Shown: piece by piece, positions 1-33,255 of the stretch | How the letters are laid out: each line of letters starts with the position of its first letter | Position numbering within the stretch: the first letter of the stretch is position 1 | Origin: a virus | Reading direction: 5' to 3' (one strand) | DNA: 33,255 nucleotides | Virus record (IMG/VR): IMGVR_UViG_3300010885_005209 | Span: 1 to 33,255 of that record | Translations under genes and position numbers: made by a program | Notes under the pieces: generated by a model | The model's input: the letters and a program-made list of their open reading frames with translations, nothing else | Databases searched by the model: none | Told to the model about the DNA's origin: nothing

Positions 1-1158
1 ACCGTTTCAAAAATGCTGCAGTGCAACATTCATAAGAAAATACGCCGTGTGCTAGAGCTACGCCAAGATGGCACACAGACCTCAACGGCGAAGTTTGCCA
101 AAATGCAGGAGATACAACGAAATGGCAGAATCAGGAACACGCTCATCTATCACGGGGCTTCTACTGGCCGTTGGGCATCTAGGGGTGGTCTCAATCTTCA
201 AAATCTGGCTCGTCCTACACTCACGGATAATGAGGTTGAGATGGCGCTACCAAGGGTATTTACAGAAGCGACTGGTTCAATGGACGAACTGTCCTCACTC
301 GTCCGCGCTGCTATTAAGGCTCCCGAGCAACAAACCTTTGTGGATGTGGATTTTAGCTCAATTGAAAACCGAGTTGGCGTCTACTTGGCTGGCCAGAAAA
401 ATAAGATCGAGTTATTCCGTAGTGGTCTTGACGAGTATAAGACGTTTGCATCTGAGTCGCTATACAATATACCGTACGAGGCGGTCACTAAGGAACAGAG
501 GCAGATAGCCAAGTCAGCCGTATTGGGCGCGATGTTTGGTCAGGGCGCCAAGGGGCTGGTGAAGTATGCTAGTGGGATGGGTGTCGAGATGGATGAAGCG
601 CAGGCTGAGCTATCAGTCAGCAACTACCGTTCATCGTATGTGATGGTAAAAAATTTGTGGGAGATGTTTGACCTTGCTGCTAAAAACGCAATAAAGGACC
701 CCGGCAAAGCTCAGATGGTTGGTAAAAAGATTTTGATGAAGGTCGCCAACGGCGTTCTTTGTATGCAGTTACCCAGTAAGCGTGTCATCCGCTGGCAGAG
801 GCCAAAGTTCGAGTTGTTCGAGACACCGTGGGGTGACAAGAGAATGTGCGTCACTGTTTACAGTCAGAATACTTTCACTCGGCAGTGGAGTACAAACGCT
901 TTGATCGGCAGCAGTATGTTTCAGTCCGCCGTTCAAGCGACTGCTAGAGATTTTCTTGCCGTGGCTATGCTTAATCTTGAGAAGGCCGGTTACAACGTGG
1001 TCAATAGCGTGCATGATGAAGTTTTACTCCTTGTGGAAGAACAAAACGGGGAGTCCGCACTGGCCGACGTAATCAAAATTATGACTACACCGCCGGAGTG
1101 GGCGCCCGATTTTCCTCTTGCTGCGGAGGGGTGGCATGGTAAACGCTACCGTAAGTAA
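1..1158 (+). CDS. polA: DNA polymerase, family A (C-terminal part, cut by window edge)
   Basis: Replicative phage DNA polymerase of the Pol I family. The frame is open to base 1, so the true start and the exonuclease part lie upstream. Counting from the Met at base 13, the palm and fingers motifs are clear: an STGRW motif followed by NLQNLARP near residues 50-68, motif A DFSSIE with catalytic D113, motif B with R163 and K167, and motif C VHDE with D335. In motif B, E. coli Phe762 corresponds to Leu171 and Tyr766 to Phe175. It is the only plus-strand gene seen, probably the last gene of a replication module, and its TAA directly abuts the stop of the converging minus-strand unit. The family call is secure; the full length is unknown. 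Confidence 0.95.
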   Translation, partial: TVSKMLQCNIHKKIRRVLELRQDGTQTSTAKFAKMQEIQRNGRIRNTLIYHGASTGRWASRGGLNLQNLARPTLTDNEVEMALPRVFTEATGSMDELSSLVRAAIKAPEQQTFVDVDFSSIENRVGVYLAGQKNKIELFRSGLDEYKTFASESLYNIPYEAVTKEQRQIAKSAVLGAMFGQGAKGLVKYASGMGVEMDEAQAELSVSNYRSSYVMVKNLWEMFDLAAKNAIKDPGKAQMVGKKILMKVANGVLCMQLPSKRVIRWQRPKFELFETPWGDKRMCVTVYSQNTFTRQWSTNALIGSSMFQSAVQATARDFLAVAMLNLEKAGYNVVNSVHDEVLLLVEEQNGESALADVIKIMTTPPEWAPDFPLAAEGWHGKRYRK

Positions 1159-2487
1159 TTACTTTGGTATTGAGTAGTAACGGTCACCCGCTTTCACAAT
1201 CTTAGATCCGCGTTCTTCTTCAGCGGCCTCTGCTTTGTGAAATGTTGGGTGACTTTTTCCTTTTAGCACGACATAACTATCTTCTGGTAAACCATGAAGC
1301 ATACGTTCGTCATCCGATGTTGGAGCTACAGAACCCCAATGGCCAGCATTTTCGCCAGTTCCATTGGGTCCCATACCATAAGCTGTGGCTGTTTGATAGT
1401 CATAGTCCTTACCCCGTGGGTTAAATACCAAACCACCGTCTGCGTGACCAATATCTTCCAAGCTACGCAAATATTTATCAGTAACTTGCTGGCTTGGAGT
1501 GGTTCGAACTAAATCATAGTAGCCAGGTTCGCGCCCTTTGAACTCTTTAAATTGATTAATAAAATCTGGTATACCATGTTCTTTCGGCACTGGAGCAAAA
1601 GCTACGCCTTTATCTTCACCTTTTAAAATGTAAGGGAATGCTGAATGCAAATCTGGGCGATGTTCAATTTCATTATTTAAAGTAAACAAACGAGTCCCTA
1701 ATGAATGTGTTGGAGCACCAACAGTCATAGGGTCTGTCATCTCTTGCATAATTCCAGGGTAGTCAATAATACGGCCTTTAGTACCACCAACACCTTTACC
1801 ACTCATTAATGTAGATAAAGCCCCACGACGATTAAATGTATCGCCATATTGTGCTAAATGCTCTGGATTACCAATGTCAAAATTTTCTGGAAACAATCCT
1901 TTAGTTTCTTTTCCAGTGGCCAATGTAGAATTTATTTTTGCTTGTAATTCAGGAGTTAAATTTCCCAATCTTGATTGTCGATTAAATTCATTTGTTAACA
2001 TATCATAAACGTGCTGATTAGAATGGTGCTGTGTTTCGCCACCAATCATGGGAGTCCAAATTGCTTGATCACCAAACTTTTTATTAACGTTAACAATCCC
2101 ACTTGCTGTAGGCTTTTTTCCTACTCCCCATGCTGCTTGAGCTGCGGCGTATTCTGGCTTTTCTAATTGAAATTTTGAAAAACCAGGGCCACCTAAATCG
2201 CCTTCAGTAGAACGCATTCTATCTGATTGAGTTACATTAAGCCATTTACCCTCATGCGGAGCAAGTGCTTCACTAGCTTTTAAAACGTTAGTTGCTTTTG
2301 GTACAAATTTACTAATAGATCCCATTAAACCTGGGACCATATCCATAGCTTCTCTAGCAGCAGATTCATTTGGGGTGTAAAGCCCTTTATCCTTTGAGTA
2401 ACCAATTGCATTATCAGTTACCCAACGCTGGTGCTCTAAGTTAGCTTTAGTTTTTTCTGGCAGCTCAGCGATATAGTCGCGTGCCAT
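1159..2487 (-). CDS. Uncharacterised virion or ejected protein with C-terminal HPTF-type motif
   Basis: 442 residues from an ATG (MARDYIAEL) at 2487; a GTG at 2511 would add 8 residues, and neither start has a strong ribosome binding site. I do not recognise the body of the protein, which is soluble, polar and without membrane segments. Numbered from the GTG, the last ~100 residues carry a HADGGLVF double-glycine motif (G359-G360), a YDYQTATAYGMGP stretch, GHWGS and KGKSHPTF. This order (Y-D-x-x-x-A, GHW, then HPTF) resembles a short module that recurs at protein ends in many tailed phages. It is the last gene of the unit that starts at 13347, after ejection-type genes, so it is probably a virion or delivered protein. 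That role is inferred from position only. Confidence 0.7.
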   Translation of the reverse strand: MARDYIAELPEKTKANLEHQRWVTDNAIGYSKDKGLYTPNESAAREAMDMVPGLMGSISKFVPKATNVLKASEALAPHEGKWLNVTQSDRMRSTEGDLGGPGFSKFQLEKPEYAAAQAAWGVGKKPTASGIVNVNKKFGDQAIWTPMIGGETQHHSNQHVYDMLTNEFNRQSRLGNLTPELQAKINSTLATGKETKGLFPENFDIGNPEHLAQYGDTFNRRGALSTLMSGKGVGGTKGRIIDYPGIMQEMTDPMTVGAPTHSLGTRLFTLNNEIEHRPDLHSAFPYILKGEDKGVAFAPVPKEHGIPDFINQFKEFKGREPGYYDLVRTTPSQQVTDKYLRSLEDIGHADGGLVFNPRGKDYDYQTATAYGMGPNGTGENAGHWGSVAPTSDDERMLHGLPEDSYVVLKGKSHPTFHKAEAAEEERGSKIVKAGDRYYSIPK

Positions 2488-2537
2488 TGTGGACAGGTTT
2501 GGACCCCGCACTGGCCCGACTTTATTGAAAGTGCCAG

Positions 2538-3752
2538 CTATGCTGGCGGGAACTTTTTTGGTTCACCACCTTCCGCCATGTGCCCAGTCATGTCGACATG
2601 GCCGCCTTTGCATAAATACTCAAATTCATCTTTACTTAAACCAGCTGGCAAAGTATAGATCGTATGTAGTTTACGCTTAGGTTCTGGCTTGGGTTGAGGC
2701 GCAACATTACCACCTTTTCTATAGTTCAAGTGGTGTTGCATAATTTCTTTAGCCATTTCGGGCATACTGATACTTCCGCCGTTAGCGCGTTTCTGTGGAT
2801 ATAATCTAGTTCCTTCTAATACACTTTGACCAGGTAAAAGATCACGTTTTGGATTTAATGTAGCGTCACCTAGTTGTGATGGAGATAATGCCATACCAAT
2901 AGGGCCCATAAAACCAGTTGCTAAATCAAATGCAGTGCCTGGCAAATCTGCAGCTGTTGCAGAACCTATCATTTGAGCACCCACTGGAGCCAATCCCAAT
3001 CCAGTTGCAATTGCACGAACTTTTTTAGGCAAGAAGGGTGCAGCACCTGCTAAAACACCAGCTCCAATACTTCCAGTACCGGCGGCAACATCCCCAACTC
3101 CTTCTCCATTTGTTATTTGTTGTAGTCCACTACCAATATCATATCCAGCTAATGCACTACGCAACGGTAATCCAGTGTGTTTCTTTAAATGGTAGCTCGG
3201 TGTTTTAACATAATCTTTTGGATCATATAATCCGGGTTTGGCAGGTGACCCCGGCGTTTTTTCTACATGACTCAATACTGTCTTTCCAGTTGCTGGATCT
3301 ACTTTGTAAATTTCTTTAAAAGCATCTGGAGTAGCCTCTGCAGCACTAATTTTTTTTATTGCTTCCCAAGCCTGCTGTGAATTTTCTACAGGTATGTTAC
3401 TTAATCTTGATAGCTCTTTAGCTGGCATATCAAATTTAGCGCCCAGCTGACTATTGATGTAGTTTTGAACACCCGGATGTGCTGATTTACTATCCAAAAC
3501 ATCATATAACATTTTTGTTTTTTGACCAGTGATTGCAGCACCTGCAGCACCACCCCCAACAATTAATCCAGCTTGATTGGTTGTGTACGGTGACTTTTCT
3601 CTTTTATATTCTGGGCGTTCATTTGAAATTAATTTTTCTGGAACTTCAGTACCCGACAACGCACTAGGAGTAACTGTCGTTGGAACAGCTTGTTCTGAAG
3701 GCTTATGAGTTTGAAGTTCTGACGGAACTTCTTCGTATTGTTTATCTGACAT
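2538..3752 (-). CDS. Putative internal virion / ejected protein with GG motifs
   Basis: 404 residues, not recognised as a named family. The first ~60 residues are hydrophilic and Pro/Glu rich. A short Gly/Ala-rich hydrophobic stretch follows (residues 61-75), and a longer small-residue hydrophobic region spans ~200-290 with GAGVLAGAAPFLP and GLGLAPVGAQMIG, which could interact with a membrane. The basic C-terminal third holds four double-glycine motifs (G325-G326, G347-G348, G383-G384, G395-G396) of the kind seen in other proteins of this phage. The start overlaps the stop of the M15-domain gene by one base (TAATG), suggesting coupled translation. Membrane-active segments and its place after the giant protein fit an ejection protein, but this is inference. 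Confidence 0.7.
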   Translation of the reverse strand: MSDKQYEEVPSELQTHKPSEQAVPTTVTPSALSGTEVPEKLISNERPEYKREKSPYTTNQAGLIVGGGAAGAAITGQKTKMLYDVLDSKSAHPGVQNYINSQLGAKFDMPAKELSRLSNIPVENSQQAWEAIKKISAAEATPDAFKEIYKVDPATGKTVLSHVEKTPGSPAKPGLYDPKDYVKTPSYHLKKHTGLPLRSALAGYDIGSGLQQITNGEGVGDVAAGTGSIGAGVLAGAAPFLPKKVRAIATGLGLAPVGAQMIGSATAADLPGTAFDLATGFMGPIGMALSPSQLGDATLNPKRDLLPGQSVLEGTRLYPQKRANGGSISMPEMAKEIMQHHLNYRKGGNVAPQPKPEPKRKLHTIYTLPAGLSKDEFEYLCKGGHVDMTGHMAEGGEPKKFPPA

Positions 3753-5800
3753 TATAAATAAATAGATTTTCCGTTAACAATAATATATGGCTTTTTATTT
3801 GCATCTTTTTTAACAAAATCAGCCTCCGGTACATCAATAAACTTTTTACCCACATCTTTAGCAGCGTCTACTTTTGAACCAAATTCATAGTAAGGAGTTT
3901 GTTCAAATTGAGCTGCAGTACCATTGGGATTTTGTCTTGACCATTTATCAAATTCTAATCCCCGGTAGTAGGCTGTGCGAATATCTTGCATATTTTTAGC
4001 CAAATTTTGCATATGTGAAGAATACGTTGTAGCAATACCCACACCTTTAGCTGGTTCACCTAATGCTAAGTCAGCGTTGGTAAGTCGTCCGCCAGCGCCT
4101 TGAACTAAGTTTTTAGCCCAAGCTGCTTGCGCAACAGCGGCACCTTGCTCAATATTTTTAAAATCGGTATAAGAAGGATCAGATAAATATGTACGTGCTA
4201 AAGTATGGTTTTCTGTTTTATCGCCTTCCGCTTTAGGAGTAATTTTAGCACCTAAAACACCAACCCAATCTCTACCACTCAGATTAAATACATTCTTTTT
4301 GTCTTTTGAAGTTTTTAATAATCGGTCATATTCATCATACGTTTTTGAAGTTGTTCCAATACTTTGTAAGTATTCGTTTTTCATATCAGCGTCTTTTTTA
4401 GCTAATTCAGTTGACGCCGTTCCAAGACCTTGAGCTTTTTGAGTTTGTCTTGCTTTCCAAGCATCCATAGCAGCAACATAGGCATCTTTGTTAAGACCAT
4501 AGTTTTTAGCTTGTGGCATTGGTTCCATGGCTTGAGCAGACTGAACCGCAGATGGCCCTTGAGCAGCAGGAGCTTGAGCAACAGGAGCTTGAGCAACAGG
4601 AGCTTGAGCAACAGGAGCTTGGGCAACAGTGACAGGGGCTTGACTAGTTGAAACTGGCAAACCACCAGATACAACGGGAGCTTTAACTTGAGGAAGCCCA
4701 CCAACTGGTGCAACCGGAGCTTGTTCTACTTGAGCTGGTTTATTTACTAACTCCCAATGATTAGGATCTCTAGCAACAGTTTGCTTAAATCCCGCATCAA
4801 TCAGTTGTTGACGTTGTGCAGGGTTAATTGGGCCAGCGTCAATTGCATAACCTGTTTGGTGTTTGCTTGTCCCTGGGAATGCTACAGGAGGACCCGAGTA
4901 ATTTGGTTGTTTGCTGTTTAAATAGAGGTTGTATTGTTTATCCCAATCACGATCACCGCTAATAAGCGGAATGTTTAATGCAGCTGCAATTTGAGCTGCG
5001 TTCCCACGTTCTCCAGTGGTTGTGGGCGCACTTAAAGACGAAGTTGGAACATTACCTTGTAGTGGTCCAGCAGCGCCAGTTTTAGTGCCCCCAAGTTCTT
5101 TATATGTGGCAATTTCAATTTCTCGTTTTAAATCTGGATCCATGTTCATCCATTGATTAGGCGTAATTGAAACAGGGCCTTTGGTTGGATGCATATAAGT
5201 CTTTGCGGTATTGGCTTCCGCGTCGTATTGAGCTTTAGAAGAACCAATAATTTGTTGCTCGTTATATTTGTCCATTAATGCCCGTTGAGCGCCAATGTTA
5301 TTATCTAGATGGGTACCCATTGCATTTAAAACTTGTTGCTGTGCCGGAGTAACACCACCAACACCACTGACAATACCATTTTTAAAGCGAGCAATATTTG
5401 CCGCTTCAGCTGCAGCTTGTTGTTGTGCAATTTTAATTGCAGTTTGCTGTTGGGCAATATCGTATAAAGCCTTACGGTCAGTATTAGCTGCTTCTTCGCG
5501 CAATGCAAACGCTGGAGATTTATTATATTGGGTCCAAGCCTGAGCGTCTTTCATTCCCTCGTTAAACATACGTAAAGGATTGTTAATTTTATTAGCTAAA
5601 TTTTGCATATTTTGCAAAACATTAGTTTCAGTTTCTTTATCCATTAAGTAATTAGGATTAGCTTTTGTATAATCAAGCGCACCCTTAGATTGCTTTGTAT
5701 TGGCGTACTGTACGGGCAAACCTGGAGTTAATCCGCTTTGAATTAAATCTGTGTTTTGGTCCGCTAATGATGATGTGCCTGCGTCGTTTGGACTTGACAT
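3752..5800 (-). CDS. Virion-associated protein with M15-type peptidoglycan peptidase domain
   Basis: 682 residues. Residues ~265-352 look like a VanY / D,D- or L,D-carboxypeptidase domain of peptidase family M15: SGDRDWDKQ at 281-289 matches the family SGxRxxxxQ motif, SKHQTGYAID gives zinc ligands H314 and D321, and NHWEL gives H348 with E350 near the expected catalytic place. The N-terminal part is Gln/Ala rich with predicted helical segments (100-140). After the peptidase comes a Pro/Ala linker built of VAQAP repeats (~393-410), then a helical C-terminal half of unknown fold. It lies among ejection-type genes rather than in the lysis cassette, so it probably cuts peptidoglycan locally during DNA entry. 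A good ribosome binding site (AAGGAA) precedes the ATG. Confidence 0.8.
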   Translation of the reverse strand: MSSPNDAGTSSLADQNTDLIQSGLTPGLPVQYANTKQSKGALDYTKANPNYLMDKETETNVLQNMQNLANKINNPLRMFNEGMKDAQAWTQYNKSPAFALREEAANTDRKALYDIAQQQTAIKIAQQQAAAEAANIARFKNGIVSGVGGVTPAQQQVLNAMGTHLDNNIGAQRALMDKYNEQQIIGSSKAQYDAEANTAKTYMHPTKGPVSITPNQWMNMDPDLKREIEIATYKELGGTKTGAAGPLQGNVPTSSLSAPTTTGERGNAAQIAAALNIPLISGDRDWDKQYNLYLNSKQPNYSGPPVAFPGTSKHQTGYAIDAGPINPAQRQQLIDAGFKQTVARDPNHWELVNKPAQVEQAPVAPVGGLPQVKAPVVSGGLPVSTSQAPVTVAQAPVAQAPVAQAPVAQAPAAQGPSAVQSAQAMEPMPQAKNYGLNKDAYVAAMDAWKARQTQKAQGLGTASTELAKKDADMKNEYLQSIGTTSKTYDEYDRLLKTSKDKKNVFNLSGRDWVGVLGAKITPKAEGDKTENHTLARTYLSDPSYTDFKNIEQGAAVAQAAWAKNLVQGAGGRLTNADLALGEPAKGVGIATTYSSHMQNLAKNMQDIRTAYYRGLEFDKWSRQNPNGTAAQFEQTPYYEFGSKVDAAKDVGKKFIDVPEADFVKKDANKKPYIIVNGKSIYL
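4569..4628 (-). repeat. 15-bp tandem repeat, four copies, encoding VAQAP
   Basis: Four back-to-back 15-base units (ggagcttgagcaaca on the + strand). The first three are identical and the fourth differs by one base (gagcttgggcaac). They encode a Pro/Ala linker in the M15-domain protein. The near identity suggests recent expansion by slippage, and the number of units could vary between related phages without changing the frame. Confidence 0.9.
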
Positions 5801-5809
5801 AATTATTCC

Positions 5810-6694
5810 TTAATCGTTTCCGTAGTAATACTGACTTGAACCATCTTCGCTAGGTGCCGTTACCTCTTCGTACGGAGAGGCTGGGCTTGGCATGTCGCTG
5901 TTAGTTGGTATTCTGTTAAACAAGTCCATTAATTTAGGACCAACTTGTGTTAAATTACCAAGTCCTAAACTATTTAATACACTAGTGCCTAGTCCAGCTA
6001 CTGCACCAATTTGACTAAACGGAGACATTTGATTTTGCTGTGCTACGAGACCTGGAACACTAACGTCATTAACTAAGTTTGCGTAACTTCCAAGGTTCTG
6101 GAATGGAGCGTTCATTTGAGTATTACCAGCTGTCATTTCGGTGCCCAGTTGTTGGTTAAGTACGTTACCCAATCCAGTGCCCGCCTGTACGCCAGTGGTT
6201 TGATTCTGTAGCGCAGACTGCATTTGCTGAGCCGATAAGTTAGCGAATGCGTCAGCTTTAGCTTTATTAAGCGCAGTTTCTCCGCGCAAACTGCCAAATT
6301 GACCAGACGCAATATTAGCACCTTGAACCGGGGCTGTATAATTTGGCATCAATTGGTTTAGCTGTTGGTTTTGTGCTTGAAACAATCCGCCCATTGCCGT
6401 GTTGGTATTTGGGGTTACTTGGCCGTTGGCTCCAGTAATCCAAGGATTAGCCGCACCCTGAGCAATTTGACCTAACGCGCCTTGGGCTTGGTTAAATGAA
6501 TTATTAGGGTTTTGCAAAGTATTAATAGCCTGCTGACCCACCGTATTTTGAAAAGTTGGCGCATCGGCAAGTGCCTGATGTGCTCCACTTACAATACCTT
6601 TTTGCGCGTCAGTATACCACGCTGGTAATGTAGTTTCTTTTACGTATGTATCGGTTAAAAAGTTATTTAAACCAGTTGATCCTGTTGTTGCCAT
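5810..6694 (-). CDS. Putative internal virion (ejection) protein
   Basis: 294 residues, rich in Gln, Asn, Ala and Gly, with an unstructured acidic C-terminus (…SSQYYYGND). The middle (about 130-190) is a helical stretch around FGSLRGETALNKAKADAF, of a kind I associate with internal virion proteins of podovirus-like aquatic phages. A hydrophobic Gly-rich segment lies at about 225-250. Its place between the giant 2217-residue protein and the M15-domain protein matches the slot of small ejection proteins (T7 gp14, P22 gp7 type), although there is no residue match I can show to those proteins. The start overlaps the upstream stop by one base (TAATG). Confidence 0.65.
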   Translation of the reverse strand: MATTGSTGLNNFLTDTYVKETTLPAWYTDAQKGIVSGAHQALADAPTFQNTVGQQAINTLQNPNNSFNQAQGALGQIAQGAANPWITGANGQVTPNTNTAMGGLFQAQNQQLNQLMPNYTAPVQGANIASGQFGSLRGETALNKAKADAFANLSAQQMQSALQNQTTGVQAGTGLGNVLNQQLGTEMTAGNTQMNAPFQNLGSYANLVNDVSVPGLVAQQNQMSPFSQIGAVAGLGTSVLNSLGLGNLTQVGPKLMDLFNRIPTNSDMPSPASPYEEVTAPSEDGSSQYYYGND

Positions 6695-9600
6695 TATGCT
6701 CTCACTTTACGTTTTGCTTCTAATAAGTAACCTAGCGCACCCTTACTATCTGGTGGCAGTCCATTTTTATTTGCACGGGTCTTGTGCGATCTAATTGTCT
6801 TTAAAAATTCATCAAGTATAGATGCACCGCTGTCATTACTTCCATTGCCTAAAGATGATACCACATCGGCAGGTATTACAAACTCGCCGTTTGCTAACAT
6901 TGCTGGAATGCTATCACTAGTTCCGTCACCGTCACCTTGAACGTAACGATTTTCCATGGCGTTTAAACCACCTTCACTAAAGAACTGTGGGTTGTGGTTT
7001 ATAACTTCTCCGCCAGTACTTAGCGCTGGTGCGTTAGCCATTGTATTTAATCCAACAAAAGGCTTATGAAATGAAAATTGCTTACCCTTCATTTTGGTTT
7101 CAGCAAAAGACGGATCAAACGCAGGATTTGTATCTTGAGCACCACCAACTGCCATGTGAACAACACCACCCTGAGCAGCGGCTAAAATTTGCTTTAGTAC
7201 TGCATCTGGATTATATATAGGCTGTGCGTATGTATACTGTTGCAAGTCATACTTCCCTGGTAAGGCAGGATCTGTGGCCTTACCTTTAATAAAATTAGAA
7301 ACCGGAGAGTATGAAGCGTCACCTGGGCCGACACTCATATTTGAACCTGAGCTGGCACCTGCAGTGTTTGAACTAGAAGGATTCCCACCAGTTGCTAACC
7401 GCATTAGGCCACCTTCTTTAGCGGCTTTTAGTTGCTGTTCTAAATCCATTGGTAAAAACGGAGGGCTTATATAATTTTCCATAGGTATCACATTACTTGG
7501 TTTAGTTGAATCAATAACACGCATTAATTTGTCTAAAGGCAGTGCGTGCTTTCTACCTTTTGTAAAGTCTGCTATTAAATCCGGGGGAACTCGTTTTTTA
7601 AACTTACCCTTATCCACTGGTTTCTTCTTTATCGGTGGAACTAATGTTGGTACGTTTGTCTTTGGCCCTTTTGACGGTTTTGTCGGGTCTTCCGGTGTAA
7701 CTATAACAGGTGGGCTTATTGGTTCTATACTCGGTGGAACTAGTTCTAACGGCGGTTTAACTTTCGATGGCGGATTAATTGATGTAATAACCGACGTCGG
7801 TGTTAGCGGGTCCAACACAGCAATATCCACTGGCACAGGTGTTGGGCTTACTGGCTCTAATTGTGTTAAGGTTTGTGTCTGAGGCTGTATTTTAGTTAAA
7901 TCTTTTAATGCAATATCCGTTTTCGTTGGATTTTCTGTTGCAAGTTGTGTTGCAGTCTGCGTTTGCGGCGCTGTTATAGTACTTGTCAATGACCGTGGAT
8001 CGGTAATTGTTTTTAAATTTGCGTCTGTATCTGTTACGGTCTGTGTAACCGGTTTTCCGTAAATCAATTCTCCGCGAGTCTTTGTTGCTGTATCTGTATC
8101 CGTCTGCGTATCTGTCTGTGTATTAGTTTCTGGTGCTGTTAAATCCGTACCAAAAAGAGTATTTTTGTTAAATAGTCTGTTAATGTCTGGTTTTTCAGCA
8201 AATGGCAATCCCTCAGTTTTTTGTGTTTCTGTGCTTCTTTGCATTTGAGGCACTAAATCATCATCACCCAATTTAAGACCAACCAAGTCGTTTAACGTTT
8301 TTTTAATATCTTCTATTAAAACTTGGTTGTGCTGTATGTCGTTTTTATTGCTAGTGGGAGTTTCACCAGAAGATTTAACAGAAGTAATATTACTTCCAAA
8401 ATGAACAAATGGATTACCCCTTGCTTCACTGTCTGAATTTAATATTTCTACAGGAACCATACCTACTTTTGGAGTTGTTTCGTATGACGCTGTTCCTAAT
8501 TTAGTTCCCGCTTTTAATGGGCCATAATCTTTTGTTAATTCAACCGATGTTTTTCCAGTGGAATTTCCTTCTGAGTCTACTTCAAACGTAAATTTTACGC
8601 CCATATCTGGGTTTTGAAAATACCCCCCAACGTTATTAACAGTCGTCGGATCCATGAAAACAGTTTTTGAAGACCTCGGCTGAGTTTCTTGCCCAGTACC
8701 CGGCATATTGGAAGGTTCTCTAAATCCTACTGTAGTTCCGTCTGAATACTGTGAGTATGTAGACCCACGTGATGTTTCAAACTGGTAAGTTGCACTACTT
8801 GAAGTTTCAATTACTGGGGTGTGTGTTGCCAAAGCTCCAAACACGCCAGAAATAGTAATATCATTTCCAGCGGCGTCAGTTCCCAATACTTTATTAGGAT
8901 CTAACTTTCCTGCTTCCGTAGTGATGTTGTTATTAATTTGAGTTACCAACTCAGATCCAATAGTTTTAATCGCCATTGAATTTGCCTGGTCTGCAGGAAT
9001 ACCAGTTTGTTGCAACGTCTGCGAAATTGTATCTATTGTATTTTGAACATTAACCATCTGTTCAGCAGAAGGTGCTGGTAATAATCTCTGCGGCCCTTCT
9101 AATAACTTAGGCGCTTCCCAAGAAAACTGGCTTTCAGTTTTCGGTGGTGCTAACTTTAAAAATTGATTTGTGTCTACTTCAGCTTTTGAATTTGCAAAAC
9201 TTGCAATAACAAGTTGGTTAACTGCTGAAACAGCGCTAATTGGTGCATCCATGGCGGCATTAGTATTCATCTTATTAAGATTAAAACTAAAATTAGCCAT
9301 TGAATCTTTTGGATCGCCAGCAACCACAGCAATATCGCGTACTCCGGTATTTAGGAAAGAACGGGTCCAAGCCCCAACATACGCAGCTGTGGCAAGTCCT
9401 GCCATTCCTTTTGTAGTGAACTCTACAATATCTCCAGAAAGTTGACGCATGATAGCTGCATCAACATGGCCCATGGTTGCTAAAGTTATGAAACCCTGTG
9501 CTATGCCACTGGCTACTGCAGGCGCAACTGCGTCTTCGTGACTCACCTTTTTAGCTCGTAAATCGTCGTAGGATATTCCCAAACCACCAAGCGTGGCATC

Positions 9601-12600
9601 TAAAGTATCAAGTGCCAACTCTGTACCGATTGCAATTCTTAATGCGTTAAAACTTCCAGCAATCTTAGCGAAAAACCCAGCGGCCCCAGCTATGCCCATA
9701 AACATTGTGTCTTGAAGAATTTCTGGGCCAGCTATTTTAACAAACGCGGCGGGATACTGTAAGTACGCCTTAATTGCCATTAATTCTTTTGTGCCCGCTG
9801 GTGCGTCTTCCACCATTTTCCTAGCAAGTGCGTAACCATCGTCCATTGCTTTTATTACAGCTGGGGGCACATTTTTATTAGCAAAATCATTAACTGCTTT
9901 GCCTGCCAAATACATGTCATTTTCTCTGCCATATGGTGAAATTAAAAGAGCAGAAAAATTTTGTATTTGTTGACCTATCATGGTAACCGCAGCCCATTGC
10001 ATCACACCGGGTGCGTATTTAGCCACATCAACAAGCGCGTCCATTACCTCTTTTGCACCGGTTAAAATATTTGGTTGTCCCGGTTCCGCGTTAGGTGATA
10101 TAAAACTTTCCATTGACTTTTGAACAGCGTCAAACGTTGGAACACGGCTTTTAATATCTTCTAAACTTGGTAACTCTATTGCTGAAATATTTTTAGCTAA
10201 ATTGTTTGCAGATGATTCTACTGTATTAGAAAGCCTATCAATAAATCGTTTTGTGCTGCCCTCAAACATTGGGGCTGTGTCCTTAGCAAAATCTATAGCC
10301 TCTTGTAACGTCCTAGTTTTTGGTGTTAAACCTTCGCTTAAAACTTGCATAGCCGACTTAGGCGGCGCTTCTGGTGTAGCAGCAGAAGGAGGCGGCGCTA
10401 AGGCAGTTGTGTACTGTTTTCCGTTCCATTCAAACGCTTTAGCACCAGATGCCCTAGCTTCTTTAAACGCATCACCAAAATTGTCCGCAGTAGATACAAT
10501 TGTCTTATCTTTTGAAACAGAACCCGTTGATATATAATTAGTATAGGCGTCTGCTTTATCTTTAGGAATTTGGTATAAATCTTGCAAATTACGAGAAATA
10601 TCAGTTTTTGATAATCCTTGAGCTTGCATTTCTTTTGTAACGTATTCTAAATTCTTTTGGTTATCGCCAGTTAACAATTTTGCAGCATTTAAAACACCAA
10701 TTGGGTCACTAGAATTATTTGCTAATTTTTCTATTACATTGTTAGCAACAGTATTTTGGTAATACCCTTCTGCTGTTTTTGTGTCTATATTATATATAGC
10801 TGCTAAATTAGATACAATATCTTGTCTTGGTATGTTTTGGTCAACCATTTCATTGGTAACAATCCGCATATTTGAAATTGGATCACCAGTCCAATTATTT
10901 TGTGCTGCAAACATACCCAATGGATCTTTAGATGCATTTACGTATGGATCAACAAGACCGCGTTGTAACACCGTATCTACTGCACCGCTAGTAAGTCCAA
11001 CATTTTCTGTAAAGTTAGTTGGGTTTAAGGCGGCACGCTCAGCAGCAACTTCTCTTGCAGTATCAATAAAAAATCCAGCCACTAAAGATGGCATGTTATT
11101 CATCACTGCAGTTTGTACGTTTTGACCTTTTAACAAAGCGCTTGTTGCTATTTGACCTGCGGCCTGTGCGGCTCTTATTGCTGCCTGTAACGCATCTGGG
11201 TTTATTTGCTTAACTATGTCCCCTGCGTATTGCCCAACGCTACTAGCAGCTAAATTAGTAAACAACTCTGTCATGAAATTTTCTGAGCTTATTTTTCCAG
11301 CTACTACTGAAGCAAAAGTCATTGAAATTGTTCTGCCAATTACATCCTGTACATTTTTAGTGGCTTCTGCAAAACTAAATGCTCCCGGAGGTATTCCCAT
11401 TGCATCTGTTATTGACTGTATAGTAGCCTCGCCAACAAGGTTGGTTGCTACTTGACCCACTCCAGCGCTTACTAATGAACCCATACCACCAGTTACCGCG
11501 CCTATGATAGCACCCTTAGCAGCTGCTTGTGCTATGTCTCCACCGGTGCCTGCAGCCATTATTGCACCTGTAGCCGCCATTGTCATTGCCGTCGTTGCAG
11601 CTGCTGCGGCGGCAGCTCCTGCGGCACTAGTTCCAAATGCCGTTGCAAGTGCGGGTCCAAATTCGGCGGACACAACCGGGCCCATTGCCCAGCCAACAGA
11701 GGCCATAACAATTGCAGACGTTATTTGGAAACCAATTTGGTTTAAACCAGTGAAACCACCTGGGTCTTGTGGTGTAATATCTTGAATTGTAATTGGTAAT
11801 TTTGAATCTTTAGTAAACAGTAAGTTACCAGTTTCTTTATCTACCAAGAATTCAGGCGTAACTATTGGAATTCTAACACCACCACCAAGATCAATTGAAT
11901 CTTTTCCACCATACTCACCACCAGAGTACACCGTATTACGATAACCCATTCGTTGGTTTGCAATACCAGCGGGGCTAGTATAAGAGGACATTGCGGGCAT
12001 AGCAAATATTCCGCTATCACTAACAACAACTGTTTCACCAGTTGGGGTTACGTAGACCTTATAGTCTCCAGTAACTCCCATTTCACGGGCGCCTCTTGCA
12101 GCTAAATTAGTGTAATACTCGTTGCCCTTCATATCCGGTGTTACTGGTGTTGCACCTGCAGTTACCTTATCAATAGCAAGTTTATTCATTTCTACTTGTT
12201 TTTGATACGCTTCTGAATCTGGTCCGTTTACTGCTTTTTCTCTATCACTTGTTGGGTTTCCGTCAGCGTCTCTCCAAAGATAAATATGGTTAGTTGATGT
12301 TAACTGACCAGTTTCTGGATCATACTGTGCTGCAGTTGGAAGCTCAGAATACTTTATTAATTTACTTTGATATTCGTCACTATTTATAATACCGGCTTTA
12401 ACCTCTTCAGGTGTCTTGTCTTTCCATGTATCTAATCCGGTTTGATCCGCTGGACGGTCTAAGTAATATTGGTAAAGTGCGTTCACATCTGTCGGATGTG
12501 GCATTGACTTATACTCATCACTGGCCATAATACCTGCCGCGACTTCCTCTGGTGTTTTACCAGCCCATGCAGCTATTTCTCCTTGGCTTGGGGTGCGGCC

Positions 12601-13347
12601 AAGATTGTTCCTATAAAGATAGCTTGTAACAACAGGCGCAAATTCTGCGCTTGTTATAATTGATTGTTTAATTTCATCAGGTGTTTTACCAGCAAAAGTA
12701 GCTAAAGCTCCTGCATCTGGATTACGACCTAAGTACTGGTTAAAAAGTGAAGTTGTGTTATATGTTGAATACTCTGGACTGGCTTTAAGCGCATTGGTAA
12801 CATCTTGCGTTGACATATTAGCAAAAGTTTGTGCACCAGATTGATCAACATTTCGACCTAAATATTTTAAATAAAGCGCATTTAAATCTGCAGTGTCACC
12901 TTGGCCAGGACCAGTTTGAACTGGTGTGGCTGCATTTTGTGATGGTGTAATATTAAAATTAGTGTCACCAGTTGGCGTTATGGGGTTTCTTGATGCATAT
13001 TCACCACTGTTTAAAATACCCTGAAGCACTGTGTTGTAGTCTTGACCAGTCCAAGTAGAAGCACCAGATTGGTCAACTCCACGGCCTAAATACTGTTGGT
13101 ATAGCTGATCTAATCCTGCTTGGTCAACACCACCACCTCTATTTGTATCGTATACTTGAGGTGGACTAGTTAAGCTGTTGTCACCACCGCCACCGCCACC
13201 ACCACCACCGCCTTGATCTGGAGCAGGGCCAGTTTGAATTGGCGCGGCATTATTAAATTCAGGAGGTGCAGCTTCAACCGTTACAGAGCTTTCCGCTGGC
13301 GCGTCGTCTACCCAAGTTGCACTGTCTCCGCTATCTACCCAACCCAT
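6694..13347 (-). CDS. Giant multidomain virion protein with DUF4214-like repeats
   Basis: 2217 residues, first gene of the unit behind promoter-like element A. Domains in order: acidic N-terminus with a run of ten Gly (46-55); five DUF4214-like repeats (about 77-119, 153-195, 198-238, 240-281, 287-328), each with a Y-L-G-R / D-x-x-G core and ending in (S/A)xE(Y/F); a very Ala/Gly-rich hydrophobic region (about 530-640) typical of membrane-inserting segments; long helical stretches with more hydrophobic patches; a Thr/Gln/Asp then Pro-rich disordered region in the last third; six double-glycine motifs from 1979 to 2127; and a C-terminal GTSDSIPAMLANGEFVIP block (2142-2159) common near the ends of phage tape-measure proteins. 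Size and position suggest the large ejection protein of a podovirus. A tape-measure protein is the alternative, but no long-tail genes are present. Confidence 0.75.
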   Translation of the reverse strand: MGWVDSGDSATWVDDAPAESSVTVEAAPPEFNNAAPIQTGPAPDQGGGGGGGGGGDNSLTSPPQVYDTNRGGGVDQAGLDQLYQQYLGRGVDQSGASTWTGQDYNTVLQGILNSGEYASRNPITPTGDTNFNITPSQNAATPVQTGPGQGDTADLNALYLKYLGRNVDQSGAQTFANMSTQDVTNALKASPEYSTYNTTSLFNQYLGRNPDAGALATFAGKTPDEIKQSIITSAEFAPVVTSYLYRNNLGRTPSQGEIAAWAGKTPEEVAAGIMASDEYKSMPHPTDVNALYQYYLDRPADQTGLDTWKDKTPEEVKAGIINSDEYQSKLIKYSELPTAAQYDPETGQLTSTNHIYLWRDADGNPTSDREKAVNGPDSEAYQKQVEMNKLAIDKVTAGATPVTPDMKGNEYYTNLAARGAREMGVTGDYKVYVTPTGETVVVSDSGIFAMPAMSSYTSPAGIANQRMGYRNTVYSGGEYGGKDSIDLGGGVRIPIVTPEFLVDKETGNLLFTKDSKLPITIQDITPQDPGGFTGLNQIGFQITSAIVMASVGWAMGPVVSAEFGPALATAFGTSAAGAAAAAAATTAMTMAATGAIMAAGTGGDIAQAAAKGAIIGAVTGGMGSLVSAGVGQVATNLVGEATIQSITDAMGIPPGAFSFAEATKNVQDVIGRTISMTFASVVAGKISSENFMTELFTNLAASSVGQYAGDIVKQINPDALQAAIRAAQAAGQIATSALLKGQNVQTAVMNNMPSLVAGFFIDTAREVAAERAALNPTNFTENVGLTSGAVDTVLQRGLVDPYVNASKDPLGMFAAQNNWTGDPISNMRIVTNEMVDQNIPRQDIVSNLAAIYNIDTKTAEGYYQNTVANNVIEKLANNSSDPIGVLNAAKLLTGDNQKNLEYVTKEMQAQGLSKTDISRNLQDLYQIPKDKADAYTNYISTGSVSKDKTIVSTADNFGDAFKEARASGAKAFEWNGKQYTTALAPPPSAATPEAPPKSAMQVLSEGLTPKTRTLQEAIDFAKDTAPMFEGSTKRFIDRLSNTVESSANNLAKNISAIELPSLEDIKSRVPTFDAVQKSMESFISPNAEPGQPNILTGAKEVMDALVDVAKYAPGVMQWAAVTMIGQQIQNFSALLISPYGRENDMYLAGKAVNDFANKNVPPAVIKAMDDGYALARKMVEDAPAGTKELMAIKAYLQYPAAFVKIAGPEILQDTMFMGIAGAAGFFAKIAGSFNALRIAIGTELALDTLDATLGGLGISYDDLRAKKVSHEDAVAPAVASGIAQGFITLATMGHVDAAIMRQLSGDIVEFTTKGMAGLATAAYVGAWTRSFLNTGVRDIAVVAGDPKDSMANFSFNLNKMNTNAAMDAPISAVSAVNQLVIASFANSKAEVDTNQFLKLAPPKTESQFSWEAPKLLEGPQRLLPAPSAEQMVNVQNTIDTISQTLQQTGIPADQANSMAIKTIGSELVTQINNNITTEAGKLDPNKVLGTDAAGNDITISGVFGALATHTPVIETSSSATYQFETSRGSTYSQYSDGTTVGFREPSNMPGTGQETQPRSSKTVFMDPTTVNNVGGYFQNPDMGVKFTFEVDSEGNSTGKTSVELTKDYGPLKAGTKLGTASYETTPKVGMVPVEILNSDSEARGNPFVHFGSNITSVKSSGETPTSNKNDIQHNQVLIEDIKKTLNDLVGLKLGDDDLVPQMQRSTETQKTEGLPFAEKPDINRLFNKNTLFGTDLTAPETNTQTDTQTDTDTATKTRGELIYGKPVTQTVTDTDANLKTITDPRSLTSTITAPQTQTATQLATENPTKTDIALKDLTKIQPQTQTLTQLEPVSPTPVPVDIAVLDPLTPTSVITSINPPSKVKPPLELVPPSIEPISPPVIVTPEDPTKPSKGPKTNVPTLVPPIKKKPVDKGKFKKRVPPDLIADFTKGRKHALPLDKLMRVIDSTKPSNVIPMENYISPPFLPMDLEQQLKAAKEGGLMRLATGGNPSSSNTAGASSGSNMSVGPGDASYSPVSNFIKGKATDPALPGKYDLQQYTYAQPIYNPDAVLKQILAAAQGGVVHMAVGGAQDTNPAFDPSFAETKMKGKQFSFHKPFVGLNTMANAPALSTGGEVINHNPQFFSEGGLNAMENRYVQGDGDGTSDSIPAMLANGEFVIPADVVSSLGNGSNDSGASILDEFLKTIRSHKTRANKNGLPPDSKGALGYLLEAKRKVRA

Positions 13348-13378
13348 TTATTAACCTTTTTAATGCACAATTGTTATA

Positions 13379-13415
13379 CCTATAATAATGCAAAAATAGG
13401 GCTCTATTCGCCCTA
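13379..13415 (-). promoter_or_regulatory. Promoter-like element A
   Basis: Read on the minus strand it runs TAGGGCG, 16 bases, then TGCATTAT and TATAGG, ending 31 bases before the giant-protein ATG. Elements B and C share the TAGGGCG box, the same spacing to TGCATTA, and the TATAGG end. This copy is 4 bases shorter between TGCATTA and TATAGG. TATAGG resembles the start-site end of T7-class promoters. A sigma-70 reading is possible but gives no good -35/-10 pair in all three copies. Confidence 0.55.
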
Positions 13416-13418
13416 TTT
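13394..13418 (-). terminator. Intrinsic terminator after the 83-residue protein gene
   Basis: A perfect 9-bp inverted repeat (AAATAGGGC / GCCCTATTT) with a 7-base loop, followed on the minus strand by a T run. It begins within the stop codon of the gene ending at 13417, and the TAGGGCG box of element A forms one arm of the hairpin, so terminator and promoter-like element are interlocked. Confidence 0.75.
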
Positions 13419-13668
13419 AGCTGCTTGGACCGTTGATAATCATGGTAAATTCTAATGCCCAGTTTTGCCATTCTGTAAACAATGTGGGGTCGGGAACTGG
13501 GTATACTGAAAACGTTGGCAGCTGAGCTACGTTCTTTGCAGTTTCAAGCCAATTCTCTTCAGCGTTGTAAGGAATTAACTCTTGCGAGTAATACATAACC
13601 AAATTGCCGTTCCAATCTTCCCAACTCATATTGGTTGGGATAAACGGAAAAAACTGTTGAAAAGCCAT
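13417..13668 (-). CDS. Small conserved virion-like protein, function unknown
   Basis: 83 residues, rich in aromatic residues and Pro (begins MAFQQFFPFIP, six Trp in total), acidic, without signal peptide or membrane segment. I do not recognise a named family. Its start overlaps the nozzle gene stop by one base (TAATG), and it is the last gene before a terminator, which places it in the tail unit. It may be a small tail component or chaperone; this is a guess from position. Confidence 0.7.
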   Translation of the reverse strand: MAFQQFFPFIPTNMSWEDWNGNLVMYYSQELIPYNAEENWLETAKNVAQLPTFSVYPVPDPTLFTEWQNWALEFTMIINGPSS

Positions 13669-15806
13669 TACGGTCTTTCGTCGCCGTACTCTGCAGTAAT
13701 TAGCAAACGACCCATTTCGTAATTGCCATCAATATCATTAGACTCAAACTTTAATCTAATTTCACGATGTTCAACACGCAAATCAATTTTGCCAGTGTCA
13801 GCATCAAACGCATAGGGGCCAGAATCTTCAGTAGTGCCACGCGCAAATTTGCGGCCTAAGATAGTTAGATTTATTTCACCCGATTGTACAAAGTCTGGCT
13901 CAATACGACGCATGTGCATGCGGCGATTAGCGCCCTCTGGGGCATCTTGAGATGGTGTGCCACCAACCCAGCTAATGTCACAAGTTGTAAAGCTAGAAGT
14001 TACTGCTGTTTCGGCAATATATGAAACTTCATTTAGACCAAACTCATGCTGCCATAATGGATAGCCACCAGTAATACCGTAGACAGTACTACCAAGAGCC
14101 GGGTACGGGGACAGTGGTTCATCTAGTGTAATTCTAGTAACACCAGGCGCTGGAACAAAAGCATTAAAAATGTGTACACTAGTTAATACTTTATACACAG
14201 TGGCCGATGGGCTTTGTGATAAAGTTAAATAGTTTCCCGGAGCAAATGTATTGGTAACGTCACCGTCGATGTACACCTGAGACGATGTAGGAGCTGGCTC
14301 ACTAGCGGGGTTTGTAATGGTTGTAAATGCTTGACTGTAGGATACGTTATAGTCCCAACCAGCCCAAATAGGTGTTGGAAAAATCTCAGTAGTCCAACCA
14401 CAAGAACGTCTAGCACCATCGGCTTCGCCAGCGTCATACCAAAGTTTATCTTTTACGTTGTAAATAATTGCGTCAGTAACTTCTGTTGCGCTGCCCCTAG
14501 GATAAAAGAACCAGATTTCATTGTAGCGTGGTACCTTAGTAGCCCATACTTTTTGGCGCTGTACAAAGTTCATGTTATCAAGCAGCCAGTTTATGTTTTT
14601 ATCATTGGCTAAAACACTTACTACGCCGTTGTACTGATAAAAACGGTCAACGCCGAGCCAATAGTACACACCGTCCATCTCAACTACTGCAGATGAAGAC
14701 ATAATAGAAATCTGGCTAGAAATAATATCGTAACGCCAATATAGCGGGGCGCTACCTGTGAACGATACGCGAATCAGTGAGTCAGTGGCCCAAAACAAAC
14801 CGGATGGTGAGTTTGTACCGCCTCGAACTGGCACGCCTTTAACAATCTTGGAGGAAGACATGTTGACTTGGTTGGCTGTTGCGCCGTTCCAATCGCTTAG
14901 TGTTTGACTTCCATAAGTAGATTCCACATGATTGTTGGCAATATAACCGTTATCACCATACACAAAAATATAAGGATAGAGTACACAAACTCCACCGGAA
15001 ACGCTGATCGGTCTGTATGTAGGGTTTTGACCCGTTGTATCAGCCAAGCCATAAAAGTTCCAAATGCCCGGCGCATCTTCTGTAACGTTACCATAAAGGA
15101 CCTGAGAAGGAACTCCGTTGTCAATGTTTGCTAAGTTTAAACCGGGATGAGCTAATACTTTTAGCTCTTCACCAGATGGGGAGTACTGTAAATCAAACTG
15201 CCATAAATGGCGGATGTCATAAGAAAACGTATCGTTTGCAATCCAAACGTTTGTTGGTGTTCCGGTATACGCTGGTGTAAATGTTACTGTCGTTACCGGC
15301 GATGCAAATGTAGGAGTTCCTACTGTTGTATAAATAGTAGGATTAGCTGATTGATCAAATATAACTTGAGTGCCAGCTGGGTATACTGAAGAGTAGTCAA
15401 CGATTGGTACGGCTGTGCTAGTTAACTGAAACGTAGTTGTAGAGCCGCCAGTTGGAACTTGCTGTGCGTAACCTTGATTAATAACAGCTGGATAGGGGCC
15501 ACTACCAACACCGAATGTTGTGCCAGTTGTAAACACATCAATACCACCAGCGTTACCAACATAAATATAGTTAATGCCGTTAAAGGCGTTGGTGACCATG
15601 CCGCGAGGAATACCATTAAACGAGCCAAACAACTGACGATAACCGCCCATTTTCTTTGGTGTGCCACGTTGAAAACGGCACCACTCTCCGTCACTAAATT
15701 CACGTGACTCAAAGATTGTACCGTCACGTTTAATACCAGGTTCTACACGAAGGGTATAAACAACGTTGTACTGTTGTGGTGCTGATTGTACTGGGTTGTC
15801 AGCCAT
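13668..15806 (-). CDS. Tail nozzle / DNA stabilisation protein (P22 gp10- or T7 gp12-like)
   Basis: 712 residues, dominated by beta-strand patterns. The N-terminus has a REFSDGEWCRFQRGTPKKMGGY segment spread over residues ~35-56, with the CRFQ-x-G-x-P-x-K-x-GG signature of phage tail stabilisation / nozzle proteins. Repeated blade-like strands follow (for example VVEMDGVYYWLGVDRFYQY and EIWFFYPRG), fitting a beta-propeller hub. An inserted Thr/Pro-rich domain lies at about 105-190 and another near 510-590. The C-terminus has a conserved-looking RRMHMRRIEPDF stretch and a strand-rich end. Its place after adaptor-type genes supports a role as the ring or nozzle closing the tail. The exact homologue cannot be decided from sequence alone. 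Confidence 0.65.
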   Translation of the reverse strand: MADNPVQSAPQQYNVVYTLRVEPGIKRDGTIFESREFSDGEWCRFQRGTPKKMGGYRQLFGSFNGIPRGMVTNAFNGINYIYVGNAGGIDVFTTGTTFGVGSGPYPAVINQGYAQQVPTGGSTTTFQLTSTAVPIVDYSSVYPAGTQVIFDQSANPTIYTTVGTPTFASPVTTVTFTPAYTGTPTNVWIANDTFSYDIRHLWQFDLQYSPSGEELKVLAHPGLNLANIDNGVPSQVLYGNVTEDAPGIWNFYGLADTTGQNPTYRPISVSGGVCVLYPYIFVYGDNGYIANNHVESTYGSQTLSDWNGATANQVNMSSSKIVKGVPVRGGTNSPSGLFWATDSLIRVSFTGSAPLYWRYDIISSQISIMSSSAVVEMDGVYYWLGVDRFYQYNGVVSVLANDKNINWLLDNMNFVQRQKVWATKVPRYNEIWFFYPRGSATEVTDAIIYNVKDKLWYDAGEADGARRSCGWTTEIFPTPIWAGWDYNVSYSQAFTTITNPASEPAPTSSQVYIDGDVTNTFAPGNYLTLSQSPSATVYKVLTSVHIFNAFVPAPGVTRITLDEPLSPYPALGSTVYGITGGYPLWQHEFGLNEVSYIAETAVTSSFTTCDISWVGGTPSQDAPEGANRRMHMRRIEPDFVQSGEINLTILGRKFARGTTEDSGPYAFDADTGKIDLRVEHREIRLKFESNDIDGNYEMGRLLITAEYGDERP

Positions 15807-17065
15807 TAAAACGTTCCGCCGCTAATAAGTGCTGCTGTAAACGTGGCTGGTGTAGATATTTGGGGATCAAATGGATTTGAGTTGTCAATGTTAATCATCT
15901 CAACGCCGTTTGCTGTTAAGCCAAGCACACCAATATTGGCCAAGTACATGCCAGTGGTGGTGTCATTTAAAAATGAAAATGACGGTGTGGCAGCGGCACC
16001 ATCGTTTGCAAAAAATGCCGTTGTGGCGCTTTGAGAAATAACATATAAGTTATTACCATCACTTAACACTAAAACAACCGAACCAGGGGTTACTGGAGTT
16101 GGTGGTTGAGATGTGCCCGATACTTCAAAAAACAGATTGTATGGGCCTAGTGTATCATTAGCCAGAATATAAATCTGTGTTGTTGCAGGCAATATAACTG
16201 TTAAGTCAGTTGTACGAGTGCCTGATTGTGCAACATAAGTTTGAATAATTGGTGCATAGGATACCAAGCTAAATGTAGCACCCACAATGGAGTCAACGTC
16301 GTAAGACGCTGATGTAAAGGTTACGTTTGATGGTGTTGCAAGTCCAACGGTAAAAAAGTTACCCGTGGATTGCTGGAACATAATAATACCTGAATCGCCC
16401 GGATTAACGGTAAGATTAGAGATATTATTTATTTGGGAAATGCCGTTAGGCACAATGTTTAACGCGCCAGTTCCGTTGTTACGGAAAGAGATAAACCAAC
16501 CCGCTGTTAATCCCGCCGTCGCTGGTAGGTTAAACGTGCCGTTGCCACCAGTCCAAACAAAGGTTGTTGCCCTGTCTGTGTTTAACGCAGTTGTTGTGGT
16601 GGAGATTGTTTGAACGTTTTGGGTAACGTTGAGCTTACCAGAAAGAGCAGCTAATCCGTAACCAGCCAATGTGGCCGCGTCAGCAGATGATGTGCCAGTG
16701 CCAAACGTAACGTTTTGCCAGACACCTGCTGTGGTGCTGTTATCAGAAAGATAAAAATAAACAGATGTGCCAGATGGTATAGATACAGAAGAACCACCGT
16801 CAAAGTCATTTACAAAGAATGTTACGGCACCAAAGTTACGGAACAAAATGTCTATACCAACAGAACCTTGTTGTGCGTTTGGTAATGTTATATTAAGCCC
16901 TGCGCCATCGGGTGTGCAGTCCATAATGCGGGCTGCAGGAACCTGAGTTGGGTTTATAACAAGGGGCCAGTATAAGTCTACATCTGCATCAAAATTAAGG
17001 TCAAAGTATGATACATCAGTTTGTTGGATGACGTCCCCAGTAAACGGCGATGTGTATGTCGGCAT
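15806..17065 (-). CDS. Tail fibre or tail-associated beta-structured protein
   Basis: 419 residues, Thr/Asn/Gly rich and beta-rich throughout. Repeated units around GWFISFRNNGTGALNIVPNG (about 190-210) and similar strands suggest a repetitive beta-sandwich or beta-helix. Near the end, NDTTTGMY…GVLGLTANG matches a short motif that is common close to the C-terminus of phage tail fibres. It overlaps the nozzle gene start by one base and follows the adaptor gene, so it may be a fibre fixed at the tail vertex, separate from the main fibre cluster at 22212-31729. The substrate is unknown. Confidence 0.65.
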   Translation of the reverse strand: MPTYTSPFTGDVIQQTDVSYFDLNFDADVDLYWPLVINPTQVPAARIMDCTPDGAGLNITLPNAQQGSVGIDILFRNFGAVTFFVNDFDGGSSVSIPSGTSVYFYLSDNSTTAGVWQNVTFGTGTSSADAATLAGYGLAALSGKLNVTQNVQTISTTTTALNTDRATTFVWTGGNGTFNLPATAGLTAGWFISFRNNGTGALNIVPNGISQINNISNLTVNPGDSGIIMFQQSTGNFFTVGLATPSNVTFTSASYDVDSIVGATFSLVSYAPIIQTYVAQSGTRTTDLTVILPATTQIYILANDTLGPYNLFFEVSGTSQPPTPVTPGSVVLVLSDGNNLYVISQSATTAFFANDGAAATPSFSFLNDTTTGMYLANIGVLGLTANGVEMINIDNSNPFDPQISTPATFTAALISGGTF

Positions 17066-17068
17066 TTA

Positions 17069-17689
17069 TTAAGGCTCCTGTACAGTCGTATTTCTATCAA
17101 TACGACGTGAATTGTCTTCTTTCTTAAGCGCAGATAATGAATCTGTGTAGTATGTTTTCCAGATTGGTAGCTTATCAATTGCCTTGAGGTAGCCTTGGGC
17201 CTGTAACAGTGCACCAAATAACATTGCTTGGGGACATTGTTGTGTAAACAAATTAGTTTGATTGGCTGTATCCAATGGCTGAACCAAGCTGTAATAAATA
17301 ATTTCTACAGGATATGAGGCATCTGGAACTGGTGCAATAGCCCAGTTGTTGTAGTCGTACTCAGCGTAATATTTTGGTTGACCGGGATCGGATTCAGATT
17401 GATATTGGGCCACATAGTCCTGTGAACGTATTAGAATTGGCTTACCGTTTACCTTCATGGAGACAGTTTTTCTCCAGCGAGTTGGCTTTTCAAGAATGTC
17501 TTGGGCGGCTAGTATATTGGTTTCAACTACAATTAACTGTAGCAGTGTCTTTAACTCAGAGGCAATTGCAGACTCAGCTAAACCAATTAAGGCCGGGATC
17601 TGGGCCACAAATTCAGCGTCGTCGCGCTCCATGTAGTTGATTATATCAGCTACTAAGTTGTCATACGTCATTACGTAAGCGGCTGTCAT
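17069..17689 (-). CDS. Head-tail adaptor protein (SU10-adaptor / gp4-like)
   Basis: 206 residues. It begins with a helical segment (MTYDNLVADIINYMERDD) and an AESAIASELKTLL helix, followed by strands ending in RSQDYVAQYQ and YYAEYDYNNWAIAPVPDASYPVEIIYYS, then a C-terminal helix. This helix–beta–helix order and the A-P-x-P-x-x-x-Y-x-(V/I)-x-(I/L)-x-Y-Y pattern are typical of phage connector adaptors that form a ring below the portal. It lies between a second connector-like gene and tail genes. I am fairly sure of the class but not of the named family. Confidence 0.7.
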   Translation of the reverse strand: MTAAYVMTYDNLVADIINYMERDDAEFVAQIPALIGLAESAIASELKTLLQLIVVETNILAAQDILEKPTRWRKTVSMKVNGKPILIRSQDYVAQYQSESDPGQPKYYAEYDYNNWAIAPVPDASYPVEIIYYSLVQPLDTANQTNLFTQQCPQAMLFGALLQAQGYLKAIDKLPIWKTYYTDSLSALKKEDNSRRIDRNTTVQEP

Positions 17690-18768
17690 TATCGTGTGTA
17701 GTAAGAGATATTAGGTTGGAAGTAGATTGGTGACTTGTCACGGTCTTCTTCTTCAAATTGGGTGCGTAAATCTAGCGCCATCTTTTCCAAATAACCAATA
17801 CGCGCCATATCTACACCGGGTAATTGCATAGACAACTTGTGTGATAACGCTGCTTGGAAGTAAGCAATGGCGCGATCCGGCATGTACAACTCATTTGTTA
17901 GTGATCCGACGTCCTGTGGTTGACATTCAATAATCAATGAGAATGCTTGGAAGTTATTGTTTGGAACAGGCCATAGATACATCTCTGGGTCGATCTGACG
18001 ATTGAACCAGTATTGTAGTGAGCGTTGGCTTGGGAATTGCTTGTTAGGTAAGGAAAAGTAATCGGTACGATTGAGTCGTGCCATTGGGATTACTTGTTGT
18101 GACTGAGCAAATTGAATTGCACGCATTGACATAGTAGAGCCAACGGTGCGGTTGTTTAGGCGATAATAGTTAAACGCCTGAGTAGTGTTAATGCCATAGT
18201 ACTGCCATTGACGATCAGCTAATGTAACTGTTGGGAATGATTCCCAAGTAGTCCAAGTGATGCCGTCATCACTTACCTCGAAATCCAAATCATAAGTAAT
18301 ACTGCCAAGAGGAGCATAAGCATTAAAGCCAACATAGAATAACCTCGTCGCTTGAGAATAAGCTGCACCAAAATAGTTATCGAGTAATGTACTGGTTCCG
18401 TACTGATTAAGATCAGCGTTTGCACTTTGATCAAACATTGGAGGAACTGTTGTATTACTTACCGGCAGTGTGTCGGAGAACGTTGGATTAATAATGTAAA
18501 TCCAGTTTGCCTCTAAAACATCAACGCAGTTGATTGGCATTGGAAGTACTTGCTGGTTTGTTTGAGCACCTAGAACCACAACCTCTTGTAGCCAGATATT
18601 AATGCCACGGTTTACAGAGTTTTGAAGCACATAAAATAATGCTTGTTTTCCAGCATCAATATATTCTGGGGTGATTTCTTCTGCTGTCTTACCAGCATCA
18701 CGAAAAGCATACGAGATCAACTGATCTACGTTGATCTTTGTTTGATTATAGGTGCCAGAGTAGGACAT
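17689..18768 (-). CDS. Connector / tail accessory protein with discoidin-like insert
   Basis: 359 residues. The N-terminal ~80 residues are helical (VDQLISYAFRDAGK…PEYIDAGKQALFYVLQN), like tail accessory proteins that bind the portal; the C-terminal part (~225-359) has QRSLQYWFNRQIDPEMYLWP and a helix around PDRAIAYFQAALSHKLS, much like other adaptor folds. Between them (about 110-225) is an inserted beta-sandwich resembling an F5/8 type C (discoidin) domain: FEVSDDGITWTTW followed by strands and YYRLNN. The insert could point outward and bind sugars. The gene overlaps both neighbours by one base (TAATG). The connector role is inferred from fold pattern and context. Confidence 0.65.
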   Translation of the reverse strand: MSYSGTYNQTKINVDQLISYAFRDAGKTAEEITPEYIDAGKQALFYVLQNSVNRGINIWLQEVVVLGAQTNQQVLPMPINCVDVLEANWIYIINPTFSDTLPVSNTTVPPMFDQSANADLNQYGTSTLLDNYFGAAYSQATRLFYVGFNAYAPLGSITYDLDFEVSDDGITWTTWESFPTVTLADRQWQYYGINTTQAFNYYRLNNRTVGSTMSMRAIQFAQSQQVIPMARLNRTDYFSLPNKQFPSQRSLQYWFNRQIDPEMYLWPVPNNNFQAFSLIIECQPQDVGSLTNELYMPDRAIAYFQAALSHKLSMQLPGVDMARIGYLEKMALDLRTQFEEEDRDKSPIYFQPNISYYTR

Positions 18769-19118
18769 TATTTTTTATTTCCGCGTTTTGTTTTTCCGCC
18801 TTTTTTAAGCAGTAACAAATTGCCACGTATTTGTGGGGGCGCCATTTTTTTTAATTTTCCATCGACAGGAGAAGTCATCATGTCAGTTGGTTTTTTATAT
18901 GGCATTTCCACTGGTTCCATAATAGTATTATCTGGAGCACCCATAGCCCGATTTAAATTAACATCTGGTGTAGCTGGGCGTGGAGCTCTTTCAAACGCCG
19001 TGGGTTTACTAGGATTTTTTTTAAGATAAGCAGTAAGGTCATCCATAGTAACATCGCCACCGGCTTGATAGTGTTTACCTTCACAAGCCATCTTGGTGTT
19101 TTGTTTAAAGTCTTTCAT
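18768..19118 (-). CDS. Small basic protein with double-glycine motifs
   Basis: 116 residues, Lys/Pro/Met rich, with no membrane segment. Two double-glycine motifs are seen: HYQAGGDV (G20-G21) and LLKKGGKT (G107-G108), the latter next to a very basic C-terminus. The middle part is Pro rich and probably disordered. It is one of three small basic genes between element B and the connector genes, and starts one base after the preceding stop. Function unknown; nucleic-acid binding or virion scaffolding are possible. Confidence 0.65.
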   Translation of the reverse strand: MKDFKQNTKMACEGKHYQAGGDVTMDDLTAYLKKNPSKPTAFERAPRPATPDVNLNRAMGAPDNTIMEPVEMPYKKPTDMMTSPVDGKLKKMAPPQIRGNLLLLKKGGKTKRGNKK

Positions 19119-19119
19119 A

Positions 19120-19287
19120 TTAACGTCCTCGGCCTGCGGCCCGTTTCATTACTTTATTAGGTAGCTTGTTGGATGCAAAGCCCGACTTAACAAACTCTTT
19201 GCCAACCTTTTTAGGAATGCCTAAGGTGCTCTTGCCTTCAGCTGCGGCATACATAGCACCTTGTTGTGCCTTTGATTTAATTGGCAT
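19120..19287 (-). CDS. 55-residue basic protein with KSKAQQ motif
   Basis: A short gene encoding 55 residues, starting [20 protein letters not shown] and ending in a Lys/Arg-rich RAAGRGR. The [22 protein letters not shown] pattern is one I recognise from small phage proteins, close to the N-terminal motif of DUF3008. It fits exactly between its neighbours, with 2 bases to the upstream stop (TAATCATG) and 1 base to the downstream start (TAATATG), which supports it as a real gene. Function unknown; strongly basic, so DNA or RNA binding is possible. Confidence 0.75.
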
Positions 19288-19289
19288 GA

Positions 19290-20150
19290 TTAACAGCTCT
19301 TTTTAACTTTACCACCACGTTTTTGCATTGGCACGCCAGCGTTTGGTCTCATTTCTGGGTGATTAGCATATTCTTTCAGTATGTCTTCCTGTGACTGCAT
19401 TTGTGGCAATCCTTTAGCTTGTGCGGCGTACTGCATATCTGCGTTACTAAGTCTACCACCACCTAATCCTGCTGCCACACCAGATTGCATGGCGGCACCA
19501 CCAATACCACCGGCGCCGGCGCCTTGCATTGCTGCAGCGGCCATTGCTTTTTTCTTGGCAATCATGTCCATACGTTCTTTTGCAATACGGTTCTGTTCTG
19601 GTGTGCCCATTACATTGTCACGTAACGCAGTTCCAGCGGAACCAATAGCATTTCCAGCTGCCCGCATTGGGTCAAGTAGCGCATTGGCATCTGCCATTGG
19701 GCCACTCATACCACCATCGGCCATTTTCTTTACAGACTTACCACCACAAAATTTAGCGGGTGTGTTTGCAGGCTTACCAACGGGGGCGCTTTTTGCCGTT
19801 GCCTTAGTTGGCTTAATTTGTTTTACTTTTTGAATTGCCTCTATGTCGCCAGATTTTTTCTTGGCTTCGTATACATTAGTTACGTTACCACCAGCTTTGT
19901 ATTTTTTAACGGTTCCGCAGTCTTTCTTAGCACGGCCACCTTTACGTAATTTGGATAGGTCGGTCTTTTCACCAGGGTGCTCTTGCTTATCATGCATGCC
20001 GATTGCTTTTTTAACAATCTTTTTATCTAGAGCAGTATCAGCTTCATCTACCGTTTTACGATCGCGCTTAGTAAAGTTTTTTACTTCACGTTGTACTGAG
20101 CCGCCTTCTTTAAAGCACTGTATTTTAGGTAATTTGGTAAAGCCTTCCAT
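19290..20150 (-). CDS. Lys-rich protein with six double-glycine motifs
   Basis: 286 residues, first gene behind element B, with an SD-like GAGG about 8 bases before the ATG. The N-terminal half is very Lys rich; the C-terminal half is Ala/Gly/Met rich and contains a Gly-rich stretch around [11 protein letters not shown]. Double-glycine motifs occur at residues 16-17 (FKEGGSV), 71-72 (LRKGGRA), 87-88 (YKAGGNV), 136-137 (FCGGKSV), 146-147 (MADGGMS) and 279-280 (QKRGGKV). It has four cysteines, at 12, 78, 135 and the last residue. I know no function for it. Position before the connector genes suggests a virion or assembly protein. Confidence 0.65.
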
Positions 20151-20192
20151 GGTAAATCCTCGAGGTTAAGTTGTTGATTGGATTGATCAGAT

Positions 20193-20233
20193 CCTATATA
20201 CATTAATGCATAAAATCAGGCATTTACGCCCTA
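20193..20233 (-). promoter_or_regulatory. Promoter-like element B
   Basis: 41-base element reading TAGGGCG … TGCATTAAT … TATAGG on the minus strand, 42 bases before the ATG at 20150. It has the same total length as element C. Its TAGGGCG box starts with the TAG stop codon of the endolysin gene. No strong terminator hairpin is visible here, only a weak GGGC/GCCT stem followed by TTTTA. Confidence 0.6.
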
Positions 20234-20752
20234 GATTCCAGTTAAAAACAATGCTCTTTCACGCTTACGGCGGTTTTCTAATACCGCTGGTTTGTTCCAC
20301 ATCAGTATCGCGTCAGCCGCGCCCGCGTAGTCATTTACATTGAGACGCTTTACTACGGTAGACTTCTTAAACTGAGTCTCGCCTATATTGAAGCAGAGGC
20401 TGTATAGGGCGTCGTATTGAGGTTGTGTGAGGGGCACCCTTACCGAGTTGGCTACGGCCTCGTCACACCACTTTAAATCGCTTTCTAGGAGCTTATCTAC
20501 GTCTTCTTGAGTAAGCGTTGCCTTCATTAGGTGTGGCTCGTTGGATTTGATGAGATGGCCTACGCCAATCGTCCATAGCCCCTTGCTGTCCTGGTACGCC
20601 CTGTATCTGACGCCCTCTTCCTTGGTTATAAAGGATAGAGTCGACTTGGCTATTGCCATGATGTTCTCTTCTATGTGTGTATAGCGTTCGGTTAGGTGAA
20701 TGGCCGCAAATATGCCTACCACCCACAGTACCGCTACAATTGATCTGTTCAT
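20231..20752 (-). CDS. Endolysin, GH24 lysozyme, with N-terminal membrane anchor
   Basis: 173 residues. The muramidase domain of the T4-lysozyme family (GH24) carries the catalytic triad with the canonical spacing: E46 in KEEG, D55 in AYQD, T61 in WTIGVGH (T4: E11, D20, T26). It degrades the glycan strands of peptidoglycan at lysis. Residues 4-20 form a hydrophobic segment rich in Ala/Val/Gly without a signal-peptidase site, suggesting a signal-anchor (SAR type) endolysin that is exported and later released. A strong ribosome binding site (AAGGAG) precedes the ATG at 20752. An internal ATG at 20659 (M32) has GAAGAG six bases upstream and would give a 142-residue form without the anchor. It follows the spanin genes and ends inside element B. 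Confidence 0.93.
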   Translation of the reverse strand: MNRSIVAVLWVVGIFAAIHLTERYTHIEENIMAIAKSTLSFITKEEGVRYRAYQDSKGLWTIGVGHLIKSNEPHLMKATLTQEDVDKLLESDLKWCDEAVANSVRVPLTQPQYDALYSLCFNIGETQFKKSTVVKRLNVNDYAGAADAILMWNKPAVLENRRKRERALFLTGI

Positions 20753-20793
20753 AAATACTCCTTATTCCAAACCACTGGATTGGGGATTATATA

Positions 20794-21210
20794 CTACTTG
20801 GCTACTTGGTCGTATTGGGTGTAGCAGGCTTCGAGGGCTGTGCGGATGATGTCGGCTCTGGCAGCTTCCCTTGTAAGAAAGATTGCATCATCGGAGTAAA
20901 GGGTTGCCCCAGTGCAACTCTGTCCATTGCTGGTAATCGTTGCGGGCCGGCTGGGGCGCTTGCGCAACTCGCTAATAGCATCAAACAGCTTAGAGTTAAT
21001 AGCAGCGATCTGTTCATCTTTGTTTTTCCTTATTACGTCTGTGGCAGTCTGGTGGGCTTGTTCTTGCTTACGAGCAAGCTCAGTCTGCTCTAGTTTATAT
21101 TGGTTAAATACCGCCGCCTCTAGCTTGTGGCCTAGCGTAAAGCCACCGCCAAAAGATAGCGCTATGGCTACGGCGATTCCGATTAAGAAGTATGGGTTTA
21201 GTCCAAACAT
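20794..21210 (-). CDS. Rz: Inner-membrane spanin (Rz-like)
   Basis: 138 residues. One N-terminal membrane segment (about 7-27, PYFLIGIAVAIALSFGGGF) is followed by a long charged helical region (about 30-85, EQTELARKQEQAHQTATD…), the usual i-spanin plan of an inner-membrane anchor with a periplasmic coiled coil. Two cysteines lie in the C-terminal part. Together with the lipoprotein encoded inside it, it would fuse inner and outer membranes at the last step of lysis. The gene overlaps the upstream stop by one base (TAATG) and precedes the endolysin gene. The presence of the embedded Rz1 makes the call strong even though Rz sequences are poorly conserved. Confidence 0.85.
   Translation of the reverse strand: MFGLNPYFLIGIAVAIALSFGGGFTLGHKLEAAVFNQYKLEQTELARKQEQAHQTATDVIRKNKDEQIAAINSKLFDAISELRKRPSRPATITSNGQSCTGATLYSDDAIFLTREAARADIIRTALEACYTQYDQVAK
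20802..21017 (-). CDS. Rz1: Outer-membrane spanin lipoprotein (Rz1-like), embedded in Rz
   Basis: 71 residues in a different frame, wholly inside the Rz gene and ending 8 bases before the Rz end. It has a lipoprotein signal: MNRS, a hydrophobic core, and the lipobox LLASC with C18 as the lipidated residue. The +2 residue is Ala, consistent with sorting to the outer membrane. The mature part has ten Pro in 54 residues, as in known Rz1 proteins. An AAGGA lies about 10 bases before the ATG. The embedded Rz/Rz1 arrangement is established for lambda-like spanins and implies a Gram-negative host. Confidence 0.88.
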   Translation of the reverse strand: MNRSLLLTLSCLMLLASCASAPAGPQRLPAMDRVALGQPFTPMMQSFLQGKLPEPTSSAQPSKPATPNTTK

Positions 21211-21767
21211 TATACGAACCTAATAGTAAAGGCAAAGGTTGCCGGGAAGTTCTTAATTAGCGCTGTATTGTCGTGCCACTGGTCTGGCGTAATGAACGCT
21301 GGGTCAACCAACGCACGAATATTGTGCCCAAAGTTTAGGATCATCATCTTGCCAAAAACATAGTGGTATGAGTTGTACTGCCACAGGTTATGACCTTCAA
21401 CACGGATGGTGCCGGGGTGTGTCTCGTTGCAATTAATATCACCAGCGTATGACATGCCGCTTGATCCGTCAATAAACTTGACATTAAAGCCGTAGAATGG
21501 ATTACGCCAGAGCCACTGAACCTTAGACCACCAGCATGGGTTGTGCTCAGCGCGGAATGTTTGGTCGCCGTCTAGGCTGTTGTCTGGCGTCTGAAACCAT
21601 GATAGGAACGAGAACAGGCGCGGGCCTGATTGCCAAACCGTAGCGTTGTTGCACCAGCCAATTTGGGTGGAATACATGATGCCAATGATGAATGCTAACG
21701 GGAATGTAAGAATAGTCCCGATCAGGTTAGCTGGCACCAATACAAAGGCGTATAACAGTTTGTTCAT
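21210..21767 (-). CDS. Membrane-anchored protein of lysis region (DUF7338-like)
   Basis: 185 residues. The N-terminus has a hydrophobic region (about 4-32, LLYAFVLVPANLIGTILTFPLAFIIGI) of one long or two short membrane segments. The rest is aromatic rich, with a WFQTPDNSLDGDQ motif (about 57-69), WWSKVQWLWRNPFYGF, and Gly/Asn-rich strands. The TPDN-x-LDGD motif recalls a phage membrane protein family that I believe is DUF7338, often near lysis or tail genes. Its start overlaps the stop of the holin candidate by four bases (ATGA), and its stop overlaps the Rz start. Function unknown; context suggests a role linked to the envelope. Confidence 0.65.
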   Translation of the reverse strand: MNKLLYAFVLVPANLIGTILTFPLAFIIGIMYSTQIGWCNNATVWQSGPRLFSFLSWFQTPDNSLDGDQTFRAEHNPCWWSKVQWLWRNPFYGFNVKFIDGSSGMSYAGDINCNETHPGTIRVEGHNLWQYNSYHYVFGKMMILNFGHNIRALVDPAFITPDQWHDNTALIKNFPATFAFTIRFV

Positions 21768-21967
21768 TTTTTGTCCAGTGGTAGTGTTGTCACGAAGCGC
21801 AATACAGCGCAGGTAATGCCAATCGTGATCAGTATTACTCCGTAGTATTTTGGGTCGATGATGTTCTGCACGTACGAGAAGTTTTCATACACTGCGCCGA
21901 CTATCATTAAAGCCAACGAGAACCACATGGTCTTAGAGTGCATTGCACCCCGAGTAGTGCGTCTCAT
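21764..21967 (-). CDS. Putative holin, two membrane segments
   Basis: 67 residues from the ATG at 21967, chosen because it overlaps the upstream stop as ATGA; a longer frame back to 22042 would run inside the upstream gene. Two hydrophobic segments (about 13-27, MWFSLALMIVGAVYE, and 41-58, YYGVILITIGITCAVLRF) are joined by a short polar loop with a DPKYYG motif; the N-terminus is basic and the C-terminus polar. The H-S-K-T-x-W-F start and LRFVTTxPL end are typical of small phage membrane proteins annotated as class II-type holins. It stands with spanins and endolysin, and its stop overlaps the next start by ATGA. Confidence 0.65.
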   Translation of the reverse strand: MRRTTRGAMHSKTMWFSLALMIVGAVYENFSYVQNIIDPKYYGVILITIGITCAVLRFVTTLPLDKK

Positions 21968-22209
21968 TTTCTGGTTTCTAGTTCCATAACGCGGTCCATC
22001 TTGTCTTCTAGCCGGTGCAGTGACTTGAGCACTTCGTTCCACCGGTCGTTGAAGTCTTCCTTTGACACGTATTTTGATGGCAGATCCTCGCGCAGTTTAG
22101 CTACGTCATTTTTAAGTTCCTGAACCGCAGTCCAGAGTTCTCTGCAAAACCAACCGAGCACTCCGCAAACGATAGGGATGAATATGTTGAATACTTGTTG
22201 TAAGTCCAT
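21964..22209 (-). CDS. Small membrane protein with coiled coil, lysis-region
   Basis: 81 residues: one N-terminal membrane segment (about 7-24, FNIFIPIVCGVLGWFCRE) followed by charged helices with heptad-like patterns (28-42 and 55-80). This layout is common in phage lysis regions and may form a holin partner or regulator, but no function is established from the sequence. It begins two bases after the stop of the last fibre gene and its stop overlaps the holin candidate (ATGA), so it is probably co-translated with it. Confidence 0.65.
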   Translation of the reverse strand: MDLQQVFNIFIPIVCGVLGWFCRELWTAVQELKNDVAKLREDLPSKYVSKEDFNDRWNEVLKSLHRLEDKMDRVMELETRK

Positions 22210-22211
22210 AG

Positions 22212-23294
22212 TTAGGCCGTGTAGGTGCCAGAGGCTGTGTATTTAAGAATAGTATTAGAACCGCTGGTTGTGATTGTTGGGCTGCCTGTGTATGTGCCTG
22301 TGTAGCGTGTTGTTGGGATAGATAAAATAACAACGCCAGAACCACCAGCGCCGCCGGGATTACTAACGCCACCGCCAGATCGCTCTGAACCACCACCGCC
22401 TCCGCCAGTATTTGCTGTACCAGCAGTACCTATACCACCAGATCCAGCTCCACCACCACCTGATCCGCCTGCTCCCGGTGTTCCTCCAACTGCACAAACT
22501 GTAACTGCTGAACCACCACCACCACCAGCGTAAGTTACTGCGGAACCTGTAATGCTTGATGAAGAACCTGCGCCGCCTGCTCCGCCAACTAATCCAGACC
22601 CAGCTCCACCAGCAGCACCAGATCCACCACCACCGCCTTGTCCGCCGTTTGGAAGTTGTCCTGCGCCGCCCGCATTTCCTTGACCTGATGTTCCACTAGC
22701 CCCAGCGCTTGCCAATCCACCGCCACCGCCGCCTGAGCCACCAGATGTTGGGACTTGTCCTGAAACATATCCACCACCACCTCCACCACCGACTGCAGTA
22801 GTTAATCCTGTAATAGAAGAGCTTGATCCACTGCCACCCGTATAACCACCATTTCCAGCGCCCGCAGTGCCTCCTCCTCCAACAGTGACTGTATAGACTG
22901 ATGATTGCAAAAGATTAGTAGTTCCTGATACAAAACCGCCAGCTCCACCACCTCCACCGACAAACGCCCCACTACCGCCACCGCCGCCAGCAACAATTAA
23001 ATACGATACTGTGTAGCCTGCGCTTTTAACCGTTGTCCATGCGCCAGCAATATAACCCTCAATACCTAACACAGAACCATCTGTGTTGTATCGAATCATG
23101 CCGTTAATTGGGCTTGCTGGACGTTGTGCTGTCGTGCCAACTGGCAGAGTAACGGCGCCAGTTGAATTAAGCGTTACGTTCTGATCTGTACCAATTGTAA
23201 GAGCAGCCGCACCACTAGTTTGTAGTTGCAATGCGCCACTGTTGTCAGCAGTCTCTACAATGCCTGTTGAATTTGCGTTGATAGTTGTCGTCAT
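22212..23294 (-). CDS. Polyglycine-rich tail adhesin 1
   Basis: 360 residues. The N-terminal ~80 residues carry the shared module AQRPASPINGMIRYNT … EGYIAGAW. The central ~200 residues are made of GGGGG runs alternating with short hydrophobic or Ser/Thr stretches, the pattern of Gly_rich_2-type domains and of polyglycine-II lattices known from the receptor-binding adhesin of Salmonella phage S16. The C-terminus repeats GSPTITTSGSNT ending in GTYTA. It is a paralogue of the next gene and overlaps it by ATGA, suggesting coupled synthesis. Likely role: receptor binding at the fibre tip. The receptor cannot be read from sequence. Confidence 0.75.
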   Translation of the reverse strand: MTTTINANSTGIVETADNSGALQLQTSGAAALTIGTDQNVTLNSTGAVTLPVGTTAQRPASPINGMIRYNTDGSVLGIEGYIAGAWTTVKSAGYTVSYLIVAGGGGGSGAFVGGGGGAGGFVSGTTNLLQSSVYTVTVGGGGTAGAGNGGYTGGSGSSSSITGLTTAVGGGGGGGYVSGQVPTSGGSGGGGGGLASAGASGTSGQGNAGGAGQLPNGGQGGGGGSGAAGGAGSGLVGGAGGAGSSSSITGSAVTYAGGGGGSAVTVCAVGGTPGAGGSGGGGAGSGGIGTAGTANTGGGGGGSERSGGGVSNPGGAGGSGVVILSIPTTRYTGTYTGSPTITTSGSNTILKYTASGTYTA

Positions 23295-24373
23295 GTTGTA
23301 TAAGTTCCGCTTGATGTGAATGTAATAATTGTGTTTGAGCCAGATGTTGTAATGGTTGGCGATCCAGTTGTTGTTCCTGAATAGTTTCCAGTAGGCACAG
23401 AAATAATGATCACACCAGAACCGCCAAGACCACCGCCATATCCCGTAGCAATGTAATATGAACCTGCTCCTCCACCGCCACCAGTATTAGTTGTGCCAGC
23501 AGAACCAGCACCTGTACTTGATCCATTTCCACCACCACCTGCACCGCCAGTGCCACCAGTGCCACCTAAATAAGTTCCTCCGCCACCACCACCTGCACGA
23601 GTTACGGATGTTCCTGTAATTGAGGATGCTGAACCTGCTCCGCCATTACCACCTGCAACAGCACTTCCATCAGCACCAACAGCACTTGCTCCTCCACCAC
23701 CGCCACCACCATAAACTCCGCCAATATAACCTGTACCTCCAGCACTTCCTTGACCAGAAGTTCCAGCATATCCAGCGACAACACAACCGCCGCCACCTGA
23801 ACCACCAGAACTTCCTGCTAAACTTTGTCCTCCACCACCGCCACCACCTATAGAAGTTAAAGTGGTAATTCCCGTTCCTGAAAAAACAGAATTTGTTCCC
23901 TGAACGCCAGCGCTTACTCCACTTACACCGCCAGTACCACCACCACCGACTGTTGCTGTAAAAACAGTACCGCCAGTAAAAGTAGCAGATGCAGTTAAAT
24001 ATCCACCTCCGCCTCCACCTCCACCATAAGCAGTACCGCCACCACCTCCGCCAGCAACAACTAGATAAGATGCTGTGTATGTGTATGAACCCGTAATTGG
24101 AGCCCATGCACTATTAATGTAACCTTCTAATAGGTTATAGCCAGTGTTGTACCGAATCATTCCGTTTACTGGAGATGCTGGGCGTTGTGCTGTTGTGCCA
24201 ACTGGGATGCCTAATGCGCCAGCGCTGTTGGCTGTGATGTTTTGTAACGTGTCAATGGTAAGACCGCTGACACTATTTGTCTGCAGCACCAACGTGCCAG
24301 TGCCGTCCGCCGACTTGGTAATCGACGGGACTCTGTCAACTGCTGTACTCTTTACGTTAATGGTCGATGCCAT
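23291..24373 (-). CDS. Polyglycine-rich tail adhesin 2 (paralogue of adhesin 1)
   Basis: 360 residues with the same plan as the downstream copy: an N-terminal segment with an extra STAVDRVPSITKSADGTGTL stretch, then AQRPASPVNGMIRYNT and EGY, a long GGGGG-rich core, and a GSPTITTSGSNT end. The loops between glycine runs differ clearly from adhesin 1, whereas the N-terminal module and the last ~20 residues are nearly the same, as expected for duplicated tips that diverged in the binding part. Likely receptor-binding role inferred from the family. Confidence 0.75.
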   Translation of the reverse strand: MASTINVKSTAVDRVPSITKSADGTGTLVLQTNSVSGLTIDTLQNITANSAGALGIPVGTTAQRPASPVNGMIRYNTGYNLLEGYINSAWAPITGSYTYTASYLVVAGGGGGGTAYGGGGGGGGYLTASATFTGGTVFTATVGGGGTGGVSGVSAGVQGTNSVFSGTGITTLTSIGGGGGGGQSLAGSSGGSGGGGCVVAGYAGTSGQGSAGGTGYIGGVYGGGGGGGASAVGADGSAVAGGNGGAGSASSITGTSVTRAGGGGGGTYLGGTGGTGGAGGGGNGSSTGAGSAGTTNTGGGGGAGSYYIATGYGGGLGGSGVIIISVPTGNYSGTTTGSPTITTSGSNTIITFTSSGTYTT

Positions 24374-24382
24374 TGATTATCC

Positions 24383-24790
24383 TTAGCTAGACCACTGTTC
24401 AATTGGTGCAGTAGGGAATACTGGGTTTTCTACTGGGTTAACCGCCAAGTTGCGTACAGTGCTACGGTAGCTAATAAAGGCTGCCTGATTAACTAGATAT
24501 GGGTTTGACTTGGTAGGATCGCCAACGTCAGCAATAGAAGTCCAGTCGGTAGAAGCTAAAATTCCAGAAGCCTTTTGTTTGCACTGAGCAATTAACTCTT
24601 CGGGCGTTGGGGGTGGTACATATGGAGCAATAAATACTCCATCAACATAAGTCCATCCAATGCCCGCTGTGTCTGATTGAACAGCGATGATTGGTGCTTC
24701 AAATCCGGGAGGGGGATTAGAAGGAGCTGTATCGTAGTCGATGATGTTAACGACTGCTGTTAGGTCAATAATTGCGTATCTTTGTGTCAT
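24383..24790 (-). CDS. Tail fibre assembly / chaperone-like protein
   Basis: 135 residues. The N-terminal half has strands with YAIIDLTAVVNIIDYD and GWTYVDGVFIAP, followed by PPPTPEELIAQCKQKAS, which starts a helix in tail fibre assembly proteins, and ends in PVFPTAPIEQWSS, a typical C-terminal pattern of this group. Such proteins usually help trimeric fibres fold and are encoded next to them. It lies between adhesin genes. The partner may be either neighbouring adhesin. Confidence 0.7.
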   Translation of the reverse strand: MTQRYAIIDLTAVVNIIDYDTAPSNPPPGFEAPIIAVQSDTAGIGWTYVDGVFIAPYVPPPTPEELIAQCKQKASGILASTDWTSIADVGDPTKSNPYLVNQAAFISYRSTVRNLAVNPVENPVFPTAPIEQWSS

Positions 24791-24799
24791 AATAAAATC

Positions 24800-25582
24800 C
24801 TAGAAGTATGCGTAAACAAGAATTAATCCTGCGCTACCTGCTGCACCAGCATAACCACTAGTCCCTGCCGCACCGCCAGTGCCTGCGCCGCCAATTGCAT
24901 AAGAATAAGTTGCTGCAGGGCTAGTAATAATTGCATTTATAAATCCTCCAGACCCACCACCGCCGCCTCCATAACAACCTGCAGCTCCGTTTGTTCCGCC
25001 GCCACCGCCTCCAGAACCACTGTTTGCAACAGATGCGCCACCAGCGCTATTTGCACTGCCGTTTCCGCAACCTCCAAAGGGGCTTGCCCCACCAGTTCCG
25101 CCAGAGATAAATGATGTGGTGTTATTGTTTGCCCAAAATCCAGAACCAAGATTTCCAGTTAAGGCGTATCCAATCATTCCAGAAGCAAGAGATCCAGCGC
25201 CTACTTGAGATCCTGTTGCAAGACCCCTGCCGCCAGAACAACTTGCTCCTCCAAAAGTAGAAGTTCCAGCTACTACTCCGTCGGCGCCTCCTCCAGCTAC
25301 ACCGCCGCCACCGCCACCGCCACCACCGCCGACCATTAAAACCTGTAAATACTTAGCACCAGTAGGGGTTGTATAAGTACCAGAACCGCTTGTATATGTA
25401 GTTAGAGTAGGCGCTGCTCCAGTACCAGTTGAAACAGATTGCCACGCACTACCAACATACTGATCAAACAGACCTGTTGTGGTGTTGTAGCCCATCTGAC
25501 CAACTGCTGGTGAGGCTGGGCGAGTGGCTGTTGTCCAAGACGGGAAGAATCCCCCGTTTGTGCCGTCGACTAAAAATGTCAT
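24800..25582 (-). CDS. Polyglycine-rich tail adhesin 3
   Basis: 260 residues. A shorter member of the adhesin group: N-terminus with TATRPASPAVGQMGYNTTTGLFDQY, then TYTSGSGTYTTPTGAKYLQVLMVGGGGGGGGG and alternating glycine runs and Ser/Ala loops to an alanine-rich end with AGLILVYAYF. The terminal Gly-rich fold resembles phage and secreted Gly_rich_2 proteins. It lacks the GSPTITTSGSNT ending of adhesins 1 and 2, so it is a more distant relative. Probably also a receptor-binding or surface-contact protein. Confidence 0.7.
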   Translation of the reverse strand: MTFLVDGTNGGFFPSWTTATRPASPAVGQMGYNTTTGLFDQYVGSAWQSVSTGTGAAPTLTTYTSGSGTYTTPTGAKYLQVLMVGGGGGGGGGGVAGGGADGVVAGTSTFGGASCSGGRGLATGSQVGAGSLASGMIGYALTGNLGSGFWANNNTTSFISGGTGGASPFGGCGNGSANSAGGASVANSGSGGGGGGTNGAAGCYGGGGGGSGGFINAIITSPAATYSYAIGGAGTGGAAGTSGYAGAAGSAGLILVYAYF

Positions 25583-25591
25583 GCTGTTTCC

Positions 25592-25858
25592 TTATTCTAT
25601 ATTTACAACAATGGTGTTATCTTCTAACGCCTCGATCTCATGCCACTCGTTGGCAGTTAAATCGACAGCATCGTCTGTTGGCGTTAAGATTAATTCTAAA
25701 TTCTCTTTGCGTATTACACATGAGCCCAATAAGCACATTGTTGCGTGGTTGTACTCATGCTCATGTCTTGGCAATCCCTCACCCTTATTCAGAACAAAAT
25801 CACTAACTTTTAATCCTTTATAGAAGAAAAGTTTTCTGATTGTGGCTGGGATTGTCAT
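25592..25858 (-). CDS. Cupin-domain small protein
   Basis: 88 residues from the ATG at 25858 (a GTG at 25879 would add 7 residues and overlap the upstream stop). The cupin motif 1 G(X)5HXH(X)3-4E(X)6G is matched by G26, H32, H34 and G45 with correct spacing, but the Glu is replaced by H38. H73 in NEWHEI fits motif 2. These four His could bind a metal. The size fits a single-domain cupin. It sits between an adhesin gene and a fibre-associated gene, where an enzyme is not expected; it may be a fibre component, a folding aid or a small metal enzyme. Fold confidence is good, function unknown. Confidence 0.75.
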   Translation of the reverse strand: MTIPATIRKLFFYKGLKVSDFVLNKGEGLPRHEHEYNHATMCLLGSCVIRKENLELILTPTDDAVDLTANEWHEIEALEDNTIVVNIE

Positions 25859-25862
25859 CTTA

Positions 25863-26279
25863 TTATACCGACACAACACCTGAGGTTACTGGAACCCAAG
25901 ATAGAGTTGCCTCATCCCACTCATAGGTTTTGCCGTCTGTAGGATATGGCACTGGGGCTTCCCAAAGGAATGTAGTTGTATTCAATATCCATGATGGATA
26001 AGGTTGGGGTGCATAAAATACACCAACATTACCGTTCAATGTGTAACTGGGGTCGTACGTGTAGCCAATGCCAGCGTAGTTAGCACGAAGGGCTTTAGAC
26101 TGATCTGGATCAGGCTCTGGTGGATTGCTGTTAGGAATGTAGTACACGTTGCCGTAAGTGTTGTAGCTAGTCTGTATCCAAGTTCCCGGGGATGTGTCAA
26201 CGAAGGTGTCGAAGAAACTTGCATCGGCTGCGATTACCTCCAAGACGATGTTGTTGTTGACTTTAGCGTAGTAACTCAT
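25863..26279 (-). CDS. Tail-fibre-associated protein of a common phage family
   Basis: 138 residues. The plan is familiar from many phages near fibre genes: an N-terminal strand region (YYAKVNNNIVLEVIAADASFF), TWIQTSYNTYGNVYYIP, a LRANYAGIGYTYD motif (about 64-76), a PQPYPSWILN-x-TTFLWEAPVPYP segment and a YEWDEATLSWVPV end. I recognise the pattern but not an established function; a fibre accessory or chaperone is plausible. It starts 4 bases after the preceding stop. Confidence 0.75.
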   Translation of the reverse strand: MSYYAKVNNNIVLEVIAADASFFDTFVDTSPGTWIQTSYNTYGNVYYIPNSNPPEPDPDQSKALRANYAGIGYTYDPSYTLNGNVGVFYAPQPYPSWILNTTTFLWEAPVPYPTDGKTYEWDEATLSWVPVTSGVVSV

Positions 26280-26283
26280 TTAT

Positions 26284-26451
26284 TTATGCTCCTGCTGGGG
26301 GAAGTGGTTGGTTGCCTTCAGATAGCCATACTTGGTATTGTTGCCAGTCTGTGTTTTCTGGGTCGTTGGGGATACAAGCCATGTCTGGTAATCTCCAAAC
26401 GCAACCGTCTGTTGATCCTCTAACTTCTACTAGTTGATAGTTGTATTCCAT
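26284..26451 (-). CDS. 55-residue tail fibre assembly-like protein
   Basis: A short gene encoding 55 residues (start MEYNYQLVEV). The C-terminal half, IPNDPENTDWQQYQVWLSEG followed by NQPLPPAGA, matches the IPxDPxNxDWQxYxxWLxxGNxPLP pattern found in small phage proteins beside tail fibre genes and in fibre assembly proteins. It starts on the base next to the upstream gene's stop (TAAATG) and ends 4 bases before the next start, so it fits the operon exactly. Confidence 0.75.
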   Translation of the reverse strand: MEYNYQLVEVRGSTDGCVWRLPDMACIPNDPENTDWQQYQVWLSEGNQPLPPAGA

Positions 26452-27564
26452 TTATAACTCCGAAGAAAATGCACCGTAAGAAGTGGCGCTATTACTTCCA
26501 CTCCATAAAGCGCCTGTGCCAGTAACAAATGTCCCTGCTGTTGAAATTCTTAAAAACATAGTATTGTAAGTAGACCCAACATCCGCAACTGACGTAACGG
26601 CATAGGGTGTTGCAGCAACTTGAACTGCAGTTACAGATGATGTTATCGTTGGTGTGGTTCTCATTGTTACTCTTAGAGGGACATATATATCACATTGTGT
26701 TGTACTAAATGCAAATCCATTTCCAATGATAGGGTAAAGAGGATTTCCACCAAAAGAATTTCCGCCAATTTGCTGGTAGTATCTTTGGCATTTAATTAAT
26801 TCATTTCCAAAGTCCCTAAACTCAAATCCAGTAGCAGAGCTACCTACTTCTAGTTGTACGCCTGTTATGTAGAATGTTGCGCCATTTGTGCCTACTACGC
26901 TTACTGCGCTTGTAACAGTAAAATATTGAGTAGCAGACCATGAACCAGCAGTTCCACTATAAGTTGAACCAGCTCCAAGGCTTAATCTAACCATTAACCC
27001 AATACCACTAGTTGTTAGCCAAGTTGCGGTTGTTGAACCAGCAATAGTAACACTAATTGTCGTCCATGTATTAGCAACGGAAATTGAATAACTAAATGGG
27101 TAATTTTGTGTGTTTGCGGAATTATTCAATGAACCACCAAATGTTCCTGTAAGGCTTGAATATACTTGAAATGATAGAGTTACAGTTTTGGCATTAGCAG
27201 TTCCCCAAGCTAAATCTGCAACATTGTACCCTTCAATGTATTGAAAAAACATAAAATAATCACTTGCACCTACTGTATAAGCAGAAGAAGATGTAAAGCC
27301 TAAATAGTTTGTATACCCTACTGGCGGAGTTACAGAACCAGCATTTTGTTGCCAAGTTCCTTTAGATGATTGTGAAGCCGCATATCCCCATCTATCTACA
27401 GTATAAGAATTTATAGCGGTACCACTAGCCCCAGCATTACGCTGGTCAATACGCATATCGCCGTTGATGATTCTGTTTTTAAAGACGGTAGCGTTACCAG
27501 CACCGAGGCTGACCCCCGTTACGCTGCTTTGTATTACGTCTGCGTTGATTGTTCCGTATGCCAT
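26452..27564 (-). CDS. Tail fibre protein with carbohydrate-binding-like domain
   Basis: 370 residues. It begins with INADVIQSSVTGVSLGAGN and FKNRIINGDMRIDQRNAGAS followed by YTVDRWGY, a very common phage fibre pattern. The middle (about 85-240) is a jelly-roll-like region with FFQYIEGYNVADLAWGT, TVTLSFQVYSSLTGTF and TFYITGVQLEVGSSATGFE, and the end is beta-rich with CQRYYQQ at the start of a last domain. Such regions are seen in fibres that contact polysaccharide, though I cannot name the ligand. The gene sits between the 249-residue fibre gene and the small assembly-like gene. Confidence 0.8.
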   Translation of the reverse strand: MAYGTINADVIQSSVTGVSLGAGNATVFKNRIINGDMRIDQRNAGASGTAINSYTVDRWGYAASQSSKGTWQQNAGSVTPPVGYTNYLGFTSSSAYTVGASDYFMFFQYIEGYNVADLAWGTANAKTVTLSFQVYSSLTGTFGGSLNNSANTQNYPFSYSISVANTWTTISVTIAGSTTATWLTTSGIGLMVRLSLGAGSTYSGTAGSWSATQYFTVTSAVSVVGTNGATFYITGVQLEVGSSATGFEFRDFGNELIKCQRYYQQIGGNSFGGNPLYPIIGNGFAFSTTQCDIYVPLRVTMRTTPTITSSVTAVQVAATPYAVTSVADVGSTYNTMFLRISTAGTFVTGTGALWSGSNSATSYGAFSSEL

Positions 27565-27573
27565 ACTTGTTCC

Positions 27574-28323
27574 TTAGAGAATAACCCAACGGCTGTTCGT
27601 TGGGATTGTAACTGTTACTCCAGTGTTAACCGTTATCGGTCCTACTGACTCGCCGTTATTGCCTACCGTCATCGTGTAGTTCACACTAATAATTTGATTG
27701 TTTTCAATAATTGGTCCACCTACAATTGTACTAGATCCGCTGCCAATTGTGCCCCATCCGTCGTACACGTAGCTACCAACCACTGTAGCGATGCCGCCCG
27801 GGTTAGATAGCATGGTGTAAGTAAATGTAACGGTGTCTACTACTGTTACAACAAACGTGCCATTATACGCAGCTGGCGTGCAGCCAGACATGACAATTGT
27901 ATCACCGCTTGTCAAGTTATGCGGGGTGTTTGTTACAGTTGTCGCCGTGGTGGTGACGTTAGTTAACGAGCCAATTGTAGCGCCGTTAATTGTCTGGTAA
28001 CCTTCAAAGCCGGGTGTTGTGGTGTTGTAGCGAATGTCACCTAGCGCTGGCGTTGCTGGCCGTTGTCCGCTTGTTCCCAGCGCAACACGAAGCGCACCGG
28101 TTGCGTCAACAATCAGCGTGTTATTAGCTGCGTCCCATGTCAGGTGGCTGTCTACACCGCCCTCTGCTAAGACCTGAACAACGCCGCTGCTGTCCTTGTA
28201 ATACAGAACACCGTCAGCGGTATTAAGGGCCAACTCACCAGCAACTAAGTTAATTGCTAATGGTGCACTAGCAGCTGTTGTGCTGTGGTACAGCTGAATT
28301 GGTGTTCCGCCAACTGCCGCCAT
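27574..28323 (-). CDS. Tail fibre protein, short
   Basis: 249 residues from the ATG at 28323 (an earlier start at 28350 would overlap the upstream gene). The N-terminus GGTPIQLYHSTTAASAPLA and LNTADGVLYYKDSSG is a common phage fibre segment. GQRPATPALGDIRYNT follows as the shared fibre module, then an IGSLTNVTTTATTVTNTPHN region and a C-terminal trimerisation-like end VGPITVNTGVTVTIPTNSRW. The end is closely similar to that of the large fibre encoded upstream, pointing to a shared trimer tip. It begins one base after the upstream stop (TAACATG). Confidence 0.8.
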   Translation of the reverse strand: MAAVGGTPIQLYHSTTAASAPLAINLVAGELALNTADGVLYYKDSSGVVQVLAEGGVDSHLTWDAANNTLIVDATGALRVALGTSGQRPATPALGDIRYNTTTPGFEGYQTINGATIGSLTNVTTTATTVTNTPHNLTSGDTIVMSGCTPAAYNGTFVVTVVDTVTFTYTMLSNPGGIATVVGSYVYDGWGTIGSGSSTIVGGPIIENNQIISVNYTMTVGNNGESVGPITVNTGVTVTIPTNSRWVIL

Positions 28324-28324
28324 G

Positions 28325-31300
28325 TTACAGCACCACCCAGCGCTGTCCACTGGTAATTGTTACCACAACGCCGCCAGATACCGTCATCGGCCCAACAGAC
28401 ATTGCATTTTGGCCAGCTGCAACGGTGTAGCTTGTGCCAACTGTTGTGCTGTTAATTACTAATCCGTTTGATGCAATGGTTGCTGGCGATTGTAACTCAC
28501 CAGTTGATGGCTTGTAAAGTAGCTTAGTGTTGCCAGTGTAGATTGTTGACACTGAGCCAGATGTTGCTGCAGCAAACGTTGGGTACAGATTTGTTGCTGT
28601 GGTTGTATCATTTGCTAACGTTACACCGCCCGCTGGAGTTACCCATGTAGGTGTACTGGCACCGTTTGATGTTAATACTTGGCCAGCGGTTCCTGCAGTT
28701 GTAAACGCATACGCTGTGCCTGTGCCGTAAGGAACTGCACCGGCTGTTGGTGCTGCTGTGCCGTTAGTACCGCCGTTAGCGATTGCTAATGTGCCAGCTA
28801 ATGTGACTGCTCCAGATGTTGCCGTTGCTGGTGTTAATCCTGTAGTACCTGCACTAAATGTTGTTACACCAGTTGCTGGAGCTGCAACCCAAGATGGTAT
28901 GCCAGCTGTTACTGTTAATAACTGACCTGCACTACCAATTGGCAACTTAGACAATGTGTTGCTTGCTGAAGCGTAAAGAATGTCACCAGTGGTGTACGTC
29001 GACTGACTAGTACCGCCGCTTGTTGCACCTAACGTGCCAGCTAATGTTACAGCGCCGCTAGTTGCTGTTGCTGGTGTCAAGCCAGACAATGAAGTCTGGA
29101 ATGTAGTTACAGCAGAGCCAGATAAGCTAGTCCAAGTTGGCGTTGCAGCAGATCCAGCGGAAGTTAATACTTGACCAGATGTGCCGAAGTTTGTTGTGCC
29201 GCTTAATGCTGGAGTTGTGCCTAAGTTGGTGTTTAAACCAATCGCGCCTGAAGCATTAATTACGTGGGCTGATTGACCAGCGCTTCCCCAAGCTAAATAG
29301 GTCTTAAATCCGTTGCCCGATCCGAGGGTTACATCACCGTCGTGGCTTGAGAAATAAACACCGCTGTTAATGCTAAAGAAGTCAACAGGAGTAGACGCGC
29401 TAAATGCCGATGAGTTCATACCAAACTCACCGTAGTACGTGCTGTCTGTTCCTAAGTCATTACTTACTGCAAAGTTTGTAGACGCGCCAGCTGTGCCACT
29501 CTTATTTTGCATTACAGATTGCAAGTAAGTGCTTGCTACTGTTGCACCTAATGCTAAATTACAGTTAGAGGCGTTATAATTTAATACTGGTGTAGTGCTA
29601 GTAAATGAGCTGGTAGATAAAAAAGTAAACGCGCCGGTGGATGCTGTTGTAGCGCCAACTGTGCCGTTAATGTTAATGCTTGCGGTGCCAGTGAGGTTAG
29701 TTACTGTGCCGCTAGATGGTGTACCCAGTGCGCCGCCGTTAACAACAAACGCGCCTGCAGATCCAGTGTTAACAGCGAGCGCTGTTGCTACACCAGTACC
29801 TAAGCCGCTAATACCCGTTGATACTGGCAGTCCTGTTGCGTTGGTTAACGTGCCGCTTGATGGTGTACCTAACGCGCCACCGTTAACAACAACTGCACCA
29901 GCTGATCCCGTATTAACAGCTAACGCCGTTGCTACGCCAGTTCCAAGGCCAGTAATAGAGCCAACTGCTGGGGTTACTGTTGTGTTGCCAGCTAGTGTTA
30001 GTTGGCCCTGAGCGTTAACTGTAAATGTACCAACTTGGGTGGCAGAGCCGTAAGCTGCTGCAGTAACCGCTGTGTTGGTAATACTAAACTGTGTGCCAGC
30101 TAAAGTTAATCCTGTGCCTGCAGTGTACGTGCCCGCGCCTGAGAACTGCACCCAAGGCATTGGTGTTACGTCAATTGTGCCGCCGTCGTTTGCTGTAGTT
30201 ACCCAGCCTGTATCGGCTAGTGTAGTACCAGTTTGAATAAATACAAATGAGCTTGGAACTTCTGCCCACACGTTCATGTCAGCAGAACGGGCCCATGCAC
30301 CAGCTGCAGCAACATAGATACCATTAAACTGGCTTAGTGTTTGGTTTTTAACTAAAATACGATTGCCAGCGGTAAGGCTTAAAGACCAATCACCACCAGC
30401 TTGAGTACCTAAACCAGATAAAGTAATGTCGGCAGTTGTTCCGTATACGCAAGATGCTTTTACATTTAAGCCTTGAGCAATGTTATCTACGTATTGCTTA
30501 GTAGCAAGTTGTAGATCAGATACTGGGTCTTGCGTTACTGTAACGCTTGTTAAACCTGCTGGTGCTAACTCTGTGCCACCAAGGGCGATGTTGCTGGTAC
30601 CTAAAGTAATTGAGCTGTTAGTTAACGAGCTGTTAGCAATGTTACTTAGTGTGTTTGTTGCACCGCTAATTGTCTTATTAGTCAGTGTCTGTGATGCTGT
30701 GTTAGTGGTAACTGTGTCGCTGCCAACTGTGGCAGTCGTCATGTTAAACGTGCCATCAGTTACTGTCTTACCAGTAAATGTTAAAGCCGTTGGTAGATTT
30801 AATGTAACTACAGTGCCAACTTGGGTAGAAGTAATCTCGTTAGCTGTGCCGTTAACTGCACTAATAGCGCCAATAGATGTTGGCGTAATAGATACGTTAG
30901 CCGCCGCAGTTAATTGACCTTGGGCGTTTACTGTGAATGTTGGTACAGCTGAAGATGATCCGTAGCTGGCTGCAGTAACTGCAGTGTTGGCAATGCTGAT
31001 AGTACCAGTGGAAATAATTGGGCCACCAGTAAGACCAGTTCCTGTGGAAATAGATGTTACGCCGGAACCAATTGCAAACGCACTCCATGCGCTTACAGAA
31101 TAACCTTCAAATAAGAATGTATCCGTGTTGTAGCGGATCATGCCGTTTACTGGCCCAATTGCAGTACGCTCTAAATTGGTCCCCTTTGGAATTAAAACTG
31201 CACCAGTTCCCGGGAGAATAACGTTGTCTACAATTGATATAACAGGAGCTGTTGATCCGTTTGCTACATTAATTTGATTTGCTGTGCCAGTTACAACAGA

Positions 31301-31729
31301 TAAGTAAGTTGGCAGTGTATCCCAAGTTGTGTCGTAGTTAGTGCTTGACGCCTTCTTTAAATACTGACCTGCTGTACCACCTGCCGCTACACCGGGGCCA
31401 GTAGCTCCAGTTGCACCAGTAGCTCCAGTTGCACCTACGTCACCACGTGGGATGACAAAGTTAAACATGGCCGCTTGTAGCGAGCCAACGTTTGTCACAC
31501 TTGCGTTTGTGCCGGGTGCACCAGTTACAGTGGAGTTAACCTGAATGGTTGCGCCGGGACCTGTTGGTCCTGTTGGTCCTTGGGGACCGGGAGGGCCTGC
31601 AGGACCACCTAGGTTAGCAATGTCTTGTAACTGGGTCTGCTTGGTAACGCCGTTTTGAACAACAACCGTAAGCTCATCGCCCGTTAGCGTTGTTGCTGTA
31701 CCTAGTTGTGATATACTTTGATCGGCCAT
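28325..31729 (-). CDS. Large tail fibre with collagen-like and repeated segments
   Basis: 1134 residues. Order: N-terminal anchor-like segment ISQLGTATTLTGDELTVVVQ (6-25); two collagen-like Gly-X-Y stretches (about 42-59 and 96-113) that would form trimeric triple helices; the shared IRYNT module; repeated units including FTVNAQGQLT twice, GLGTGVATALAVNTGSAGA twice and GLTPATATSGAVTLAGTL twice; a LATKQYVD motif in the middle; and a C-terminal VGPMTVSGGVVVTITSGQRW end like that of the 249-residue fibre. Repeats and low complexity are typical of long fibre shafts. Likely the main trimeric fibre of this phage. Receptor unknown. Confidence 0.85.
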   Translation of the reverse strand: MADQSISQLGTATTLTGDELTVVVQNGVTKQTQLQDIANLGGPAGPPGPQGPTGPTGPGATIQVNSTVTGAPGTNASVTNVGSLQAAMFNFVIPRGDVGATGATGATGATGPGVAAGGTAGQYLKKASSTNYDTTWDTLPTYLSVVTGTANQINVANGSTAPVISIVDNVILPGTGAVLIPKGTNLERTAIGPVNGMIRYNTDTFLFEGYSVSAWSAFAIGSGVTSISTGTGLTGGPIISTGTISIANTAVTAASYGSSSAVPTFTVNAQGQLTAAANVSITPTSIGAISAVNGTANEITSTQVGTVVTLNLPTALTFTGKTVTDGTFNMTTATVGSDTVTTNTASQTLTNKTISGATNTLSNIANSSLTNSSITLGTSNIALGGTELAPAGLTSVTVTQDPVSDLQLATKQYVDNIAQGLNVKASCVYGTTADITLSGLGTQAGGDWSLSLTAGNRILVKNQTLSQFNGIYVAAAGAWARSADMNVWAEVPSSFVFIQTGTTLADTGWVTTANDGGTIDVTPMPWVQFSGAGTYTAGTGLTLAGTQFSITNTAVTAAAYGSATQVGTFTVNAQGQLTLAGNTTVTPAVGSITGLGTGVATALAVNTGSAGAVVVNGGALGTPSSGTLTNATGLPVSTGISGLGTGVATALAVNTGSAGAFVVNGGALGTPSSGTVTNLTGTASININGTVGATTASTGAFTFLSTSSFTSTTPVLNYNASNCNLALGATVASTYLQSVMQNKSGTAGASTNFAVSNDLGTDSTYYGEFGMNSSAFSASTPVDFFSINSGVYFSSHDGDVTLGSGNGFKTYLAWGSAGQSAHVINASGAIGLNTNLGTTPALSGTTNFGTSGQVLTSAGSAATPTWTSLSGSAVTTFQTSLSGLTPATATSGAVTLAGTLGATSGGTSQSTYTTGDILYASASNTLSKLPIGSAGQLLTVTAGIPSWVAAPATGVTTFSAGTTGLTPATATSGAVTLAGTLAIANGGTNGTAAPTAGAVPYGTGTAYAFTTAGTAGQVLTSNGASTPTWVTPAGGVTLANDTTTATNLYPTFAAATSGSVSTIYTGNTKLLYKPSTGELQSPATIASNGLVINSTTVGTSYTVAAGQNAMSVGPMTVSGGVVVTITSGQRWVVL
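29697..29958 (-). repeat. Two direct copies of a ~115-bp fibre repeat
   Basis: Approximate copies at 29697-29816 and 29842-29958 encode the same GLGTGVATALAVNTGSAGA-type unit ending in NGGALGTPSSGT. The DNA differs mostly at silent third positions, so the protein repeat is kept while the DNA has diverged. Edges were judged by eye. Confidence 0.75.
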
Positions 31730-31733
31730 AGTC

Positions 31734-32132
31734 TTATATAATTATGTCGCCAGACTCGCCGGCGGTTGTTGACTGTTGCTGGTCCCGAGTAATAAATATT
31801 GAATTTCTTCTCGGGTTGTTTGGTCTGCGTACAAGCTCTTCGGGAGGGCTGTCAATTGGCCCTTCTGGTGCCTGCGCAGTTACAACTTGTTGTCCTGATA
31901 CTGGACCAGTTGCAACAGATACATCTGGGCGCGGAAAGCGTAGTGCAATGTTTTCTGTTTGAATAGCAGGAAGACGCCAAGGATCAAACTGATCTAGGTC
32001 TTCCCGACACACCCGCATTCCAGGGGAGTTTGGATCAGGCATTAAATCTGTGTACGCAAATTTCCTACTGCAGCGGTCACAGATCGCTACAGACAGGACT
32101 GAGTTACCTCGAGTATCAAGGTAAACAGGCAT
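31734..32132 (-). CDS. Small virion protein with CxxC motif
   Basis: 132 residues. The N-terminal third has MPVYLDTRGNSVLSVAICDR, C18-x2-C21, and a third Cys at 42 in MRVCREDLD, suggesting a small zinc-binding fold, although a fourth ligand is not evident (D45 or D47 are possible). The rest is Pro/Gln/Arg rich and probably disordered, with DPWRLP and ALRFPRPDVSV. The MPVYLDTRGNS start is one I have met in aquatic phage virion modules. It lies between a small virion gene and the large fibre. Confidence 0.7.
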   Translation of the reverse strand: MPVYLDTRGNSVLSVAICDRCSRKFAYTDLMPDPNSPGMRVCREDLDQFDPWRLPAIQTENIALRFPRPDVSVATGPVSGQQVVTAQAPEGPIDSPPEELVRRPNNPRRNSIFITRDQQQSTTAGESGDIII

Positions 32133-32134
32133 TA

Positions 32135-32443
32135 TTAACCCTTAACGCCAGACTGGATAACTGTTAGTGTATCAGCTGCTGTTCCGCCAGAAATGCGAAT
32201 TGCACGATAGGGTTGTGCTAAAAAACCAGCTGCATTTGGTGCAGTTGTTGGCGCAGTAACCCAAGTAAAACTTGCGGTTGTGAAGACACCGTTAACTAAC
32301 GGATAGGGGTCTGTTGCAGAAACTTGAACAGTACCAGATCCAGAGTTAACATAAGTAACTTGAAATGGTGCTTGATATTGATCAAGGATAACTGGGTCGG
32401 TGGTTGTTCCGGCTGTTGGTATTGTTACGACTACTTGACGCAT
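32135..32443 (-). CDS. Small beta-rich virion protein, unknown
   Basis: 102 residues, Thr/Val/Ala/Gly rich with alternating strand patterns and no Cys, no membrane segment. I do not recognise a family. AGGAG stands about 7 bases before the ATG. It follows the 153-residue gene after a hairpin and precedes the CxxC gene, so a head-associated or neck role is possible but unproven. Confidence 0.65.
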   Translation of the reverse strand: MRQVVVTIPTAGTTTDPVILDQYQAPFQVTYVNSGSGTVQVSATDPYPLVNGVFTTASFTWVTAPTTAPNAAGFLAQPYRAIRISGGTAADTLTVIQSGVKG

Positions 32444-32466
32444 GATTTCTCCTAGACGGTGAAAGA

Positions 32467-32482
32467 GGCGGGTTTCCCCGCC
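32467..32482 (-). terminator. Intercistronic GC hairpin
   Basis: GGCGGG-GAAA-CCCGCC, a perfect 6-bp stem with a GNRA-type loop, lies just after the stop of the 153-residue gene. It is followed on the minus strand by TCTTTC, not by a strong T run, so it may only weaken read-through or protect the upstream message. An AGACGG/CCGTCT pair at 32454-32459 and 32481-32486 could form a competing stem. Confidence 0.5.
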
Positions 32483-32489
32483 GTCTTAA

Positions 32490-32951
32490 TTAGTTATTTG
32501 TATAACCAGAACCGTAGGCAGTGATTGTACCGTCAGCGTTGCGACCTGTGTACTGTACAGACAATGTACCAGCAGAAGCTGCTTCAGAGGCTAAAGTTAC
32601 TGTGCAGTTATACGCACCAACGTTAGCCAACAAGTTAGCTACAGCAGCAGAGGCTGTAAATACTACAGCAACTTTACCTAAAGCGGTAGTTGTCAGTGTG
32701 CCAACAGCAGTAGTTGTGCCATTAACGGTCAAGCTAACAGCGCGTGAGGCTGCGCCAACTACGTTTAAGTAGCCGTCGATTGAGTGAATAATTGAACCAG
32801 CTGGGATTACATCAGTTGCTGCAGCACCGGCTACAATAGTAGTCTGCTGAGAAATCATTGCTGCGCCAGTGTTGTCGGCTGAAATTGTGCCGTCGTTACT
32901 GGTAGTTTGACGCGTATTTAAACGCATTGGTACTGTAAATGTAGATGACAT
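32490..32951 (-). CDS. Putative head decoration or capsid-associated protein
   Basis: 153 residues, Thr/Ala/Val rich and beta-patterned, with an N-terminus MSSTFTVPMRLNTRQ and a C-terminal end in YGSGYTNN. No known family is recognised. It is the first gene behind element C and directly follows the probable capsid gene, the usual slot for decoration or head fibre proteins. An AAGGAA lies about 12 bases before the ATG, which is preceded by an untranslated leader of about 90 bases. Confidence 0.65.
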   Translation of the reverse strand: MSSTFTVPMRLNTRQTTSNDGTISADNTGAAMISQQTTIVAGAAATDVIPAGSIIHSIDGYLNVVGAASRAVSLTVNGTTTAVGTLTTTALGKVAVVFTASAAVANLLANVGAYNCTVTLASEAASAGTLSVQYTGRNADGTITAYGSGYTNN

Positions 32952-33041
32952 TTGAGGTGTTTCCTTATCTTAGTGGGTATCCCAAACTGTCTCTAAGTCG
33001 TCATGCCGGGAAGGGTCGGCTGTCAGAGTGGGATAATTCTT
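32952..33041 (-). other. Untranslated leader of the unit behind element C
   Basis: About 90 bases between the TATAGG end of element C and the ATG at 32951. I see no gene here; the only ATG codons give very short frames. It contains AAGGAA as the likely ribosome binding site. The leader is longer than those behind elements A and B (31 and 42 bases). Confidence 0.45.
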
Positions 33042-33082
33042 CCTATACATATTAATGCAAATAAGTCAGCCATTCCGCCCTA
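33042..33082 (-). promoter_or_regulatory. Promoter-like element C
   Basis: 41-base element, on the minus strand TAGGGCG … TTTGCATTAATATG TATAGG, aligned along its length with element B with one small shift. It lies directly behind the terminator of the capsid gene and ahead of the 153-residue gene, as expected of a late promoter. Confidence 0.6.
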
Positions 33083-33088
33083 AAATGC

Positions 33089-33117
33089 AAAAAAGCCCAC
33101 CTTGTGAGTGGGCTTTT
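33089..33117 (-). terminator. Intrinsic terminator after the probable capsid gene
   Basis: Perfect 10-bp inverted repeat AAAAGCCCAC / GTGGGCTTTT with a 7-base loop, followed on the minus strand by a run of six T. It starts 21 bases after the stop of the gene running off the right edge, so that gene's transcript likely ends here before element C starts the next unit. Confidence 0.85.
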
Positions 33118-33138
33118 CTGTTATTACGAAGGTTTGTA

Positions 33139-33255
33139 TTACAAACCAGCTGTACCAAAGATGTTACGTGCATCATGCCAGCCGGTCGCATAGCGCTCGG
33201 TAGCTTTGTAACGCATGCTGTCTGTCTCGAAGTCACCTTCCATGGATTTCTCCAT
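33139..33255 (-). CDS. Probable major capsid protein, C-terminal end only (cut by window edge)
   Basis: The last 38 codons of a gene that runs off the window. The peptide contains EGDFETDSMRYKATERYATG, then WHDARNIFGTAGL and stop. The M-R-Y-K-x-x-(E/F)-R-Y-x-x-G-W-x-D-x-R pattern resembles C-terminal ends of major capsid proteins of podovirus-like phages that I recall. The strong terminator behind it and the small head-type genes after it support a highly expressed capsid gene. The ATG at the edge is probably internal. The call rests on a short fragment. Confidence 0.55.
   Translation of the reverse strand: MEKSMEGDFETDSMRYKATERYATGWHDARNIFGTAGL

Follow-up and report, generated by a model that had tools for sequence, protein, structure and literature searches.

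We found that a short, directional double-glycine motif recurs beyond chance in proteins of widespread uncultured phages, mostly from fresh water and in some cases marine, where it sits at conserved positions, often nine residues apart or at a domain end, and in a restricted set of gene slots; we tentatively propose that it serves as a short linear tag by which proteins dock in the DNA-ejection apparatus of the phage. The window, a 33,255-nucleotide stretch of a virus (IMG/VR record IMGVR_UViG_3300010885_005209), carries the motif in proteins of 286, 116, 404, 450 and 2217 aa, and all window coordinates given below refer to its minus strand.

A directional double-glycine motif

Counted from the first G, the motif has the consensus Phi-[KA]-x-G-G-x-[V/M/I/T], with M/Y/F/L at -3, K/A at -2 and V at +3 in the position table. 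A sequence-only reading of the window had described a basic or small residue, GG and a Val or similar residue two positions on; every string that it quoted was found in its place by a string check on the window proteins and the residues that it named hold, although it omitted the equally strong hydrophobic residue at -3. We found no published description of the motif in the open-access literature, the scope of our search (subscription papers lay outside it).

Gly/Lys-rich proteins could in principle produce such strings unaided, and the window alone leaves some room for this: a strict regular expression found 3 copies vs. 0.51 expected (p 0.017, marginal), and GGx[VIT] exceeded composition shuffles in the 116-aa (p 0.0015), 286-aa (p 0.008) and 404-aa (p 0.02) proteins, with no excess in the 2217-aa and 450-aa proteins. 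The decisive evidence that the motif is real comes from the relatives. We sampled these independently of the motif, through two tail genes that lack it, namely those of a 206-aa adaptor/tail tubular protein A-like protein (phrog_2941; 17069..17689) and a 359-aa neck/tail protein (17689..18768), and the resulting 1,303 non-redundant proteins hold 249 copies of Phi-[KA]-x-GG-x-[VMIT] vs. 10.5 in shuffled sequences and 15 for the reversed motif. The match to random expectation that the sequence-only reading had raised against itself is thus not what the relatives give, and chance, which this enrichment, the reversed-motif control and the glycine conservation described below refute for the lysine-type motif, is a highly improbable explanation overall.

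As that reading had suggested, we built a profile of the motif on the small basic proteins and scanned with it, recovering all GGs of the 286-, 116- and 404-aa proteins (per-site p 0.012 to <0.0001) except the non-motif GGs 214/217. The GGs of the 2217-aa and 450-aa proteins match this lysine-type profile only at p 0.012-0.05, a level that two unrelated window proteins also reach. Two subtypes exist, a lysine type (286, 116 and 404 aa) and an A-x-GG type (2217 and 450 aa). Successive GGs lie nine residues apart in 91 pairs vs. 3.6 expected, and this spacing appears in 8/21 motif-masked families vs. 2.25 expected.

Conserved positions in the carrier proteins

The 286-aa protein (19290..20150) is lysine-rich and mostly disordered, ends in a C-terminal Cys and has six GG motifs and at least 43 non-redundant relatives. 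Both glycines are 100% conserved in 43 sequences at FKEGGSV (residues 13-19, 20094..20114; profile p<0.0001) and at LRKGGRA (residues 68-74, 19929..19949), which closes an HDKQEH-type module; they are 79% and 93% conserved at YKAGGNV (residues 84-90, 19881..19901), 88% and 86% at MADGGMS (residues 143-149, 19704..19724), and 81% and 91% at the C-terminal QKRGGKV (residues 276-282, 19305..19325). In a weaker copy, KFCGGKS (residues 133-139, 19734..19754), the first is conserved at 26% and the second at 86%. Motif glycines of this family are thus mostly 79-100% conserved, vs. a column median of 28% and 33% for single Gly, and the family's two non-motif GGs (16-40%) are not kept. The AlphaFold model of the protein predicts all motif glycines in coil; both models that we made were poor (pLDDT 51, and a mean of 58 for the 286-aa protein), and a PDB profile search with the family returned no match.

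Next to it, the 116-aa basic protein (18768..19118) bears a motif at each end, YQAGGDV (residues 17-23, 19050..19070) and the C-terminal LKKGGKT (residues 104-110, 18789..18809), with the glycines of both 100% conserved in 6 sequences. Between the two genes lies that of a 55-aa basic protein (19120..19287) of phrog_16759, the family of phiKZ gp165.1; unlike the GG proteins it has no GG motif itself, yet the same family supplies the N-termini of some GG proteins, so that in relatives it is fused to GG motifs. The 404-aa protein (2538..3752), backed by composition shuffles and the profile, holds four motifs within its last 85 residues, RANGGSI (residue 322, 2769-2789), YRKGGNV (residue 344, 2703-2723), LCKGGHV (residue 380, 2595-2615) and MAEGGEP (residue 392, 2559-2579); its relatives are near-identical copies only.

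In the 450-aa two-domain protein (1159..2511) the motif, HADGGLV (residues 356-362, 1426..1446), marks the domain junction and is kept at the same place in relatives, which read AGHAEGGAI, AGHKKGGKIKKAKKK-stop, AGHKKGGKVKK-stop or AGHKDGGSI-stop. The end of the domain thus retains it both where the protein stops and where a further domain comes next.

The 2217-aa ejection/tape-measure-like protein (6694..13347) combines N-terminal DUF4214 repeats, essentially the only Pfam/PHROG match among the five GG proteins, with a C-terminal GG cluster. The cluster comprises the doublet KEGGLMRLATGG (7378..7422; GGs at 1979 and 1987, in KEGGLM 1977 and LATGG 1984), 80% conserved in 5 full-length relatives; the doublet AQGGVVHMAVGG (7135..7179; GGs at 2060 and 2068, in AQGGVV 2058 and MAVGG 2065), which aligns with A-x-GG repeats; and the pair LSTGGEV and FSEGGLN (6961..7023; GGs at 2112 and 2126, in STGGEV 2110 and FSEGG 2123), for which an alignment of 31 sequences (A3) shows FSEGG to be invariant and the first GG invariant or nearly so. 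Conservation of GG positions in orthologues, a check proposed by the sequence-only reading, was thus found in the 286-, 116-, 2217- and 450-aa families.

Near the C-terminus of the 2217-aa protein follows the element GDGDGTSDSIPAMLANGEFVIPADVVSSLG (6847..6936), of the form GxGT-S-D-S-I-x-A-x-L-x-x-G-E-F-V, with S, D, A, L, G, E, F and V invariant in the 31 sequences. Although not itself classed as a tape-measure protein, the 2217-aa protein has in this element a match to those of siphophages (JBD30 gp46, Douge gp16, lambda gpH, T5 pb2 and Nitrincola 1M3-16), which carry a GG and a C-terminal GxGTSDSIPAxLSxGEFV; T5 pb2 has an AEGG and a divergent downstream part. In both, A-x-GG or S-x-GG stands in front: the 2217-aa family has a motif of the hydrophobic-A-x-GG kind, the invariant FSEGG, just before the element and A-x-GG repeats upstream, JBD30 has FASGGHI and Douge YANGGFL. 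By sequence comparison, the A-x-GG subtype matches the GG that opens the siphophage element. In JBD30 this form opens segment 1022-1066, which at least 1,059 phage records match and which has been predicted, in an AlphaFold-based proposal, to form a hook that fixes the tape-measure protein in the baseplate (PMC11445458). Unlike these siphophages, the window phage has podophage-type neck genes, and the small basic GG proteins differ from the tape-measure element in having Lys at -2 and no SDSI/GEFV part.

Gene slots and distribution among phages

Across the relatives, motif copies lie in slots -5 to -2 and +4 to +9 around the adaptor gene only, barring one copy at -9, and never in the adaptor or neighbouring tail slots (1,303 proteins). 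The carriers are almost only small basic proteins just upstream of the neck/adaptor genes (median pI 9.9 vs. 5.9) and proteins in the ejection-protein slots; in addition, unrelated proteins of 756-987 aa bear the motif at their very C-terminus. Five further genomes, four of them distant (G004-G008), encode neck homologues along with small GG proteins; a 2217-type protein is also present in four of the five. A scaffold-like protein of one relative (L100:15727-16719) contains HKEGGKVE, a single sighting that we treated as chance.

Several phages with the same adaptor family (Venkman, Octadecabacter DB2, C72C1, phiM5 and Bradyrhizobium phages) have no motif, and the tag is therefore not essential to tails with this adaptor family. 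Searches by tblastn with the 286-aa protein, two short motif peptides and L118:12276-12740 found no isolate relatives of the small GG proteins, a result to be read with the BLAST low-complexity filter in mind, which may hide such proteins; L114:6776-7366 matched isolates only through its phrog_16759 N-terminus. Among cultured phages, copies of the motif occur in the Pelagibacter phages HTVC023P (gp43, FKRGGDV) and HTVC104P (gp81, MATGGLM, and MKYGGKV in a 43-residue reading frame). Bacterial genomes gave only two small uncultured-bin contigs, and so no host could be assigned.

A proposed docking tag and its alternatives

Shared ancestry accounts for part of the recurrence, since the small proteins share shuffled modules. 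The sequence-only reading had called the carriers non-homologous, and this needs qualifying: after motif masking, 119/167 small motif proteins remain connected in a single modular cluster, while about 20 other masked groups also carry the motif. The small basic proteins might accordingly be recombined relatives in which the GG has been inherited as the junction between reused modules (HDKQEH, phrog_16759 and a C-terminal RADG-KGKTRGK tag) and persists because it makes a flexible hinge, not because it binds anything; L114:6776-7366, a fusion of phrog_16759 and the HDKQEH module with GG motifs and the C-tag, is what such shuffling would produce, as is the GG at the domain end of the 450-aa family. 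However, a plain hinge would need neither the strong V at +3 and M/Y/F/L at -3 nor the nine-residue spacing, and the motif extends to the other masked groups, the C-terminally tagged 756-987-aa proteins and the tape-measure-like proteins, so that we regard this as possible but rather unlikely as the full explanation. The lysine-rich GG proteins could also condense or coat packaged DNA in the manner of protamines, with GG as a spacer in basic repeats and the C-terminal Cys as a crosslink. Their high pI, the K at -2, -1, +4 and +5, and a C-terminal Cys in 26% of motif proteins vs. 1.2% of others (p 1.7e-34) all fit; nevertheless E/D is frequent at -1 (KEGG, AEGG, ADGG), the 2217-type copies are not basic, the genes occupy neck/ejection slots, and a spacer would explain neither the hydrophobic -3 nor V at +3, which makes DNA binding as the role of the motif improbable.

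The motif might instead be a site at which a protease of the phage or of the host processes these proteins as the tail or head matures. The tape-measure protein pb2 of T5 is cut after R1127, as mapped by mass spectrometry (PMC10038345), at VPR|AEGGMM, two residues before its only C-terminal GG, and in lambda gpH the strings FATGGFT and YATGGYV lie some 120 and 75 residues before the end. Yet T5 is a single mapped case, whose -3 residue is Arg and not hydrophobic, six sites would cut the 286-aa protein to pieces, and many copies lie just 5-10 residues before a C-terminus. The phage-protease site put forward by the sequence-only reading found no backing: in a near-complete 63.7-kb relative, a scan of the 20 largest genes outside the window, which a small protease could escape, revealed no peptidase, and the window's only peptidase-type domain is a VanY-type peptidoglycan carboxypeptidase in the neighbouring 682-aa protein. 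Host-protease cleavage may apply, given the T5 cut at R1127|AEGG, and we hold processing of either kind to be quite improbable. A signal in the nucleic acid, with AAA-GGA-GGA-like DNA as an internal or next-gene ribosome-binding site, is conceivable insofar as K-x-GG can be encoded as AAAGGAGG, but codon choice rules it out: GGT and GGC are both used for the Gly residues, GGA is rarer at the first Gly (3%) than in the rest of these proteins (15%), and GGAGG occurs in only 15/428 sites.

Several known short motifs were also compared. The capsid-targeting sequence of T4 internal proteins, likewise a short tag common to different packaged proteins, occurs once, at the N-terminus, and is cleaved off by the prohead protease. 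The GG motif is multi-copy and internal or C-terminal (in the small proteins, 99 of 328 copies lie within 40 residues of the N-terminus), and no prohead protease was found among the genes scanned (the window and the 20 largest of the relative). The RTX nonapeptide repeat GGxGxDxUx shares a nine-residue period starting with GG; the motif has V at +3, no Gly at repeat position 4 and no D at +5 (repeat position 6), and comes in 2-3 copies rather than long arrays. Double-glycine leaders of C39 peptidase substrates also hold GG within a short motif, but here the motif is internal and C-terminal as well, and no C39 peptidase is among the genes scanned.

We consider a docking tag the most plausible reading, if still a tentative one. 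Slot confinement, the predicted coil, conserved positions, recurrence at domain ends and C-termini, and the five further genomes lend indirect support to the common partner or packaging/ejection tag that the sequence-only reading had suggested. Two kinds of protein carry it: a set of small ones, rich in lysine and for the most part unfolded, that are made immediately ahead of the neck/adaptor proteins, and ejection (tape-measure-like) proteins, which have it in their C-terminal parts; gene position and family suggest that these are virion proteins. The hydrophobic -3 and the Val, flanking a tight Gly-Gly turn, may fit a site repeated on a portal, adaptor or nozzle ring or on a core protein, several copies per protein, often nine residues apart, could bind such a ring multivalently, and the basic linkers between them might lie along the packaged DNA. 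The tag would thereby recruit its carriers to the virion and retain them in the portal-tail channel up to ejection, like the loops of T7 gp6.7 and gp7.3. These are small, basic, mostly unfolded late-region proteins whose loops are anchored to portal, core or nozzle with the Lys-rich part on DNA: those of gp6.7 bind to gp14/gp15 and to the barrel of the portal, and gp7.3 is anchored in the nozzle by its C-terminal loop, while its basic N-terminus surrounds the end of the DNA (PMC11784390). The small GG proteins resemble them in being small, basic and encoded with structural genes beside neck genes; by motif alone, the two T7 proteins hold no strict copy, only a GGKK near the C-terminus.

More speculatively, and with considerable doubt on our part, the GG tag could be a general virion/ejectosome sorting code, in which a single conserved partner on the portal-tail axis recognises the peptide and so lets unrelated proteins load and eject with the DNA in these phages; its A-x-GG form and the GG opening the siphophage tape-measure anchoring element would then be one signal. 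Small basic proteins beside phage neck genes are nearly always annotated 'hypothetical', and a short, directional and strongly conserved motif common to them and the ejection proteins offers a handle to predict which proteins end up in the virion and in the host cell. Should the tag prove sufficient by itself, chosen cargo proteins could be loaded into phage particles in the laboratory.

Recurrence of the double-glycine motif

The sequence-only reading had claimed that a short double-glycine (GG) motif recurs in otherwise unrelated proteins, and every GG string it quoted was found in the window proteins; the carriers are those of 286, 116, 404, 450 and 2217 aa (19290–20150, 18768–19118, 2538–3752, 1159–2511 and 6694–13347, respectively, all on the minus strand). 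The strict form, Phi-[KA]-x-GG-x-[VMIT], defined afterwards from relatives, occurs three times in the window (3 vs. 0.51 expected, p 0.017), so this first set alone is suggestive and inconclusive; a broader expression, shaped after inspection of the named proteins, gave 14 copies vs. 4.1, 13 of the 14 in those five proteins. Recurrence beyond chance is settled by relatives: a motif-biased set of 1,208 non-redundant proteins held 152 strict copies (vs. 12.6 shuffled and 8 for the reversed motif), and an unbiased sample, with loci retrieved through the motif-free 206-aa adaptor (17069–17689, minus) and 359-aa neck/tail protein (17689–18768, minus), held 249 (vs. 10.5 shuffled, maximum 14, and 15 reversed).

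Counted in gene slots from the adaptor gene, the motif-carrying fraction was 61% at −3, 31% at −2, 9% at −4, 0 from −1 to +3 and 9–32% from +4 to +6, and one of ~300 proteins at slots −14 to −6 had the motif. Small GG proteins and neck homologues are present in all five related genomes compared, the closer G007 and the distant G004, G005, G006 and G008, and the distant four also have a 2217-type C-terminus with A-x-GG copies. The annotated Manatee Spring genome ctpbd312, from a circular spring-water phage, has 10 copies vs. 0.6 expected; its 449-aa lysine-rich protein (L273:9269-10618) holds nine GG copies, seven of them strict. This protein, the most extreme motif carrier seen, has repeated stretches too. 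HTVC023P and HTVC104P have single copies, by count alone not above chance, and the motif is missing from five isolates that share the adaptor family.

The 206-aa protein is related to adaptor/tail tubular protein A and has counterparts in Caulobacter, Methylophilales and Pelagibacter phages, and the 2217-aa protein is ejection/tape-measure-like. Another IMG/VR contig, G001 (63.7 kb; loci L100-L103), is at or near 100% identity to the 33-kb IMG/VR window record in the genes compared, and its ends overlap within the 286-aa gene, so that it probably represents the whole genome in circular or permuted form. The contig's genes include those for a terminase, a capsid protein, PolA, primase, a B12-type ribonucleotide reductase (RNR), a sigma factor and a GroES-like Cpn10.

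Conservation and anatomy of the small GG proteins

The GG positions, whose lack of conservation in orthologues would have told against the sequence-only reading, proved conserved among 43 non-redundant relatives of the 286-aa protein: glycines 16-17 and 71-72 never vary, and conservation is 79–93% at 87-88, 146-147 and 279-280 and 26/86% in a weaker copy at 136-137, vs. a column median of 28%, a mean of 33% for single glycines and 16–40% for non-motif GGs at 214 and 217. The GG codons are a synonymous mixture with GGA avoided at the first Gly; selection on the motif therefore acts at the protein level.

The consensus runs M/Y/F/L, K/A, x, G, G, x, V (A, T, M, I), frequently followed by K, and a nine-residue GG-GG spacing recurs (91 pairs vs. 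3.6 expected); of the 21 families defined with the motif masked, 8 show it (2.25 expected). In the AlphaFold model of the 286-aa protein, residues 36-57, 100-110 and 184-212 are helical and every motif glycine lies in coil. Small motif proteins have a median pI of 9.9 vs. 5.9 in others, and a terminal Cys closes 44 of the 167 vs. 24 of 1,983 others (p 1.7e-34), despite an overall Cys content that is not raised; the 286-aa protein ends KKSC (Cys codon at 19293-19295, minus).

A second C-terminal tag, SSASxRADG[IC]AxKGKTRGK[MFY][CIV]-COOH, closes many different small basic proteins, coming after a GG in the examples listed (L042:3-695, L024:1411-2073, L038:2616-3275, L114:6776-7366, L105:19550-19864 and L118:12276-12740 in relatives carry the tag); the C-terminus of HTVC023P gp51, SRGGGAAVRGMGFKGVF, resembles it. 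A 40-residue module of the 286-aa protein (residues about 38-76) also makes up the core of independent proteins of 72-75 aa (L067:9989-10216; G005 34174-34392). The neighbouring 55-aa protein (19120-19287) belongs with phiKZ gp165.1 to phrog_16759; members of this family also form the N-termini of larger PHROG 'virion structural proteins' and of relatives' GG proteins.

The GG unit is located at domain ends too. In the 450-aa window protein the first domain closes with GHADGGLV before the second starts; its relative in L283 has AGHAEGGAI and then a different domain, and other members stop after AGHKKGGKIKKAKKK, AGHKKGGKVKK or AGHKDGGSI. The C-terminal ~90 residues of the window protein (1159-1440; DYDY..GHWGSVAP..) are a mobile domain, found as stand-alone 102-aa genes in L296-L301 and, in L292, as a fusion with an LPD38 polyvalent protein. 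The adaptor-adjoining 419-aa protein (15806-17065) has a different C-terminal GG tag, ISGGTF, and dozens of its relatives keep GG[TSV][FY] as final residues.

Tape-measure element and possible roles

The motif comes in two subtypes. A motif profile trained on small basic proteins clearly recovered the 286-, 116- and 404-aa proteins, and the 2217- and 450-aa proteins only at p 0.012-0.05. In the 2217-aa protein the copies take the form A-x-GG or S-x-GG, and the last (invariant FSEGG) stands before GDGTSDSIPAMLANGEFVIPADVV. At least 1,059 phage records contain a tape-measure protein that matches the JBD30 form of this C-terminal element; in JBD30 itself GFASGGHIKGPGTGTSDSIP lies at 1018-1037, and the authors' proposal for residues 1022-1066 is a hook that holds the protein in the baseplate (PMC11445458). 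In T5 pb2 cleavage was mapped after R1127 (PMC10038345), between VPR and AEGGMM, with the GG just beyond the cut, and lambda gpH has FATGGFT and YATGGYV. On these matches, most of what recurs in the 2217-aa protein is already known from tape-measure proteins; what is new is the set of small GG proteins.

What the motif does can be read in several ways. Inheritance of a hinge or module is an unlikely explanation of the motif as a whole, and shared ancestry of shuffled modules may make up a sizeable part of the recurrence. DNA condensation by the GG proteins, which is more doubtful, would leave acidic or neutral motif copies unexplained, and proteolytic processing at the motif has a precedent in T5 pb2, but no phage protease that might perform it turned up in the window or among the 20 largest G001 genes outside it; processing strikes us as the least probable of these readings.

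We tentatively favour, at somewhat below even chances, a short docking tag for ejection-path proteins. The closest worked example is T7, where loops of gp6.7 attach to the portal barrel and the core, and gp7.3 places a C-terminal loop on the nozzle and a basic N-terminus along the DNA end (PMC11784390); the GG motif is absent from both, so T7 is an analogy rather than a member. A docking tag fits the motif's coil location, multiple copies, hydrophobic residues flanking GG on both sides and restriction to neck-proximal and ejection slots.

Follow-up and report, generated by a model that had tools for sequence, protein, structure and literature searches.

Genes at the locus

The window analysed here, 33,255 nucleotides in length, spans positions 1 to 33,255 of IMG/VR virus record IMGVR_UViG_3300010885_005209. 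The genes relevant to this study lie on the minus strand.

1159..2511 (-): 450-aa protein, final cassette gene before the convergent DNA polymerase (gene order)
2538..3752 (-): 404-aa protein, member of the same cassette (gene order)
3752..5800 (-): 682-aa protein, putative wall-cutting partner, with a VanY-type peptidase domain at residues 272-341 (Pfam VanY, 9.1e-8, above cut-off)
5810..6694 (-): 294-aa gene, its start overlapping the stop of the 2217-aa gene; downstream homolog in 80/80 loci
6694..13347 (-): putative tape-measure-like ejection protein, 2217 aa; single ORF, ATG start
13417..13668 (-): 83-aa upstream gene, conserved (68/80 loci)
13668..15806 (-): nozzle or P22 gp10-like "stabilization" protein, 712 aa (VP1 nozzle gp16, E 0.0046; ctpbd312 "phage stabilization protein")
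17069..17689 (-): head-tail adaptor, 206 aa (Pfam SU10_adaptor, 4.8e-18; PDB adaptors; family HMM against SU10 gp11, 1e-9)

The initial annotation described a virion protein of 2217 residues. The ORF is indeed present as one reading frame starting with ATG, and identical copies of the protein occur in two further IMG/VR contigs (G001 and G002). Eighty related loci were compared, with 69 complete ORFs representing 61 distinct sequences. The start peptide MGW... is shared by 10 of the 69 complete ORFs, two copies of the 2217-aa protein being among the ten. Across the loci the genes follow the order nozzle, 83-aa protein, ejection-protein candidate, ~300-aa protein and ~650-aa protein.

Judged by the sequences of its adaptor and nozzle, this freshwater bacterial virus is short-tailed. 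Relatives of its portal carry the annotation "head to tail connecting protein". P22_portal was not found in any of the three records examined, and the nozzle HMM fails to reach SU10 gp17 or P22 gp10. The 2217-aa gene has the context of podovirus ejection-protein genes. Specifically, it adjoins the nozzle and adaptor genes, and the set includes the VanY protein; its product is a putative virion protein. VanY is seen in the 682-aa protein of the window, and no Pfam hydrolase was found among 10 cassette proteins scanned from other loci.

A terminator scan upstream of the gene found none. Folding by script showed a T run preceded by a hairpin of energy -7 or lower in 11 of 69 loci, namely the closest relatives and few others. 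A short "GG" motif, chosen post hoc, recurs in several of this phage's proteins (5 against 0.87 expected by shuffling, 55 ORFs). A genome scan for the host gave 19 candidate stretches, of which only one, lying at a MAG contig's edge, was confirmed, and no host was assigned.

DUF4214 repeats

Five repeats lie near the N-terminus.

12994..13113 (-): repeat 1, residues 79-118 (profile; AF2 helices, pLDDT 75-90)
12769..12885 (-): repeat 2, residues 155-193 (profile and AF2 model)
12637..12753 (-): repeat 3, residues 199-237 (profile and AF2 model)
12508..12624 (-): repeat 4, residues 242-280 (profile and AF2 model)
12367..12486 (-): repeat 5, residues 288-327, with the strongest individual match (profile and AF2 model)

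Their proposed likeness to DUF4214 is borne out by Pfam PF13946, which the whole protein matches in three scored stretches with an E value of 2.4e-14 and 53.6 bits, against a curated cut-off of 23.2 bits. Scored singly, all five repeats give E values between 1e-5 and 0.11, and repeat 5 alone is above the cut-off. The pattern YLGR / D-x-x-G / S-x-E-Y is present overall but looser than first described. YLGR is exact in repeats 1-3 and reads NLGR in repeat 4 and YLDR in repeat 5; D-x-x-G is exact only in repeats 1, 2 and 5; and S-x-E-Y reads S-x-E-F in repeat 3.

DUF4214 is present in just 17 of the 80 orthologous loci, confined there to this gene, and is therefore an optional module. The repeats look like one of several exchangeable attachments, with the C-terminal anchor as the conserved part. 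A search of phage records with the N-terminal 349 residues of the protein matched nothing.

Alanine/glycine-rich body and tether

The region between the repeats and the C-terminus contains the following segments.

11455..11739 (-): Ala/Gly-rich hydrophobic stretch, residues 537-631, opening a helical region that extends to about residue 770 (composition and AF2)
10522..10887 (-): helical repeats, residues 821-942 (AF2; mean pLDDT per ten-residue block 51-82 in most cases and 48 in one)
7618..8142 (-): Thr/Gln/Pro-rich and presumably disordered tether, approximately residues 1736-1910 (composition)

The Ala/Gly-rich region said to follow the repeats was found at residues 537-631. Its maximal A+G content per 100 residues is 0.48, the highest among the phage's proteins of more than 250 aa when glycine-rich fibre proteins are excluded. 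A classical transmembrane helix has a Kyte-Doolittle threshold of 1.6. The top 19-residue mean in this region is 1.51, so it has no such helix. Of the suggestion that the middle part crosses the membrane, the Ala/Gly-rich composition and predicted helicity hold, but the hydrophobicity stays below the usual transmembrane threshold; membrane crossing is plausible only by analogy.

Residues 960-1460 matched nothing in phage records or in the PDB, and PHROG matches to this part come from single members at 0.012 or worse. Residues 1522-1679 match CRP-9 gp54, a 1395-aa protein encoded by the second gene past the portal, which also bears the C-terminal domain described below. A low-complexity threshold is reached by 31 of the 61 distinct complete members, and the tether of the 2217-aa protein itself falls short of it.

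The AF2 model of residues 70-980 has a mean pLDDT of 54.7, and that of a whole compact member, L075, has a mean of 56.7. Foldseek against the PDB at E 0.001 returned nothing for either model. Five TRIC cation channel entries aligned to the hydrophobic region with Z scores of 5.0-6.4; this likeness was set aside, being below the tool's trustworthy level and from a model of low confidence in that region.

The conserved C-terminal domain

6697..7026 (-): conserved C-terminal domain, residues 2108-2217, ~110 residues (column identity averaging 74% over 64 distinct sequences)
6847..6945 (-): domain core ("hook"), residues 2135-2167, aligning to the Douge and JBD30 tape measure proteins

The GTSDSIPAMLANGEFVIP block noticed near the protein end is present at approximately residues 2138-2155 and is part of a C-terminal domain common to the 80 related loci. 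The C-terminus is basic, with at least two K/R within the last eight residues, in all 64 distinct sequences. The initial annotation also called the tail tape-measure-like, and profile searches agree, matching siphophage tape measure proteins. Specifically, the C-terminal profile matches Douge gp16 at 6.3e-9, with two copies of the core motif, and JBD30 gp46 at 0.003, at residues 1024-1056; hhalign of the domain with JBD30 gives 85.6% and an E value of 5.6e-6. PHROG tape measure families are matched by 64/64 members of the domain. The likeness is restricted to the C-terminal ~40-55 residues, and AF2 modelling gives the hook region a pLDDT of 40-77.

The C-terminal HMM matched 3 of 20 control proteins, each a siphophage tape measure protein, and none of 12 ejection proteins (three of P22, five of SU10, gp20-24, and four of T7, gp13-16) scored above threshold. 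T5 pb2, whose hook is the one seen by cryo-EM, was considered as a sequence relative of the domain and rejected, as it gave no match. A tape-measure-type end is unexpected in a short-tailed phage, and the short tail had been overlooked in the initial annotation.

Variation among related loci

The shortest of the orthologous ORFs has 276 aa and the longest 2217 aa. Among phages whose nozzles are at least 90% identical (33 pairs), median identity is 0.28 for the body versus 0.80 for the C-terminal domain; the pairs are not independent and were taken from the 53 members whose nozzle has 600 aa or more, among pairs passing a k-mer prefilter. Beyond DUF4214, Pfam matches in 47 relatives are scattered, each in one to four members, with no evident host-directed enzyme family among them. 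The 2217-aa protein itself contains no enzymatic Pfam domain. A divergent body beside conserved tail genes is the pattern reported for P22 ejection proteins in a passage of PMC10883804.

Proposed role and alternatives

We propose, with a probability of roughly 0.6, that the 2217-aa protein serves this short-tailed freshwater phage as its lead ejection (pilot) protein, with a layout like that of a siphophage tape measure protein. Virion location, ejection, hook fold and channel are inferred here from the observed sequence families, gene order, conservation and divergence. Before infection, the chain would sit within the head or tail channel of the virion, and the invariant C-terminal domain would dock onto the tail, at the nozzle or the portal-adaptor channel, by the kind of hook that the JBD30 authors propose as the anchor of their tape measure protein. 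Upon infection the chain would be pulled out. The Thr/Gln/Pro-rich tether would then cross the tail exit and the outer envelope, the Ala/Gly-rich helical body would join the 294-aa protein in an envelope conduit, and the adjacent VanY-type 682-aa protein would open the wall. The DUF4214 repeats, at the opposite end from the anchor, would serve as an exchangeable docking module.

Alternatively, the protein could be a tail-exposed surface adhesin whose DUF4214 repeats bind a host S-layer, another surface protein or peptidoglycan. PMC12780176 treats DUF4214 of segmented filamentous bacteria as a domain that is likely to anchor proteins at the surface, and PMC11970703 does so for S-layer-like proteins. 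Such a role is unlikely, because the repeats are limited to 17/80 loci, members of 276 aa occur, the conserved part is the tape-measure-type end, and the gene occupies an ejection-gene position.

The large, exchangeable, multi-module body could instead be delivered cargo of a "polyvalent"-like kind, working inside the host, for example against defence, with the C-terminal domain as a mere packaging or exit tag. The match of residues 1522-1679 to CRP-9 gp54, a carrier of the same domain, fits this reading, but the lack of an enzymatic Pfam domain in the 2217-aa protein and of an evident host-directed enzyme family in the 47 relatives makes it quite improbable. That the protein is a true tape measure of a long-tailed phage, as the C-terminal domain, the PHROG tape measure matches and a weak PHROG "major tail protein" match of a 359-aa neighbour (0.0028) might suggest, is very improbable given the adaptor and nozzle of SU10/T7 type; moreover, phages whose tail proteins are almost the same differ in the length of this protein over 276-2217 aa, which a length ruler could not tolerate.

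The ejection-protein reading can be extended, as a tentative and rather doubtful idea, to a general one. The tape measure hook may be a genome-delivery docking element common to long- and short-tailed phages. In the present short-tailed family, where it is fixed at the end of a protein with a repeatedly replaced body, the hook would be the socket and the body a plug-in conduit matched to the envelope or exclusion system of each host. The DUF4214 repeats, linker-like as in phycobilisomes, might then not bind the cell surface but pass through or support partners that form rings, such as the head core, the nozzle or the conduit.

In the literature searched, mostly open-access, we found no description of this phage protein family, no study of phage "DUF4214 domain-containing" proteins, no mention of the motif letters GTSDSI, and nothing that brings together hook, tape measure and a conserved motif. 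At the level of sequence, the domain links siphophage tape measure proteins to the pilot proteins of a short-tailed phage, two kinds of protein whose comparison is usually limited to function. With one part fixed and the remainder free to vary across 80 syntenic loci, the role of the hook is directly testable. The loci also show, in uncultured freshwater phages, a type of ejection-protein variation that had been considered until now in connection with relatives of P22 and with superinfection exclusion.

Comparison with known systems

The DUF4214 repeats have their nearest structural relatives, weakly, in phycobilisome linker domains (ApcE and rod linkers). The DUF4214 model matches linker structures with Z scores of 3.2-3.9, below the trusted level, and an rmsd of 1.7-3.3 over 50-55 residues, and the DUF4214-containing profile matches ApcE at 0.0015 and 0.0088. 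These linkers differ in that they belong to cyanobacterial antenna proteins. Foldseek matches in BFVD (best 2.5e-8) include proteins of uncultured Caudovirales that UniProt lists as "DUF4214 domain-containing protein" and that are known by these database names only.

Two named relatives lie in the orthologous position. Caulobacter phage GB2A gp065 (~580 aa), annotated "tail length tape measure protein", carries the C-terminal domain at 3.8e-16, and ctpbd312 UOF78444 (639 aa) carries it in two tandem copies at 1.7e-34. Both differ from the 2217-aa protein in being much shorter, and Pfam at E 0.05 did not find DUF4214 in them.

The gene occupies the same place in the gene order as the ejection genes of P22 and SU10. 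Similarly, the ejection proteins of P22 (gp7, gp20, gp16), T7 (gp14-16) and SU10 (gp20-24) are encoded by several genes, have a wall-cutting partner and show strong mosaic variation, but sequence similarity between them and the C-terminal domain is undetectable. Douge gp16, a mycobacteriophage tape measure protein, has the motif internally, not terminally, and comes from a long-tailed phage of a mycobacterium. For the tape measure of JBD30, a Pseudomonas siphophage, passages of PMC11445458 give the authors' predictions as a membrane channel (residues 57-929), a disordered segment (930-1021) and a hook anchor (1022-1066). Thus, the hydrophobic body, disordered stretch and hook of JBD30 gp46 follow one another in the same order as in the 2217-aa protein, but JBD30 has a long tail and its gp46 an extra coiled coil beyond the hook, and those passages contain no mention of DUF4214 that we noticed.

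The long protein and its family

The ORF under study encodes 2217 residues in the order DUF4214 repeats, Ala/Gly-rich hydrophobic stretch (top 19-residue mean of 1.51), helical repeats, Thr/Gln/Pro-rich stretch (about residues 1736-1910), and conserved C-terminal domain. The window is a virus record of 33,255 bases, and the gene is present at 100% identity in two other IMG/VR contigs (G001 and G002), one of 63,708 bases. The two termini of the 63,708-base record align to one and the same 127-base stretch of the window, so it probably maps a whole circular genome of about 63.6 kb. The positions in the window are as follows:

6694-13347 (-): 2217-aa protein
about 13395-13418 (-): hairpin followed by T residues, between the 83-aa and 2217-aa genes
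19622-19748: bases matched by both ends of the 63,708-base record

Close relatives have hairpins with altered stems at the same place between the 83-aa gene and the long gene; a terminator scan called none at the window hairpin.

A search of viral contigs with the last 201 residues as query returned 181 stretches, all of which (181/181) encode relatives, and the best 80 were kept. The long ORF spans 276 to 2217 aa (median 806) in the 69 of these 80 loci uncut at the 5' side, while the remaining 11 ORFs start where a contig ends or close to it, most of them within short repeats. Mean column identity over the last 110 residues is 74% (64 distinct sequences). Among the best 80 of 181, 80/80 loci have a homolog of the 294-aa protein downstream; the 83-aa gene, nozzle, and adaptor lie upstream in 68, 64, and 55, respectively, many of the other loci being cut by contig ends.

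Further features of single loci are as follows:

L010:13639-15558 (ctpbd312): orthologous protein in which the C-terminal domain occurs twice in tandem
L009:10933-15120: gp54 of Roseobacter phage CRP-9, 1395 aa, two genes after the portal, with an internal C-terminal domain (3.4e-5) and a stretch resembling window residues 1522-1679
L061:13052-14980 and L074:13185-16049: third gene after the long gene, ending in DUF6321 (4e-19 and 1.8e-19)

The length of this third gene, too, varies strongly among loci.

The C-terminal domain resembles a predicted tape measure anchor

A C-terminal profile built from 64 sequences has two matches in the PDB. One is gp16, the tape measure protein of mycobacteriophage Douge (a phage described in PMC13033339), matched in two copies at 6.3e-9; the other is residues 1024-1056 of JBD30 gp46 (0.003; hhalign 85.6%, 5.6e-6). 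PHROG tape measure families are matched by 64/64 members. When 20 control proteins were scored unfiltered, the three siphophage tape measure proteins carrying the motif (Nitrincola phage 1M3-16, JBD30, JBD25) passed; T5 pb2 failed, as did every P22, SU10, and T7 protein in the set.

Residues 1022-1066 of the JBD30 tape measure protein are described as a predicted anchoring hook made up of two helices plus a short hairpin, preceded by a putative transmembrane channel (57-929) and a disordered stretch (930-1021) (PMC11445458). The gp46 match falls in this predicted hook, and the parts follow the same order as in the 2217-aa protein. In T5, the final 43 residues of the tape measure protein after cleavage are reported to occupy a crevice in the hub in its opened state (PMC10038345), and the JBD30 authors liken the T5 hook to that of JBD30 (PMC11445458); we found no sequence link between the C-terminal domain family and T5. 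The AF2 model of a related locus, L075, has bridge residues, a short helix, and a long helix in the hook region (pLDDT 40-77), which is compatible with the hook but does not prove it.

The body diverges between stable neighbours

The comparison covered 53 genomes in which the proteins are distinct and the nozzle is readable; 33 pairs of them, not independent of each other, have nozzle identity of at least 90%. In these pairs the adaptor has a median identity of 0.95, the 419-aa tail protein 0.92, the C-terminal domain 0.80, and the 294-aa protein 0.57. For the body, the long protein outside the C-terminal domain, the median is 0.28, and identity is below 0.5 in 27/33 pairs; body identity is the number of matched residues divided by the length of the longer body, so differences in length contribute to it. 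DUF4214 differs in copy number in 5/33 pairs and in presence in 2/33. In L061 and L077, the nozzles are 95% identical, while the long proteins have 1135 and 516 aa and a body identity of 9%. The window and L018 DNA are 94.7% identical over 13190 to 17712, and the match breaks at 13190, within codon 53, directly ahead of the first DUF4214 repeat.

Neighbouring genes point to a short tail

As far as the sequence tells, the phage is short-tailed. The 206-aa upstream protein is an SU10-type adaptor (Pfam 4.8e-18; PDB adaptors 2e-4 and 0.002); its family HMM matches SU10 gp11 at 1e-9, and one annotation among its relatives in phage records is 'tail tubular protein A'. The 712-aa protein has matches to the phage VP1 nozzle (0.0046) and to ctpbd312's 'phage stabilization protein'. 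Relatives of the portal carry the annotation 'head to tail connecting protein'. Two observations count against a short tail: the P22_portal family was not found in 3/3 records searched, and for the 359-aa protein there is a weak 'major tail protein' match (0.0028), which a PDB search did not back.

Other genes of the phage and its relatives are as follows:

L011:16744-17193 (-): 149-aa GroES/Cpn10-like protein (Pfam 6.5e-6) in the head gene cluster, adjoining the portal
L012:2056-3048 (-) (22056-23048 of contig G001): 330-aa ORF that overlaps the beginning of the terminase ORF, with a PHROG terminase 15 match (2.7e-10, residues 8-231); it resembles an intein or Hint element in the terminase
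G001 28022-28591 (+): 189-aa ORF that by eye looks like a sigma-70-type factor

A short motif, hydrophobic-A/K-x-GG-x-V/L/I, recurs in late-gene proteins (window 1159-2511, 2538-3752, 6694-13347, and 19290-20150; L011:15727-16719), with 5 observed where shuffling predicts 0.87, a post hoc comparison; the 286-aa window ORF has two more.

DUF4214 repeats

Pfam finds DUF4214 in the protein (2.4e-14), in line with the five repeats proposed in the initial annotation; each is recognisable singly, repeats 2 and 3 weakly, with only repeat 5 above the Pfam cut-off on its own. AF2 predicts at least three helices per repeat (pLDDT about 73-90). Four phycobilisome linker entries (3ohw, 3pru, 9k9w, 2ky4) are among the structure matches at Z 3.2-3.9, and a profile of the N-terminal part matches ApcE linker repeats (0.0015 and 0.0088); together these suggest, but do not prove, that DUF4214 is a linker-type helical domain. 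Proteins of uncultured Caudovirales with DUF4214 in their names are present in BFVD (best match 2.5e-8), so the domain is already known to databases in phages; we found no paper on DUF4214 in phages. Among the best 80 of 181 relatives, Pfam detects it in 17 records (12/50 and 5/30), always confined to the long ORF, and a local HMM recovers the identical 17, with 1 to 6 copies each. The initial annotation proposed that the repeats may bind the cell surface or peptidoglycan; this surface-binding idea is possible but improbable.

Comparison with known ejection systems

The case for short tail, ejection, and hook alike is built on homology and gene order. In P22, escape from SieA exclusion is reported to map to ejection proteins gp16 and gp20, which within the virion gene cluster rank among the most variable parts (PMC10883804); P22 offers the precedent for selection on proteins of this kind. 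In SU10, five ejection proteins exit the head and are thought to lengthen the nozzle (PMC9509320), which is the precedent for the apparatus; according to a review, ejection proteins exchange domains with one another in a mosaic manner (PMC8954989). Given these precedents and mosaic exchange, the most economical reading, with a probability of roughly 0.6, is that the 2217-aa protein is an ejection protein with a tape-measure-type anchor.

Follow-up and report, generated by a model that had tools for sequence, protein, structure and literature searches.

Three copies of an element of about 40 bases lie on the minus strand of this phage DNA, each ahead of a block of genes, and raise the question of which polymerase, with which specificity factor, would read them. 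The window analysed (the whole stretch of 33,255 nucleotides) is a fragment more than 99.9% identical to a 63.7-kb circular record, G001, with an end overlap of 127 bases, and this near-identical record was used for the phage genome beyond the window. End overlaps were also present in the related records G002, G003 and G023. The source is a freshwater phage. When the first 25 kb of the window was compared at the nucleotide level with known phages, no match was returned, and no description of the two motifs or of the clade was found in the literature.

The three elements and their grammar

An earlier, sequence-only reading had placed the elements at 33082-33042, 20233-20193 and 13415-13379, and all three were located there (Table 1). 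As it had claimed, the distance from TAGGGCG to TGCATTA is equal, exactly 16 nt in all three, and every copy stands 5′ of a minus-strand gene block. TAGGGCG-N16-TGCATTA had three exact matches in the window, each of them on the minus strand, against a chance expectation of about 0.0002 (both boxes exact, single spacing, both strands), and TGCATTAnTR was found at three sites, all inside the elements. The TATAGG ends were likewise present, but not in a common register: TATAGG follows TGCATTA after 5, 5 and 1 nt in promoters 1, 2 and 3, which places the TATAGG of promoter 3 4 nt nearer. A TA dinucleotide is in register in 3/3 elements, 8-9 nt 3′ of TGCATTA (offsets 37-38 counted from the T that opens TAGGGCG). 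A TATAGG-anchored search of the window gave matches no commoner than in shuffles. Nor do the elements occupy the only sizeable minus-strand gaps, as had been supposed; gaps of about 170 nt without an element lie at 22043-22211 and 26280-26451.

Table 1. Coordinates of the predicted promoters, gene blocks and RNA features (window positions unless another stretch is named).
Feature	Position	Strand	Details
Late promoter 1	33042..33082	minus	-35 TAGGGCG 33082-33076; -10 TGCATTAAT 33059-33051; predicted +1 A 33044
Gene block of late promoter 1	32951..20231	minus	
Late promoter 2	20193..20233	minus	-35 box 20233-20227; -10 TGCATTAAT 20210-20202; predicted +1 A 20195
Gene block of late promoter 2	20150..13417	minus	
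Late promoter 3	13377..13415	minus	-35 box 13415-13409; -10 TGCATTATT 13392-13384; predicted +1 A 13377
Gene block of late promoter 3	13347..1159	minus	includes 2217-aa gene
Terminator-like hairpin and T-run	33087..33114	minus	GCCCACTCACAAGGTGGGC + TTTTTT; directly upstream of promoter 1; read from sequence
5′ untranslated leader of late transcript 1	32967..33043	minus	about 77 nt; conserved double-pseudoknot RNA; comparison of 26 relatives
Small-terminase leader hairpin	stretch L153 17497-17530 (G001 37497 onward) and homologues	plus	

The earlier description of the elements as promoter-like and heading late transcription units was supported, and the element is conserved in relatives. A pattern search of IMG/VR with a longer form of the element recovered it from at least 118 stretches. 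Among the matches listed, 112 sites had 5 nt between TGCATTA and TATAGG, 10 had 1 nt and one had 7 nt. In the controls, the first 50 kb of MW202545 and of GB2A, the element was absent. A set of 151 distinct sites was selected solely by TAGGGCG-N16-TGCATTA. In this set a T occurred two bases past TGCATTA (TGCATTAnT) in 100% of sites, the next base was a purine in 97%, and offsets 37-38, the predicted -1/+1, were TA in 148 and CA in 3, accounting for 151/151. These fixed positions argue for a promoter of -35/-10 type that starts at a pyrimidine-purine step. The grammar read from the sites is a -35 box TAGGGCG, a 16-nt spacer, an extended -10 TTTGCATTAnTR and a predicted start at the A of the conserved TA. 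The suggestion that TAGGGCG is a second binding site is supported at the level of sequence, and we infer that transcription begins at these sites.

A sigma-54 grammar was also considered and rejected on spacing: sigma-54 promoters carry GG and GC doublets 10 nt apart, and in the present elements the corresponding doublets are separated by about 20 nt.

The leader of late transcript 1 was predicted to fold into a conserved RNA containing two pseudoknots. Over the 26 relatives 94% of cells were paired, and 13 of the 24 pairs had changed on both sides, whereas slid controls were at most 50% paired. The first pseudoknot is formed by annealing of a 5′ GGAAG, directly after the predicted start, with CTTCC in a hairpin loop, and the second by pairing of CTYAG with CTRAG just 5′ of the Shine-Dalgarno sequence. 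Because the first helix uses the GGAAG just past the predicted start, it provides independent support for a start at or before that GG. The RNA had no Rfam match; it may protect the 5′ end of the mRNA or control translation of the 153-aa gene.

At several sites the A of an ATG falls exactly on the predicted +1, as at the gene for the region-4-like protein described below and at the G001 17420 site. The former gene is predicted to give a leaderless mRNA, with +1 on the A of its own ATG; its -10 falls within the 3′-terminal codons of the SNF2-type helicase gene that precedes it (stretch L153 15839-15854, G001, and homologues). Further late genes predicted to be leaderless are an ORF of about 65 aa starting MKDFIS and one of about 100 aa starting MN(D/K)YVYQI, whose ATG coincides with the predicted +1 in several genomes (stretch L152 17420, G001; homologues in G002, G004, G021 and G024).

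Other features of these regions were recorded in passing. In promoter 3 (13415-13386, minus) a terminator-like inverted repeat, TAGGGC..GCCCTATTTTT, is made up of the -35 box together with the spacer and overlaps the promoter; GCCC occurs within the spacer at 13 of the 151 distinct sites. A small hairpin (e.g. CTCGTCGGGAAGACG, CACGCTGTGAAGCG) is conserved in the leaders of the small-terminase promoters, with changes that appear compensatory. Two adjacent 360-aa genes (window 22212-24373) matched the same PHROG families (phrog_2295, phrog_25721 and phrog_2803), which suggests a tandem duplication.

A phage sigma factor and a region-4-like protein

The G001 ORF at 28022-28591 encodes a protein of 189 aa, here termed sigma23, which contains sigma regions 1.2, 2 and 3 and then ends. 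It had a PHROG sigma match of 1.6e-22, and its profile matched SigA in the PDB at 5.6e-33. The Pfam regions 1.2, 2 and 3 were detected in 33-37 of 37 aligned members (region 3 in 37/37, region 2 in 36/37), and the AlphaFold model (pLDDT 82.5) matched SigA and RpoS at E of about 1e-9. Region 4 is not in this polypeptide, as the SigA match stops at region 3. In 11 of 12 genomes the 1.5 kb preceding the sigma gene contained no site of the kind described above, and the one match, in G001, was loose; this fits an early gene, and by this measure sigma23 looks like one.

The missing region appears to be supplied by a second gene. The G001 ORF at 35854-36165 encodes a protein of 103 aa that resembles sigma region 4 and would make the sigma factor a split one. 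The Pfam match of the G001 protein to Sigma70_r4_2 was weak (0.009), and 16 of 43 members matched at E up to 1, below the Pfam cut-off. In an HMM-HMM comparison with 30 bacterial region-4 domains the score was 30.5 (E=3e-5), against at most 15.2 in 20 column-shuffled controls. The structural model was a good prediction for the three C-terminal helices alone, and the stretch expected to form the second helix of the helix-turn-helix was short and non-helical. With this model, the top Foldseek matches were mostly sigma factors, none of them significant (best E 0.54), and a PDB sequence search with the region-4 profile gave only noise. The protein does contain an invariant EKYWRYHF-like stretch.

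The two genes occur together. Of 13 long records, 12 had both the sigma23 and the region-4-like gene, and the remaining one, G006, is a 46-kb fragment. Sigma23 and a separate protein of about 103 aa are encoded by every one of the 12 long genomes that cover the early region. The clade is widespread in IMG/VR, with 458 relatives of the region-4 protein, and no relative of this protein was present among 50,697 deposited phage records. Its sole relative in a genome collection lies on a contig in a betaproteobacterial MAG (stretch L349 7672-7971), with element-like sites adjoining, a weak hint of a betaproteobacterial host.

Two classes of site and their covariation

Sites in G001 were of two kinds. 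Those with the -35 box precede the late blocks of the minus strand and, on the plus strand, the small-terminase cassette, and those with the -10 but without the -35 box precede the primase-helicase gene, the region-4 gene and the DUF2800 exonuclease gene (the last at G001 38712). The same division held among relatives, in which primase, region-4 gene, exonuclease, SSB and polymerase mostly had the -10 only, and virion genes and the small terminase had the -35 box. In ten long genomes the box was present at 45 of 52 late-strand sites versus 7 of 33 replication-strand sites (Fisher p=2e-9), eight replication-strand small-terminase sites, all with the -35 box, having been set aside before the test. 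Sites were assigned to classes by pattern, and three of the replication-strand '-35' calls resemble terminator hairpins; since some of the seven are such hairpins containing GGGC, the contrast is if anything understated. There were exceptions on both strands, a few late-strand sites being without the box and a few replication-strand sites having it.

The -10 differs between lineages, being TGCATTA in most, TGTATTA in G021 and its relatives and GCGTATTA in G025/G026 and theirs. When the late site was compared with the site before the region-4 gene, 44 loci were TGC/TGC, 7 TGT/TGT and 4 GCGT/GCGT; one locus was discordant and another mixed, and at 33 more no site could be recognised directly before the region-4 gene. 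The -10 type of the exonuclease site agreed in 49 loci and was discordant in 3. This agreement indicates that one factor probably reads both promoter classes.

Sigma23 itself differs in the GCGT lineage, with Asp at residue 112 and Lys at residue 122; both are Asn in 74/74 others. In the alignment, residue 122 falls at the His of the IPVH motif of SigA; this His (H455 in E. coli sigma70) reads the extended -10. The tie between these substitutions and the GCGT -10 is suggestive, as the six GCGT sigmas look like one lineage and shared descent could explain it. The covarying -10 types offer, over many genomes, a natural set of sigma/promoter pairs for studies of specificity.

The proposed split-sigma model, its rivals and known systems

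We consider it probable that the elements are late promoters used by host core polymerase with a two-piece phage sigma, sigma23 acting alone at middle promoters and together with the region-4 protein at late ones. Early transcripts made by the host polymerase would give rise to sigma23, which would bind the host core polymerase and read the extended -10. Alone with the polymerase, sigma23 would direct transcription from the middle promoters, those of the primase-helicase, region-4, exonuclease, SSB and DNA polymerase genes. The 103-aa region-4-like protein, once made, would attach to the beta flap and recognise the -35, and the complete pair would fire the promoters that bear the -35 box, those of the virion genes and the small terminase. 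The assignment of each protein to its box and the order of these events we infer from the site classes and the genes that they precede. We lean, with less assurance, towards the view that the separate -35-reading gene is itself the middle-to-late switch: the same -10 would serve at first by itself and later together with a -35, and the region-4 gene, placed under a -10-only promoter, would form a feed-forward cascade within one grammar. That replication genes are switched on before virion genes may then follow from the splitting of the sigma.

The reading of the -35 box by the putative region-4 protein is the weakest step of this model. In a possible though unlikely alternative, sigma23 would read the -10, TAGGGCG would be bound by another activator of phage or host origin, and the region-4-like protein would only dock on the flap, as T4 gp33 does, or act on host sigma70, as phiEco32 gp79 does. 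Such an activator would accord with the weak region-4 homology and a model without the full helix-turn-helix; DNA is not recognised by T4 gp33 (PMC2988020), and phiEco32 gp79 inhibits transcription by sigma70 and stimulates a sigma without region 4 (PMC8948821). Against it, the box is at the normal -35 distance, a fixed 16 nt, within reach of region 4, and the invariant stretch of the region-4 protein exists alongside a nearly constant -35 box.

It is quite unlikely that there is a single promoter class with a degenerate -35, in which the -10-only sites would be weaker late copies and no middle/late switch would exist. The exceptions on both strands would suit such a scheme, but the partition by strand and gene function is strong, and the exonuclease site is without a -35 in nearly all lineages, yet its -10 tracks the lineage type.

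Very improbable is the reading of the elements as promoters for an alternative sigma factor of the host. Host core polymerase is required either way and the sequence is compatible with a host factor, but all sites of a genome change their -10 in concert between lineages, as fits a reader encoded by the phage, and every long genome spanning the early region has its own sigma. The sequence-only reading had offered a host-factor promoter or regulator site as its alternative; the host contribution is best retained as the core polymerase, working with a phage sigma.

Almost no credence is left for its preferred T7-class single-subunit polymerase, starting at the GG of TATAGG, since, although TATAGG resembles the end of a T7 promoter and occurs at 91 of the 151 distinct sites, its gap is not fixed (1, 5 or 7 nt), a -35 box stands upstream at fixed spacing, the T7-type RNA polymerase family PF00940 was unmatched in eight long relatives, complete genomes included (T7 positive control, E=1e-109), and a sigma factor with a separate region-4-like protein is encoded instead.

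The split sigma proposed here is of a kind already known in phages, from T4 gp55/gp33 and SPO1 gp34/gp33. The SPO1 pair is alike in size, 197 and 101 aa compared with 189 and 103 aa, but middle genes there are served by another sigma, gp28. Sigma23 had only marginal similarity to gp34, and the region-4 protein had no detectable relation to gp33 by HMM comparison (E=0.62); PF25742, the family of gp33 itself, was unmatched in a Pfam scan of 43 region-4 protein members. SigO-RsoA of Bacillus subtilis is a split sigma whose activity is made of two proteins, but it is cellular rather than phage-encoded.

In phiEco32, late genes are served by a phage sigma without region 4 (gp36) at sites with a -10 only, and phage 7-11, whose late genes likewise have a phage sigma (gp47), has bipartite sites with 16-nt spacing (PMC8948821). 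These two grammars belong to separate phages, whereas here both are found in one genome, together with a separate region-4-like gene. HMM comparison with phiEco32 gp36 and gp79 detected no similarity.

In T4, gp55 is a region-2-like protein that reads the -10 and gp33 a small flap-docking mimic of region 4, encoded by separate genes and acting on the host core polymerase (PMC2988020), and the proposed pair is alike in being a sigma split between separate genes on host core polymerase. The late promoters of T4 are without a -35, its region-4 mimic does not read DNA, and the activator is the sliding clamp gp45 (PMC2988020); here the late sites carry TAGGGCG at -35 and so are not '-10 only' sites of the T4 type. 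Reviewers of T4 late transcription have asked why the halves of split sigmas are always separate, separately regulated genes (PMC2988020). Under the model proposed, the separation would gain a testable purpose, one half serving the middle promoters and both the late ones.
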